Positions 1 to 64,000 of a stretch of DNA of 64,000 bases are shown piece after piece (position 1 is the first letter of the stretch; each line of letters starts with the position of its first letter). The DNA is from Entoloma clypeatum. Its lineage: Eukaryota > Basidiomycota > Agaricomycetes > Agaricales > Entolomataceae. The DNA lies in the NCBI GenBank assembly GCA_963565915.1, contig OY751496.1, positions 1,550,001-1,614,000 of the forward strand, read 5' to 3'. Below the pieces are notes generated by a model. It saw only the letters and a list, made by a program, of their open reading frames with translations, was not told where the DNA came from and ran no database searches. Made by a program: the position numbers and the translations under genes.

Positions 1-174
1 CTCATCTGACATCCGCCAATCCGAAATCGAGGACCACGTCAAAGAGTGGGGCGCAACGCACAAGTTGAAGCCAGGTCCTTTCTGCCAATGTCGCACTTAC
101 CGCATTCCGCTCCTCCGCTACTCCGCTCCGACTCGTCCGATGTTTTCCGATGTTGAGAAAAACGCTACGTGACA
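1..174 (+). repeat. 3' part of a gypsy LTR (Gyp-1, TGTCA family)
   Basis: The window opens inside a long terminal repeat that ends in TGACA at 174. Its last 174 bases recur almost unchanged at 48583-48760, where most of the LTR, including a TATA box, can be seen. The stretch after it (GTATATTTGAACTC) matches the sequence following the 5' LTR of Gyp-7 and should be the primer-binding or leader region. The start of the LTR lies outside the window. Confidence 0.85.
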
Positions 175-225
175 GTATATTTGAACTCCCACCATTCTTT
201 GATTTACCCAACAACCTCTACCCAC

Positions 226-1522
226 ATGTCTCAAACCCGTAATACAGTTCGAACAACTAGGACTGCTCGTGCAGCAGCAGAACATTCATCTTCCACTCCA
301 CGCTCTGCTTTTCTTCGAGGAACACGCAATGTAACCATTACCCCTCGAGGAGCCACAGCATCATCATCCACTCCTACCCCCGGACCATCCATTCCTCTGC
401 CTTCTTCCGACTCTCAGCTCCCACCACTTCCCGCCAGTCCTCCACTAAACCCACCAACAGAACCCTCCGCACCTCTAAATTCTGGCTTATTCGGCGGACC
501 TCCAGGAGGATCTCCTCCTCCTTCCGACGGTAGTTTACATGGAGATTTGGACGACTCCGATTCCAATCCAGATCAGGAACCCAACCTAGCTGAAGCCATT
601 CTGCTCATGACCAAAGAGTCGAAATGTTGTGACACAAAGAAGAAAAAGTCATATGCCAACGAACTGGATACCTTCAATGGATCCAATCCACGCAAACTCT
701 CCGCATTCATTTTACAATGCAAACTTTACTTCTCCGACAATGACAACTTCGACTCAGAACATTCCAAAGTCAACTTTGCCATGTCTTACTTCCAAGGCAC
801 AGCAGTCAAATTTTTTGAACCCTTCATTCATTCTTGACAATGATGAACCCAATTGGCAGGGTTCTTTCCCCGACTTTGTCCGACTTCTCCGCTCCGAGTT
901 TGGTACCATTGACCCTCAGGGCAAAGCCAAAGAACAGTTGGACAACCTACGGATGAAGGAAAATCAAAAGATATTGAAGTACAACGTTGAATTCCAATGT
1001 CTTGCTACCAAGACTGATTGGGATGAAAACTCCCTCCGACACCGCTACTACGTCGGACTTCCGGATCGGATCAAGGACATCCTCTCCCAACAACCCAAGA
1101 TCAAGTCTTTACCAGACCTATGATCCGCGGCTCATACTATTGACACTCGCTACTGGGAATGTCAACGAGAGAAATCCAGAACCGATAAACCCACTCCCAA
1201 GTCCGACAAGAAACAATCCGCTCCAAACCAATCCACCGCACAAACATCATCAACCAAACCCTCTGCTCCCGCTACCGCTTCCACTTCCACATCCGCTCCG
1301 AAACCCAACCTCTCCAGCAAATTAGGCAAAGACGGCAAACTGATGTATCAAGAACGCAAACGTCGTTTCGATAATAACCTTTGCTTATTCTGTGGTAGCG
1401 TCGGACACGCTGTCAAGAACTGTCCCAAGTCCACCTCCTCCACTTCCAAGGCTAAAGGGAAACCTGCCCAAGTCGGCACTCAAGCCAAGGAAAAAGGTAA
1501 GGAGATCGAGTCAAAAAAATAG
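226..1522 (+). pseudogene. Gyp-1 gag, frameshifted
   Basis: Capsid/nucleocapsid gene of a Ty3/gypsy retrotransposon, starting MSQTRNTV. It aligns along its length with the open gag of Gyp-7: a proline- and serine-rich N-terminus, a capsid core (…NELDTFNGSNPRKL…FILQCKLYF…), a basic linker, and one CCHC zinc knuckle (CLFCGSVGHAVKNC) at about 1382-1425. The reading frame changes near 830 and an in-frame TGA interrupts it at 1121-1123, where Gyp-7 has Arg (CGA to TGA is the simplest change). The gene ends at TAG 1520-1522 immediately after a run of seven A, which looks like a frameshift signal into pol. It is not expected to give a full protein. Confidence 0.85.
1513..1522 (+). other. Gag-pol -1 frameshift site, Gyp-1
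   Basis: Heptamer A-AAA-AAA in the gag phase, directly followed by the gag stop TAG. A one-base backward slip puts the ribosome in the frame that encodes protease (…GSGPHEARSEDCVDS…), which is homologous to the protein reached by the same slip in Gyp-7. The heptamer fits the X-XXY-YYZ rule known for -1 frameshifting. Function is inferred. Confidence 0.55.
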
Positions 1523-4213
1523 GCAGTGGTCCTCATGAAGCACGGTCTGAGGACTGCGTTGACTCTCTCTGTGCCTCCGCTCCCATCTGACTTAACGTGT
1601 CCGCTCTCTCCGATCCGAACTCTTTACATATCAATATCTCATCTCCTTTTTTCTCTTCAGATTCTGTCCCAGCACTTATTGATTCTGGCTAAACCCATTG
1701 TTTTGTTGACAATAACTTTTCCTCCGCTTATGATCTTCCGACCTCCGCTATTCCGCCTTTAGAACTAAAGCTTTTCGATGGTTCTTCTAACGCGTTTATC
1801 ACTCAAGTTGTAACAATACCTATATGTTTTCCTTCAGGTGAATCTTTTGGACAGGATTTTTATGTTACTCCGCTCGACTCCGCTTCTTCCGTGGTTCTTG
1901 GATACAACTGGCTCACCCGCCACAATCCTATGATTGACTGGGTATTGGACAGTATCACTTTCCATCCACAGATGCAAAAAGAGCCGTTTCTGACATCAAT
2001 GTCGACCTCCTCCCAAGGTAGGACAGCTACGCTTCCTCCTCCGGAACCTCCGATCATACCTCCGCAATCTGCTCTGCAGATTTCACTCATTAACACAGCC
2101 GCATTTATGAGGGCATGCAAATTGCCTGGTACACAATCCTTTCGACTTCACCTTTCGACTCCCTCCGTTTCCGCTCACTCCGCATCTGCTTCCGACACCC
2201 CCGACTTGACAAACGTACCCGAGGAATACCACAACTATGCTGACGTCTTCAGCAAGGGAAAAGCAGACACTCTTCCACCACACTGTCCCTACGACCTCAA
2301 GATCGAACTTGAAGAGGGCTCCGCTCCTCCGTTCGGTCCGATCTACTCCCTTTCACAAACCAAACTCAATGTCCTCCGTGAATTCATTGACAAACATCTC
2401 ACCATTGGATTCATCCGACCCTCTTCCTCTCCGCACGGTGCTCCTGTCCTTTTCGTTCATAAAAAGTATGGCTCCCTTCGTCTTTGCGTCGATTTCTGTG
2501 GTCTTAACAAAATCTCAAAGAAGGACCGATATCCACTTCCGCTCATATCCGACCTTCTCCAGACCGCTGGAAAAGCCAGTGTTTATACGGCTCTCGACCT
2601 CCGACATGCCTATCACCTCATCCGCATAGCGGAAGGAGATGAATGGAAGACTGCTTTCTGCACATGCTATGGGTCTTTTGAATGGCTTGTCATGCCATTT
2701 GGACTCACCAACTCCCCAGCCGTTTTTCAACACTTCATGAACGACATCTTCCACAACCTGCTCAATAAGTATGTTACCATATATCTCAACAACATCCTCA
2801 TCTACTCTGACTCTCCCTCCGAGCATCGGAAGCATGTCTGTGAAGTCCTCCGACGTCTCCAACAACATGGCTTATACGCGCACGCAGACAAATGCGAGTT
2901 TTCTATGGATACTGTTGAATACCTTGGCTTTATCCTCTCTCCGACAGGCCTCCGCATGTCGGATAAGAAAGTCAAAATTATTCAAGATTGGCCTGAACCA
3001 AGGAAGGTCAACGATATTCAATCTTTCTTAGGTTTTGCCAATTTTTATCGTCAATTCATTCCTTACTACTCTGAAATCACTGTTCTGCTCACTCGACTCA
3101 CCTGCAAAAACACACAATGGCACTTCTCCGACTCCACTCGCAAATCTCTCAAAACTTTGAACAAAGCCTTTACCACGGCACCTGTTCTTATGCATTGGAT
3201 TCCCAAGAGCCCTATTATCGTCGAAATCAATGCCTCTGACTATGCTTTGGGTGTGATCCTCTCCATCTGCACCTCCGATGACGAAATCCATCTGGTTGCT
3301 TTCCACTCCCGCACCTTTACACCTCCCGAGTTAAACTATGACACCCACGACAAAGAACTATTAGTGATCCATGATGCATTCAAGGTTTGGCGTCACTACC
3401 TTGAAGGCTCCGCTGCTCCGATCAATGTCATAACAGACCACAAAAATCTTGAGTACTTTTCTACTACCAAGGTTTTATCACGTCGACAAGCTCGTTGGTC
3501 CAAATACCTCTGCCAGTTCAACCTCATCATCTGCTTCCGCCCTGGCCGTTCAGGTACGAAGCCCGATCTTTTAAGTAGCCGATGGGATGTCTACCCTAAA
3601 GAGGGAAATAGCGACTATTTGTCCATCAATCCAAGCAACTTCAAACCCATCTTCACACAAGAACAGCTCACCACTTCACTTCGCGCAACAGAGTTATATA
3701 CGCCCGTCCTCCGTGCCACAATCATCATGGATACGGATCAGCTCCGCTCCGACATCCTCTCCGCTCTTCCGACCGATGACATTTACACCTCTTTCCTCGA
3801 CAATCCTAATCCACGCTGGATTGTGAATAAAGCAGGTTATCTACTCCACAATGGATGTATCTATGTTCCTGACTCATCCGACCTCCATCTCCGCATCCTC
3901 CGCAATAAGCACGACCATATCCTCGCTGGACACCCTGGTCAGAATAAGACTATTAGTCTTATCCAACGAGAATACACTTGGCCTGGAATGTGCAACTTTG
4001 TCAAAAAGTATTGCAAGTCATGTACCACTTGTATGCGCGCCAAACCCCAACGTCATAAACCCTACAGTCTGCTTAAACAACTCCCTATTCCTGAATGTCC
4101 CTGGCATTCTATTTCCATGGACTTCATTGAACCCCTTCCGACATCCGCTGGCTCCGATATGATTTTGGTCATTGTAGACCGCCTCACTAAACAAGGCATC
4201 TTCATCCCTACCA
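1519..4213 (+). pseudogene. Gyp-1 pol (PR-RT-RNaseH-IN), truncated
   Basis: Polyprotein of a Ty3/gypsy element. In order: aspartic protease around 1675 (LIDSG followed by a stop where Gyp-7 reads LADSGSTHCF), an uninterrupted stretch from 1891 with reverse transcriptase (VYTALDLRHAYHLIRI, WLVMPFGLTNSPAVFQ), RNase H ([22 protein letters not shown]), the integrase HHCC finger (KHDHILAGHPGQ … CKSCTTC), and the first integrase Asp (SMDFIEPLP). The polymerase box reads YLNN instead of YLDD, so both catalytic aspartates are lost. RNase H also has N for the first Asp (EINASD). The gene stops at 4213, where an LTR of Gyp-2 begins, so the integrase core and chromodomain are missing here. Confidence 0.9.
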
Positions 4214-4682
4214 TGTTAAGAACTGATCAACAAAAATGTCGGAGCTACGTTGGACACATCGGAAGGTCGGAGTGCCGGAGCGCGTGCAACGTAGGGGCAA
4301 GGACTTGGCTTCAACTTGTGTGTTGCGCCCTCGCTAATATGTCGGTGTCCTTATTTCAGAGGATCAGAGGATCGGAGGTTGGACTCAAGTTAAGAGTTGG
4401 AAAGAGGACGGGAGGTAAGATGTCGAATCTAAGTTGATATTCAAACTGAAGCTAATACATGATTCTATATAAGTTTAAATACTATGTCAGAGAATGTGTG
4501 GCTTCATCGGAGTCGGATAACAAGTGGCTGTCGGAGATTCTTAACATAAGTAAAAATGGTCAGATGTAAGTAATGTACGTAGTAACGAGATTCATAACAG
4601 TAAGTATGCATAATAAGTATTAGTCAAAATGTCAGAGGTGTCGGAATTGGTCGGAAATCGTCAGAATTGATCAGAATGTAAC
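4214..4682 (-). repeat. Gyp-2 3' LTR
   Basis: Begins TGTTAAG and ends TGTAACA on the plus strand, an inverted TGTTA/TAACA end pair. It is next to a polypurine tract on the minus strand (complement of 4683-4700, AAGGGGGAAATAC), so it is the 3' LTR of a minus-strand element. It interrupts Gyp-1 integrase. The five bases before it are TACCA, but the partner duplication is not found because the other end of Gyp-2 is missing. It shares the core words TGGCTTCAAC and TGTTGCGCC with the LTRs of Gyp-1 and Gyp-7. Confidence 0.8.
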
Positions 4683-4853
4683 AGTATTTCCCCCTTAGAG
4701 CCGAACCCATGAGGCCTAAGGACCTAGATGGTTGGTCGGTGCACGTGAACTGCATCATGTGATGTGTTGGTTGAAAATACCGTCCGAGTGGTTCTTTCTT
4801 CTTGTTCCCCCCATTCTCTTTCCATTTCAAAACTCTTCCGAAAAAACCTCAAT

Positions 4854-5596
4854 ATGTCGGCAACTGATTTTCAAAAGGAGATGGAGGTGCTGCAGGCTAA
4901 GCTTGCAGAGGTGGAGGCGAAGAAGCGAGCAGCGGAGGAGGAGGCTGCGAGAAAGGCTGAGGAGGAGCAGAGAGCAGAGGAAGAGAGGGCTGCAGAGGCG
5001 GCGCGGTTAGCGGAGGAGATGCGGGTAGCGGAGGAGATGCGTCGGGCGTCAGAGCTGGCGGCTCAGAAGAGGGCCGATGAAGTGACCGCTGCGCAAGGTG
5101 CATCAAGCAAGGGGTCGGGGGGGCTGCAGACAGAGAGGAAGAAGAAGGTGACGAAGAAGAGAAAGGTAGAGGAGGTGACGGCGACGGTCGGAGAGGGGTC
5201 GGGAGTCGGGGTCGGGGTCGGCGCCTGCGATAGGTGCATTGTGAAGGGCGTCGAATGCAAACACGATGAGTAAGTTCTTCTTTGGTTCGTCTCTTCTGTT
5301 TTAACGTTTTGTTTTAGGAATAAGTCGTCCTGCAAGGGTTGTGTCAAGGACAAGAAGAAGTGCGAGGTCGGAGCGTCAGAGGGAAAGTCGGAGGTGAAGA
5401 AAACGGTGAAGGTGAATAAGGGGAAGAAGAAAGCGTCGGAATTAGGAAGGATCTTGTGAATAGGAAGAGGTTGGAGTTGCCAGAGCTGTTGGACAATTCC
5501 GACATGTCAATTTTGGAGCCGTCGGAGAAGGCGGAGTCAGAGGAGGAGTCAGACAAGGAGGAGGGTCCGTCAAACAAGAAACAACATACTAAGTAG
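4854..5596 (+). pseudogene. Antisense spliced Zn2Cys6-like gene of Gyp-2
   Basis: Lies between the pol stop and the 3' LTR of Gyp-2 but on the opposite strand. Exon 1 (4854-5269, start MSATDFQKEM) encodes a long Glu/Ala/Lys/Arg coiled coil, then a basic stretch (KKKVTKKRKVEE), then CDRCIVKGVEC. A 48-base intron (GTAAGT 5270 … TTTTAG 5317, with TTAAC as possible branch point) is followed by exon 2, beginning ENKSSCKGCVKDKKKC. Together the cysteines read C-x2-C-x6-C-x8-C-x2-C-x6-C, the spacing of fungal Zn(II)2Cys6 clusters. Exon 2 meets a TGA at 5457-5459. Shifting frame by one base restores an acidic tail ending KEEGPSNKKQHTK at 5596, which resembles the tail of the Gyp-7 copy, so a frameshift is likely. 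A role as a DNA-binding regulator is inference. Confidence 0.65.
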
Positions 5597-5623
5597 ATAG
5601 TAATAGTACTTGTTTTTCTTGTT

Positions 5624-6134
5624 TCAGAGCAACGTGAGCAGACCTGGTTTGTCAGGATAAGTGGAATGAAAGTTGGAGACAAGCTCGGGGGCGTTTTCCA
5701 GTTCATTGGCTGGTAGCCAAGAGAATTCTTCATCAGTGTTTTCATATCCTAACCAACGGACGAAATATAGTAGCTTGCAGCTATGTCGTTGGTCGATCTT
5801 TGAGTCAACGATTTCAGCAATCTCGTACTCAAGTTCTCCATTGATGTCAATCGGAGGAGGCAGAGGTTGGGTCCGATTCGGAATGGTATTCGGAGTTGCA
5901 GGTTCAAGCATGGAGCGTGGTAGACGGGGTGAACTCCGCAGAATGTGTCGGGGAGTCGGAGGGTAAAGGAGTGTGTGCCAGGTTGTGCAATGATCTCATA
6001 TGGTCCCAAGTACTTTTCTGAGAGTTTCTTGGATGGGCGTGTTGTGCAGAAGAACTGTGCTTTGACGAAAACCTGTTGTCCGACAGAGAACGTCGGAGCT
6101 GTGATCCGATTGTTGTCGGAGGACTTTTGGTAAC
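5624..6134 (-). pseudogene. Gyp-2 pol C-terminus with chromodomain
   Basis: End of a gypsy polyprotein on the minus strand. It covers the integrase C-terminal domain (VGQQVFVKAQFF … RPSKKLSEKYLGPYEI … THSFTLRLPD) and a chromodomain (YEIAEIVDSKI … LLYFVRWLGYENTDEEFSWLPANEL). The end is at 5624. The integrase tail and the chromodomain are in different frames around 5900, so the gene is broken. Chromodomains of this kind are known to steer integration toward modified histones. The upstream part is cut off by the repeat at 6135-7310, and the integrase catalytic core is missing, so the insertion came with a deletion. Confidence 0.8.
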
Positions 6135-7310
6135 TAGTGTTTAAAGGTCCGGTTCGGTCCGGTTTTTGACCCTCAAAATTTAGAGACCGAGACCGAGACC
6201 GATGTTTCGGTTCACATGATCTCGAAAAAACTGAACCGGACCGATGCAAGACCGGTGCATCGGTTCCGTTTACCTCAAAGAAGTGAGACCAGACTGGTCT
6301 CAACTGGTTTAAACCAATATATTACAAGTAAAATAAGACTAAGGACACATGTGCACAGCCTGATGCTGCGCGTGCGCGTCATACTCCCTCAATTGGTCCT
6401 CCATGGGCCCAGCCTGGCCCCATGTGCTCTGGGGCGTGACTCAACGCCATTGGGTGTGAAAGGGGGCCATTGGGCATGTGTCGTGGCAGGTGCGCGGTGC
6501 CGTACAGCACGAAGGGAGGCCGTTGCATGTGAAGGAAGGGTGCTGGGTGTGAGTCAATGGTGTTGAGGACGCGAGGCGGCCGTTGGGCATTAGAGGGGCC
6601 GTGGGGCACTAGTCAGGCCAGTTGGGCAAGAGGGGCGGCCATTGGGGACACGAGGCGGCCATTGGGCATGAAAGGCGGCCATTGGGCATGGGTCAATGGC
6701 GTTGGGGGCAAAGGGATGGCGTTGGGGGCAAAAGGACAGCGTTGGGCATGGTTGAGGGCGAAGGGATGCCGTTGGGCATGAGTCGGGACCGTTGGGTGCA
6801 AAGGGACGCCATTGGGCGCAAAGGGATGCCGTTGGGCATGAAAGGTGGCCATTGGGCGGAAGAGAGGGCTGTTGGGCATGAGTGGTGGCCGTTATGTGCG
6901 AGTAGTGGCCCTTGGGTGGATGTGATGGCCGGGTGGAGTGGTGGTGGGGGATAAAAAAAGGGTGGGAAGGTTTTGCTGGCAGTTATGGTTCGACTTTCGG
7001 TGATTGCCGAGCTAATGTTCTGTACTATAGAGGTTGTGAGTTCAATTCTTGCAAATGGCACAAATTTTGCACTTTGCCATTTCGTGATCTTGATTTCCGT
7101 TCCTCGGATTGTTCCGTGGAAAATACTGGTTTAAACTGATCCGAACTGGTCTTTGGCCGGTCTTTCAAATTCTAAAGTTTCGAGTGAATCAAAGACTGGC
7201 CGTGATCTGAAACCTTAAAAACCGAGACCGGCAGTCCTGTCTCTCACCGGTTCGGTCCCGTCCGGTCTCGGTCTGGAATCAACAAAGGTAAACTGGACCT
7301 TGAAACACTA
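6135..7310. mobile_element. hAT-like non-autonomous element with reiterated ends
   Basis: Starts TAGTGTTTAAAGGTCCGG and ends with the near inverse CTGGACCTTGAAACACTA. The outer 200-250 bases at each end are built from degenerate copies of GGTCCGGTT/AACCGGACC words. The middle holds a G-rich minisatellite (about 6430-6930) and a tRNA-like stretch (about 6978-7068). The terminal TAGTG agrees with the hAT consensus YARNG, but no matching 8-bp duplication flanks it (TTGGTAAC versus TTGTGTCT) and part of the host integrase is missing. No transposase is encoded. Relatives: 27521-27811 (right half) and, with a different word, 28442-28866. Confidence 0.55.
6430..6930. repeat. Degenerate minisatellite, GGCCRTTGGGCATG unit
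   Basis: About 25 imperfect tandem units of roughly 18-21 bases around the words GGCCATTGGGCATG and GCCGTTGGGCATG with spacers such as AAAGG. Open frames through it are repetitive and not believable genes. The complementary word TGCCCAACG repeats in the same way at about 50780-51030. Confidence 0.75.
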
Positions 7311-8228
7311 TTGTGTCTTTGTGGCTTCAATCGCATGCAAGTGGTATATGACTTGCAATAGTGTTTGATGAAATCTCGTATTCCGGGCCAGGTGTAATCG
7401 CGCTAAATGAGACTGAGTGTCTTGTTCTGACCTGGGTGTCCAGCAAGCATATGATCGTGCTTGTGCTGTAGGGCTTGGAGTCGGAGGTTGTCGGAGTTGG
7501 GAACATATATCCGATCGTCATGTCGGAGGAAACCATCGGGGTCAAGAGACCAGCGGGGTTTAGGATCTTTGGAAAGAGTGTCGTAAAGAGTGTCGGAAGG
7601 GAGTGCTGTGAGTATGTCGTGGTGAAGCTTTTCTGTGTCCATGATAATGGTTGCATGGAGGACGGGCTCAAGGAGTTGAGTCACGTGAACTGAAGCGGAG
7701 AGCTGTTCTTGCGAAAAGACTGGTCGGAGGTTGGTCAGATTGATGTTGATGTAGTCGCTATTTCCCCCTTTAGGGTAGACATCCCAATGTCTGGTTAGAG
7801 AGTCAGATTTAGTTCCCAATCAGCCGGGGCGGAATCGGATGATGAAGTTGAACTGAGAAAGGTATTCCGACCATTGGACTTGTCGGTGTGAAAGAACTTT
7901 GGTGGTGGCAAAATACTCGAGATTTTTATGGTCGGTAACAACATCAATCGGAGTACCAGAGCCTTCGAGGTAATGGCGCCAAATTTCAAACGCTTCGTAG
8001 ATGGCAAGAAGTTCCTTATTGTGGGTGTCATAGTTTACTTCAGGGGCCGTAAAGGTGCGGGAATGGAATGCGATGGGGTGGACTTCATTGTCGGAGGTGA
8101 CGATCGACAAAATAGCCGCTAGGGCATAGTCGGATGTGTCAGTTTCGACAATTATTGGAGAGTCGGGGATCCAGTGTGTCAGGATTGGAGCGGTGGTAAA
8201 TGTCTTTTTCAGGTCATTAAAAGTGGTT
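7311..8228 (-). pseudogene. Gyp-2 pol middle part (RNaseH to IN finger)
   Basis: Minus-strand continuation of Gyp-2 on the other side of the hAT-like insertion. From 8228 down it encodes the end of RT with the RT-RNaseH connection (TLTHWIPDSPIIVETDTSDYALAAILSIV), RNase H ([16 protein letters not shown] in sense; PIAFHSRTF), the spacer (GNSDYININLTNLRPVF), and the integrase HHCC finger (KHDHMLAGHPGQNKT). There are frame changes near 7810 and 7400. It ends abruptly at 8228 against Helitron sequence, so RT, protease, gag and the 5' LTR of Gyp-2 are not in the window. Confidence 0.8.
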
Positions 8229-8244
8229 CAAGTGTCGTCTTTCA

Positions 8245-9290
8245 TAACAAAATGACTAATGATAATCATGTCTGCAGGGCAAAACAGACCAACTGTTGCA
8301 TCTGATGCTGATAGCTGGTGGAACTGTCTCTCACAGTGATTCCGCTGCATGCACTGGCAGCCTCCACAATGCCATGCTCTTCTACTCAGCATTGAAAAAA
8401 GCGATTTCTGCTGTAACAAAGGCAAACATGTCGTCCCTGTCTTACCTATCCTACCAACCCGAATTGCACATCTCACAACTACAACACCTGTATCATCCTT
8501 ATCCCGCTGCCTCAACAATCTTTTCTCCTTCACAGCTATAGGTGTCACAGGAAGTTTCAAACACTTTGATTATGGTAAAGCAACTGTTGCTATCACAGGT
8601 CGTGTGTAGCATCGCATCTTTGATATTGCTTGACCACACCATTCTATTCATTGGTTCATTTATGATGAAAATGGACGACAAGATGAAGGACAGAAATGGA
8701 ATGTTCCATCATCTTGGATCGACGACGTACGGCATGACTTAGATGTCTTTAATCCATATGTGAAGCATCTAAAGGAATTTGCAGTGGCTTATGATACAAA
8801 CGACGCTGCCCTCGAACTATTGGATCACACCATGACTAGAGATTTCGCAGTTGTTATGCATGCTGCCAACACAACTGCGGTTCATCCGCAGAGCATCTTA
8901 ATTTGGAAGAAGACCGAATTGGTACCATCATTCATTCCTATCTTCAACCGCTATTATGAACCATTGCAATATCCTATTCTATTTCCGCAGGGTACTCTAG
9001 GATGGGGTTTGTCATCTGATCCAACAATGAACCACCTCACCAACAATCTTGGCTACATGCAAAAAGAATGGTACAAAGGATGACTGCTGACTAATGACCG
9101 CTTTTTACTCTTTGGTTGACTGGCTTGCAAATATGTATGTGATATGTATTTGCATGTTGAAGAAGAGCAGTTGCGATTCATACGCCACAACCGCATTGAT
9201 CATGCACTTGAAATGGATCCATCTCAAAACATGAGCTTTCTTGGCTCTCGCTCCTGGGCATCAAATGAAACTGCAGATTCACTTGCTGTG
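8245..9290 (+). pseudogene. Helitron helicase-like N-terminal fragment
   Basis: Reads as the start of a basidiomycete Helitron Rep/helicase, split by stops and frame changes. Recognisable pieces in order are a Cys motif (CHALLLSIEKSDFCCNKGKHV), SRCLNNLFSFTAIGVTG, the block HPQSILIWKKT … YYEPLQYPILFPQGTLGW, then YLHVEEEQLRFIRHNRIDH and SFLGSRSWASNETAD. In the family this region precedes the HUH replication endonuclease and the PIF1-like helicase, and both of those are absent. It is cut at 9290 by the LTR of Gyp-3. The family call rests on remembered motif order, so a profile search would settle it. Confidence 0.65.
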
Positions 9291-9700
9291 TGTAAGGGCA
9301 ACCTTATGATCCAAGACTTGAACTCAGATACTTGCAAGGGAGATCCGAAGTTTAGATTGAGCAGTCTGATAAGTAATACAACACACACCTTGCAAGGGAG
9401 ATCCAAAGAGAAAGTTCTAAGGATTCCCCTGCAAGCTAGCGAAAATAAGAGATAAAACGAGACGCATGAATGATGAGCAATGATCGGGAGTAGCGATGAA
9501 GGATGAATGGAAACAAGATGAATGATAGTACCTGCGATCCGACGTGCGGAGTAGCGGATGGGGGCGGAGTCGTCGGATGCGGAGAGGCAGATAAGATGTC
9601 GGAGACAGCGGATACGATCGGAGGATGTCGGAGATGGTGGAATAGAAAGGAAAGAAAGAAAGGAAAGGAAAAGTGAAAAGTGAAAGTGGTTGCCCTTACA
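9291..9700 (-). repeat. Gyp-3 3' LTR
   Basis: 410 bases, TGTAAGGGCAACC … GGTTGCCCTTACA, with a 13-base terminal inverted repeat. It lacks a block of about 36 bases that the other LTR has (after GCAAGCTAGC). Contains AAAGTGAAAAGTGAAAGTGG next to its end. Confidence 0.85.
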
Positions 9701-9704
9701 TCAC

Positions 9705-9900
9705 CCCCCCTTGAAGGCACGGCATCTCGACGTGTCAGGCGAAATGAGTCGAATATTGCGGCGGCGATCCGCCGCGGAGCTCCCGGATGATGTCGGTAGA
9801 AGTCACAGACTAGGCGCAGAGCGTGGACATTGTCTTCTGCTTCCCAGGAATTCTCTTCGTAGCCATATCCCTTCCATTTGACCAAGAATTGAAGCTTGCC
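9705..9900 (-). pseudogene. Gyp-3 chromodomain tail
   Basis: Minus-strand fragment encoding LVKWKGYGYEENSWEAEDNV, the aromatic cage part of a gypsy chromodomain, followed by VCDFYRHHPGAPRR and a basic end shortly before the polypurine tract. It is in a different frame from the gag-integrase fusion upstream, so the chromodomain is separated from the rest by a frameshift near 9900. Confidence 0.75.
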
Positions 9901-11058
9901 TCAATGCAGTCGGCTGTCCAAGAGGTTTTCAACATCGTACTCCATTTCTTCTCCGACTACCGTCAGAGGTGGAGGAGAGCGGACTTGGCATCGGAAAGGG
10001 TCGTCGGGAACTAGTGAAAGTTTGACAACATGGAATACTGGGTGAACGTGGGACATGGAAGGGGGAAGGCGAAGTTCGTAGGCATGTGTTCCGACAGGTC
10101 GGACCACTGGGAAAGGGCCTACATATTGATGTGCAAGTTTTTTTGTGGGTCGGGTGGTTTTGAGGTCTGATGAGTCTAAAAAGACCTTGTCCCCTGGGCG
10201 GAATGTTGGAGTGGTGCTCCAATGCTGGTTGTAGTATCGCGCCATGTCATCTTTTGCCTTTGTCAGTGCTGCGCGAGCCTCCTCCAGAGCGGACTTCATC
10301 CACTCGCTGAAATCTGCTACCGCCTCGATCTCCATCCACTTCTCGTGAGGTTCGAATCCCATGTGCGGATGGTGGCCGGTGTCAATGTAGAATGTAGAGT
10401 AAAGGTAAATGAATAAGCGGTCCGATGAGTCAAAGAAATAACGAAGGTACAATGCAAGGGAAAAGTGCGTAACATACAAACCGGTAAGTCCGTAACACGC
10501 TGTAAAGACTGCACAGAAGTCCACCCAAGTCCGATAAGGCGGAGCACCGGTCCTCCGCTCCTGTCGGATAATGCGATCCGCAAAGCGTGCTGCGCATCCA
10601 CTCTTCATGAAAGATAAGGCCCAATAAATTTTAGCGTGGTCATCTGCGAACTGTTCCAGAGCCAGCCCCATAAACAATTCACAGGAGTTTAGAAAGGTCC
10701 AGCCATTTGCGCGCGATCCATCAAAGTCCAACGGATTGGCAGGTTTTGCTCGACGCACGCCCGGATTGGCCGGAGCGGGTATAATAGCGGGTGCGGGAGC
10801 AGGTGGGATAGGTGGCGGAGCTGGGGCAGGAATTGCGTTGAAGGCGAGGAGGAGTTGGTCAAGTTGAGTCGAGATATCAGCAAGAGTTTGACGTTGTTCC
10901 TGGAACTCATGCTCGAGCTGTTCAAGGCGATTGGGGTCGTCCATTACTATGCACGGAGCAGAATCACCAGTTACGGAGAGGTAATTAGAAGAACTGGAAG
11001 GGGTGTGAGATGTATCAGAGTTGGACGCGGACGAAGCTGCTCCAAAGCACGGAATCAT
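9901..11058 (-). CDS. Gyp-3 gag-integrase C-terminus fusion (open)
   Basis: 385-residue open frame made by an internal deletion. Residues 1 to about 170 are gag: a Ser-rich start, a coiled coil (EQLEHEFQEQRQTLADISTQL), a Pro/Ala linker and a capsid-like part (NGWTFLNSCELFMGLALEQF … IYWALSFMKSG). About 45 residues of unclear origin follow (…YVTHFSLALYLRYFF…). The rest is the integrase C-terminal region (TGHHPHMGFEP, ARYYNQHWSTTPTFRPGDKVFL, TKKLAHQYVGPFPVVRP, HPVFHV), ending before the chromodomain. Gyp-5 has the same gag. That the join stays open could be chance or could reflect a recent event. No function is known. Confidence 0.55.
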   Translation of the reverse strand: MIPCFGAASSASNSDTSHTPSSSSNYLSVTGDSAPCIVMDDPNRLEQLEHEFQEQRQTLADISTQLDQLLLAFNAIPAPAPPPIPPAPAPAIIPAPANPGVRRAKPANPLDFDGSRANGWTFLNSCELFMGLALEQFADDHAKIYWALSFMKSGCAARFADRIIRQERRTGAPPYRTWVDFCAVFTACYGLTGLYVTHFSLALYLRYFFDSSDRLFIYLYSTFYIDTGHHPHMGFEPHEKWMEIEAVADFSEWMKSALEEARAALTKAKDDMARYYNQHWSTTPTFRPGDKVFLDSSDLKTTRPTKKLAHQYVGPFPVVRPVGTHAYELRLPPSMSHVHPVFHVVKLSLVPDDPFRCQVRSPPPLTVVGEEMEYDVENLLDSRLH

Positions 11059-11105
11059 GACAACGATGCAATCGGACCCGGTCCAATTAGAAGAGAACTT
11101 TCTAC

Positions 11106-11528
11106 TGTAAGGGCGACCTTACGATCCAAGACTCAAACTCAGATACTTGCAAGGGAGATCCGAAGTTTAGATTGAGCAGTCTGATAAGTAATACAACACA
11201 CACCTTGCAAGGGAGATCCGAAGAGAAAGTTCTAAGGATTCCCCTGCAAGCTAGCAAGATAAATAGTAAAATGAGATATGAAATAAGAGATAAAACGAGA
11301 TGCATGAATGATGAGCAATGATTGGGAGTAGCGATGAAGGATGAATGGAAACAAGATGAATGATAGTACCTGCGATCCGACACACAGAGTAGCGGATGGG
11401 GGTGGAGTCGTCGGATGTGGAGAGGTGGATAAGATGTTGGAGACAGCGGATACGATCGGAGGACGTTGGAGATGGTGGAAAGGAAGAAAGGAAAGGAAAA
11501 GTGAAAAGTGAAAGTGGTTGCCCTTACA
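11106..11528 (-). repeat. Gyp-3 5' LTR
   Basis: 423 bases with the same terminal inverted repeat (TGTAAGGGC … GCCCTTACA). The sequence after it on the minus strand (GTAGAAAGTTCTCT) is shared with Gyp-5 and should be the primer-binding region. Confidence 0.85.
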
Positions 11529-11965
11529 GCACCGGCTTTTTCCTGAAGCTTGCAGGTGCTTCTGTAGGCTGGACTTGTCATCTACAAAAAACCATTGCTC
11601 ACTCATCTACTGAAGCAGAGTACATGACAATGTCCGATTGCAGCCGCCAAGTAAAATGGATAATCCGACTCTTCCAGGAGATTGGCTTCCTAATCTGGAA
11701 TGTCCCAATCTATGCCGACAATCATGGCTCGATCTTTATTGGGAACAACCCTGTACAGGAATGCTGTACTAAATATATCGATCTGAGATATCATGTCATC
11801 TGAGAATACATCTCTTGTGGATTGATCACTGTAGAGTACATTGAAGGCACATCCAATCCCACGGATATGCTAACTAAAAATCTTAGTCGGGAACTCTTTG
11901 AAAGATGTCGCCAACATTTAGGCTTGACATTTTTATAAATCCAATGTATACACATCAAGGGGGAC
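11529..11965 (+). pseudogene. Cop-1 RNase H fragment (copia)
   Basis: C-terminal end of a Ty1/copia polyprotein. It carries the RNase H signature KTIAHSSTEAEYM, then NVPIYADNHGSIFIGNNPV and KYIDLRYHVI, which correspond to the family's STEAEY, ADN and KHIDxRYHF blocks. A TGA at about 11801-11803 interrupts it where the family continues (REYI), and the reading goes on to LTKNLSRELFERC near 11900. A short polypurine tract (CAAGGGGGAC, about 11956-11965) leads into the LTR. The 5' part is missing, replaced by Gyp-3. Confidence 0.85.
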
Positions 11966-12598
11966 TGTTGAACGAATTCCACTCCTATAGATATTTCATC
12001 TATAGCGTCATGTGCCCAATCCCATGACATACAAATAATGTACAAATAAGTAGACTAGTATATAAGACTATCCTTATTCTGTTAAAGTGCAATATTTGTG
12101 ATAAAACACTTTATTACATGTCAAGGAACATTCTACAATATAGTACATATAGAGTTATATATAAAATAGCAAAAACGCGATATAGTGGACACCTAGAATC
12201 ACGCCTCATGCGTTTCTGTACCAAACAGTAGCATACAGAACCAGAATCCAACTATGTCCCGGACTGGGACACATTACTGCTTTTGCAAACTTGCGAAACA
12301 CAGAACTATTAACAAACTCTGTGAATTGGTGAATTGCAGACTATTCTTGACATCATATCTGACTAGTGCTATCACTAGTAGTGCTTTGACTTGATTGGTT
12401 TAACATATTCTCTGTGCAATATAACACTCTTACCGAGTAACCCCCATCTTGCAAACACCTCACAAGGTTAGTAGTAAGGTTCCCCTCTATTGTAGATACA
12501 CGATCCATAGCACGTAGCGTAGAGTACACTAGGACTGCAAGACGACACATCTGCTGTGATCACCTCCAGCATTGATGTGATTGTATGCTGTTCCAACA
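11966..12598 (+). repeat. Cop-1 3' LTR
   Basis: 633 bases, starting TGTTGAAC and ending GTTCCAACA. Contains TATATAAGAC-like promoter sequence near 12055. It follows the copia polypurine tract directly. The downstream flank is a gypsy remnant. Confidence 0.8.
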
Positions 12599-12609
12599 CA
12601 GGGAAGGGA

Positions 12610-12840
12610 CTAGAGTGGGGAACTTGGTGTGTGATTGACTGATGAGGTTGATACTGTTATGGATTTCAAATGTTGTCTTTTATCGTTCTGAACATTAGTT
12701 TGAGGTTCCCATGTGTTCTCTTCTGGGCCATATCCTTCCCACTGGACGAGGGACTGGATCTTTCTCTGGAACCTTTGAGAGTCTAGGATCATAGACACGT
12801 GGTACTCTTCTTGTCCTTCGACAATCCGACACAAGGAACT
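12610..12840 (-). pseudogene. Gypsy chromodomain remnant
   Basis: Short minus-strand piece encoding LVQWEGYGPEENTWEPQTNVQN, a chromodomain core, preceded by the linker EEYHVSMILDSQRFQRKIQS. No LTR or other domain accompanies it. It is probably the target into which Cop-1 or Gyp-4 went. Confidence 0.75.
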
Positions 12841-12884
12841 ATTGTTCTAACAACTTCGAATCCTCCCCCACTCAACCTCTCATA

Positions 12885-13952
12885 ATGGCAGAAGGAACCA
12901 ACACCCAGTTTGAGGAAGAATTCCAACAACATGCGCCCACTCTCTTACCTCCATTTGATCATGTCCCCCCCCCCCCCCACACCACAAAATAACAACCATG
13001 GAAGGAAGTTAGAAGTTGCTGCGGACCCCGGCAAATACAATGAATCCAAAGCAATGTTCACAGTATGGTGGACAAAGATGCTCACTTGGCTCAGGGTCAA
13101 CAAGAACTCTTTAATGGAGAAGAAGAAGTCTGCATCGCAGTATGGTCGCACTTGGAAGGACCCATGGCAGGAGTATATGGGGAAACCCAATTAAACCAAT
13201 GTATAAAATCAGAAGATTGGCCAACGTACAAAGAATTGGTCAGAGAAATCACAACTAGGTTTCGTCCCACCACTGAGATCAAATGGGCCTGGTCCAAAAT
13301 TGAGAGCTTTAAGCAAGGTTCAATAAAGACCGATGATTGGATCACACAATTCGGGACCCCGGTGATCAAGGGAAAGATTGAGGAAAGGCACAGTGTGACC
13401 CTTTTGGAAAGGAACACCAAGGATTCAATTGTGCAACAACTCTTCCAGCAGAAAAGGAGAAAGTCCACGGTGCAGGGCACATGTGAAGAAATTTTGGCAA
13501 TCGGCAGAGCAGAAGAGACCTTTGCAGCAAGACCAGGCATGAGGACTGGCAATAACTTTGGACAACAACGTAACACATGGGGCAATCGGCCCACATATGG
13601 GCAACAACAGAATGGGGGGTACCGTCCTCAACAAAATGGTCAACAACAACAACAACAACAACCACGACATGACCCAAATGCAATGGATGTCAACAGAAAC
13701 CAGAGGCGCGCCCCTGGAAATTGTTATAACTGCGGAGGAAAGGGGCATTTCGCCTGAGATTGCAGATGGCTGCAACACAGAGTACAAGCGGCAATGATTG
13801 AGCAGATTGATGAGCAGGAGGAAGAAGAAATTTTGAGACAGATTAATGCAAGGTGGCAAGCACGCCAAGCTAATAACAGACAACAGAATCAACCGGCTCA
13901 GAACAATGGACAGGCTGCTGTGCAGCAGGGTTTTGTGAACATCAACCAGTAA
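12885..13952 (+). pseudogene. Gyp-4 gag
   Basis: Starts MAEGTNTQFEEEF. A run of C at 12966-12978 encodes polyproline, and a frame change near 13100 separates it from the capsid part (WPTYKELVREITTRF … KTDDWITQFGTPVIKGK … SIVQQLFQQKRR). A Gln/Asn-rich stretch with a (CAA)n tract follows, then a zinc knuckle CYNCGGKGHFA whose next codon is TGA at 13755-13757, where Gyp-6 has CGA (Arg). The end NINQ matches Gyp-6. The gene cannot give an intact nucleocapsid. Confidence 0.85.
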
Positions 13953-14077
13953 ATCCCCCGCTGGCTCTGACAAATTGATGCAAACAATTACCTATAGACT
14001 CTTACATACATAAAGACACTATAAAATCTTGGTTTCAAACACTTACGGACGCAGCAGTTACATACAATAACATACTA

Positions 14078-17000
14078 TTGGACAAACCCAAAAAGGTAAA
14101 AACCCAAAAAAATAGCACAGATAAATTGGACTTAGATACACTTGTAAATTTTATCATTGGGGAGCCCTCGGCAACAAGGCTTGGTTCGTTCCCTATGGAT
14201 GAATGCTTAATTCCCTGTTGTGATGAATCAGATAACTTATCTAGGCAAACAGACTCTATGAGGGAACCATCTTTTATTCAATCCGCTTCTTTGGAAAAGG
14301 AGCTTATGATGAAAATCACACTGGAAATGTTGCAGGATAAACACACCTTTGACATTGATGCATTATTAGACTCAGGGGCGACAGGAATGTTCATTGATCT
14401 GGACTTTGCCAAAAAGAACAACATTAAATTAAGGAAACTACCTTTTCCTATTTGAGTCTACAACATTGATGGTGTGCTTAACCAAGGAGGTTCAATCACG
14501 CATGAAGCAGTCATGGCTATGTGGTATAAAGGACACATGGAAATAGCAGTGTTTGAAGCATGCAACCTAGGGAAGGCTAAGATTATTGTCGGACACACTT
14601 GGCTGAAACACCATAATCCAGAAATCAATTGGAAAAAAGCAGAGATCAAGCTATCAAGATGTCCTGAGGAATGTGGCATGCGTCAAACATGTTCTTTAAA
14701 TAAAACTGCAAGAACCAGATGGGGTGGAAGAATTGAAGAAGTAATAGAAGGAAACAAGGAAGAAGTGGAAGAGAAAGTGATCCATATGCTCAGGGCAGCT
14801 AAAGGAGAAACCTCAGATGAAACACCGGCGGATCAGGCAGTCCCTCGGAAATACCATAAATATTCATCAGTTTTCGAAAAGAAAGCATTGGAAAAGGTTA
14901 CCAGTCAGAAAGCCATGGGATCATGCCATAGACCTAAAGCCAGATTTCATACCAAAAAAGGCCAAAGTCTATCCCTTATCGCTGGATGAAAGGAAAGAAG
15001 TATCTGAATTCATGAATGATCAGTTGTGTAAAGGATATATCTGACCTACCAAGTCACCGCAAACTTTGCCAGTGTTCTTTGTATCTAAAAAAGATGGAAA
15101 GAAAAGGATGGTACAGGATTACCAACATATTAACAGCTGGACTGTTCACAATAATTATCCACTCCCATTGATTCTGGAATTGATCAATAAATTAAAGGGA
15201 AAGAAAAGGTTTACCAAGATGGATCTCAGATGGGGGTACAACAATGTACGCATCAAGGAAGGAGATGAGTGGAAGGCGGCATTTACAACCCCGGATGGAG
15301 CCTTCGAACCAATGGTTATGTTCTTTGGATTAAATAACTCTCCAAGCACATTTCAAGCTATGATGAACGATATTTTTAGAGACTTGATCAAGGAGACGTG
15401 GTTATCTATATCAATGATATATTAGTAGCAACTGAAGGAGAAAAAGGACACAGTGAAATCATGGAGAAAATTCTAAAAAGATTACGGGAAAACGACTTAT
15501 TCTTACAACCAGGAAAATGTTTCTTTGACAGAGACAAAATAGAACGGAATTCGAATGGACCCTTTAAAAGTAGACACTATCAAACAATGGCCGAGACCAA
15601 CGAAGGTCAAGGAAGTCCAGTCATTTCTAGGATTAGCCAATTTCTATCAGAGATTCATCAAAGACTTCTCTAAAGTGGCAGGGCCATTACATAAATTAAC
15701 AAGGAAGAAAACAATCTGGAATTGGAAAGAGAAACAGGAGGAAGTGTTTGATATGCTAAAGAAATTATTCACAGAAGCACCCATATTAGTATCCCCCGAT
15801 CCAGATTGGAAGTTGAGAGTAGAATCAGATGCATCGGACTTCGCTACTGGAGTGATTCTATCTATGGAATGTGAGGATGAGAAATGGAGGCCATGTGCCT
15901 TTCTATCTAAAGGATTAAATGGTGTTGAATGAACTTACAACATACATGACAAAGAAATGGGCATAATTCGAGTGCTAGAAGCATGGAGACACCACCTTGA
16001 AGGAGCCAAACATGAGGTCGAGATCTGGACTGATCATAAAAACCTTGAGTACTTCATGCAGGGATGAAAGCTTAATCGCAGACAAGCATGCTGGGTGTTG
16101 TATCTAACACATTTCAACTTTAAATTAATACACAAGGCTGGCACATCAATGGGAAAGGCGGATGCTCTTTCAAGAAGAGTCAATCATAGAAAGGGGGTGG
16201 AAAATGACAATGAAGATGTAACATTATTGAAACCAGAATACTTCCACTTACGAGCAATGGATCGAGGTCACATACTTATTGATGGAGAAGAAAGTAAACT
16301 ATTAAAGCACGTCAGGGATGCCAAGGAGTTTGATGAACAAGTGTTGAAAGCAGTGGAAGAGTTAAAAAAAACGAATACCAAAACATTGCACACTGATGAA
16401 TGGCACGAAGAGCAGGGACTCTGATTACATAGAGAAAAGGTTTACGTTCCAAAGAATCAGGAACTCAGGGAGGAAATAATTAAATTACACCACGACAACC
16501 CAGTTGCAGGACACCCAGGGCAGTGGAAAACCCTGGAATTGGTAACACATAATTATTGGTGGCCTGGGATTACAAACATGGTCAAAACATACATTGAGGG
16601 CTGCGACAGATGTCAATGATCAAAGAACATGCCTCAACCGCTAGCCGGTAAATTAAAAGCAAACACAGAACATGCAGGACCATGGAAACACATTACAGCA
16701 GACTTTATTGTAGGACTCTCAGAAGCTCAAGGGTACAATGCGGTACTAGTTGTGCCTTGCAGATCAACCAAGCAATCACACTTTATTAAAACATGCAATG
16801 AAGTCTCAGCAGAAGGATTAGCTAAACTATATCAAGATGAAGTCTGGAAACTTCATGGACTTCCAGAATTGTTAACGTCAGATCGTGGACCACAATTTGC
16901 AACAGCATTTATGAAGAAACTAAATACAATATTGGGAATTACAACTAAATTATCAATGGCGATCATCCACAGACAGACAGACAGATGGAACACATCAACC

Positions 17001-17431
17001 AGGAGTTGGAGCAATATCTAAGATCATTTATCTCCCATCAGCAGACAGATTGGCCCAAATGGATGGCAACCACGGAGTTCATCTATAATAATAAAATTCA
17101 CATGGCAACTCAGTTTTCGCCATTCTATGTAAATTATGTGTTTAACCCTAGGATGGGCATGGAGCCCCAGAGGGTGGAAAAATCAGAACCGGCCAAAGAA
17201 TTCACTGAGTGAATGAAGAAAATCCATGAGGAAGCAGAAGTGGCATTAGTAAAAATGAGAGAGGAAATGGAACAGTATGCAAACTTGAAAAGAAGTGATG
17301 CGCTGGTCTACAAAGTTGGCGACAAAGTCTGGTTATCAACAAAAGATCTAAAGTTGAACCGACCATTAAAGAAACTTGCTGAATGATGATCAGGCCCTAT
17401 GCCATAACCAAAATTATTTCATATTCACAGG
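14078..17431 (+). pseudogene. Gyp-4 protease-RT-RNaseH-integrase
   Basis: Protease ALLDSGATGMFIDLDFAKK near 14370; RT from about 15050 ([33 protein letters not shown]); polymerase box YIND instead of YIDD near 15405; RNase H ([32 protein letters not shown]); integrase finger (HDNPVAGHPGQ … CDRC) and core (ITADFIVG, TSDRGPQF). In-frame stops are all TGA, at sites such as KGYI*PTK, GVE*TYN, RCQ*SKN, EFTE*MKK and LAE**SGP, where relatives have Arg or Trp. One base is missing near 15397, about 25 bases are missing near 15548, and there is another frame change near 16960. It is dead. Confidence 0.9.
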
Positions 17432-18553
17432 GATAAATCTGGTGGCTTTGGTAAAACGGTCAACTGTGACCATAATGCCATCATATCCTTGCGACATAGG
17501 GAGTGGTCCAATCAGGTCTATCGAAACTACATCCCATGGCCCTCTGGGGATTTTGTTTGGTACTAGGGTGCTCGAGGTGCAATCTGTTGTGATTTGGTCA
17601 TCTGACAGACCTCACATCCCTTGACATAATGTAATAACACCATTCTGCTCTCTCCACTCAGCTGCTCCAGTATCCAACCTTCTTTATTTGTCAAACCTCG
17701 CATGTCCTGAATCTTCTTCAGAAGTTCGTGATAAATCCCCTCCAAGGTGAAGTTTGAAGAACAAAAATGTTCTGGTTTCAGAAGTATGACGTTTTTGTTA
17801 TCTTTCTCCCCCGTCTCATGGTCTGGTCATCTCAACAGGGCATCGGCTTTGCTCATAGAGTTTCCTGGCTGGTGTTCAAGAGTGAAATCATAGTCCTGTA
17901 AGTCTGAAACCCATCGCACTTGACGTCAGTTTAATTTTTGTGGTTTTTGAAAATATTCCAGATTTTTATGATCTGTCCAGATCTCAAATGGTTCCTTAGT
18001 TTCGCAAAGGTACTGTCACCACTCTGCCAGTCCGGACATGATAGCTAAAAGTTCATGATCATAAACTTCATAGTTTCATTCTGCCTCATTAAAGGATCGA
18101 GACATAAATGCAACCGGTTTCTATTTTCCATCTGGCTGTTGTTGTGACAATACCCCTCCAATTGCGTGTCCTGAGGCATCTACTTCCATGCAGAATTTGC
18201 CAAGGTCTTGAGGCAGTATCAAAATGGACGATGCAGTAATACACTTTTTGAGCTTGTAAAACGCATTATGTTGCATGGTGGTCCATCACCATTCAGCTTT
18301 GCCCATCAGTTCCGTCAATGGTTTCGTTATTCGAGAGAAACCCTTGATAAACCGCTGGTAATGTTTGTGCTCCTCTAATTTTTGAAGTATATGGTTGACT
18401 AATTTTCAGTGTGAGTCCATATCAGACATGAAAATCAGAATGTCATCTATGTACACAATGACATGGCCCTTATGGATTTTCTCTTTGAATAATGTGTTCA
18501 TCATAGTTTGAAAGGTGGCGGGTGAATTACAGAGTCTGAAGAACATAACCAAC
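17432..18553 (-). pseudogene. Inverted pol fragment of another gypsy inside Gyp-4
   Basis: About 1.1 kb on the minus strand that begins inside RT (MFFRLCNSPATFQTMM, VIVYIDDILIF with both aspartates kept), runs through RNase H ([27 protein letters not shown]) and the integrase finger (CEVCQMTKSQQ), and ends just after the first integrase Asp (VSIDLIGPLP … VTVDRFTKATRF). It has no LTR on either side and sits between two halves of Gyp-4 integrase that otherwise join with little loss. Stops are present. How a piece lacking ends moved is unclear; template switching during reverse transcription or DNA repair filler are both possible. Confidence 0.75.
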
Positions 18554-18962
18554 ACATGCCATGGAACTTAAATTACCAAAAACTTGGAAAATCCACCTGG
18601 GTATCAATGTATCATGGGTCCGGCTATTTAAAGAACCACTCTTTAAATCACAAAGGATGCAGGTGCCAAACCCTATAGTAATCAATAGCAAAGAGGTTGC
18701 TAAAGTTATTGACTCAAGATTGAAGAGAGGAAAGCTGGAATATTTAGTGCAATGGGAAGGTCTGACTCCGGATCACAACATGTGGAAACCCAAGGAACAC
18801 CTAGAACATTCACAAGAATCAATCAAAGACTTCTATAAATTAAACCTGAATGCTCCCTGGCGCTTATGCGCAAATATCTTTGAAGGATTAAAATTTAAAC
18901 TTTATGAAAACTTCACAGACACCCCTGATGACATCATATCTCACCTGGAAGTTGAGATCTAG
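18554..18962 (+). pseudogene. Gyp-4 integrase end and chromodomain
   Basis: Encodes MELKLPKTWKIHLGINVSWV and a chromodomain (VAKVIDSRLKRGKLEYLVQW EGLTPDHNMWKPKEHL), ending at 18960-18962. It is the continuation of Gyp-4 after the inverted fragment. The stop is followed by the polypurine tract AGAAAGAGGG before the LTR. Confidence 0.85.
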
Positions 18963-18973
18963 AAAGAGGGTAA

Positions 18974-19244
18974 TGTTATGATCGTACTTTCACTTTTCAC
19001 CTTATCTAATCTCATCTCATCTTATCTAATCTACATTCTTATCATATCTTATCATATCTCATCATATCTATGGCTGCGCAGCACATGTATTACAGTCTAT
19101 AGCCCACTTTCTTTTGTATTTGTCAGCTTGTTCTCTTGAGATTCCTGATGGGTCTCTTGGCAATACAGCCTTTCTTCATCATTCCATATTCCACATCTTA
19201 AGTTCAACCGTTTGAACGTCATTTGACTTAGTGTTGGCTCAACA
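18974..19244 (+). repeat. Gyp-4 3' LTR
   Basis: 271 bases, TGTTATGATCG … GGCTCAACA. The same family occurs as the 5' LTR of Gyp-6 (38060-38345) and as a solo LTR at 50216-50502. Contains many TTATCTAATC-like words and the shared block GGGTCTCTTGGCAATACAG. Confidence 0.9.
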
Positions 19245-19499
19245 GAATGTAGAACAGCATGGAGCATCTGGGTGTATGCATGAAGGCTCAATTGATCCTT
19301 TTCCTGATTCAAGGTCAACACTGAACAATTGAATAGATTTTGGACAAATAAAATACCGGAAAGCCATCCTCTCAAATTTCTTCCTTAGGGATCCTGCTCA
19401 GATCAGCTTCAGTCCTTCCTGCATGACCATTTGGCCCTGTTGTATAGATAGTCTCATAAGAAAGGTGAATCATTAGGAATCTTATATCAAAGGGTGAAT
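19245..19499. other. Unassigned flank
   Basis: About 255 bases between the Gyp-4 LTR and the LINE-X target duplication. No frame, motif or repeat that I recognise. Confidence 0.5.
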
Positions 19500-20289
19500 G
19501 ACTCACTGTAATTTCATCGCTTCTTGATCCGCTACCACCATGTGCACAGCCGCCAGTGGAGCCAACACCTCGCTTTATCGCCACATTGCGCGACATCCAG
19601 CACTCTGATTGGTATCAAAACACTCTCCAGGCCTCCTCCCTGTCATTGTTTATACAATGGCATCGAGATCAGGCCGATCCAGAGGTCGGGGGGGTCGGGG
19701 GGGGGGCACCTGCTCCCTCTCGTGCTCCAACTCCCAGCCTTTCGCAACAGGATGAATCCATGTGGAGTGAACTCCCCCAGGAGCCGTCCACTCTCTCTAG
19801 CATGACCAACTGGCACTACGAAACCTCCGCCGAACATAATGCTTGCTCCCAAGCTGAAGCTCGTGCTCGCACTCCACCATCTGCAAGTGTGTCCCCTCAA
19901 GTCCGAAAGAAGGCCCGACAGGGGTCAAGCCCCGGCTCCCCCTCTCCCTCTCCTCCTCCTCTGTCCTCTCTCGAGCAAGTTACCGCCCTCTTGCCCCTCC
20001 TAGGATCTGTGGTTGAACGCCTGGATCAATTTATTCAGAATAACTCCTCTGGCGCTGGGGCGGTTCCCAACAGCGTCGACATTGAAGCGGCCACCCAGGT
20101 CTTTGGCTATCTGGTAGAGTGGGTGAGTAAACCCGAGACTCTCCAACATTTTCGTGACAATCCAGGTGCGAAGGACCTTTTTGGTCCTGTCTACCAACAC
20201 ATGGCGATGAAGTTTAATGACATCGGCCTTTACACCCTGGCGGAAGCTGTGGCTGCTTTGCCTCTCCCTTCCCCTCCTCTGACACGTTG
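19500..20289 (+). mobile_element. LINE-X 5' part with its 5' target duplication
   Basis: GACTCACTGTAATTT at 19500-19514 is followed by the start of a non-LTR retrotransposon. The open frame from about 19556 (no ATG; first codon GTG) encodes an ORF1 start: FIATLRDIQHSDWYQNTLQ, a Pro/Ser linker, and SVDIEAATQVFGYLVEW … LFGPVYQHMAMKFNDIGLYT. It breaks off at 20287 inside LPSPPLTR and joins copia integrase. Over the shared 193 bases it differs from LINE-C by about nine changes, mostly transitions. The same 15-base duplication follows the poly(A) end of the LINE at 51966, in inverted orientation, so the 3' end of this insertion is probably there. Confidence 0.7.
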
Positions 20290-20555
20290 AAACGCTGGGA
20301 CAATTTGACATCTGACTGTCCACGACTCTCCTCAGTTGAATGGAGCCGCCGAATGCAGCCACCGAACGCACATTGAGCGAGCATGCTGTATGATAATTGG
20401 CGCAGGTCTAACTCAAAACCTATGGGGCGAAGCCGTCCGCCACAGCGTTTGGATCGGTGCCAGGGTCCCCTCTCATGCAACACCTGAATTCATCGCGCCT
20501 ATTGAAAAAGCGACAGGGCGCAAACCTGACTTCAGGGGTTTGCTGGAGTGGGGAG
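20290..20555 (+). pseudogene. Cop-3 integrase fragment
   Basis: Encodes HLTVHDSPQLNGAAECSHRTH IERACCMIIGAGL and LWGEAVRHSVWIGARVPSHAT, the third catalytic block of a copia integrase (family NGxAER), with the Glu kept here. It begins abruptly at the LINE-X junction and is interrupted by LINE-C; the reading resumes at 22289. Confidence 0.8.
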
Positions 20556-22288
20556 CCCAGGTCTTTGGCTATCTGGTAGAGTGGGTGAGTAAACCCGAGA
20601 CTCTCCAACATTTTTGTGACAATCCAGGTGCAAAGGACCTTTTTGGTCCTGTCTACCAACACATGGCAATGAAGTTTAACGACATTGGCCTTTACACCCC
20701 GGCGGAAGCTGTGGCTGCTTTGCCTCCCCCTCCCTCTCCTCTGACACGTCGGCCCCCCCGACCCCCTCCTCCTCAACCTCCTCCCCCCACTGCCCCTGCG
20801 GCGGTGCCAGTTAATCTGGCTGCTGGTGCTGCTACAGGTGGTGGTGCCATGGACCTGGACGTGGAACCCCCTGGACCGAACCGTGCCCCTGCTGGCCCCC
20901 CTCGCCCCTCCCCCTCCAGTCGCAAGAGGCCGCCTCGTGCTGCTCAGGCACCTAGTGGCCCTCTGCCTCCTCCTCCCCCTGTGAACCCCCAACCTGGGCG
21001 GAACACACCTCCTGTTGCTAGGTGTCACCCTTACAACACGTCCAATGGCCCCTCACGCTGCTCCATCGTTGTTGTCGTGGATGCGAAGGATACTATGGTA
21101 GACCTTCTCCCACTGGCCACATGCATCTCTCGCCATGTTGACTCATTCCAGAGCTCAATCATGGTTGAATCCTTCCGCCTGGCTTACGGTGGGCTCTGCC
21201 TCACCACAACCAGCGTCCCTTCCCCCTCCGATCTCTCCAGGTTGGAAACCTTTGTACACTCCGTCGTTCCCGAAGGATCCACAGTCTGATGCGAGGTGCC
21301 TTCATCCCGCTCATTCTGTAAACTTGTAGGTGTCCCGTTTTACCACGGTGACAGACCTATCACCTCCAAGGATGCTGAAAGTGCCCTCCACTCTTCTGTC
21401 TTCAAAGACAGCATCCGCCTTGCGGCTCCACCCTGGATCGTTCGTGATTCCAGGCGCGCTGACACATGCACTATCTATTTCGACATCTGGGACTCCCAAA
21501 CTGGCTCCCGGATGAAGACATTCGTCAACCGTTCCCTAAACTTGGGGACGACGGTCTGCTTTTTCTGAAAGGCCTCCGTGAAGATTGGTATGCCTCTCTG
21601 CACCCGCTGCTGTTCATGGGAACATAACACAAACTTCTGCAACTCCACACACATATTCTGCCCCATTTGTAGGGGTCCTCACCGCAAAGAAAACCATCGC
21701 TCTCTTGCCACCTGCTGCAAGGGACGCCCTGATGCGAACCCTCCTGTTCCTCCCACCGCCGAGGGGACTCCTTGTCCTCACAACGCTCATTGCAAGAACT
21801 GCAGCAAACCTCATGCTGCCAACTCTCCACGCTGTCAGTTTTGGCAGCACCGTTTTGACCGGGGCTGGATCATGGCCCGATATTTGAGGGGCGAGCCATC
21901 TGGGCTCGACCTCCATGTATGTCCCTTGACTGGGGAAACCGGTACTCGTCGGAAAGCCCCTGCCTCTGGTCGCGGCCGTGATGATGGGAGGTGTGAACTG
22001 GTCATGGGGACGCTTAAAGTCATACTCCCCTCAAGGAGTATCCAGCTACATGTATGTTGTCTCTCTCTACATATCGTGTTACTTTTGGTGTATGCTCTCC
22101 TCTGTATTCCTTTGATTGCATCTTATTGCTGTACCGTCTTTTCTATTTTTTGGACATTTCTGTGCTAGCCCACATGCACGTTAAAATTCTTTACTGCCGA
22201 CTTGTAGTAGTAGGTGACCGGACTGCCCTCAGGGTACCGGTATATAAATTGTTGACACCAAAAAAAAAAAAAAAACTGGAGTGGGGAG
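20543..22288 (+). mobile_element. LINE-C, 5'-truncated, ORF1-only, with 13-bp TSD
   Basis: Non-LTR retrotransposon of 20556-22275 inserted in Cop-3 integrase. CTGGAGTGGGGAG flanks it on both sides (20543-20555 and 22276-22288), and it ends in a tail of about 15 A. Its 3' end (TATATAAATTGTTGACA) is shared with LINE-2. Between the ORF1 end and the tail there is no ORF2, so this is an internally deleted or ORF1-only copy that must have been moved by proteins supplied by another element. Confidence 0.9.
20556..22168 (+). pseudogene. LINE-C ORF1 (gag-like, CCHC)
   Basis: RNA-binding ORF1 protein. A Pro-rich middle (PPRPPPPQPPPPTAPAAVP) is followed by a folded part (SIVVVVDAKDTMVDLLPLAT), then three cysteine knuckles: MPLCTRCCSWEHNTNFC, CPICRGPHRKENH and CKNCSKPHAANSPRC. 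The arrangement matches the ORF1 of LINE-2 (CNRCWRFGHPSNTW, CPICGEPHTIKFHC, CINCKGSHRADDHVC). TGA codons at 21287-21289 and 21566-21568 interrupt one otherwise continuous frame, and the family suggests Arg (CGA). Both arms of the inverted duplication share these stops, so they came first. Confidence 0.8.
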
Positions 22289-24459
22289 TACCTGTATGGG
22301 TTAAGGACCTGCATGCTGGTAAGCTGGATCCATGAGTGAAGGAGGGCCGTTTTTTGGGATATGATGATGAATCCAAGGGATATCGTGTCTACTGGCCAGG
22401 GAAGAACAAGGTCTCAGTTGAACACAACATTTACGTTGACCAGATGGCAATGCTTGAGCCTGGGGATGTCAAATTCGAGGGGGAGTGGGAATCGGTCGAA
22501 AAACCAATTATTTCGAATCCTGTCACCCCCAGCAAGTCTTCAGAACAACCCACAATGTCAGAAACACCGAACACACCTGATACCAGCACTGCAACTCCGC
22601 CAAACGACTCCTCAAAGTCCTCAGCACCAGATCCCTATCATGCAATGAAAACACGCCGCAATTCACTAGCTGGTCTTCCCCAGTACAACAAAGAAAGATA
22701 CGGCTGTGGAAAACATTGAACCGCTGCTGGAGATACCCATATCGTTGAGGACGAAGGTCTTGAACCAGGGGGAGTCAACTGGGAGCTGAATGCGTCCAGA
22801 ATGAACTGGTTCTGTGAGGCTGTGCACACAGCCGTGGCAGCTGTGTCAGATGATCAACCACGCATTGATGACGTAATCAACAGAATGGAATCTGAACAAT
22901 GGAAGGCCGGGATGGAGGAAGAACTCACTCAGATTGAGAAACTCGCCACCTGGGACGTTGTTGAAGCACCTTCGGATGCCAACATTGTCCCTTCCCACTG
23001 GGTTCTCCACCGCAAATGCAACGCCCCAAGGCAATATTGTCCGTTATCACGCACACATTGTCACAAAAGGATTCATGCAAATTTTCAGGAAGGACTTCAC
23101 CGAAACATTCGCGCCCACCATTCGCCCAGCTACCTTCCGCATCTTACTTGTGTTAGCTGCTTCTAAAGGCCGCGGCATCATCATTGAGCAAGCCAATGTC
23201 AAAAACACATACCTCAACTCTCTGCTCAAAGAAAACAAAGTCATTTATCTGGCTTTACCACCTTACTACAAACCTTTTTGTACCATTCCCAATGATCTCG
23301 CCAAATCTGGCAATCACATTGTTCTCCGCCTATGCCGACCACTCTATGGAACAAAACAAGGTGCTCACCACTGGTACCAAGAGCTCAAACGAATTCTCAT
23401 GAGCCTCGGGTTCCACGTCTCTCAGGCCGATGAGGCCACCTTCTACCGCATTGAGGGCGACAATTTCGTCATTATAGCTGCTGCGACTGACAATTTCACC
23501 ATTATCGCCAACTCTTCTGAGTCTTCTGCACATATCAAGAGGGAAATGGGCGACTTTTTCGAACTTGTTGATTTAGGCTCCATCAGCTGGCTCCTTGGTG
23601 TTAACGTCACCCGCAATGTTGAGAACCGTGCCATAGCTCTCGGCCAAGAAACCTATGTCGACCAAATCCTCACCTGTTTCGGTCTTGACAAGGCAAAACC
23701 GATGGCTACCCCTATGGAACATGGAGCCAACTTCACGCCAGACTCCCCAGCTGTCTCATCGACACTTCTCATGCTGTCTGAAAAGACTATCTATTGGGAG
23801 ATGATTGGGTCTCTTATGTACCTCTCAACGATGACATGCCCAGACATCACGTATGCTGTCTCAACATTGTCTCAGCACCTCGACTCACCCCATACCACTC
23901 ACCTCGAGGCCATCAAGCATGTCTTTCGCTACCTCATTGGTACAAAACATCTCTGCCTCATCCTTGGCAGTCACTGCCTTGCAATACCTCTGGTGTTTTA
24001 GGGTTTTTGGATGCTGATTGGGTGTCTCACCTCCATCGCCACTCTATCTCGGGCTTGGCATTTTTTGTTGGGATTGGAGTCATTTCCTGGAGTGCCAAGA
24101 AGCAGCCCATCATCACTCTGTCCAGCACCGAGTCAGAGTATGTGGCCCTCACACATGCGACCAAGGACATCATCTGGATACACAAGCTTCTCACCGAACT
24201 TTCCTTCCTTTATAATCATTGCCTTCCTACCACTCTTCATTGCAACAACCAAGGCACTATTGAACTTTCCAAGAACTCCCATTTCCATGCCAGGACAAAG
24301 CATATTGACAATCATTTCCACTTTGTTCACCAGGCTGTCAACCAAGATTACATTCGTGTCAAATATGTTCCCACCGACGAGATGGTTGCCGACATTCTCA
24401 CCAAGTCGCTTGCATGTGTCAAGTTCACATTGTTCCGTGAATTCCTCAATGTTGTTTGA
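22276..24459 (+). pseudogene. Cop-3 pol 3' half (IN end, RT, RNase H)
   Basis: Integrase tail (GRFLGYDDESKGYRVYWPG, HNIYVDQM), a Ser/Thr/Pro linker, then RT from about 22870 (MESEQWKAGMEEELTQIEKL, HIVTKGFMQ, RPLYGTKQGAHHWYQELKR) and RNase H (FLDADWVSHLHRHSISG, KKQPIITLSSTESEYVALTH, KHIDNHFHFV). The first RT aspartate block reads QANVKNTYLN (family QADVKNAYLN) and the second reads ATDNFTII (family DD), so the polymerase site is destroyed twice. Frame changes lie near 23020 and 24000. A polypurine tract (CAAGGGGGAG) follows. Confidence 0.9.
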
Positions 24460-24481
24460 CTATGTTCAGATCAAGGGGGAG

Positions 24482-24798
24482 TGTTAAGACTTTCGATACT
24501 CACAGGTCTACCGATTTTTATCACATTCACTTATTTGTGGCGCATCACTCACATTACCTAATCCTTCATAGTCTACAATACTTTTTTTTGTAGCCAACAC
24601 CTCAGTCTGTGTTCACCATGTCCTGAGGTGTAAGTCTGATATATTATCCCACTGTCATTCCTTTACTTATGTACCTTAGTCTCTCGTTTATCCTATAGGT
24701 ATATTCAATATACTCAGTCCGTGTTCACCATGTCCTGAGGTTCTCTTGTTTATCCTATAGACCCCTGGCCTCCCTATTTCCGGTCCACTGCCTTCAAA
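24482..24798 (+). repeat. Cop-3 3' LTR with TSD TGGGC
   Basis: 317 bases, TGTTAAGACTTTCGATAC … CACTGCCTTCAAA. Its mate is at 63321-63637 on the minus strand, equal in length and nearly identical. The flank at 24799-24803 is TGGGC, and the complement of TGGGC lies outside the mate at 63638-63642. The end reads CAAA rather than the usual CA; the boundary was set by the primer-binding site of the mate. Confidence 0.8.
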
Positions 24799-24803
24799 TG
24801 GGC

Positions 24804-25271
24804 TTGTAGAGGTCACCATGCTCCCTCTGCAATGACACAGTCACCTGAGATGTGGTTGGCTTCTCCTTCCGTTTGGTGAGCACAAAACCCACATGCATCC
24901 ATGATGCTAACCCATCAATGTTCACAGATTTTCTTCAGGTTCTTCATATAGTCATTGACAACATCACTTGTGTCATTCTCCTTGGAAAAATTACCTGAAT
25001 GGACCAGGTTCCCAGTGGCATACATGGCCAGTACCTGCTCAACCTGGAAGGAGCTGTAAATTGGAATATGAGCACAATGGTTTTGAGTATGTACCACAGC
25101 CATTGACAATGCAATTGCACCTCTTCGAACTCCATAGTCGCCAATTGAGTTTTGCACAAGTTTTAGAAGAGAAGATGCAGTTTCAACAATGAACATGGCC
25201 TTGCAGAATCTGAGTGGTTGCTGGAGTTCATCATGGTGAACTTGGGTAGTTGTCATAACCATGCAATTCAT
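24804..25271 (-). pseudogene. Possible DUF6532-like gene fragment
   Basis: 118-residue minus-strand frame (25271 to 24915) with DYGVRRGAIALSMAVVHTQ, YATGNLVHSGNFSKEND and VVNDYMKNLKKICEH, then TGA and further plausible codons (WVSIMDACGF). The RRGAIALSMAVV … Y.TG … FS block reminds me of the DUF6532 proteins common in agaricomycete genomes, which have no established function and often lie among transposons. Similarity is judged from memory. No start or full length is visible. Confidence 0.3.
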
Positions 25272-26499
25272 ACATCCGACACATCCAACAACTCTGATTT
25301 ATTCCTTAAGTTGGTATTGTTGCCACTTTTGCAAACTCTGTCCTCCAACTTTGGTCACTCCGACCTCTGGTCACCTCCGATGTCTGCACTATGCCTATCT
25401 TGCAGTTACATGGTGTATACTTGCAATCTTGGCTGCAGACAGTTCACTACTTGCATCTGCAAGCATTGCAAACAACCTCAGGTCTCTTCAATAAATTGGC
25501 ATTATAATCTTTTCGACACATTGATTTTCTGGACATCCAACTTCTCCACCTTGAATGTCTGACCTACTCTGCTCATTCCAATAATTTGCTCTGCACACCT
25601 CCGATGTTTTTCACCACTTCTGTTATTTTTCTATGACTCTTGTCTCTTGAGATAGACAATGGGACACCTATCCTAAGGGGAAAATAGCCACCAAGTGAAA
25701 ACACCAATCACTTTCTTCATCACTTCCAACATTTTATACCATATCTGATCACCTCCACAGTCTCTCCCAATATTGTTTTTGGATGCAGTTTCTTTTGTGC
25801 CCTCTACAAGATTCAATCCTGGTCAAGAGATGACACCATTACCACTGTTCTACAACACTGATTCAGTGCTCGGACCTCTGACAAATCTGCTCTGCTCCAG
25901 TCATAGACTGGCCAAAGTTCAGTTCACAAACTTTGTAAACTCAGTTCGAACCTGAACTGAACCTGAAGTTTGAGGTCCAAGTTCACAGCCAAACTGAACC
26001 TGAACTTTTTATGGAGGTTCAGGTCCTGAGGATGGATGGACCTGAACCTGAAGTTTGAACTTGCTGAACTTCAGCCCAGCAGAGACCAGTGATTACGCAA
26101 GTTGTGATGCGTCCAGACCCATGACTTTGTTGATTTGCATAATCACTCAATCTGTTACAAAGATTAATACAGGATGGAGGGGTCATATTTTGTACATATA
26201 TGGTACTGTCACATGATATCATGGATCCTCTTTTTCATTCACTCTCATGTACCCTCAGTAGCACCATATATATTGGTCAAGCTCTGTGTGGTGCTAGGTG
26301 GACTGGAGAGGAGTTGTAACAGGTAAAACTGTTACATTTGTATGAGCTACAGTTTTCGGACAACCAAGCATACATCAAGACTTATTTTTGTTGCAAGAAG
26401 CCGATTCTCGTGCACCCCTTCAAGATAACTCTTTAGGATTCAAGTATTTATTACTTTTGAATCTACACTATGACCTCAAGATCTACAAGATCATGAGAG
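25272..26499. other. Unassigned DNA with a palindromic-word repeat
   Basis: No convincing gene. At about 25875-26085 degenerate copies of GAACCTGAACTT and AAGTTCAGGTTC alternate in both orientations, the same construction as the ends of the 6135-7310 element but with a different word. TGTCACATGATATCATGG at about 26206 starts an AT-rich stretch of unknown kind. Confidence 0.45.
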
Positions 26500-27135
26500 A
26501 TGGCAAAAACTCAAAGTCTTGCCACAGAAAGTCAGAGAAGTCATGAAATGGCACATGAAAACATGCCACACCACCTTTCAAACCCTGTTTTTGGACAGTC
26601 TACAGACTGTTTGAGAGTGTTGATGCATGTATCACACAACCATGAGCCAAGAACACATGTTTTTGGGCTTCAGAATCATTCACAGGTGAAGTTGGGTGGT
26701 CAACCCAACTTCAGTACGATGCAACTGTGGGTACCAAAATCTTATGCCAAGGTAATTTGGCCACTGGTAGATTGGCCAGTGTTGGAAATATTCCCAAGGG
26801 TAGACTTTGGGAAAGTTTCAGTTGTTGAAGAAGAGATGTGGGGGAAGTGTAATCTCCACATTGATGTTTTACAAGCTGTGAGCCACACAGCTCACAGAGG
26901 CACAAGAAAAAGCTTCCTCAATGCAGGTAGAGATCCATCTACCAGCTGTTATATTAATATGTTTGTAACAATAATGGAGCATATTTTAGAGTTGACTGCG
27001 AGGGGAGTTTTGACCTCTTCAGATCTAAATCTTTATGATGAGTATCATTGTGAACATGGGAGGAAGGAGGCTTCCCCCCCAAAGAAAATAGTGCTTACAG
27101 GCAGGAAGTCTCACCTGCTTGTAGATAAAAAATAA
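26500..27135 (+). CDS. Hypothetical ORF, 211 codons
   Basis: Open frame from MAKTQSLATESQ to HLLVDKK. I do not recognise it. The sequence is His- and Ser-rich at the N-terminus with a more ordinary middle (MQLWVPKSYAKVIWPLVDWP, YINMFVTIMEHILELTARGV) and a basic C-terminus. No signal peptide, membrane span or zinc motif is visible. The surroundings contain no other gene, so it may be a remnant of a host gene or of a transposon. Weak support. Confidence 0.25.
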   Translation: MAKTQSLATESQRSHEMAHENMPHHLSNPVFGQSTDCLRVLMHVSHNHEPRTHVFGLQNHSQVKLGGQPNFSTMQLWVPKSYAKVIWPLVDWPVLEIFPRVDFGKVSVVEEEMWGKCNLHIDVLQAVSHTAHRGTRKSFLNAGRDPSTSCYINMFVTIMEHILELTARGVLTSSDLNLYDEYHCEHGRKEASPPKKIVLTGRKSHLLVDKK

Positions 27136-27520
27136 AGCCTACATCAGAAGGTCTTTCTGATAGGTGAAAATGTGGGATTCAAATGCCCACATATAAAGCA
27201 AGCCCTTTATGAGGAAACACAGAAAATGACTGTTGAAGTCTTCTCATTACATGGAAAATCTGGGTCTGAAGAAGACAATGGATTCGAGAAAGCATTCACA
27301 AAATCCCTTCGTGTTCTTATTGGCATGCAGCCCTCTTCTTGAGGGAATTGGAAAAATTGTGGAGATAAAACCACGATACAAAATAAAAAATCAGAGGAGG
27401 GAGAGTCACCTCTGCTCCATTCTCTTCCAACTGACAGGGATGGTTGTGCCTATTTTAGAAGTGGCCTATTTGGGAAGTGAAAAAGTGGGTATTTAGAGTG
27501 AGTGAGCAAGAAATTACAAT

Positions 27521-27600
27521 GGTTCTGTGGCTTAGTTGGTTAAGTCGTTAGAATAATAGTATATACTATAGAGGCTGAGAGTTCAAGTCTTGCTGATGGC
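27521..27600 (+). other. tRNA-like (RNA polymerase III promoter-like) segment
   Basis: GGTTCTG at 27521 is followed by an A-box-like TGGCTTAGTTGG (27528-27539) and a B-box-like AGTTCAAGTCT (27580-27590). Spacing and boxes resemble a tRNA gene, but the T stem pairs poorly and no clean cloverleaf forms, so it is a tRNA-derived relic rather than a tRNA gene. A more decayed copy is at about 6978-7068. Confidence 0.4.
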
Positions 27601-27811
27601 ACAAATTTTGTTTGCTGCTGGCCCCTTGGAGCGTTCTGTGAAAAAGACCGGTCTTTGGCTGGTCTTTCAAATCTTAAAATTTGGAGAGAACCGAGGACTG
27701 GTTGTGATTGAAAACCTTAAAGCTTGAGACTGCGGTCCAGTCTCAAACCAGTTCGTTCGGGTCCAGTTTCGGTCTGGTTTTAGGTTCTTGAGACTGGACT
27801 TAGAAACACTA
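27521..27811 (+). mobile_element. Right half of a hAT-like element (family of 6135-7310)
   Basis: Shares with 7018-7310 the block TACTATAGAGG … GCACAAATTTTG, then GGTCTTTGGCYGGTCTTTCAAAT, the reiterated GGTCCAGTTTCGGTCTGG words, and the end CTTAGAAACACTA at 27811. The left half is not found upstream, so it is truncated. Confidence 0.6.
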
Positions 27812-28441
27812 CCTGCTCCGGCTTGTTTGAAATGACAGAAAAGAGTGTTGTGGTTCCTATTCCATGACAACAAGAACATTGTGGTATACAACCCACAACA
27901 AAGCCAAAGGTGAAGAAAACCACAATGAAAGCGAACTGCTCATCATGGTGGAGGTCAGGTTGGATACTGACCTTGCAAGGGCGATGGCCTGCACCCCTGT
28001 GCCGACAATCCTCATTCGGCAGTAGCTGGAGGTGAGAACAACAAGCATTGTCATTCCAAAATGATGTGCACAACAGGGTACATCAGAGTGAGAATGAGAA
28101 GATTCCTTGTGCCCTTTCTCTCAGCAAAGGTGGTGGTAACAACCTCCACAACAAGATGGAGGGATGCTGGCATAAACACCATCATCATCATAGTGGAAAG
28201 GGGAGGAGGCAGTCAAAAGATGCTCCTCCAATCAAAAAGGATGTTCATTGTGATGACAAGCATGTGGTTCAGAAACCACGAAAAGAAGTCATTGAAAAAT
28301 GACTGTGAAAGCTGCAGGGACATGAAATGTGTCCTGCATGCTCCAAAATGCTGGAGACCTTTGCCCAAAGATGAGGTATGGAGAATGGAGATGATGGATA
28401 AATGATTGTCATCCATCTTGTAAATTGAAATACCAGACGAC
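27812..28441. other. Unassigned DNA
   Basis: 630 bases with only short frames in all phases. Minus-strand frames (for example LTSSYCRMRIVGTGVQAIAL) look faintly membrane-protein-like but are broken and not assignable. Confidence 0.4.
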
Positions 28442-28866
28442 TAGTGTTTTGAAGTCAAGTTACGTTAAGTTAATTGGTCCAAAATGCTTTAACTTGACTT
28501 TAACTGGTTAAAAAGTTTCCAGAAAAGTCTTAACTTTAACCTTAACTGCAATTAACCAGTTAAAAAAACAACAAGTTGAAAAAGTTTTAACCTTAACTTA
28601 ACTTAACTTAACCACAATTAACCAGTTAATTGTTTTAACTTTATATGTTTTCACTCATTTTGTGGTTTTTTTCATATCTCTAGAGTGATGATATTAAAGG
28701 TTTTAAACAATATTTCAATTATGATTATATTACAAATGACCTGATTTGAATACTTTTGTAACATTTTACAACAATTCAGACCTTATTTCTTTAACCTGAA
28801 ATTAACTGGTTAAAAGTTTTTCAAACTTGGCTTAATTTAACTTTAACTGCAGTTAATTGCAGTTAA
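28442..28866. repeat. TTAACTGGTTAA-word repeat, hAT-like left end
   Basis: Starts TAGTGTTTTGAAGTCAAG, matching the terminal consensus of the 6135-7310 element, and then consists largely of TTAACTGGTTAA, CTTAACTT and their inverses. It has no coding content. The right end is missing: it stops at 28866 against Gyp-5. Confidence 0.6.
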
Positions 28867-29972
28867 AGTTCTTCTTCCTCTTCCTCTGCTTCATCTTCTG
28901 ATGGCTCATCCGACGATTGTTCTTCGTCCTCACTTACGTCTTCCACCCAAGGGCCTCGCGGAGCCTCCTCCGCTAATCCCGCATCTGGCGTCGGACCCAT
29001 CTGACAAGTGCGGATATGTGCCTGCTTGAATTTGTGGATTTTCCGCTCCTGAGTGGCCTTCTGTTGGCAAGTCCAATATCAAACTGGACATCAACTCATT
29101 TTCACCTTCCCAGAGGTTCAATCTACCTCAGGATTGTGTTCCTTGAGCCATGTGAATCCAAGTACAATATCCTGCTTTCCCAGTCCAGTTACTGCGAGCT
29201 GGGTCCACTCCATGTGATCCTGGTATTGGAGTATAACATCCAGGACCTCTGATATCACTCTGGCATCGTTCAGAGTACTGTCAACATTATAGACAGGAAT
29301 TGCACGTTGTAGCCTTTGGGTACTGAGTCGATGTTTCTCTACCAGCGAGTGGTCAATGAAGGAGCCGGTTGCTCTGCTATTGAGGAGAGCCTTTTGGAAA
29401 AGGGTATCCTTAGTATCCATTGTCTTCAGAACAACATCTAGTTCAATAGCGTTGTCAGAGCCGTTGGAGGCCAGAATGTATTTTTTCGGAACTTGTCGTT
29501 CCTATTTTTGGAGTCGGGGTCGGACAACTTTCGGAGTTGGAGTAGGTGTGACTGAGGGTTCATTCTGTGCTGAGTCATAGGGAGAAGAAGTAAATTCTGA
29601 TTCATCTATAGACAAGGAAGCATAATGATTGCTAGTGGACAACGAGGGCACACCGTTCACTCATTGTCGGGGGGAAAATCCTCTTGTTTGTCTTCTGCTT
29701 GCTCCGACACTCTGGCAATGTTGGAGGTAGATGCCACTGCATCTTTAGCGGCCAGTTGGTCCATCACGTACTCCTTCTGTTTGTCTGACATTATGAATCA
29801 GACGTCAAATGGGAGTGGGCACTTGCGACTGAAATGACCAGTCTTACCACATCTGAAGCATATGTTGGTGTTCTTACCCCTAACATGAGAGGCATCAATG
29901 TCCATCACATTGGGGTTGCGGATGGTCAGCTGGAGCAATGACTGTCAGAGGTGCGCGTGGAATATAGGGGAT
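28867..29972 (-). pseudogene. Gyp-5 gag end and protease
   Basis: Reading down from 29972: MDIDASHVRGKNTNICFRCG KTGHFSRKCP, a CCHC knuckle, then KQKEYVMDQLAAKDAV, a linker, and protease ALLNSRATGSFIDHSLVEKH RL … VYNVDSTLN … VLGFTWLKEHNPEVD. The protease active site reads NSR where the family has DSG (DSGATGSFID), so the catalytic Asp and the Gly are lost. A stop and an acidic tail (DEEQSSDEPSDEAEEEEEE) follow before truncation at 28867. Confidence 0.85.
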
Positions 29973-29977
29973 GAAAG

Positions 29978-30279
29978 TGTTGAAACTTTTCCATCACATA
30001 GATTAGATTACATCATGTGACCATTTACATATCTTCGATTACATACTTATTTGATTGGTACAAACAGTAGTACAGTATATAAAACCAGGAAACTGTCAAT
30101 ACCAACAAGTTGTCTCTTGACTCTTAACCAGCTCTATTGCTCTTATCAGCCTCAACCGCTCTCACCAGCCTCACCCTCCCAAACCATGTAAGTGGCTAGA
30201 ACGGTTAAGTAGAGTACTTCCACACTGTAGCTGTGTTGCTCAATATGCCTGTGGCTAGCGCCCAGGTGGAACTTCAACA
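29978..30279 (+). repeat. Cop-2 5' LTR
   Basis: TGTTGAAAC … GTGGAACTTCAACA, 302 bases, with TATATAAAACC near 30077. It differs from the 3' LTR at ten positions by my reading, all transitions, several of them at CpG. Confidence 0.95.
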
Positions 30280-30291
30280 GGTTATGGGCCC
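30280..30291 (+). other. Cop-2 primer-binding site (iMet half-tRNA)
   Basis: GGTTATGGGCCC directly after the 5' LTR. It is complementary to the anticodon arm of eukaryotic initiator tRNA (GGGCCCATAACC), the priming mode known for Drosophila copia. Cop-3 has the same 12 bases. Confidence 0.75.
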
Positions 30292-30646
30292 TGGATAGCA
30301 GAGGGACTTGGGAACACTGGCAATAGCAAGTACCTGCCCACTCTACCCTGGTTGACAGGAGAACCGATTGCAAGATCTAGGTTCTGAGTCATACTTCTTC
30401 ACATATGAACCTGGGAATGTTATTATGACAAGTACCTGTCATGAAGCGTTCCTAGAGGGGATTGGCTTAGTACACATCATGTGGAAACGTCGATCGTGCC
30501 TCATACACTTCTGACATAAAACAGGGTTTTTTCCATGACCACTATTCCTGAAGGGAATATGTCATGAGAAATCATTTATTTGTTTTCTCTAAATCAAATT
30601 CATATAAACACATCACTGATTGGAAAAACTCTTTAGATTCATTAAA

Positions 30647-31816
30647 ATGTCTACCTCCCGCTCTGCCCTTGACTCCATCACTGTCTTCAACAGAATCGAC
30701 TACCAAAGCTGGGCCGAAAAAATGAAATCCTATCTCCTCCATCAAGAAGTCTGGCGCATCGTATCTGGCGATATTGAGCACCCTGACATCGCCGACTTTA
30801 TGGTCACGGTCTCCACCCCTGCCTCCGCCACTTCTACATCTGCAACCCAACCTCCAGTGATCACCACCACTGTCGACCAACCTAGCTTCCACAAAGAAAG
30901 AAAGGTCTGGATCAGGGATGATGACATGGCTCTGGGTTCCATCTGCCTCAAAGTCTCCGAGACAATCAGGAGGCACATCAAGGACGCCAAGTCCTCAAAA
31001 GATGCCTGGAAATCATTGAAGGACACATATTCAAAGGTCTCTCCCGCCACCATATTTGGTGATTTCAAAGCTGCAGCCTCTTTCAAACTCTCTGGTCGGG
31101 ACCCTGTGCCGGAAATCGAGTGCCTTGGGTCGCTCTTCGCTCGCCTTAGCGACTCAAAATTCATTGTGCCTGATCTGATGCAGGCTATGATCTTGGCAAG
31201 TGCCATTCCTGATGCTTGGTCGTCTCTCTCCACCACCCTCTTTCAGGTCTACGATGCTGATGACTTCACATGGCAGGCCGTCAACGACAGCATCGTTTCA
31301 GAGTACAGGCGCAAGTATGCAATAGGGTCTACTCGGGCGTCCAACGAGCAGGCCCAGAAAATCTCCGGGACTAAGCGAAAGGGGCAAGACCCCAAATGGG
31401 AAAAGCAGACAGCGCCGAGTACCTTGCGGAACAATGCTGACGAGCAGCCTAACTCGACCGACCCAAGTACCGCTTCTGAAAAGAAGAAGGGAAAGGGACG
31501 CTGGCGCAACCAGAAAAAGCGCACCAACAATGCGGACAATGAGTCCGACCACGCTGAGGAAATGATTGAGTTTATTGCACCAGGCATCGAACAACTCCCT
31601 CGTCAATCTGCTCCTTGTCCTCTCCCTCCTCATCATGCACCTGCCTTTACCACTGTAACAGGCCGCGGGAGAACTTCGAGTACCGCGCAGCCTGAATCGG
31701 AAAGAATGCAGTCACTCCTGCAACACATGAACCCGCCTCCCTCTCAGTACACCAGGCTTCCTTCCGGAAAGCCATCAGCGTGGAAAAAGAACGAGAAGGT
31801 GAGAAAACTTGCTTGA
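30647..31816 (+). pseudogene. Cop-2 gag
   Basis: Starts MSTSRSALDSITVFNRIDYQ SWAEKMKSYLL and carries the UBN2-type copia gag fold (VWRIVSGDIEHPD … HIKDAKSSKDAWKSLKDTYS … LMQAMILASAIPDAWSSLSTTL). The C-terminal half is basic (KKKGKGRWRNQKKR), and I see no CCHC knuckle. It ends at TGA 31814-31816. Pol continues in the same frame, so this TGA is probably a mutated Arg or Trp codon rather than the natural end. Confidence 0.85.
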
Positions 31817-34800
31817 GAAATCGGTGCCAGACCCTCTGGGTCAAACCTTTGTATCCTGGATACCATCATTCCAGACATCGATGAAAGGCTGGCTAAACAG
31901 CATCGAGTTACTCCGCCGATAGACCAATCGCTTAGGATGATGGACATCGACCAAGAGCGAATGGGGCCAGATGAGTTTGTAGACGAGATTGAACTTGATG
32001 GTTCGTCAAAACCCTCTCTCAAATCTTATCAATTGCGGAACGCTAATAGTACCTCTCAACAGACATATGATATATTAACCAGTACCAGTACAGTTTGCGT
32101 AGATCACTTCAGCAGTGATCTACATAAAAAATATATAAAACATTTTGCCTCCTGTACACATTGTAAGGAAAAAGAACGCGCACAATGGATTTTAGATTCC
32201 GGTGCTTCTTTACACTTTACGCATGAGTTTAGAGACTTCACATACTATAGACCTCTCATGGTCAAGCGATTCATCCAAACTGCTGCTAAAGGAAAGAAAC
32301 TGGAAATACTCAGAGTTGGGGCCGTTCCAGTATGGCACACCCTAAATGGGGAAGTTAAAACCCATCTTCTCAGACCAGTATTCTACATCCTGGACATGGA
32401 CACACGCCTATTGTCCCTAGGCGTCTTTCTTAACCATGGTTACAAAGTAGATGGGACTCGTGGAGAAATCAACATCTCCAAAGGGCTGAACAAAATCCAG
32501 TTTTCGCCCCACATCCTTGGTCAAACCATTTACTGGTTAGACACTGAAATACGCTATGATCAGATCCATGCGATCTCGAGTGAAATCACTGTCGAAACAT
32601 GGCACAAACGTCTTGGTCATCCAAATAATCAAGCACTCAGAAAGATTCCCACCAGTACCAAAGGGGTACCTGAAACATTAGTACGTGAGAAATCACAGGA
32701 AAGTTGCACAGGTTGCCTCAAAGGGAAAATGCTGAATCAGTCATATCCCAATTCAATGACAAGGGCAACTAAAACCTTTGATTTGATCCATTCCAATCTC
32801 AAACAGATATCCACGGCATCCTACCACAAATATAAATATTTCCTTACGTTTTTGGACGACTTTTCATCCCACGTCTGGGTCATCTTGCTTAGAAAGAAAT
32901 CGGACGCCATTACGGCGCTAAGACAATTTCTTGCGATGATCCAGAATCAGTTCGCCGCCACTCCTAAAAAATGGCGAGTTGATGGTGGTGGAGAGTTTAA
33001 CGAATACAAGGATGTACTTGCCAATCATGGAATTATGGTAGACGTCACGCTCCCGTATCAGCACCAGCAGAACGGTAGAGCAGAACGGATAAATCGAACC
33101 CTGTGGGAAAAATCTCAGGCCTTGCGCTTCGACGCGTGCTTACCCCCTATGTGGTGGGAATTCTGTTTGGAACGTGCAGCTTTTCTCTACAACAGAACCC
33201 ACATGCAGCATCTCGAATGGAATACCCCTTATTTCAGGGTCAACAATGAGATCCCCGACATGTCAAACATCAGAGTCTTCGGATGTCAGGCATATGTGTA
33301 TATCCCAAAAGAAAAACGTAGAAATTTCCTGGAATCCAGATCTCGATTGATGATTTATCTCGGATCAAAACCAGGGGTCAAATGATACCGTTTCATGGAT
33401 CCTGAGACTAATACAATTTTCATGGGTGGGAAAGCTATCTTCGATGAAAGCAAGTACCCCAGATGCCATATCGATCCCCTGCCAGAAAACCATCCAGAAA
33501 TGGAAAATCCAGAACCGGCTGATGAGTTTGAGGACCTCATCCCCGGAAATGATGACAATGATAACCATTATGAAAAACCTCACAACCCAGTTCCTACTGG
33601 ACAGGATCACCCTGAATCAGACAATGACTTGCCGTCTAGTGAGCCCAATGACGAGCCACGAGTACCCACTCCGGAACCTGAACAAGTACCAGATCGACCA
33701 ATCAGGGAACGACGAGTTCAGAAGATGCCAGGTAGCATCTATGGGGAAGACACTCCCGCTTCTGATCTTGAAAAATTAGATCGAAGACGGAGATTAGGCG
33801 GTCAAACAGCGTGGATGAATGATCTCCTAATGGAGGCAATCTCTATCCAGGTTGGCATCATCGAAATGTCACACAAAGACATATACACTCTTCCAAACAA
33901 AGAAGATTGGTATGTGGCAGAACAAAAAGAGCTAGACATGCTCAAAAGCTGCGGGGTGATCACGGAGCTAGTACCCCTACCTGCAGGGAGGAAGGCTCTA
34001 AGGAACAAATGGGTTTACAATGAAAAATCCGACGGGCGTTTGAAAGCGCGCCTTGTCGCAAAAGGCTTCTCACAGGTAGAAGGGATTGATTTTGATCAAA
34101 TCTTCTCACCGGTAGTGAGGTACGAGACTGTCCGGTTAATTCTGGCATTGACAGCCCTTGAAGGGTGGTTCATGAACATTCTTGGACGTCTCATCAGCCT
34201 TCCTCTATGGAACACTCCGTGAGGTAATTTACATGCGACAGCCTGAGGGTTACATAGTAAAAGGGAAAGAACACTTCGTGTACCAACTATTCAAAGCCCT
34301 ATACGGACTCAAGCAGGCCGCATTAGCCTGGTGGAGAGAACTCAATTCCTCCATGAAAAAGCTCGGTTTTGCCGGCTACACTCCGATGCGGGAGTTTTTA
34401 TTCACACAAGTACCAAAGGGGAAATTGTGATCGCCGTCATTTATGTCGATGACTCTGCTTTTCTCGGCACAAACCGGGAATACACGCTAGAGAAAAAGAA
34501 GGCCTTCATGACAACATGGGAATGTAGGGACCTAGGGTACCTGGTGTCTGATGGTGAACCAAAAGAATTTCTCTCAATCCAAATAAGGCAACCTGGGAAG
34601 CGGATCCTCATTGATCAAGTACCTTACCTTGAGAAAATACTCACATGTATGGGGATGAGCGAATCCAATGCCACCCATACCCCACTCCTGGCGGGATACA
34701 AACCCATGAAGTCCGAAGATGAACCCAATGTGGAACTTAGGTCCAAGTACCAATCCGTCATCGGATCATTATTATACTTAATGATTGGGACAAGACCTGA

Positions 34801-35407
34801 CATTTGTTTCGCTGTAATCAAAATGTCTCAATTCTCTGCAAACCCCATCAAATGCCATTTAGAAGTGACTAGGGATATTTGCAGATATTTGAAAGCAACA
34901 AAAAATTATGTGATCATGTATGATGGTGATTCCGGGAAAGGAATCTATGCTTTTACAGACTCTGATTGGGCGTCAGACGAAAACACCAGGAAATCCACCA
35001 CTGGCTACTTCATATTGCTGGCATCTGGAGCAGTAACATGGGTTTCATTAGTGCAGAAAACCATTGCCCTCTCATCCACGGAAGCAGAATATATGGCCCT
35101 ATCAGATTGCAGTCGCACAATGGCATGGCTTAGAAGCATGCTTGCCGAACTTGGAATGCAGATCGGGTCAGTCCCCATTTATGGAGATAACAATGGCTCT
35201 GTATTCATTGCATCCAATCCTGTAACTGAAAAACAATCCAAGCACATCGACGTGCGATTCCACTTTGTCAGAGAAAAAGTATCCGAAGGCGTTATTACGG
35301 TCGAATTCATCAAAGGAGTGAATAACCCTGCAGACCTTTTAACTAAGAATCTGGGGAAAATCCTCTTTAGCAAGTTTATCCCGTACTTCGGATTAATTAA
35401 AAACTAG
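31817..35407 (+). pseudogene. Cop-2 pol
   Basis: Protease WILDSGASLHFTHEF near 32190; integrase finger (WHKRLGHPNNQAL … CTGCLKGKM); integrase core with DLIHSNL where the family has Asp (HSDL), VDGGGEF and NGRAERINRTL; RT (WVYNEKSDGRLKARLVAKGF, LDVSSAFLYG, LFKALYGLKQAALAWW, IYVDDSAFLG with both aspartates); RNase H (AFTDSDWASDENTRKSTTGY, IALSSTEAEYMALSDCS, KHIDVRFHFV), ending at 35407. In-frame TGA at 33383-33385; one-base shifts near 34178 and 34388. It is the most complete copia protein in the window but cannot be made intact. Confidence 0.92.
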
Positions 35408-35477
35408 ATGAAGAAAGAGTACCTATATGGGAAAAAGTAAAAGATGTATTTAGAAGTATGTGCTAAATATGGGGGGG

Positions 35478-35779
35478 TGTTGAAACTTTTCCATCACGTA
35501 GATTAGATTACATCATGTGACCATTTACATATCTTCGATTACATACTTATTTGGTTGGTACAAACAGTAGTATGGTATATAAGACCAGGAAACTGTCAAT
35601 ACCAACAAGTTGTCTCTTGACTCTTAACCAGCTCCATCGCTCTTATCAGCCTCAACTGCTCTCACCAGCCTCACCCTCCCAAACCATGTAAGTGGCTAGA
35701 ACAGTTAAGTAGAGTACTTCCACACTGTAGCTGTGTTGCTCAATACGCCTGTGGCTAGCGCCCAGGTGGAACTTCAACA
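35478..35779 (+). repeat. Cop-2 3' LTR
   Basis: 302 bases, same ends as the 5' LTR, preceded by a run of seven G. TSD GAAAG follows at 35780-35784. Confidence 0.95.
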
Positions 35780-36790
35780 GAAAGGTCAGGGAAAGACAGA
35801 TCCTGCTGCTGCCTTCGGTGTGGTTGGAGCAGCACAGAAATGGTTAGGGTGTGTCGGAACTGTGGACTTGAAAGCTTTATTGGTGATCCGATTATCATTG
35901 TTGACTTGTGCAGCTGCATACCAAACATCCGGGTCATCATCTGCAGGTCGTCCAAAAGTTAGTGTAGCAATTTTGGACTGGATGTCGGATCAGAGCTCAT
36001 GTCAGAACTTGAGGACTATGTTCGTTCCTTCATTGTACCCAGCCTTTTCGACAAAATCTTTGAAGTCGTCAATGTAAGCCTCCACATCTCTACTTCCTTG
36101 GTAATAGGCTTCTCCCTCAAGAATAAGCCGTGCATCTTGTTCTTCATTTTTTGGAGTGAACTCCACAATGAACTCGGTTCAGAACTGTATCCAGGTCTGG
36201 TGGCACAGAGCTCCAGTCCGATGTTCTTGTCAGATGATATGGTCGGTGAAGTGCACAGCATGTCCACTCTTCATGAAGGAAAGGGCCCAATAGATCCTAG
36301 CATGATCATCTGCAAACTGTTCTGGAACCAGTCCCATATACAGTTTGCAAGAGTTAAGAAAAGTCCAACCAGTGGTACACACTCTGTTGAAGTCTGACGG
36401 AGTCGCAGGTTTGGTTTGATGTATGCCTGGATTGGCAGGCGCGATTGGAGCTGGTGGAAAAGCCGGAACAGTCCACTGGAGGAGGAATCGGGTTGGGGTT
36501 GGAAATGGGAACAGGTGGAATAGCTGCGCAGATAAGTTGTTCGAGTTGAGCGGTAATGTTGGGGAGGGTTTGGCGGTGTTCCTGGAACTTGTGTTCGAGT
36601 GCAGCAAGATGTTCAGGGTTGTCCATTTCTATGTGCAATACGGAGTCACCAGTTACAGAGTGGTAGGCAGAATGGTGGGAAGAGGGATTGGAAGGGGCAT
36701 TGGATGTATGGGAATCAGAGGAGGGCGGACTCCAGTCCGTGTTGTCAACTCTGAAGCACAGAATGGCTTCAACGGTACAATTCATATCTG
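35780..36790 (-). pseudogene. Gyp-5 gag, main part
   Basis: From about 36785: MNCTVEAILCFRVDN, HLAALEHKFQEHRQTL (coiled coil), a Pro-rich linker, then WTFLNSCKLYMGLVPEQFAD and IYWALSFMKSG in another frame, and further down GEAYYQGSRDVEAYIDDFKD FVEKAGYNEG and ADDDPDVWYAAA. This is the same gag as in the Gyp-3 fusion. Several frameshifts and stops break it. Its last part continues at 29972 beyond Cop-2. Confidence 0.8.
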
Positions 36791-36814
36791 GTCCGTTTAG
36801 AGAGAACTTTCTAC

Positions 36815-37298
36815 TGTAAGGGCAACCTTACGATCCAACAACTCCGAAGTGCTCCAAAGTGACTCCGACATCAGATGACTTGCAAGGGAAATCCAAACTT
36901 AAATTAGACTCTACGAAGTACGATACGAGGCATACCTTGCAAGGAAAATCCAAAGAGAAAGTTCTGAGGATTCCCTTGCAAGCTAGACAGCTATATAGAT
37001 GATGAGAATTGGAAATGAGGAGAGGAATGTTGAAATACGACAAAGATCGGGAGTAGAGATGGGAACTGAATATGTAAATTGGAAGCGTGCATGTGGTGGT
37101 ATAAATCATCGCTCTGACGTGCACTCTGACACGGAGTATGGTCAGAGGTCATTGGAGATTGGAGGTGTTGAAAGAGAGATGGAAAAGAAAGAAAATATAA
37201 AGTATAGTAATATAAATAATAGACGTACCACAGCGGTTGGAGGCATTGGAGAAGAGTCGGAGATGTTGGACTAAGGAAATCGGATGGTTGCCCTTACA
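36815..37298 (-). repeat. Gyp-5 5' LTR
   Basis: 484 bases, TGTAAGGGCAACC … GGTTGCCCTTACA, same family as the Gyp-3 LTRs. The sequence following on the minus strand, GTAGAAAGTTCTCTCT, is the primer-binding region shared with Gyp-3. Outer flank GGTTC. Confidence 0.85.
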
Positions 37299-37317
37299 GG
37301 TTCCACACCCTTCTCAC

Positions 37318-37441
37318 ACCCCCTTTCAAAGCCTTACTCTAACCAACTCTAACCCCTAACCCCTAACCTTAACTACTCTAACCATCTAACTCTAACCAAC
37401 TCTAACCAATCCTAACTGGACCCTAACCACCAAACCCTAAC
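37318..37441 (+). repeat. Degenerate interstitial telomere-like tract
   Basis: About 120 bases of CTAACC, CCCTAACC and CTCTAACCAA words, related to the (CCCTAA)n strand of fungal telomeres but with variable unit length. It begins about 20 bases outside the Gyp-5 LTR. Confidence 0.6.
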
Positions 37442-38059
37442 TTTCCCATGATCACATGACCTGTCCAAAAGCATGAGATACCCTTGTCTGAACATACTTC
37501 TGAAAGGTCATGTGATCCTGAGAAAAGGTCACACGACTTTGTCTCTCAGATTTCTCTTTTAAACACTTTTGCTTTTGGTCATGTGACTTGCTTATATAAT
37601 AATTTGTCAACCAGTTGCCTAGTCTGATGTATGAATACGAGGGTATGACCCATGCCATATGGCGCAGGCATGAGAAAATGTGCCATATAGCACGGAGGTT
37701 GGTGTGTGTGAAAAAGTAACTGTTTGTGTCCATAATTGATGTGTTATAGAATCATTTTTCCAAAAAAATTGCATCACATGTATATCTACTGCACTCAAGC
37801 CTGTTGATAAGTCCTGCCTTTCTGTTGTTTACCTGTTGCTTACTGATTGCAAAAATCTGGGTTTTCCACTAAAACTGGTTGGTAAGTCCAATCACTTTCT
37901 GTTGTTTACCTGTTGCTTACTGAGTCGCTTCAACAAAATATTTAATACTGACAAAATGATGGGGGAGATACATTCCATCTTCTGTATCCTTGATTTGTGC
38001 ATTGAATGAGTGAATTTGACTGGAGGAGTAAGGGAAATAATGTTCCAATCAGTCATGAA
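37442..38059. other. Unassigned AT-rich DNA with a short direct repeat
   Basis: No believable gene. CTTTCTGTTGTTTACCTGTT GCTTACTGA occurs twice (about 37817-37845 and 37889-37917). CATGTGA/TCACATG words recur at 37447-37592. Confidence 0.5.
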
Positions 38060-38345
38060 TGTTATGATCATATTTCACTTTTCACTTTATCTCATCTTAT
38101 TTTGATCTTATCTTATCTACATCATATTGAACATGAGGACATCTTATCAATCACGCAGCATGACACTGCCTCAACGCAGCCTCATGGTATTTACATATAT
38201 AAGTAGGGTACTTTCACTTGTATTCAATAGCTTGTTCTCTTGAGATTCCCGCTGGGTCTCTTGGCAATACAGTTCTCTTATCACTTCTCCACTTCATTCC
38301 TAAGTTTGGGCTCGCGATGTCGTTTGACTTAGTGTCGCCTCAACA
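38060..38345 (+). repeat. Gyp-6 5' LTR
   Basis: 286 bases, TGTTATGATCATATTTC … GTCGCCTCAACA, with TATATAAGTAGGG near 38197. Highly similar to the solo LTR at 50216-50502. Confidence 0.9.
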
Positions 38346-38905
38346 GAAGAACAAGCTCTTTCTACTCGCCCGCCCAAACACACACTTCTCACTCCATCAT
38401 CACTATCCCCGCTGTTTCACACTTTTGCATTAAAAGTCGCACTTTGTTATTACATGCGGACCCTAGTGTTAAGGGGGACCTCCCGGACTTCAGGGATGAG
38501 AAGAGAAACACTCGGTGCACCCACTATAACTAGTGTTGCCGTTCGAGACACATAGGAAAACATTGAGCCCGTCCCGTGTTGAGGTGACCAAAGGCCGACA
38601 TATCTAACCTTTGGGGAAGTTGCTGGTGTGTGTGATGGTTTGGAAGAGAAGACCGTACATGTCTAGTTCGCAACAGGTGTTCCAGGCCCCAACTTCTCGA
38701 CAGCTCGATTTGACCAGTCCAGCGCGCGTAGGGGTATTGACTGCGTGGACTTCATCTTTCCTAGATCTTCCTCTATTCGGGCATCCCGACTGCCTGGGTA
38801 GACAGATAGTTCTTTGGGTTTTCTTTTCAGATTTTTTTCGTCTAAGCATCAGAACAGGGTTGCGCGCCTGATGTAAGATACCATTGTTCAAATCAAAACA
38901 CCATC
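38346..38905 (+). other. Gyp-6 leader
   Basis: 560 bases between LTR and gag with only short frames. The first bases after the LTR (GAAGAACAAGC) do not match a tRNA 3' end that I recognise. Packaging signals would be expected here, but none can be named. Confidence 0.5.
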
Positions 38906-40001
38906 ATGGACAACCAAGACTTTCAGGACGAAGCCCCTGAACTCCCTGAACATCACAATCCCCCCATCACACCACCTCCTCCTCCTCCTTCTCACCGACC
39001 AGGCCGAAGAATTGAAATAGCCGCAGATCCCGCCCAGCAAATACAATGGATCCCGACCCCTGTTTTCGGGATGGTGGGCAAAAATGCTTATGTGGATCTG
39101 AGTAAATCAAGATTTGCTACGTGGGGATGTCGAAATCTGTATTGCCATCTGGTTCCGATTAGATGGACCGATTGCAGGAACGTATGGGGAGACATGACTC
39201 ACCCAATGCATGGAATCGAATGATTGGCCAACATATCAGAACTTGGTCTATGAAATTACCACGAGGTTTTGCCCTGCCACTGAAGTGGAATGGGCCAGAG
39301 CAAAGATTGAGGGGTTCAAACAGAACCAGATGAAGACAGATGACTGGATCACGCAGTTTGGAACACTGGCGATCAAAGGGAAAATTGAGGATCATCATGG
39401 GATTTTCTTATTAGAGAAAAATGCCTGGGACTCAATTGTACAACAATTGTTTCAGCAAGGAAGATGTCAGGACACCATGCAGGAAACTGTCGAAGAAATC
39501 TCAGCCATTGGAAGGGCTGAAGAGAATTACGCCATGAGGCAAGGAATGAGGCAGGGACCTCAAAGACAAGAGAACCAATGGGAAAATCACCCTCAGAATC
39601 AGCAAGCACCGCGGCCGCAAGGCCAGAATAATTTTGGAAGACCCTTTGGGCAACAACAGAATGGGGGGTACCATCCCCAGCAAAACAGTCAGCAGCAACA
39701 ACGACATGATCCAAACGCAATGAACATCAACAGGAACCAGCGACGAGCTCCTGGTAACTGCTATAACTGTGGAGGACAAGGGCATTTTTCCCGAGATTGC
39801 AGGCAGCCGCAGCGCAGGGTGCAAGCGGCAATGATCAAACAAATTGATGAGCACAAGGAGGAAGAAATTCTGAGACAGATAACGGCAAGGCATCAAGTGT
39901 GTCAAGCCACGAATGGACAAATGGGTGTGAATAGTGTGCCTGCGCTGAATCCCAATGGACAAGCTGCAGGGCAGCAGGGTTTTGTGAACATCAACCAGTA
40001 A
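38906..40001 (+). pseudogene. Gyp-6 gag
   Basis: Starts MDNQDFQDEAPELPEHHNPP and continues with a polyproline stretch. A frame change lies between about 39050 and 39215. The capsid part follows (DWPTYQNLVYEITTRFCPAT … KTDDWITQFGTLAIKGK … DSIVQQLFQQGRCQ), then a Gln/Asn-rich region, the intact CCHC knuckle CYNCGGQGHFSRDC, a basic tail, and the end GFVNINQ. The closest relative in the window is Gyp-4 gag. Apart from the N-terminal frameshift it is well preserved. Confidence 0.85.
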
Positions 40002-40163
40002 TTCCCCCACTGGCTCTGACAAATCATTACGAACAATTGCCTAGACTCTTATATACATAAGGACACTGTAAAATCATGGTTTCAGAAACTCTCGGACGCA
40101 GCAGTTACATACAATAAAATACTATTAGATAAACCTAGGAGAGAAAAACCAAAAAAAGATGAA

Positions 40164-40658
40164 TTGGACTTAGATACACTTGTAAACTATATCATTGGGG
40201 AGTCCTTGGAAACAAGGCTTGGTTCAGCCCTTACAGACGAATGCTTAATTCCCTGTTCAGATGAATCAGATAACTTAAATAGGCAAACGGACTCAATGGG
40301 GGAACCATCATTTATTAGATCAGCTTCTTTGGAAAAGGAGCTCATGATGAAAATCACGCTGAAAACACTACAGGACAAACGCACCTTTGACATTGAAGCA
40401 TTATTAGACTCAGGGGCAACAGGAATGTTTATTGATCTGGACTTCGCCAAGAGAAACAATATTAAATTAAGGGAACTACCTTTCCCCATTCGGGTCTACA
40501 ACGTTGATGGCACGCTTAACCAAGGAGGTTCGATCATGCATGAGACAGTCATGGCCATGCGGTATAAGGGGCACGTGGAAATAGCAGTGTTTGAACCGTG
40601 CAACCTAGGAAAAGCTAAAATTATTGTTGGACACACTTGGCTGAAACACCATAATCCT
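40164..40658 (+). pseudogene. Gyp-6 protease
   Basis: Open frame LDTLVNYIIGESLETRLG … with the aspartic protease motif ALLDSGATGMFIDLDFAKR and IIVGHTWLKHHNP at the end. Active-site DSG is intact. The homology with Gyp-4 stops at 40658, and 28 unrelated codons follow before a stop at 40742. RT and integrase never follow. Confidence 0.8.
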
Positions 40659-40807
40659 GTTATGCTTAACAAACCGTTCCAAGGTTTGGGCAGAGTATGC
40701 AGGAAGTGGAAAGGCGAAGAGCAATGTGATTGCTACATCTAAGGAATCTAACTATGCTACAGAGAGTTTATATAGGTACTCAGGGTTCGGCCCTAAGAGG
40801 GAAATAC
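40659..40807 (+). other. 3' internal end of a TGTCA-family gypsy with polypurine tract
   Basis: 149 bases beginning TGTTATGCTTAACA. The last part, GGGTTCGGCCCTAAGAGGGAAATAC, written here as its key words GGTTCGGC and AAGAGGGAAATAC, matches the polypurine tracts of Gyp-2 (AAGGGGGAAATAC) and Gyp-7 (AAGAGGGGAATAC). It therefore belongs to the LTR that starts at 40808, not to Gyp-6. Confidence 0.65.
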
Positions 40808-40990
40808 TGTCATAACCATACGATTCACATCTGACTTATCCGACGACTCTGATGATTCATCCGCTCCAACATCCGCTCCAACAACATTCTATTTATATTG
40901 ATTATACTTCTGCTACGTAACATCTCAACCATACTTACAAGTAGACATATGTTGTTCACTTTTCATTTGCTATTCTCCATACTCCGAATG
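40808..40990 (+). repeat. TGTCA-family LTR, first part
   Basis: Starts TGTCATAACC after the polypurine tract and is interrupted at 40990 by Gyp-7. It resumes at 48403. Joined length is about 541 bases. Same family as the LTR at the window start. Confidence 0.8.
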
Positions 40991-41712
40991 TGTTAAGTAG
41001 GTGAAAAGTCGGAGCTTCGTCGGAGTCCGTCGGAGGTCGGACGAAGGACTGAGGCCGGAGCGGAACTCCGGGAATGCGGAGGAACGACGAAGGGGAGGGA
41101 CGTGGCTTCAACGTATGTGTTGCGCCGCCGTTTGTTGGATAAGGTGTCCCAATTTCAGGAGGTCGGAGGAGAGGTCGGAGATGCGGAGGTCCTCGGAAAG
41201 ATCTCGGTGAGAGACACGTTGACGTGGAAATGGTCGGACGACGTCGGAGTTGTGACTCGGACACAGTACTGAGCTCGTCGAAGGGTAACGATGGAGGAAG
41301 AGCAGTAGATGAGGATGTCGTCGGCGTATTGTACCACAGCGAGGATCTCTGGCATGAACGGGGAGTAGAGGAGTGAACTTTGTTGATATTCGAACTGAGG
41401 AACTACAGGTATGGTACAAGCTTAAATATCTAAATGAGATTACTTTACGGAGATGGTCGGAGTAGGTCCGGAGTTGTGGCGTAAGTTGCCAGCGACTGTA
41501 ACGAACATCGGAGATGTCGGTCAACGGACCATGCGGAAAAGGCGATGCATAAGTAAACGGGAATATGAATATGAAATGCATAAAGGCATGGAGTTATGAA
41601 TATGAAATGCACGATGGCAACGTGCGGAGATGCGGAGGTAACAGATGTCCGGAAAGTCCGGAAAGTCGGAGGACGATCGGAGTGGATCGGAGATTCGGAG
41701 ACGGATATAACA
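40991..41712 (-). repeat. Gyp-7 3' LTR
   Basis: 722 bases, TGTTAAGTAGG … GGATATAACA on the plus strand. By hand count it contains 19 CGGAG words on the plus strand and one CTCCG, against less than one expected by chance for each. Open frames inside the LTR (up to 157 codons) occur identically in both LTRs and are not taken as genes. Confidence 0.95.
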
Positions 41713-41832
41713 GTATTCCCCTCTTAGGTCTGACACCCATGGAAGACCGCGAGAAAATAAACAAGGTCATGTGGTCTTGGTTATTTAACGGAGATGAGCG
41801 GCTTTCAAGGGTTTCTTCCAGTTACCACCAAC

Positions 41833-42748
41833 ATGCCCCAAGGCTCGAGCACACAGCCCCCCCGATCCAGCGCCAACCTAGACGACTCCGAAGAGGAGCT
41901 CCTGCGCCGTCTGGCGCAGATACGCAAGGAAAAGGAGGAGGCGGAGGCAAGGAAGAAGGCGGAGGCCGAGAGGAGGGCGAGGGAGGCAGAGGCGAAGAAG
42001 AAGGCAGAGGCGGAGGCGAAGGCGGAGGCGGAGGTGGAGAGGAAGAGGGCGAAGAAGGCGGGGAAACAGAGGGCGGAGAGCGGAGCGGAGGAATCGGAGG
42101 TCCGGGGGGAGGCGTGTCAGGCCTGTGCGCAGGCGAAGGTGGAGTGCAAGTGGCCATTGTGAGTACCCGCTTTTTTTTCATCTTCTTTTTCTTACTGACA
42201 GTCTCCTTAGGCAGGGGAAAGGCACCGCATGCCAGCGGTGTAAAGACGGCAAACGGGTTTGCCTGAAAACCGGCGAGACGAGGGCGAAGCGGAAACGGGG
42301 GAAGACGGAGGAGGCCGTCGCGGAGGTCGCGGGCCCGAGCGGGGCAAAGAACTGCTGCGGCGCAGGGGTCGCGGAGGAGCTCCGGGAGCTCCGGGAGGCT
42401 CTGGAGGAGAGAGAGGAGCGGTCGGCGAGGGTCGGTTGGGCGCTGCTCCGGCAGCTGCAAATTTTAAACAACCACCTCGCCTACCGGAACTTCTTGCTGG
42501 AGGCGGCGGCTCCGGAGTCGGAGGATGATGGAGGGGAGGCGAAAAGTGCGGAAGAGGACGAGGAAGAGGACGAGGAGAAGGACGAGGGGTTGGACGAGGG
42601 GGAGCTTGCGGAACTGCAAGCGGAGAAAATGGAGGAGGAGAAAAAGCAGGCGAGGAAAGCGGAGGAAGAAACAGGGGAAAAAACGGAGGAGTCGGAGGAA
42701 GGGTCGGAGAATGAGGGTCCGCCGGCCAAAAAGGCCAAAACCCAGTAG
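41833..42748 (+). CDS. Antisense spliced Zn2Cys6-like coiled-coil protein of Gyp-7
   Basis: Exon 1 (41833-42158, start MPQGSSTQPPRSS; an in-frame ATG at 41794 is an alternative) and exon 2 (42211-42748), separated by a 52-base intron with GTGAGT, a CTGAC branch-like word and TTAG. The predicted 287-residue protein has an N-terminal coiled coil rich in Glu/Ala/Arg/Lys (about residues 20-85), then CQACAQAKVEC, a 10-residue loop crossing the intron, CQRCKDGKRVC, a basic segment (RAKRKRGK), a second helix (GVAEELRELREALEEREER), and an acidic tail ending EGPPAKKAKTQ. The cysteine spacing C-x2-C-x6-C-x10-C-x2-C-x6-C is that of Zn(II)2Cys6 clusters. The gene runs toward pol and ends 70 bases from it. 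Both frames are open. A DNA-binding or regulatory role is inferred. Confidence 0.75.
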
Positions 42749-42817
42749 CCCCTCCCCCCTCTAGTTTCTTTTCATTATTTTTTATTATTTTTTGCAATAT
42801 GAGAGTCTTGCGTGCTT

Positions 42818-45800
42818 CTATAGGTGTGATAAGGGGCCCGGTTTCTCCGGATACGCGGAGTGGAAGTCCGCGACTAAGTCCGTCGCGTGTTTGAGTTCCG
42901 TGGCGGGTAGCCAGGACTGTTCCTCATCGGTTCCTTCATAGCCTAGCCAACAGACTAGGTAGAGCAGTTTGCAAGAACGCCGACGATCCAGTTTGGTGTC
43001 AAGGATTTCGGCGATTTCGTATTCCACTTCTCCTTCAACGTCAACCGGAGGAGGCGGAGTTACTGTCCGGTTCGGAATGTCGTTCGGAACAGATGGCTCC
43101 AGCATGGAGATGTGGAAAACGGGGTGAACACCGCGTATGGTGTCCGGAAGTCGGAGGGTGTAAGAGTGTGTACCATTCCTGGCAAGGATGTCAAAGGGGC
43201 CAAGGTACTTTTCAGACAGCTTTTTGGAGGGTCGTGTAGTGCGGAAAAACTTAGCCTTCACAAAAGCTTGCTGTCCTACTTCGAGCGGAGGGGGCGGAGC
43301 ACGCCGGAGATCGGCGGGGCCTTGATAACGTCGTTGAGCTTCTAGGATTGTAGATTTGAGTTCTTGGTGAAGCTCGTCCAGGTCTACAACAAATTGTCGG
43401 GCACGGGCGGATGCGAGGTCGCGCTCCGGATGGACGGAGAGGTTCGGATGATAACCTTTATTGGCAAAGAAGGGCGAGATCCCGGTCGTAGCACTCGGAG
43501 CATTGTTGTACGCGAACTCCGCAAGCGGAAGTAGTTCGGACCAGTTGTCCTGTTGATAGTTACAGAAAATGCGGAGGTACTGTTCCAAGGTCTGGTTGGT
43601 ACGTTCGGTTTGACCGTCGCCTTCAGGATGGTAGCCAGAGGTGAAGTGCAGAGTCATGTTGAGGGCTTTTCCGAGGGAGCGGAAAAAGCGGGAGACGAAC
43701 TCCGGGCCTCGGTCGGAGGTGACATGCTCCGGTACTCCGTGCTTGGAGAACACATGCAGGATGAACAAGGTGGCTAGATCTTCGGAGGTGCAGTGGATCG
43801 TAGTCGGAACAAAAATGCTTTGTTTTGTCATTCGGTCAACAATAACAAGGATTGCGTCAAAACCGCCGGAGGTCGGAAGTGTCTCGATGAAGTCCATGGA
43901 TATGGAGTTCCACGGAAGGTTCGGAACTGGGAGTTGCTTCAGCATACCATAGGGCTTGTGACGTTGGGGTTTAGAGCGCATGCAAGTGGTGCAGGATTTG
44001 CAGTACTTTTTGACAAAGTCTCGAACACCAGGCCAAGTATAATCTCGTTGAATGAGACTAACTGTCTTGTTCTGTCTGGGGTGTCCAGAGAGAATATGGT
44101 CGTGCTTGTTGCGGAGGGTGCGGAGCCGGAGGTTATCGGAGTCGGGGACATAAATGCGACCAGTGCGGTTTGGGCTCCTTGAGATGGTCGGCATAGATTG
44201 GGTCGGATGGGAGTGAACGTAGGATGTTGCAGTGCAACTGTTCAATGTCCATTATGACTGTGGCACGGAGAACAGGGGTGAACAACTCCGTAGCTCGGAG
44301 AGATGCGGACAGCTGTTCTTGGGAAAAGACTGGTCGGAAGTTGCTTGGGTTTACCAATGCATAGTCGCTATTCCCCTCTTTGGGATAGACGTCCCATCGT
44401 CTAGTCAAAGAGTCCGGCTTGGTACCGAGACGTCCGGGGCGGAAGCGAATCAAGAGATTGAACTGAGAGAGGAACTCGGACCACCGGGCCTGTCGGCGGG
44501 TGAGAACCTTTGTAGTGGCGAAATACTCCAGGTTCTTGTGGTCCGTGACAACGTCGATCGGAGCAGCGGAGCCTTCAAGGTAATGTCGCCATACCTTGAA
44601 TGCTTCATGGATAGCAAGTAACTCCTTGTCGTGCGTGTCGTAGTTGAGTTCCGGGGCGGTGAAGGTGCGGGAGTGGAACGCTACTGGGTGTATCTCCTCG
44701 TCAGAGGTCCGGATGGACAAAATAGCACCAAGTGCGTAGTCGGAGGCGTCCGTCTCGATGATAATAGGTCGATCAGGAATCCAATGAGTGAGGACCAGTG
44801 CTTTGGTAAAAGCGAGCTTCAACTCGTTGAACGCACTCCGTGCGGAGTTGGAGAAACGGAACGGAGTACCCTTCCGGGTGAGTCGGGTGAGCGGAACAAC
44901 GATGTCCGAATAACCGTGGATGAAACGTCGATAGAAATTTGCGAATCCTAGGAAAGACTGTACGTCCTTCACTTTCCGAGGTTCAGGCCACTCTTGAATG
45001 GTCTTCACCTTGGTTTCGGACATGCGGAGACCGGAGGGAGAAAGGATGAAACCAAGATATTCGACTGTGTCGACAGAAAATTCGCACTTGTCGGAGCGGA
45101 CGTAAAGTCCGTTCTTGCGGAGACGTCGGAGAACTTCCTTGACATCGTCGGGGTGCTTGGCGGGGTCGTCGGAGTAAATGAGAATGTTGTCAAGGTAGAC
45201 CACCACTGTAACATCGAGGAGGTCACTGAAGATGTCATTCACAAATCGCTGAAAAGCAGCAGGGGCGTTGGATAGTCCAAAAGGCATAACAAGCCATTCA
45301 AACGATCCGTAACGAGTGCGGAAAGCGGTTTTCCATTCATCTCCGTCGGCAATGCGGACAAGATGATATGCATGCCGGAGATCGAGAGTGGTATAAACAC
45401 GCGCTTTTCTGGCAGTGGAAAGGAGGTCGGAGATGAGCGGAAGAGGGTATCGATCCTTCTTGGTAACTTTGTTCAGGCCCCGATAGTCGACGCACAGGCG
45501 GAGGGAACCGTCCTTCTTTCGGACAAAGAGGACCGGAGTGCCATGCGGAGAGCGAGAGGGGCGAATGAAGCCAATGGCCAAATGTTCGTCTATGAAGTTT
45601 CGCAGGGCAGATAGTTCGGATTGTGAAATGGAGTACATAGGGCCAATAGGGGGAGTCGATCCGTCTTCTAACTCGATGCGGAGGTCATACGGACGATGCG
45701 GAGCGAGGGTGTCTGCTTTTGTCTTGCTAAAAACATCGGCAAAATCGTGATATTCCTCTGGGATATGGGAGAGGTCCGGAGGTTCCTCGGACATAGAAAC

Positions 45801-46484
45801 GGATTGGGCGGAGATCGTGTGGTCGGAGAGGTGAATTCGGAAGGATTGGGCGCCCGGAAGTTTGCAGGCGCGCACAAATGCGGCTGCATTTCTCAATGCA
45901 ATATTCGGAACAACGTCCGGAGTAGCAGCGGGTGTGCCGGAGTCGGAGGTCGGAGTATCGGGAGAGGTCTGCGGAGGTAGCGGAGCTGACCTGGCAGAAG
46001 ACGTCAAGGTCGGAGACTCCTTCAAGAGCTGTGGACGGAAAGTAATACTGCCCAATACCCAGTCAATCATAGGATTGTAGCGGGTGAGCCAGTTGTATCC
46101 AAGAACCATAGAACAGGAGGAATCGAGCGGAGTCACGTAGGCTGTAATGGCCATATATTCACCGGAGGAAAAGTATACAGGGAGATCAACCGCCTGAGTA
46201 ATGACGGAGTTGGACGTTCCGTCAAATAATTTAAGTTCGATCGGAGGTATGGAGGTGAAAGGGAGTTTATAGGATGAAGCATAACGGGAGTCAATAAAAC
46301 AATGAGTAGAGCCGGAGTCCGCAAGGGCGGCTATCGGAGAAGAATCGGAGATAAGCGGAGATGTAAGTCGGACACGGAGGGAATTGGGATCGGAAAGAGC
46401 GGAAGCGTTGAGTAGAGCGGTAGTACGGATGGGTTCAACGCAGTCCTCAGGCCGTACAGAGTCCTGTGGACTGCCCGCTAATTT
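42818..46484 (-). pseudogene. Gyp-7 pol (PR-RT-RNaseH-IN-chromodomain)
   Basis: From the frameshift site downward: protease LADSGSTHCFIDSRYA; RT (LRLCVDYRGLNKVTKKDRYP, TTLDLRHAYHLVRIADGDEW, PFGLSNAPAAFQRF) with polymerase box YLDN instead of YLDD; RNase H ([31 protein letters not shown]); integrase finger (KHDHILSGHP … CKSCTTCMRSK), catalytic DDE kept (SMDFIETLP, TSDRGPEFV, GDGQTERTNQTLEQYL); C-terminal domain and chromodomain (VCWLGYEGTDEEQSWLPATEL). Near 44150 about ten codons are missing between two GGTCGC words, which shifts the frame (KEPKPHWS then GRIYVPDSDN). Ends at 42818. Length and order are otherwise normal for the family. Confidence 0.92.
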
Positions 46485-46487
46485 TTT
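46478..46487 (-). other. Gag-pol -1 frameshift site, Gyp-7
   Basis: On the minus strand the gag codons ACA AAA AAT end in TAG, giving the heptamer A-AAA-AAT. A -1 slip yields …LAGSPQDSVRPEDC…, which runs without a stop into protease. Gyp-1 has A-AAA-AAA TAG at the same place. I did not identify a downstream stem or pseudoknot with certainty. Confidence 0.6.
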
Positions 46488-47635
46488 GTTTCGTCCGTGG
46501 TCTTGGCTTGGGCAGCGCGCGCCTTAGCCTTAGAGGCGGAGGACGAAGACTTCAGGCAATCTTTCGCGATGTGTCCAGCTTTGCCACAAAACATACAGAG
46601 GTTGTTGTCAAAACGGCGTTTGCGTTCCTCCGGAGTTAGCTTTCCGTCTTTTCCGAGTTTGTCGGAGATGTCGGACTTGGGAGCGGAGGAAGGCTTCGAC
46701 TGTTTGCCCTGGTTCTGTGTCTGTGGTTTGGCTTTGGAGTTTTTATCAGAGTTTGCGGAGGGGGTTTTAGCTTCGGATTTGTCGGATTTGGATGCGGACT
46801 TGTCGGAGCGGGACTTCTCGCGATGACGTTCCCAGTGGCGAGCATCAATAGTCTGTGCTAGCTCCCTAAGTGCTGGTAACGTGCTTGGCTTTGCTTGAGT
46901 CCCAAGGACATCTTTAATCCGCTCCGCCAACCCGGAGTAGTACCGGTGATGCAGGGCGGAGCTGTCCCAGTGCGTTTTGGCAGCAAGGCGTGTGAACTCA
47001 ATATTATACTTGAGAATATGTTGATTTTCGCGCATTTTGAGATTGTCCAGAGAGTCAGCAGCATCTGCAACGGGGTCAATGACCCCGAATTCCGTGTGGA
47101 GTGTGCGGAGGAATGCGGACCAATCTTCGTACCAGTCCGGGGGGTTGTCCGGGTCCGGTTCGATGATGAAATGCTCGAAATAATCGAGAGCTGTGCCTCG
47201 GAGGAAAGAGATGGCGAGAGTGATTTTGGCAGAGTCATCGTCATACTCGGAGTTGTCGCGGAAGAACAATGTGCATTGGAGGATGAACTGGTTCAGTTTC
47301 CGGGGATCGGAACCGTCGAAGGTGTCCGGATCCTTAGCCTTTTTATGATGCTTGTGACCTTTGCTGCGTTTGAGTTCATTGGTCATTAAGAGGAAAGCAT
47401 CCGCAAGGGCTTGTGGGCCGAAAATATTCTGAGGAGACGGGGGTGCAGATTCTATGGGGGAAGTGGGGATCGGAATATTATGCGGAGGTGTGATGGGCTG
47501 AAAACCCGGAGGTGTCGGAGTAGTGGGAGTTACGGGGGATAGTTCTGTTAAACGTTGTTCGACATTTTGTAGAACCTGTTGCCTAGAAGTGCCAGCTTCT
47601 GCGGCTTTTGCTGTCTTGGTGTTTCGGAGTGCCAT
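46478..47635 (-). CDS. Gyp-7 gag
   Basis: 385 residues, open throughout, starting MALRNTKTAKAAEAGTSRQQ. Regions: coiled N-terminus, Pro/Thr-rich linker, capsid core (DPDTFDGSDPRKLNQFILQC TLFF … FLRGTALDYFEHF … LDNLKMRENQHILKYNIEFT), basic Ser/Lys linker, zinc knuckle CMFCGKAGHIAKDC near residue 350, and a Ser/Ala/Lys tail ending DETKN. It forms the particle that packages element RNA. The stop TAG (46478-46480) directly follows the slippery heptamer. Confidence 0.9.
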   Translation of the reverse strand: MALRNTKTAKAAEAGTSRQQVLQNVEQRLTELSPVTPTTPTPPGFQPITPPHNIPIPTSPIESAPPSPQNIFGPQALADAFLLMTNELKRSKGHKHHKKAKDPDTFDGSDPRKLNQFILQCTLFFRDNSEYDDDSAKITLAISFLRGTALDYFEHFIIEPDPDNPPDWYEDWSAFLRTLHTEFGVIDPVADAADSLDNLKMRENQHILKYNIEFTRLAAKTHWDSSALHHRYYSGLAERIKDVLGTQAKPSTLPALRELAQTIDARHWERHREKSRSDKSASKSDKSEAKTPSANSDKNSKAKPQTQNQGKQSKPSSAPKSDISDKLGKDGKLTPEERKRRFDNNLCMFCGKAGHIAKDCLKSSSSASKAKARAAQAKTTDETKN

Positions 47636-47675
47636 GACTAGCAGGAATCCAAAAACGGTTTGAGTTCGAATATAC

Positions 47676-48397
47676 TGTTAAGTAGGTGAAAAGTTGGAGC
47701 TTCGTCGGAGTCCGTCGGAGGTCGGACGAAGGACTGAGGCCGGAGCGGAACTCCGGGAATGCGGAGGAACGACGAAGGGGAGGGACGTGGCTTCAACGTA
47801 TGTGTTGCGCCGCCGTTTGTTGGATAAGGTGTCCCAATTTCAGGAGGTCGGAGGAGAGGTCGGAGATGCGGAGGTCCTCGGAAAGATCTCGGTGAGAGAC
47901 ACGTTGACGTGGAAATGGTCGGACGACGTCGGAGTTGTGACTCGGACACAGTACTGAGCTCGTCGAAGGGTAACGATGGAGGAAGAGCAGTAGATGAGGA
48001 TGTCGTCGGCGTATTGTACCACAGCGAGGATCTCTGGCATGAACGGGGAGTAGAGGAGTGAACTTTGTTGATATTCGAACTGAGGAACTAAAGGTATGGT
48101 ACAAGCTTAAATATCTAAATGAGATTACTTTACGGAGATGGTCGGAGTAGGTCCGGAGTTGTGGCGTAAGTTGCCAGCGACTGTAACGAACATCGGAGAT
48201 GTCGGTCAACGGACCATGCGGAAAAGGCGATGCATAAGTAAACGGGAATATGAATATGAAATGCATAAAGGCATGGAGTTATGAATATGAAATGCACGAT
48301 GGCAACGTGCGGAGATGCGGAGGTAACGGATGTCCGGAAAGTCCGGAAAGTCGGAGGACGATCGGAGTGGATCGGAGATTCGGAGACGGATATAACA
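47676..48397 (-). repeat. Gyp-7 5' LTR
   Basis: 722 bases. Differences from the 3' LTR that I find are GAAAAGTT/C, CTAAAGG/CTACAGG and AACGGATG/AACAGATG. The sequence after it on the minus strand begins GTATATTCGAACTC, equivalent to the primer-binding region of Gyp-1. Confidence 0.95.
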
Positions 48398-48402
48398 GAA
48401 TG

Positions 48403-48760
48403 TTCCAATAGTCAACTCCGATATCTGCACATCACTTATAGTAATGCTGATCATTCTAGTCTACTATAAATAGTATACAAACCTGTCGTAGAACCTCAGT
48501 TCAAATATCATACATTACACCTCATTCGCATCCGTCTACTTGCCTTTGAGCATTCTCTCCATCACCTCCGCTCATCCGCTCATCCGCTCATCTGACATCC
48601 GCCAATCCAAAATCGAGGACCACGTCAAAGAGTGGGGCGCAACGCACAAGTTGAAGCCAGGTCCTTTCTGCCAATGTCGCACTTACCACATTCCGCTCCT
48701 CTGCTACTCCGCTCCAACTCGTCCGACATTTTCCGACATTGAGAAAAATGCTACGTGACA
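48403..48760 (+). repeat. TGTCA-family LTR, second part
   Basis: Continuation of the LTR begun at 40808 after removal of Gyp-7. Contains CTATAAATAG (about 48473) as a TATA box and ends CTACGTGACA at 48760. No element interior follows, so this is the 3' LTR of a truncated element. Confidence 0.8.
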
Positions 48761-49509
48761 CAGACGACAATGATGCCAACGAAGCTGACAATGGTGAAGA
48801 AGACGGCCCACGAAGATCCAAACACAGGTGTCATGCGCTGCCCAAATACCTTGCCCAATCACTGACCCACTCCCAGAGGTCTTCGAAAAAGCCCAGGACA
48901 ACACTGCAGATGTTGACTCTGAGAGGGAAAGCAGTCGAATTCCTGAAGGAGTCCCTTACATTTGAGGGCTTCAAAAGTGTCGTTGAGCAAGACTTGCACA
49001 AGCAATACATGCATTTTTTCTTGTGTTTCTATACCTAAGGCTCACCATAGTGTTTAGTCCTCCGATGCCCTGAATTTGCCTCCCTTGGACATTGATTCAA
49101 TGCCTTTGGTAAGCATTACTCTTTCAAGGTGCAGTCAGTGCTAAATTTGGCTGCTCCAGTCCTTAGAAGGTTATAGGACCTCCTGTCAACTTTGCTCTTT
49201 CTGGAGGGAACGGCATCTACAAAATGACACCCAGATTTTATGTAAGTAGCAACTATTCTAAGTACAATTGTTGGCTAACAAAAACTCTAGAGCAAAGCGG
49301 ATCTCCGGTGTTCAAAAAAATGACAGAGGCTTATGTAAATCCCTGGATCAAAGTTATAACTTACACCAAATACTCCAGTCTCTTGTCGAGAATGTCCAAG
49401 AACTCTTGCATTGCCAACACATTGTTGTCACCAATTGCCCTTCTCTGGCGCAAAAATTTGATTCCAATGGCCTTGTTCAGCTGACAGCTGTAAACAAACC
49501 AGTCACGAT
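48761..49509 (+). other. Unassigned flank with a short ORF
   Basis: Downstream of the LTR a frame continues to 49038 (DGPRRSKHRCHALPKYLAQS … FEGFKSVVEQDLHKQY). It might be a host or transposase fragment, but I cannot place it. The rest holds only short frames. Confidence 0.35.
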
Positions 49510-51572
49510 CCAAGTTTTTTACTTTTCCCCATGTCTTCTGGCAGAATCCTGTAGAAATCCTGTGAGAATTTTGGATTCTGACAGGAATTCTCCAGGAATT
49601 TTTGCCATATATTTGAGTGGGAATTGCTGTAAAATTCTGCCAGGATTCCACTAGGATTACTCCAGAATCCAAAAGAAATAAAATTCCTATCAGAATCCCT
49701 GATAGAAATGGTGACAATCCTGGGAGGAATTCTGCAGGAATTCCTGCCCAGGAATACCAAAGTTCAATAACAGGGTCAGGTGACCTAGGTGGTCGACATT
49801 TGGCAACTTCCAAACATTGATCAGCATTGTCACATTGTGATGGCTGATGACCATCTTGTCCTTCCACCACCATCACTCTCGCCTCTCGCTTGCCGCCCCC
49901 TGCTCCTCGCTGCCTCCATGGCTGCTGTGACCCCACCGCCTCCACCGCAGCCACTGCTGTCAAGACAAACAGGGACCCCCGGGCCCCCAGGCCCCCATCA
50001 CCCAGTAAGCCGCACCCTCACCCCAGCTGAACACCAACAACTAACCACCACCCTGTCCATGCCAGGGGCATCGGGGTGCCACATTATTAGCCCCAGCGCC
50101 ACATCCAGACCCTGGGACGGCCACCCGACAGCCCTGTGCAGCCATGTCACCACCCACCTTGCCACCACCATGGTCACCATTGTACGCAAAACCCCACCGC
50201 CCCCACCTCTTGACCTGTTATGATCGTATTTTCTCTTTTTACTTTATCTCATCTTATCTCAATCTTATCTTATCTATATCATATCGTACATGAGGACATC
50301 TTATCAATCGTGCAGCATGACGCTGCCTCAATGCAGCCTCATGGTATTTACATATATAAGTAGGGTACTTTCACTTGTATTCGATAGCTTGTTCTCTTGA
50401 TATTTCCGCTGGGTCTCTTGGCAATACAGTTCTCTTATCACTTCTCCACTTTGTTCCTAAGTTTGGGCTCGCAACGTCATTTGACTTAGCGTCGCCTCAA
50501 CATGACCCCTCGCCACCACTGCCCAACAAAGCCAAAAGGGACCCCCCCAGCAACCCCGCAATGACAGACTACCCCCCATATCCACACTGGGGCCCACAAC
50601 GCCAGCACCTGCATGCCAAGTCACCACCTGCCTTCACCACAGCCATTGCTCATGCACAAAGCCCCCAACCGCGACATCCTCTCGCCCCCCCTCAACCAAT
50701 GCCATATTGGACACAACACGACGAGTCAGAAAGGGAACCCCCCAGTAAGCCCAACTCACTCTAGCTGCCCCAGTAGCTGACCACCCCCCCTTCGTGCCCA
50801 ACGGTCCCCCATTGCGCCCAACAACCAGCATCCACCCCCAATATCCTGCAGTCACGCCCAACGCCCTCAATTGCCCTGTTTTGCCTCGAACGGCCCCCCT
50901 TTGTGCCCAACGTCGTCTACTCACACCCCAAGCCCTCCCTTCATGCCCAACAGCCACCAGTCGCCCGTAACAATGGGCTCTCGCCTCCACATGTGCCCAA
51001 CAGCCGCCAGTCGCCCCAAACGGGGCCTGTTGCCACGCAAATCCACACCCTGTGCCCTGATGCTGCCAGGGCCCTAGCCCCATTGACGTGCGCCGCATCC
51101 CTGACCCTACCCTCCCCTACATTACTCCCTTGCCTCGTACCGCCCCCCGCCTTATGCGGGGGGTTATTTTTTGTACTTTGTATATATTGTGTCTTGCCTG
51201 CCTTATGCGGGGTAATCAATTTATTTTATGTACTTCTCATGGTCCTCGCTGTCCTCTCAATGCTTTGCATGCCCCCTTGCCTTAACAAATGAGGGGAGGG
51301 AGGGGGGTTTATTTTTTGTTTAGTCTGTATTATATAAAATTAATTAAATACAATTGAAGCTACTGAAAGGAGTGAATAAGAATAACAATTACTGCCATCA
51401 GATCACCAATGGATTCTTTTCAGGAATTGTAGAATTCCTCTGATTCCTCAGGATTCCTATCAGAATCTTTGAATTCTCAGAGGATTCTGACAGGAATCCT
51501 AAATTCCCATGGAAATCCTGGCGGAATTTTGGATTCCGCTGAAGAATGTGGGGGACTGTAAAGTACTGGCAT
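49510..51572. mobile_element. Candidate inverted-repeat element with word-built ends
   Basis: The left end (CCAAGTTTTTTACTTTTCCC … ) and the complement of the right end (CCAGTACTTTACAGTCCCCC …) resemble each other. Both outer regions (49550-49770 and 51410-51545) consist of alternating GGAATTCCTG, CAGGAATCC and GGATTCTGACAG words. The interior is C-rich, with TGCCCAACG minisatellite units (about 50780-51030) and a solo LTR insertion. No transposase and no clear target duplication. Confidence 0.35.
50211..50507 (+). repeat. Solo LTR with TSD TGACC (Gyp-4/Gyp-6 family)
   Basis: LTR 50216-50502 (287 bases, TGTTATGATCG … GCCTCAACA), flanked on both sides by TGACC. Nearly identical to the Gyp-6 LTR, including TATATAAGTAGGG. 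It is a typical product of LTR-LTR recombination. Confidence 0.95.
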
Positions 51573-51920
51573 AAGGATGGCTGTTGTTTGGTGGCAGTAT
51601 TTGCCACTCAACCTGGTAAACCTGTTCCGGATTGGGGAACTGCTGAGGAGCCAGAAAGTCCGCTGACCCCGTTAGAAGAGCTCAGAAGTGCTATTGGCAA
51701 TAAACAACTCGCCAACACTGCTGAGGAGCTGGAAAGCCTGCTGATGCCGCTGGAAGATCTCCTGGGCTCTCCATTACAAACAGAGGCCAACGGAAGTAGT
51801 GCCAACCTATCCGATTATGAATATGATGATGACATAGAGGTATTGGGAGGGGATGACAATCTAGAAGATGGAACTCCAAATGCAGTGTACAATGAGGAGG
51901 ATTTAGTGAGGAGGATTTAG
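51546..51920 (+). CDS. Hypothetical ORF, 124 codons
   Basis: Open frame MWGTVKYWHKDGCCLVAVFA … EDLVRRI. Contains an internal imperfect repeat (AEEPESPLTPLEEL / AEELESLLMPLEDL) and an acidic C-terminus (DYEYDDDIEVLGGDDNLED). I do not recognise it. It ends 30 bases before the LINE target duplication at 51951-51965 and may be a fragment of the gene in which LINE-X inserted. Confidence 0.25.
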   Translation: MWGTVKYWHKDGCCLVAVFATQPGKPVPDWGTAEEPESPLTPLEELRSAIGNKQLANTAEELESLLMPLEDLLGSPLQTEANGSSANLSDYEYDDDIEVLGGDDNLEDGTPNAVYNEEDLVRRI

Positions 51921-51950
51921 AATTGACAAAGTTACCAGTCTCAAAGAATA

Positions 51951-53690
51951 AAATTACAGTGAGTCTTTTTTTTTGTGTCAACAATTTATATACTGGTACC
52001 CTGAGGGCAGTCCGGTCACCTACTACTACAAGTCGGCAGTAAAGAATTTTAACGTGCATGTGGGCTAGCACAGAAATGTCCAAAAAATAGAAAAGACGGT
52101 ACAGCAATAAGATGCAATCAAAGGAATACAGAGGAGAGCATACACCAAAAGTAACACGATATGTAGAGAGAGACAACATACATGTAGCTGGATACTCCTT
52201 GAGGGGAGTATGACTTTAAGCGTCCCCATGACCAGTTCACACCTCCCATCATCGCGGCCGCGACCAGAGGCAGGGGCTTTCCGACGAGTACCGGTTTCCC
52301 CAGTCAAGGGACATACATGAAGGTCGAGCCCAGATGGCTCGCCCCTCAAATATCAGGCCATGATCCAGCCCCGGTCAAAACGGTGCTGCCAAAACTGACA
52401 GCGTGGAGAGTTGGCAGCATGAGGTTTGCTGCAGTTCTTGCAATGAGCGTTGTGAGGACAAGGAGTCCCCTCGGCGGTGGGAGGAACAGGAGGGTTCGCA
52501 TCAGGGCGTCCCTTGCAGCAGGTGGCAAGAGAGCGATGGTTTTCTTTGCGGTGAGGACCCCTACAAATGGGGCAGAATATGTGTGTGGAGTTGCAGAAGT
52601 TTGTGTTATGTCCCCACGAACAGCAGCGGGTGCAGAGAGGCATACCAATCTTCATGGAGGCCTTTCAGAAAAAGCAGACCGTCGTCCCCAAGTTTAGGGA
52701 ACGGTTGACGAATGTCTTCATCCGGGAGCCAGTTTGGGAGTCCCAGATGTCGAAATAGATAGTGCATGTGTCAGCGCGCCTGGAATCACGAACGATCCAG
52801 GGTGGAGCCGCAAGGCGGATGCTGTCTTTGAAGACAGAAGAGTGGAGGGCACTTTCAGCATCCTTGGAGGTGATAGGTCTGTCACCGTGGTAAAACGGGA
52901 CACCTACAAGTTTACAGAATGAGCGGGATGAAGGCACCTCGCATCAGACTGTGGATCCTTCGGGAACGACGGAGTGTACAAAGGTTTCCAACCTGGAGAG
53001 ATCGGAGGGGGAAGGGACGCTGGTTGTGGTGAGGCAGAGCCCACCGTAAGCCAGGCGGAAGGATTCAACCATGATTGAGCTCTGGAATGAGTCAACATGG
53101 CGAGAGATGCATGTGGCCAGTGGGAGAAGGTCTACCATAGTATCCTTCGCATCCACGACAACAACGATGGAGCAGCGTGAGGGGCCATTGGACGTGTTGT
53201 AAGGGTGACACCTAGCAACAGGAGGTGTGTTCCGCCCAGGTTGGGGGTTCACAGGGGGAGGAGGAGGCAGAGGGCCACTAGGTGCCTGAGCAGCACGAGG
53301 CGGCCTCTTGCGACTGGAGGGGGAGGGGCGAGGGGGGCCAGCAGGGGCACGGTTCGGTCCAGGGGGTTCCACGTCCAGGTCCATGGCACCACCACCTGTA
53401 GCAGCACCAGCAGCCAGATTAACTGGCACCGCCGCAGGGGCAGTGGGGGGAGGAGGTTGAGGAGGAGGGGGTCGGGGGGGCCGACGTGTCAGAGGAGAGG
53501 GAGGGGGAGGCAAAGCAGCCACAGCTTCCGCCGGGGTGTAAAGGCCAATGTCGTTAAACTTCATTGCCATGTGTTGGTAGACAGGACCAAAAAGGTCCTT
53601 TGCACCTGGATTGTCACAAAAATGTTGGAGAGTCTCGGGTTTACTCACCCACTCTACCAGATAGCCAAAGACCTGGGCTCCCCACTCCAG
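51951..53690 (-). mobile_element. LINE-1 copy in the right arm, mixed target duplications
   Basis: LINE body 51966-53677 on the minus strand. Its 5' side is flanked by CTGGAGTGGGGAG (complement of 53678-53690), exactly as LINE-C, but its poly(A) side is flanked by GACTCACTGTAATTT (complement of 51951-51965), the duplication that precedes LINE-X at 19500. The tail is nine A without the CC seen in LINE-C. One LINE with two different flanking duplications indicates recombination between two insertions. ORF1 content is as described for LINE-C, with the same two TGA codons. Confidence 0.8.
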
Positions 53691-53943
53691 CAAACCCCTG
53701 AAGTCAGGTTTGCGCCCTGTCGCTTTTTCAATAGGCGCGATGAATTCAGGTGTTGCATGAGAGGGGACCCTGGCACCGATCCAAACGCTGTGGCGGACGG
53801 CTTCGCCCCATAGGTTTTGAGTTAGACCTGCGCCAATTATCATACAGCATGCTCGCTCAATGTGCGTTCGGTGGCTGCATTTGGCGGCTCCATTCAACTG
53901 AGGAGAGTCGTGGACAGTCAGATGTCAAATTGTCCCAGCGTTT
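51966..53943 (-). repeat. Right arm of the 2-kb inverted duplication
   Basis: Complement nearly identical to 20290-22275. Beyond 53943 the copia sequence continues upstream without a break, whereas the left arm is cut at 20290. Confidence 0.85.
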
Positions 53944-54770
53944 TTGAGGAGTTTCGTGAATTCAGTGCTGAGATATTTGCCCCCGCGATCGCTACCAAGA
54001 CACTTGATATCAGCGTTTCACTGCATCTTCGCCCATTTCTCATACTGCTGGTACTTCTCCATGGCTTCTCCTTTCGTTTTTAGAAAATCCGCTCGATCTT
54101 CGCCCGTTGCCATGTCGTCATAAAACTGGCAGTAGTTGTGTCCGCCGAGGGATGTGACCTGGGCTGGACCCCATAGATCAGTGACAATCTTTTCCCTGTA
54201 CTTCATGTACTTTGTTGTACTCCCCTTTGGAAAAGCTTGCTGGTGGGCCTTTCCTTGGATGCAAGAGTTACAGAACTTGGGTTTTGTTTTTGGATCAATA
54301 ATGATACCGGAAACGGCACCTTTCGACACCATCTCGCGAAGGGTTCAGAAGTTGAGGTGTCCAAGTTTACAATGGAGTTCATTGATGTCCATAGGGGCAG
54401 CTGCGACATTTGCATGGAGACCGGGGGTGGGATTTACAAGGGCCAAGGGATCAAAACGGTATAGACCACAGATACGAGGGACTGAGCCGAGGATTTTTTG
54501 CTCGGGACGTGCGCCACGAATGATGCATGCACCATCTTCAATTAAAATGGAGCATCCAGCATGATTGATACAGGAGACGGAAATGAGTGTGAACACCATG
54601 CTAGGTGCGTAGTAGACACTTTGGAGTGTAATGGTCATGGTTTTGTGTCCAGTACAGGCAGGTAGCTTCACCTTGAGATTCCCTTTACCGATGGCACTAA
54701 AAGTGCAACCATCAGCAGCCTTGATGGGTTTGGGAGTGATTTCTCAATAGTTTAGGAATTTGTCCTTGTT
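53678..54770 (-). pseudogene. Cop-3 protease end and integrase
   Basis: Downward from 54770: the end of protease (MKLPACTGHKTMTITLQSVY YAPSM), integrase zinc finger (ELHCKLGHLNF then TGA, CNSCIQGKAHQQAF), core (IVTDLWGPAQVTSLGGHNYC, LGSDRGGKYLSTEF), and NGAAKCSHRTH where the third catalytic residue should be Glu (the left arm keeps Glu). The stop after LGHLNF is TGA in place of a likely CGA. Two further stops occur (near 54018 and 53925). The LINE copy at 53677 interrupts what follows. Confidence 0.85.
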
Positions 54771-54783
54771 GGGGGAGAAATGG

Positions 54784-55809
54784 CTACTCACGCCACAGTC
54801 GATGATAAACGCCAGCAGATGGAGCTGCGGCATGGGCAGTGTGATCGTGCCCAGATGCAACGGCGAGCACGACATTAGGGGTGTCGTCGTCAGTCTCCTC
54901 TTCAGTGGCAATGGCTATGATGGCATAATTGTTGTCATTGTCCAAGTCATTGTTGGCAGCGTTCACAGACTTGTTGGCCTTCTCCTTGGCCTTCACCAGC
55001 TTTTTCTTCCACCACTCTGGTGGGACATCAGCTCTGCCTCCCCCTTTTTCGAAGCATCCTTCCTTTAAATGACCATCCTTTCCACAATTTGTACATTTCT
55101 TTGAACTTTCCCCACCATTACCGCCTCTTCCTTTTCCCCTCAATTTTTGGCCATGAGAACTACCGACAAATTTGGCATGTGTGGCAGCCATGGCAGCATT
55201 TGATTGGTTAATGCTGTCTTCCATTGTCGCATTGTTGGCCTCTTCGGTGATGTGCCAGATGAGATCAGAACTTGAGATCTTTGTCTTTGTTTGATGCGCG
55301 GTGGTATCGAGGGTTGTAAAAAGGGGTCGAAAATGGGTGGTAAGGGAGAGAGAGGTGCGGATGCGGGTGTTAAAGCTGTCATCGGTGATCTGGGAACCTG
55401 TTTCAGCGAGGCGTTCACGAATGGCCTTCATAGTGCCAAGATGGGTTCGCATGTCTTCAGCCTCGGTATAACGGATTGTCTGGAGCTTGTTGAGGAGGTC
55501 TGTCTGAAACATGTCCCCTTTTGTGGCATGGATCATGACCAGCTTCTTCCAAACTTCAGCGGCACTGCTGCCTTTGATTTCGATGAACATGGACGCATTG
55601 ACCATGCCATAAATAAATTCGCGGACTTGGGCCTCTTGTTGTTCATAGAGGTCGACAGCTTCCTCATGCTTGTCAAGTTCATCATCTGTCATTGCGGTGG
55701 TTGATTTTGGTTTGAACCACTTGCCATTCTGCTCTGTAATGGTATCCGGTTTGCGCGCGGTTCCGCAAAGGTGTCTCCATAGTCCTTTCATTGCTATTAT
55801 AGCATTCTC
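54784..55809 (-). pseudogene. Cop-3 gag, main part
   Basis: 335-codon open frame, MKGLWRHLCGTARKPDTITE … , with the copia gag core (EEAVDLYEQQEAQVREFIYG, SSAAEVWKKLVMIHATKGDM FQ), a zinc knuckle CTNCGKDGHLKEGC, and an Asn/Asp-rich tail. Its natural N-terminus (MANEESSMSTIKVVNLPKLM) lies at 63206-63304, separated by the LINE-2 insertion (TSD CTATTATAGCATTCTC), so the visible ATG is not the real start. Confidence 0.88.
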
Positions 55810-55904
55810 TTTTTTTTTTTTTTTTTTTTGGTCAACAATTTATATAGCGGTATACTAGGGGTACAGTCTGCTTGACATATAGTAAACTACATCGATCTGA
55901 GGAT

Positions 55905-58900
55905 CTATGTACGCATGAAGAACAAGCGGCGCAAAGCTCTGTTGAGCTGATAAGTCCTCGCACCAGGACAGGGGAGTCTGTTGTAAACAAACACATTAGT
56001 ATGCATGCCTGAATATTCAGCCGCACGACACAGGAGCACTCCAACCTTGCGAGGTTGGCCATTGACAGCACTGGGGGGTGTCTGCGCCCTACCCACCAAA
56101 GAAGCGCCTGTGTGGTTCTTACCCTTCAATCGTGTTCGCTTGCCAGAGGGGGCTGCACCCCTTTGTACCCAGCACGCTACCACGTGACTACCGCCAACGG
56201 TTGTGTTGGGCGTTGGACGATCCCTAAAGGCAAAGGCCCCTGGGTTGTCCATAATGAATTTCCCAAAGACGTCCCAGATGGAAGTGTTCCTCGAGAAGGT
56301 GGGCATGTCTGGGGGCCTGGTGGGGTGGTGCAGACATTTGTAGAATACGTGGGCGAAGTCCTCGACGGACCCCGATCCACAGTCACATTGTTCAATTTTG
56401 TCACCGATATTGAACCTATGCCTATAGTGGCCAATTGGAGCGTGACTGGTGAGGCCGCAAACCATTTGTGTTGTGAGGGATTGGAAGTGGCCCACATCCT
56501 TAAGCCATGTGCTGCCCTTGAGGTGGGACAGCTTCATTTGTTTGGCCTGAGCATGATCTTGGTGTCTGACGCACGATCTCGGGAATTGGTAGTGACGGCC
56601 AACGTACTTTGGGGACTGGTACAAACTGTTCCAGTCATCAAGCATGTCATCCGTGAACTGCTTTGTGTTCAAGTCAAGGGATCTGGAGGCAGACTCACCA
56701 CACTCAATGCGTATTGAGGAGGCGAAGTCATGCACTGCACGATGGGGTTCGAAGCCATGGTCCGAGCAATCAGGGACATGGTGGAAGAAGACCTTGGATT
56801 TCAGACCGGGTTCCTCAAACCAAGGGACCAGGTTGCTGATGATGGCAAGCGCAGTTGCCTGCGAGGAGTGGAGGTCCAGATCTGTGGCACAACGGATGGC
56901 GTTGACAGAGTTGGTGAATATGTGGATTTCTTCCAGTTGGGAGAGACCCCCTAGCAGAGTGACCAGGTTGGAGAACCCCTGTCCTATTGCTAGGGTTTCA
57001 GTGTTGTCAGAGACTGCGAGGCCACCTGCTGCCCAGTCTTTGTTGATGGAGTACCCCATGTGCCAGGTTATCAAGCTGCAACAGCTTGATGACCCGATGT
57101 GAGGGAGGGAACGGCCACGTCGGTGACAATGATGGCGGACTTGTTAGAGCAGATGTTGGTGTTGAACACCTTATTAAGGGTGATGAGGTGCAACTTCCTG
57201 GCTTCGGCACGCTTCTTAGCGGTCCTGCCGCGAATAAGGGTGATGTTGTGGATGATGCAATCAGAAAAGCGGTCGAGGACACGTTTTCCTGGCTCGTTGT
57301 AATTATTGAAGGGTGATAGGGGGACAGTCACATTTGCACGGTATGCCCAGATATCGACGAGGGGGGATTTAAGATTATATATAAATTCCGGGGAGTACCA
57401 TGATGGCTTTGAGGGATCTTCCTCATCGCAGACCATGACGGTCATGTGTCTTGGTGCAAGAGAGTGCATACGGACATGGTTTCTGCAGGAGAGCTTCTTT
57501 AGGTGCAGGTGCACCGGAGGCAGACCGGCAAGGGATTCGACCGCCCCAGTGGGGGTGGTACAGAAGGCTCCCAGGATCCACAGGGCTGCGCGCCGCTGGA
57601 CTCTGGAGATAGACTTGATGACTCCCTTGTTACGGGCACCATCAAAGTTCCATAAATTAGCACCATACAGGGCAATTGGTAGAATACACAATTGGTCGAA
57701 AAGAAGCCCAGGTACCTCCAGAAGGTCTTGGGGACAAGAGGGGAGTTGCTGGTGAAGGGCGCGTATCCTAGGTCAACTGGGGGGTTATCATCACCATTCT
57801 TCCTGGAGAAATGGAACGCCTCTGACTTGGAGTGCTCAAGGACAAGCCCTAGGGCTGAGGTCAACTCAAACAGACACTTGTATGCTTTTTTTAGTTTGGC
57901 GAGGTTTTCTTTCCACATCTTGGACTGGACTATGATGGTCCCGTCGTCCACGTAAGAAATGAGGCAGGCCTGTGATTGTTCGGCGTGGAACACGTACATC
58001 AACGGGGCAAGATAGATGGATGATAGCACAGGGGAGAGGGCAGAGCCCTGTCCTACGCCAATGTCCACAGAAGAAAGGTCTGAGAGGTCATCCTCCCAGG
58101 CATATTGAGTCTGTCTTCCTATTAAATAGTTGGAGAAGAAATCCATGACAGTGTCGGGAAATCCCATCCTATCTAATATGAGCGAGATAACCGAGTGGTT
58201 GAGAGAGGGAAAGTACTGTGCCAGGTCAATGGCAACAACACTTGTCTTGAGCTTCCTTGACCATCCTGCGCGAATGAGGTGGGTGAGGAATTGTCCCGCA
58301 TCTTCAGTGGAGTTCTGTCGAACCCCTCCGAATTGTCCTGGGTGCAGCAGACCATAGCGGGCGAGTTCCCACTGGAGTCTGTTGGCAATAGCTTTCTCAA
58401 CTAGTTTGCCCAGGGTGTTTAGGAGCACGATGGGATGAAACACTTTGGGAACGTCATACACCGGCTTATTTGGTTTAGGAATAATGACGGTCATTGAGAT
58501 TTTGAATGTGTCAGGCCAGAACCCCGCCGAAAGGCAGGCGTTCAGGATCCAGACAAACAACTTCAAGATATGCTCATGTGCAGTCAGGCACTTGAGGTGG
58601 GACCATGTAAGATGGTCGGGGCCAGGGGCAGACTGGCTGGAGCAGCCAGCCAGTGCCTGGAGGACCTCTTGCGATGAGAATGGAACCCAAGCCCTTTTGG
58701 GCTGAGGTTCGAGAGTGCTGCACAGCCTGTCGGGGTCGACAGGGCGCACTTCGGCAGACTGAAAAGACTTATGAAATGCATCACAAGTCTCGGCAGTTGT
58801 GGAGCAGGTCTCGCCTTCAAAGATAATAGCCTCAGGAGAGGCGTTCTTTCGTGGGCTGACCCAGGAAGTAAGGTCCCAAGGACGCTTGTTTTTGTTGGAG

Positions 58901-59993
58901 ACTTCGTCAATTTTCTTGTCAAAGAAGTTCCGTTTGGCGGTGCGAATGATTTTATGCATATCGCGCCAGTCTTGGTCTGTCTTACCCGAGTTGGAGTAGG
59001 TGCGCCACCCTGCCTTGCAGTCCTTGTCCCACCAGCCCTTCAACCGGAACGAGTCCTGGGGAGAGCAAGAGAATTTGGTCCACTCAGCCAGAATGAGCTC
59101 CTGTACCTTCTGGGTAATACTAGAGATGTCCTCCCTTGAGGCCGTGGCTGGGATAGGGATGGAGGCAATAGATTCCATGAGTGTGGACAGAAAATGAGTT
59201 TCCTCTTCCGAGTCTGGCACTATACGGTAGTGTTCCTTCGCGTTGACGAGGGGGGATCTGAGGAGGGTGATGATCGAGCGGGGATCTGAGGAGGGTGATG
59301 ATCGAGCGGTGGTCTGACTCGTCAGGGCTCCCAAGTTTAATGATCGAGTCTTTGTCCATGTTAGGGAGGAAGACCAGATCGATGATGGATGGGGCATTGT
59401 TATTCTTGGGGAAGTGGGTAAACCCAGTCCTATGATGAACAAGACCATGAGAGAATGCAAAGTCTGAGAGGAGAGACGCATTGTGGTTGTAGCGCATCAC
59501 TTCAGGGTCCCATAGCGGCAAGGGGCAATTAAAATCACCGCCTAGGTACCGAATGGGAGGAAGGGATGTTCCGAGGGTGGCAAGGATACATATGGCAGTG
59601 CCCTGCGCATCCGAGTAGGCATTAATTAGGTTGATCTGGCGCTCAGGGACAGACAACGTAAGTAGGTTGACATCTCGATAACGGATGATGTCTGAGCAAA
59701 GTTTAGGTTTCATGGCGGTGCGCCGCCTATGTACGTAAACAATGGCGTGGGGTCGAAGATCCTCATCTAGATTAGATGGGTCGAGGACAGGCTCCGAGTG
59801 GTGGAGGCACATACAGTCAGGGTGGTTTGGCGGACCCACAAGGGGCTTGCCGTTTTTACTCGTCATGGAGGCGACATGTCTTATGGTAGCCCAAGGGGGC
59901 TCTTGCACAAAGATGATGTCAAGATTATCTTTATGATGCTCTAACATTGTTGAAAGGAGAACGCTCTTTCGGTAAACGTTCTGGGAGCAGATA
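55905..59993 (-). pseudogene. LINE-2 ORF2 (APE endonuclease, RT, RNase H)
   Basis: Starts at the ATG at 61637 (MNKYEGLH), crosses the Tc1 insertion between codons 8 and 9, and continues ICSQNVYRKSVLL. Endonuclease: IIFVQEPPWATIRHV, YLGGDFNCPLPLWD, ESDHRSIITLL. RT: PGPDHLTWSHLKCL, HPIVLLNTLGKLVEKAIANR L, VVAIDLAQYFPSLNH, GVGQGSALSPVLSSIYLAPL, SYVDDGTIIVQS (both aspartates kept). Then CILPIALYGANLWNF, RAALWILGAFCTTPTGAVES LAGLPPVHLHLKKL, an RNase H part, and a C-terminal finger (QCDCGSGSVEDFAHVFYKC). A 28-bp tandem duplication near 59250-59306 shifts the frame between endonuclease and RT. About 40 codons are missing near 57690, and a further shift lies near 57075. Confidence 0.9.
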
Positions 59994-61614
59994 CAGTGCC
60001 TCACAAAACTGATTCAATGTTTGCTACTTTGTGAATACCTTCAAAATAACTTTGCAAATAATGCCAATCAAAAGAAGGTATTGGTACCGGGTTAAAAGCC
60101 CTGCTTCAGGACTCTCAGAATCTGCAATAATTATGTAATTCCCATAAAAAATGATCAATATATGATCAAATTACTCCAGGGACTCATTGAATCAGTTTTG
60201 TGAGTATGTACAATAAATACAGTATTTTATACTTTAGTACTTGGTATTACCCCCCTTAGCTTTGATTACTGCCTCTACCCTTCTTGGCATACTTTCTATC
60301 AGGTTTTGACACACTTCTGGCTCTATATTATTCCACAACTCTGCTCCTCTGTCCCAAATCTCCCAGACTCCCTTGGGTGGTGTTGGATATTCATTCAACT
60401 TCCTTTTAATATGAACCCAGAGGTGTTCAATAGGATTGAGGTCTGGGGACTGTGCAGGCCAATCCAGCAGAGCAATATTCTTGCTGTCCATCCATTTTTT
60501 GGCCTTCTTGGAGGTGTGCTTGGGGTCATTGTCCTGCTGAAAAATGATCTCCTCTTCAGAGATTCCACTCTCCTCCATGCTGGGCAGCAAATTGTCCTCC
60601 AAAATGGACACATACTGATCAGCATCCATCCTCCCCTCAACCTCTGCAAGTCTCCCCACACCTTCCCAACCCATACAACCCCAAACCATAATATTTCCTC
60701 CCCCAAACTTGACTGTGCCCTGAACCTCTCTTTCAATAAGCCCCTCACCCTTCTTTTTCCAGACCCATTCCTTGCCATCTGACCCAAACCTGTTGATTTT
60801 GATCTCATCTGACCAAATGACCCTCTTCCAGTCCTCCACTGTCCATTCCCTGTGCTTCATAGCAAATGCCAACCGCCTCTTCCAATGTATGGCCTTTAAG
60901 AAAGGTCTTTTCTTCTTTGTTACAGCCTTGAATTCATGTTTTCTGAGAACCCTTCTCACAGTTTCTGGGGAGACAGGATTGGAGATGACAGTGTTGATGT
61001 GTTTGGTAGCCTGCACAGCATTGGAGGCTCTCCCTGAGGTGATTTGTGAAAGTATGTTTCGTGTGTTGGTGGGAGAAAGCTTGGATGGACAACCACCAGA
61101 AGAGAGATTGCGACGAGGAAGAATATTCTGAAGCACTCTGGAGACAGTTGGTTGGCTGACACCCAGGTTAGAGGCAATATGATGAGTGGAGTGACCATTG
61201 GAGGCCAGGAAAAGGATGTTTTCCTTGTGGGAGGAGGGGATGGGGCACATGATTGGTTGTGGAGGCTGTTGAGGTTGGATTCTTCTTATACAACTTTCCT
61301 TGACAACCCATCAGGGTTCTATTCAAGTTCCATCAGTAAGTCATGACAACTGGTTACCATACAACCAGTGAAGCATTTGATTCTGATAATTGCCATAGGT
61401 ACTCACAAAACTGATTCAATGAGTTGCTGATTTAATTTAATCATATCTCCATGGATTCTGATCTAAATCATATGATTCCTTTATATTCTGAAAGCCCTGA
61501 AGTAGGGCTTTCAATTATATACCAAAGGTTTAATTCAATTGGTATTCTTTGCAGAGTTATATTGAAGGTATTCAAAAAGCAACAAACATTGAATCAGTTT
61601 TGTGAGGCACTGTA
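59992..61614 (-). mobile_element. Tc1-like DNA transposon, TA duplication
   Basis: Element 59994-61612 (1619 bases) flanked by TA. The outermost 30 bases are perfect inverted repeats (CAGTGCCTCACAAAACTGAT …). Longer imperfect inverted ends of about 210 bases each contain an inner copy of the same site in the opposite direction (60187-60206 and 61400-61419). It carries an open transposase gene. It is nested in LINE-2, which is nested in Cop-3. Confidence 0.95.
60234..61250 (-). CDS. Tc1-family transposase (DD34E)
   Basis: 338 residues, no stop or frameshift. N-terminal paired HTH region (ILFLASNGHSTHHIASNLGV SQPTVSRVLQ … GGCPSKLSPTNTRNILSQIT SG … NPVSPETVRRVLRKHEF). Catalytic core with VIWSDEIKINRFG (first Asp), IIFQQDNDPKHTSKKAK (second Asp), and DWPAQSPDLNPIEHLW (Glu). 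There are 34 residues between the second Asp and the Glu, as in Tc1 proteins. Nuclear cut-and-paste enzyme acting on the element ends and inserting at TA. Length is typical of the family. All key residues are present, so activity is possible. Base composition is more AT-rich than the surrounding LINE. Confidence 0.95.
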   Translation of the reverse strand: MCPIPSSHKENILFLASNGHSTHHIASNLGVSQPTVSRVLQNILPRRNLSSGGCPSKLSPTNTRNILSQITSGRASNAVQATKHINTVISNPVSPETVRRVLRKHEFKAVTKKKRPFLKAIHWKRRLAFAMKHREWTVEDWKRVIWSDEIKINRFGSDGKEWVWKKKGEGLIEREVQGTVKFGGGNIMVWGCMGWEGVGRLAEVEGRMDADQYVSILEDNLLPSMEESGISEEEIIFQQDNDPKHTSKKAKKWMDSKNIALLDWPAQSPDLNPIEHLWVHIKRKLNEYPTPPKGVWEIWDRGAELWNNIEPEVCQNLIESMPRRVEAVIKAKGGNTKY

Positions 61615-63189
61615 TGCAAGCCCTCATATTTATTCATAGTTGTACTTAACATACGACTATGTTTGATTGAATGCAGCGATTGTCTTGGTCAGCTGGACGA
61701 GGCGAGGGATTAGATTCAAAGAAGTGGTTAAAGTCCACACTTACGTTTGCTTCTTGGTAATGGCGCCAGATCCAATCAGGGTTGAACTGGCTTTTCCAGT
61801 ATTTGCATACGTGATCGTCTGCGCGGTGGCTACCTTTGCAGTTGATGCAGCATCCTGCATGTTGGCAGTCCTTGTCATCGGGGGTGGGGAGGACTGGGGG
61901 ATTTGCCTTGGCATTCCCGCAGCAGCAGGAGGCAAGGGCACAGTGGAATTTGATGGTGTGGGGTTCACCGCAGATGGGGCAGAGTTTGCTCTTGAGCGGG
62001 CAGATCCATGTGTTGGACGGATGACCGAATCGCCAGCAGCGGTTGCATTGAGGCACTCCAACGTGCTTCTCAGCGGGGTTCAGGACGAGTCAGTAAGGTC
62101 CATACATGAAGACCTTTCCGGCGAGGTTCTTGAGAATGAGACCCCCACAGGAGTCTTCAATATCGAACCAGATGGTCCCAGTGCTAGACAATGGAGAGTT
62201 TCTGGTGAGGCGGGGCTTCGAGTTCTCATAGTAAGAGAAGTCGCGAGCAAAGGGGGCAGACAACATGATGTCGGCGACCTGGAGCTCTCTGACAGGGGAA
62301 CGAGGCGGCCGGATTTCGGGTCATGTTGCGGGGTGAGTCCATAATACGGGAAGTCGCAGATTTTGAGACTCAATTTGAAGGTGGGGATCTCCATGCGAAG
62401 CTCAGTGTCGGGGGCCGAACAAGCACTGGCAGCGAGCTGGGTTTCGAAAAGGCTTTGGAAAATCTTGAGGTCATCCTCGTTGGGGACTTTGTTGGTCGTC
62501 AGGGAGAGACCCCCCCGGTTTGACTCAATGGAAGTGACATGGATCATCCTCTTTGTGTTGCCCAGATGACCATTGATCTGGGTGAAGATGGTCTCCACCA
62601 CCCAAGAAAAGGGGGGGGAGGTGTAAACGGAGACGGACTTGCGAGACCGTCCTGACGTGGTGAAACACTTCTGCTTCTTTCGGCGAGCCTGGCGAGGGCG
62701 AGGTGGGCCTGATGGCAGCCGTGGCTTGCTGTAGGGCGATGGTGGTGGTGGCAGGGAAAGTTTTGGCCATGGCGACCAGCGTTTCCTGTTGCGACTCTGC
62801 AGCGGACTTGCGTTTTTTGGACGCAGTGGTCCAGGGTTGGGCTGCAGCTACAATGGTGGGCGGGGGAGCCCACGCCGAGCCTGCAAGGCCGGAGGGTTGT
62901 TGCTTCGCCGGGGGCAGAGGGACAGGGTGGGATAAGAGCTTGGCGGCCTTCGAGCGAGCTTGGCGGCCGGATGCTCTGGTTGATGCAGACATGCGGGGTG
63001 TGGGTTTAGCTGTCTTCTTAAAGGAAGGTAGCTTCTTAGGGGGTGGCAGAGGTTTGGGATCCTTTGCTGCTATGATGTTTTCGGGAGTTGACGTGAACAC
63101 TGACACCCCAGGGATCTTGACGAGGCAATCAATTAAGATGCCCAGTCCAGTGAGACACACGCCGGAGGGGTCATCCCCTGCAGCATACT
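61615..63189 (-). pseudogene. LINE-2 ORF1 (gag-like, CCHC)
   Basis: From 63189 down: IDCLVKIPGVSVFTSTPENI IAAKD, a Pro/Lys/Ser linker (PPPKKLPSFKKTAKPTPRMS), a middle domain in a second frame (IFTQINGHLGNTKRMIHVTS IESNRGGLSLTTNKVP), and three knuckles (CNRCWRFGHPSNTWIC, CPICGEPHTIKFHC, CINCKGSHRADDHVC). The frame changes near 62650 and 62250, so it is not intact. Also at this end are the first eight codons of ORF2 (61615-61637). The 5' end at 63189 may be the true start or a truncation. Confidence 0.82.
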
Positions 63190-63205
63190 CTATTATAGCA
63201 TTCTC

Positions 63206-63304
63206 AACACGCTCTTGGTACATGACCCAATTTGAGCCATCCTCCATGAGCTTTGGAAGATTAACGACCTTAATGGTGGACATGGAGCTTTCTTCATTTG
63301 CCAT
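63206..63304 (-). pseudogene. Cop-3 gag N-terminus
   Basis: MANEESSMSTIKVVNLPKLM followed by EDGSNWVMYQERVENAI, the typical start of copia gag proteins, ended by the LINE-2 insertion. The gene resumes at 55809. Confidence 0.85.
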
Positions 63305-63308
63305 CGCG

Positions 63309-63320
63309 GGGCCCATAACC
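63309..63320 (-). other. Cop-3 primer-binding site (iMet half-tRNA)
   Basis: GGTTATGGGCCC on the minus strand, directly after the 5' LTR, identical to that of Cop-2. Confidence 0.75.
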
Positions 63321-63642
63321 TTTGAAGGCAGTGGACCGGAAATAGGGAGGACGGGGATCTATAGGATAAACGAGAGAACCTCAGGACGTGGTGAACACGG
63401 ACTGAGTATATTGAATGTACCTATAGGATAAACGAGAGACTAAGATACATAAGTAAAGGAATGACAGTGGGATAATATATCAGACTTACACCTCAGGACG
63501 TGGTGAACATGGACTGAGGTGTTGGCTACAAAAAAAAGTATTGTAGACTATGAAGGATTAGGTAATGTGAGTGATGCGCCACAAATAAGTGAATGTGATA
63601 AAAATCGGTAGACCTGTGAGTATTGAAAGTCTTAACAGCCCA
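63321..63642 (-). repeat. Cop-3 5' LTR with TSD
   Basis: LTR 63321-63637 (317 bases), mate of 24482-24798 in opposite orientation. The bases outside it (63638-63642) are the complement of TGGGC, the same five bases that follow the left LTR. Confidence 0.8.
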
Positions 63643-64000
63643 GTAGTCCCATGGAACCAGAACACAATGATTTACTATGACCTTCATAGATAGTCCTTTC
63701 CTGTACTATATTTTTGTGGAGCACCAAATCTATTAGTACTACTGGTTTTAACTATGTGGTGAGATATCCAGCTCATGAGGTTGTGCAGAGGTACCAACTC
63801 GCCACTCCGATAGTGGCATCATCAAGGCAGCAATCAGACATAGCTCGTGAAAAATCTGATGTTCCTTGTGATATGGTGGCTCATCAATCATTATGCATCG
63901 TAGAGCATCATCATGACCACCCACAAGGTCCTAAGGTAGGGGACATCCAATAACATCCAACATCACCTGACCAGTGTGACATTGTCCAAATCCAGAACAA
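63643..64000. other. Unassigned flank of Cop-3
   Basis: 358 bases with one short frame (63714-63953, MWSTKSISTTGFNYVVRYPA …) that I do not recognise. If the inversion model is right, this was once next to 24804. Confidence 0.4.

Follow-up and report, generated by a model that had tools for sequence, protein, structure and literature searches.

Recombination between L1 or Alu retrotransposons in human and chimpanzee genomes has produced inversions with exchanged target-site duplications (TSDs) at their breakpoints (PMC2603318), and the DNA transposon Galileo has generated inversions in Drosophila (PMC2775673). In one-sided invasion repair, one end is repaired by homologous copying and the other is not (Puchta 1998, cited in PMC9369344). 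At the Entoloma clypeatum locus described here, inversion by opposed elements with exchanged TSDs is the known part, and the repaired junction is the unusual one.

The window, the whole 64,000-nucleotide (64-kb) stretch that was analysed, is C15:1550001-1614000 of a 60.08-Mb (60,075,725-base) genome assembly of 20 contigs. It is dense in transposable elements, with Pfam domains of copia, Gypsy-type, LINE and Tc1-type elements in seven of ten reading frames tested, and a search of the whole window with Rfam at gathering scores gave no matches. LINE-X and LINE-C (19515-22275) belong to a LINE family (L005-L032) whose members span some 2.29 kb between TSD and poly(A); neither of two reading frames searched with Pfam gave a domain. 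Its 3' end (TATATAAATTGTTGAC followed by poly(A)) is a near match to the end of the autonomous LINE nested in Cop-3. The family looks like a non-autonomous half-LINE mobilised in trans, presumably reminiscent of HAL1. Cop-3 has a copia RVT_2 domain (Pfam) and LTRs that differ at 11 of 317 bases. The autonomous LINE within it has a 16-bp TSD (copies at 63190-63205 and 55794-55809) and itself contains a Tc1-type element (59991-61615) with 77% terminal inverted repeats and an open transposase frame of 358 codons (60234-61310, minus strand).

Table 1. Features of the arms, the segment between them and their flanks (window positions).
Feature	Position	Strand	Remark
LINE-X TSD, first copy	19500..19514	+	Two genomic places only
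5' part of LINE-X with complete 5' end (element positions 1-775)	19515..20289	+	End at 20289 probable from family bases
Cop-3 internal segment (266 bp), second copy; last 13 bp are the LINE-C TSD (20543-20555)	20290..20555	+	One difference from 53678-53943
LINE-C, 5'-truncated at element position 580, 16-A poly(A)	20556..22275	+	
LINE-C TSD, second copy	22276..22288	+	Single in 5/5 aligned Cop-3-family copies
Cop-3 3' part, 3' LTR at 24482-24798	22289..24798	+	Copia RVT_2 domain; LTR match
Cop-3 TSD TGGGC	24799..24803	+	Single in C5 empty site
Inter-arm segment, very likely inverted, 29,697 bp	22269..51965	.	Both ancestral joins contiguous elsewhere
LINE-X TSD, second copy	51951..51965	-	
LINE of the right arm, resembling LINE-C as far as about 52017 (left-arm 22215); its 9-A poly(A) and final bases may belong to LINE-X	51966..53677	-	
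Cop-3 internal segment (266 bp), original place	53678..53943	-	In family copies, unbroken with upstream Cop-3
Remainder of Cop-3 5' part, 5' LTR at 63321-63637, holding autonomous LINE with Tc1-like element	53944..63637	-	
Cop-3 TSD TGGGC	63638..63642	-	

An earlier note on this DNA had read the window as an inversion recorded by split TSDs and inverted arms, and the features on which it relied are all present (Table 1). The 15-bp duplication that it reported, the LINE-X TSD GACTCACTGTAATTT, occurs at 19500-19514 and, as the complement, at 51951-51965, with no third site in the assembly. About four pairs of repeated 15-mers are expected in a 64-kb window and one such pair alone is not rare; this pair matters because its copies adjoin exactly the 5' end of LINE-X and the inverted poly(A) of another LINE. 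Cop-3 is split as claimed, with its 3' half on the plus strand, its 5' half on the minus strand and TGGGC on the outer side of each. The overlap of the halves forms inverted arms (20290-22268 and 51966-53943) that are 99.5% identical, differing by eight substitutions, one base at the 3' end and poly(A) length (16 versus 9). The comparison of TSDs also bears out that the right LINE carries the 13-bp 5' TSD of LINE-C, CTGGAGTGGGGAG, and at its other end the LINE-X 3' TSD. Same-family elements in opposite orientation lie at both breakpoints, and TSDs have been exchanged between the two LINE copies, that of LINE-X being split over both ends. Duplication of the flank explains why the left LINE-C still has its two original TSDs; its poly(A) ends at 22275, and the position of its second TSD is corrected to 22276-22288. 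Among 32 family copies whose ends were compared, 18 have their own perfect TSD of 13-17 bp (some of the others are truncated or interrupted), and among these copies and the window's own ends a swapped TSD at element ends was found in this window only. One further cross match of 10 bp, between L015 and L012, lies away from the element edges.

Before the insertions and the inversion, 24804 would have been contiguous with 63643 and 19499 with 51950, as the earlier note had predicted, and this genome contains both joins elsewhere, as empty sites in paralogous copies. For Cop-3, the flanks were joined into an 810-base query and searched against the whole genome; positions 68-810 align unbroken at one C5 locus (91%), where TGGGC is single. 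For LINE-X, a 916-base joined query (join at 415) was used and 40 of 560 candidates were scored, giving at least four contiguous loci, three matching positions 145-795 (83-89%) and a fourth matching 179-587 (82%). The first three were aligned and are unbroken through the join, with a single target site. The LINE-C site is likewise uninterrupted in all five Cop-3-family copies that were aligned, out of eight found besides the window's own. The empty sites for Cop-3 and LINE-X are paralogous repeat copies rather than the ancestral locus, but with both joins unbroken there, a different ancestral order is hard to accommodate. Because both predicted joins are contiguous at paralogous loci, and given the swapped TSDs, a 29,697-bp inversion between the arms is very likely. 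This agrees with the proposals that LINE-X and Cop-3 with LINE-C were separate insertions in opposite orientation and that about 30 kb was inverted.

Inverted repeats as long as the 2-kb arms can mislead an assembler, which might have flipped a segment whose real order is the ancestral one, and a single collapsed haplotype would conceal polymorphism. We consider such an artefact very unlikely, as contigs of up to 5.9 Mb and a window without N suggest long reads, and the arm composed of LINE-X, Cop-3 and LINE-C would still need to be explained. The inter-arm segment also contains a Gypsy-type element (40991-48398), probably a young insertion given that its 723-bp terminal repeats are 99.6% identical, which could help to order events.

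The earlier note had placed the exchange near 21.0-21.6 kb, having seen all but one of the arm differences in the 3' third. The substitutions are indeed so distributed, with one at 20351 and seven at 21578-22239 (p = 0.003 for clustering, Fisher), a concentration that would fit one crossover between unlike LINEs near 21.0-21.6 kb and a complex repair at the other end. That placement failed when the arms were compared with the family, in which the median pairwise divergence is 5.8% (372 pairs). With LINE-X as the right arm in 21578-22258, about 37 differences would be expected there; seven were observed, and none of 207 background pairs is as close as the arms. The arms share 19 rare alleles (bases found in at most three of the other copies), including those at 21653, 21686, 21970 and, last, 22215. 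Aligning the arms, which had been proposed as a way to map the switch, showed both to be alike out to 22215 and gave no readable crossover point. On the strength of allele sharing beyond 21.6 kb we reject a simple crossover at 21.0-21.6 kb as very unlikely; later conversion could have erased its signal.

Comparison with 28 other copies assigns the rarer base to the left arm at three sites (21578, 21616, 21621) and to the right arm at four (21878, 21913, 21979, 22239). These seven differences look like changes after copying; the three clustered changes on the left could alternatively be a small conversion patch. Later changes do not fully explain the excess 3' of 21578. At 20351, it is the right arm that deviates from all five Cop-3-family copies. 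Since rare alleles are shared as far as 22215, LINE-X on the right is limited to the last 43 bp or so, the poly(A) and the TSD, so that its remnant comprises positions 1-775 on the left and, on the right, at most these final parts. With two differences there, both at variable sites, against a mean of 1.61 between unrelated copies, the right arm's last 43 bp resemble an independent LINE.

The 5' part of LINE-X differs by 3.6-6.9% from other copies that have a long 5' part. It probably runs to 20289 rather than 20287, as T occupies the next family position in 5 of 22 copies, in which case it abuts Cop-3 (20290) in a blunt junction; if it stops at 20287, two untemplated bases lie between. The more complex join that had been proposed near 20288 is supported, LINE-X and Cop-3 meeting without homology at 20289/20290 and LINE homology lying on the other side, which is the sequence structure of one-sided invasion. 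The 266-bp Cop-3 segment and the LINE are present in both arms, as for a tract copied from an intact donor. The donor of the 266 bp must be Cop-3, whose family copies confirm the original place; the segment at 20290-20555 is the sole partial copy among ten genome matches. Within the shared LINE part, information would have flowed from LINE-C to LINE-X.

The 29.7-kb inversion was very likely made by a crossover between opposed LINEs about 30 kb apart, and these observations make it reasonably probable, in our judgement, that LINE-X had first been broken and repaired from LINE-C and Cop-3. After a break in LINE-X, its 3' side would have invaded LINE-C and copied about 2 kb toward the LINE-C 5' end. 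Because LINE-C is 5'-truncated, a strand copied from the 3' side would lose LINE homology at element position 580 and overshoot 266 bp into Cop-3. Such a run-on would leave the 266 bp of Cop-3 in the repaired LINE-X and create the need for end joining, by which the copied end would have been attached to the untouched LINE-X 5' side at 20289/20290. Crossing over within the new inverted homology would have flipped the segment, either during that event or afterwards.

The main rival is template-switched retrotransposition. A read-through RNA of Cop-3 and LINE-C would have been reverse-transcribed by LINE machinery at the LINE-X target. Synthesis would have jumped, at 20290, onto a second LINE RNA in its 5' part, and a later crossover with the source would have produced the flip. 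Once the inversion is undone, all parts do lie in the same sense between TSDs with a 3' poly(A), and Magnaporthe has LINE chimeras of a similar kind, with 14-bp TSDs (PMC2104539). However, for the copy to land 30 kb away from its source, local insertion or chance would be required, and no source of the LINE-X 5' part above 96% was found among the 40 scored of 42 candidates. The resemblance of the last 43 bp of the right arm to an independent copy argues weakly in the same direction.

Other neighbouring LINE copies bear on both readings. Counts for the 2.29-kb family are lower bounds, 40 of 71 candidates having been scored. Outside the window we compared five pairs of copies lying within 52.3 kb of each other (near pairs), excluding the identical tandem pair L008/L009. 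The 3' parts diverge by less than 2% in four of these five, against none of 319 farther pairs of the same family: 0.30% in L011/L014, 0.36% in L017/L018, 1.7% in L020/L022 and 0.93% over 645 bp in L025/L083, a pair chosen by position before its sequence was obtained and whose next closest copy stands at 3.6%. The exception is L016/L049, 36 kb apart, which is not homogenised (4.4%). In L011/L014 the interiors show one difference in 1456 bases and in L017/L018 none in 1188, whereas the 5' parts of these pairs diverge by 3.8% and 4.1%, in the range of unrelated copies, and every near pair so tested had homogenised 3' parts and 5' parts that were not. Different TSDs within each of these two pairs indicate independent insertions. 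Likeness toward the 3' end and unlikeness in the 5' part would also result, more simply, from 3'-anchored retrotransposition, as the rival reading has it.

L059 and L020 (C1:3066673-3081696) appear to be pieces of one copy, about 12.8 kb apart, that meet at element position 498 and are surrounded by a near-perfect TSD; only the 3' piece, L020, resembles its neighbour L022 (1.7% versus 12%). In three near pairs and the window arms taken together, 9 of 162 bases differ in the last 43 bp compared with 18 of 2564 in the adjoining interior (p = 1.4e-5), a contrast to which variable sites contribute. The base just before the poly(A) also differs in L011/L014 and L017/L018, so it may vary on retrotransposition, a point in favour of the rival.

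For the autonomous LINE we compared two near pairs, three distant copies and the window's own, again with counts that are at least those given (40 of 281 candidates scored). The near pairs are inverted, with spacings of 16 and 21 kb, and over 900 bases show 0 and 1 differences, versus 6.6-11.9% in the other 26 pairs among the eight sequences. Within each pair the 3' flanks are unrelated. The C1 pair has four differences in the last 51 bp and the C15 pair none in the 3' end that was read; a third near pair (C10, 9.5 kb) has equal scores. In the region C1:3311000-3362000 (L011, L014, L084, L085), homogenised pairs from both LINE families lie within about 50 kb.

Over both families, six of seven sampled near pairs (within 52 kb) are homogenised internally, at 0-1.7% versus 3-12% elsewhere, and terminal differences are seen in the window pair as well as in four of the five further near pairs examined at their ends. 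Homogenised interiors, independent ends and the single affected piece of L059/L020 are signs of DNA-level conversion. Local retrotransposition is disfavoured as the source of near-pair similarity because of the two-piece L059/L020 copy and the differing 3' ends; for the C15 pair, which has no terminal difference and in that respect suits the rival reading, it is possible. With such signs of conversion among its neighbours, template-switched retrotransposition is weakened as an account of the window, and we consider it unlikely.

Repair of LINE-X followed by crossover would then have a wider setting, in which the inversion may be the crossover outcome of an ectopic gene conversion that, in the genome-wide sample, homogenises LINE copies within about 50 kb. 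We give roughly even odds to the broader proposal that LINEs within about 50 kb form recombination neighbourhoods, where conversion repeatedly overwrites interiors, each copy keeps its own ends, and a rare crossover flips a segment, as in the window. In a narrow literature search, none of the papers listed announced, in its title or opening, a distance limit on conversion between retrotransposon copies for fungal LINEs. Homogenisation of neighbours by distance is a more interesting lead than the inversion. From the scars in one reference genome, the insertions, a repair and an inversion can be placed in order, and the genome suggests a distance rule for LINE-LINE recombination. If that rule is true, the ages of LINE insertions that lie close together cannot be read from their divergence in such genomes, and islands of transposons would be expected to flip between strains.

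The locus resembles the L1 and Alu inversions, as described in PMC2603318, in having opposed same-family copies at both breakpoints and mismatched TSDs on the recombined copies. It departs from that description in combining one homologous with one blunt non-homologous junction and in the duplication of about 2 kb, including Cop-3, at both ends; the ancestral order is here read from paralogues. With the Galileo inversions, as presented in PMC2775673, it shares opposed copies, exchanged TSDs, chimeric copies and the expectation of single target sites before inversion, whereas the Galileo sites were seen in non-inverted chromosomes, those of the window are seen as paralogues, and the element here is a LINE. 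Like the Magnaporthe LINE chimeras in the account of PMC2104539, the window has same-sense fused parts, a TSD of 14-15 bp and a LINE 3' end; unlike them, it has a 3' end that seems to be independent of the putative source, and its neighbours show signs of DNA-level conversion. Finally, it has one homologous and one end-joined side, as in one-sided invasion repair in the terms of PMC9369344, and differs from it as a natural case, reconstructed from sequence, to which an inversion has been added.
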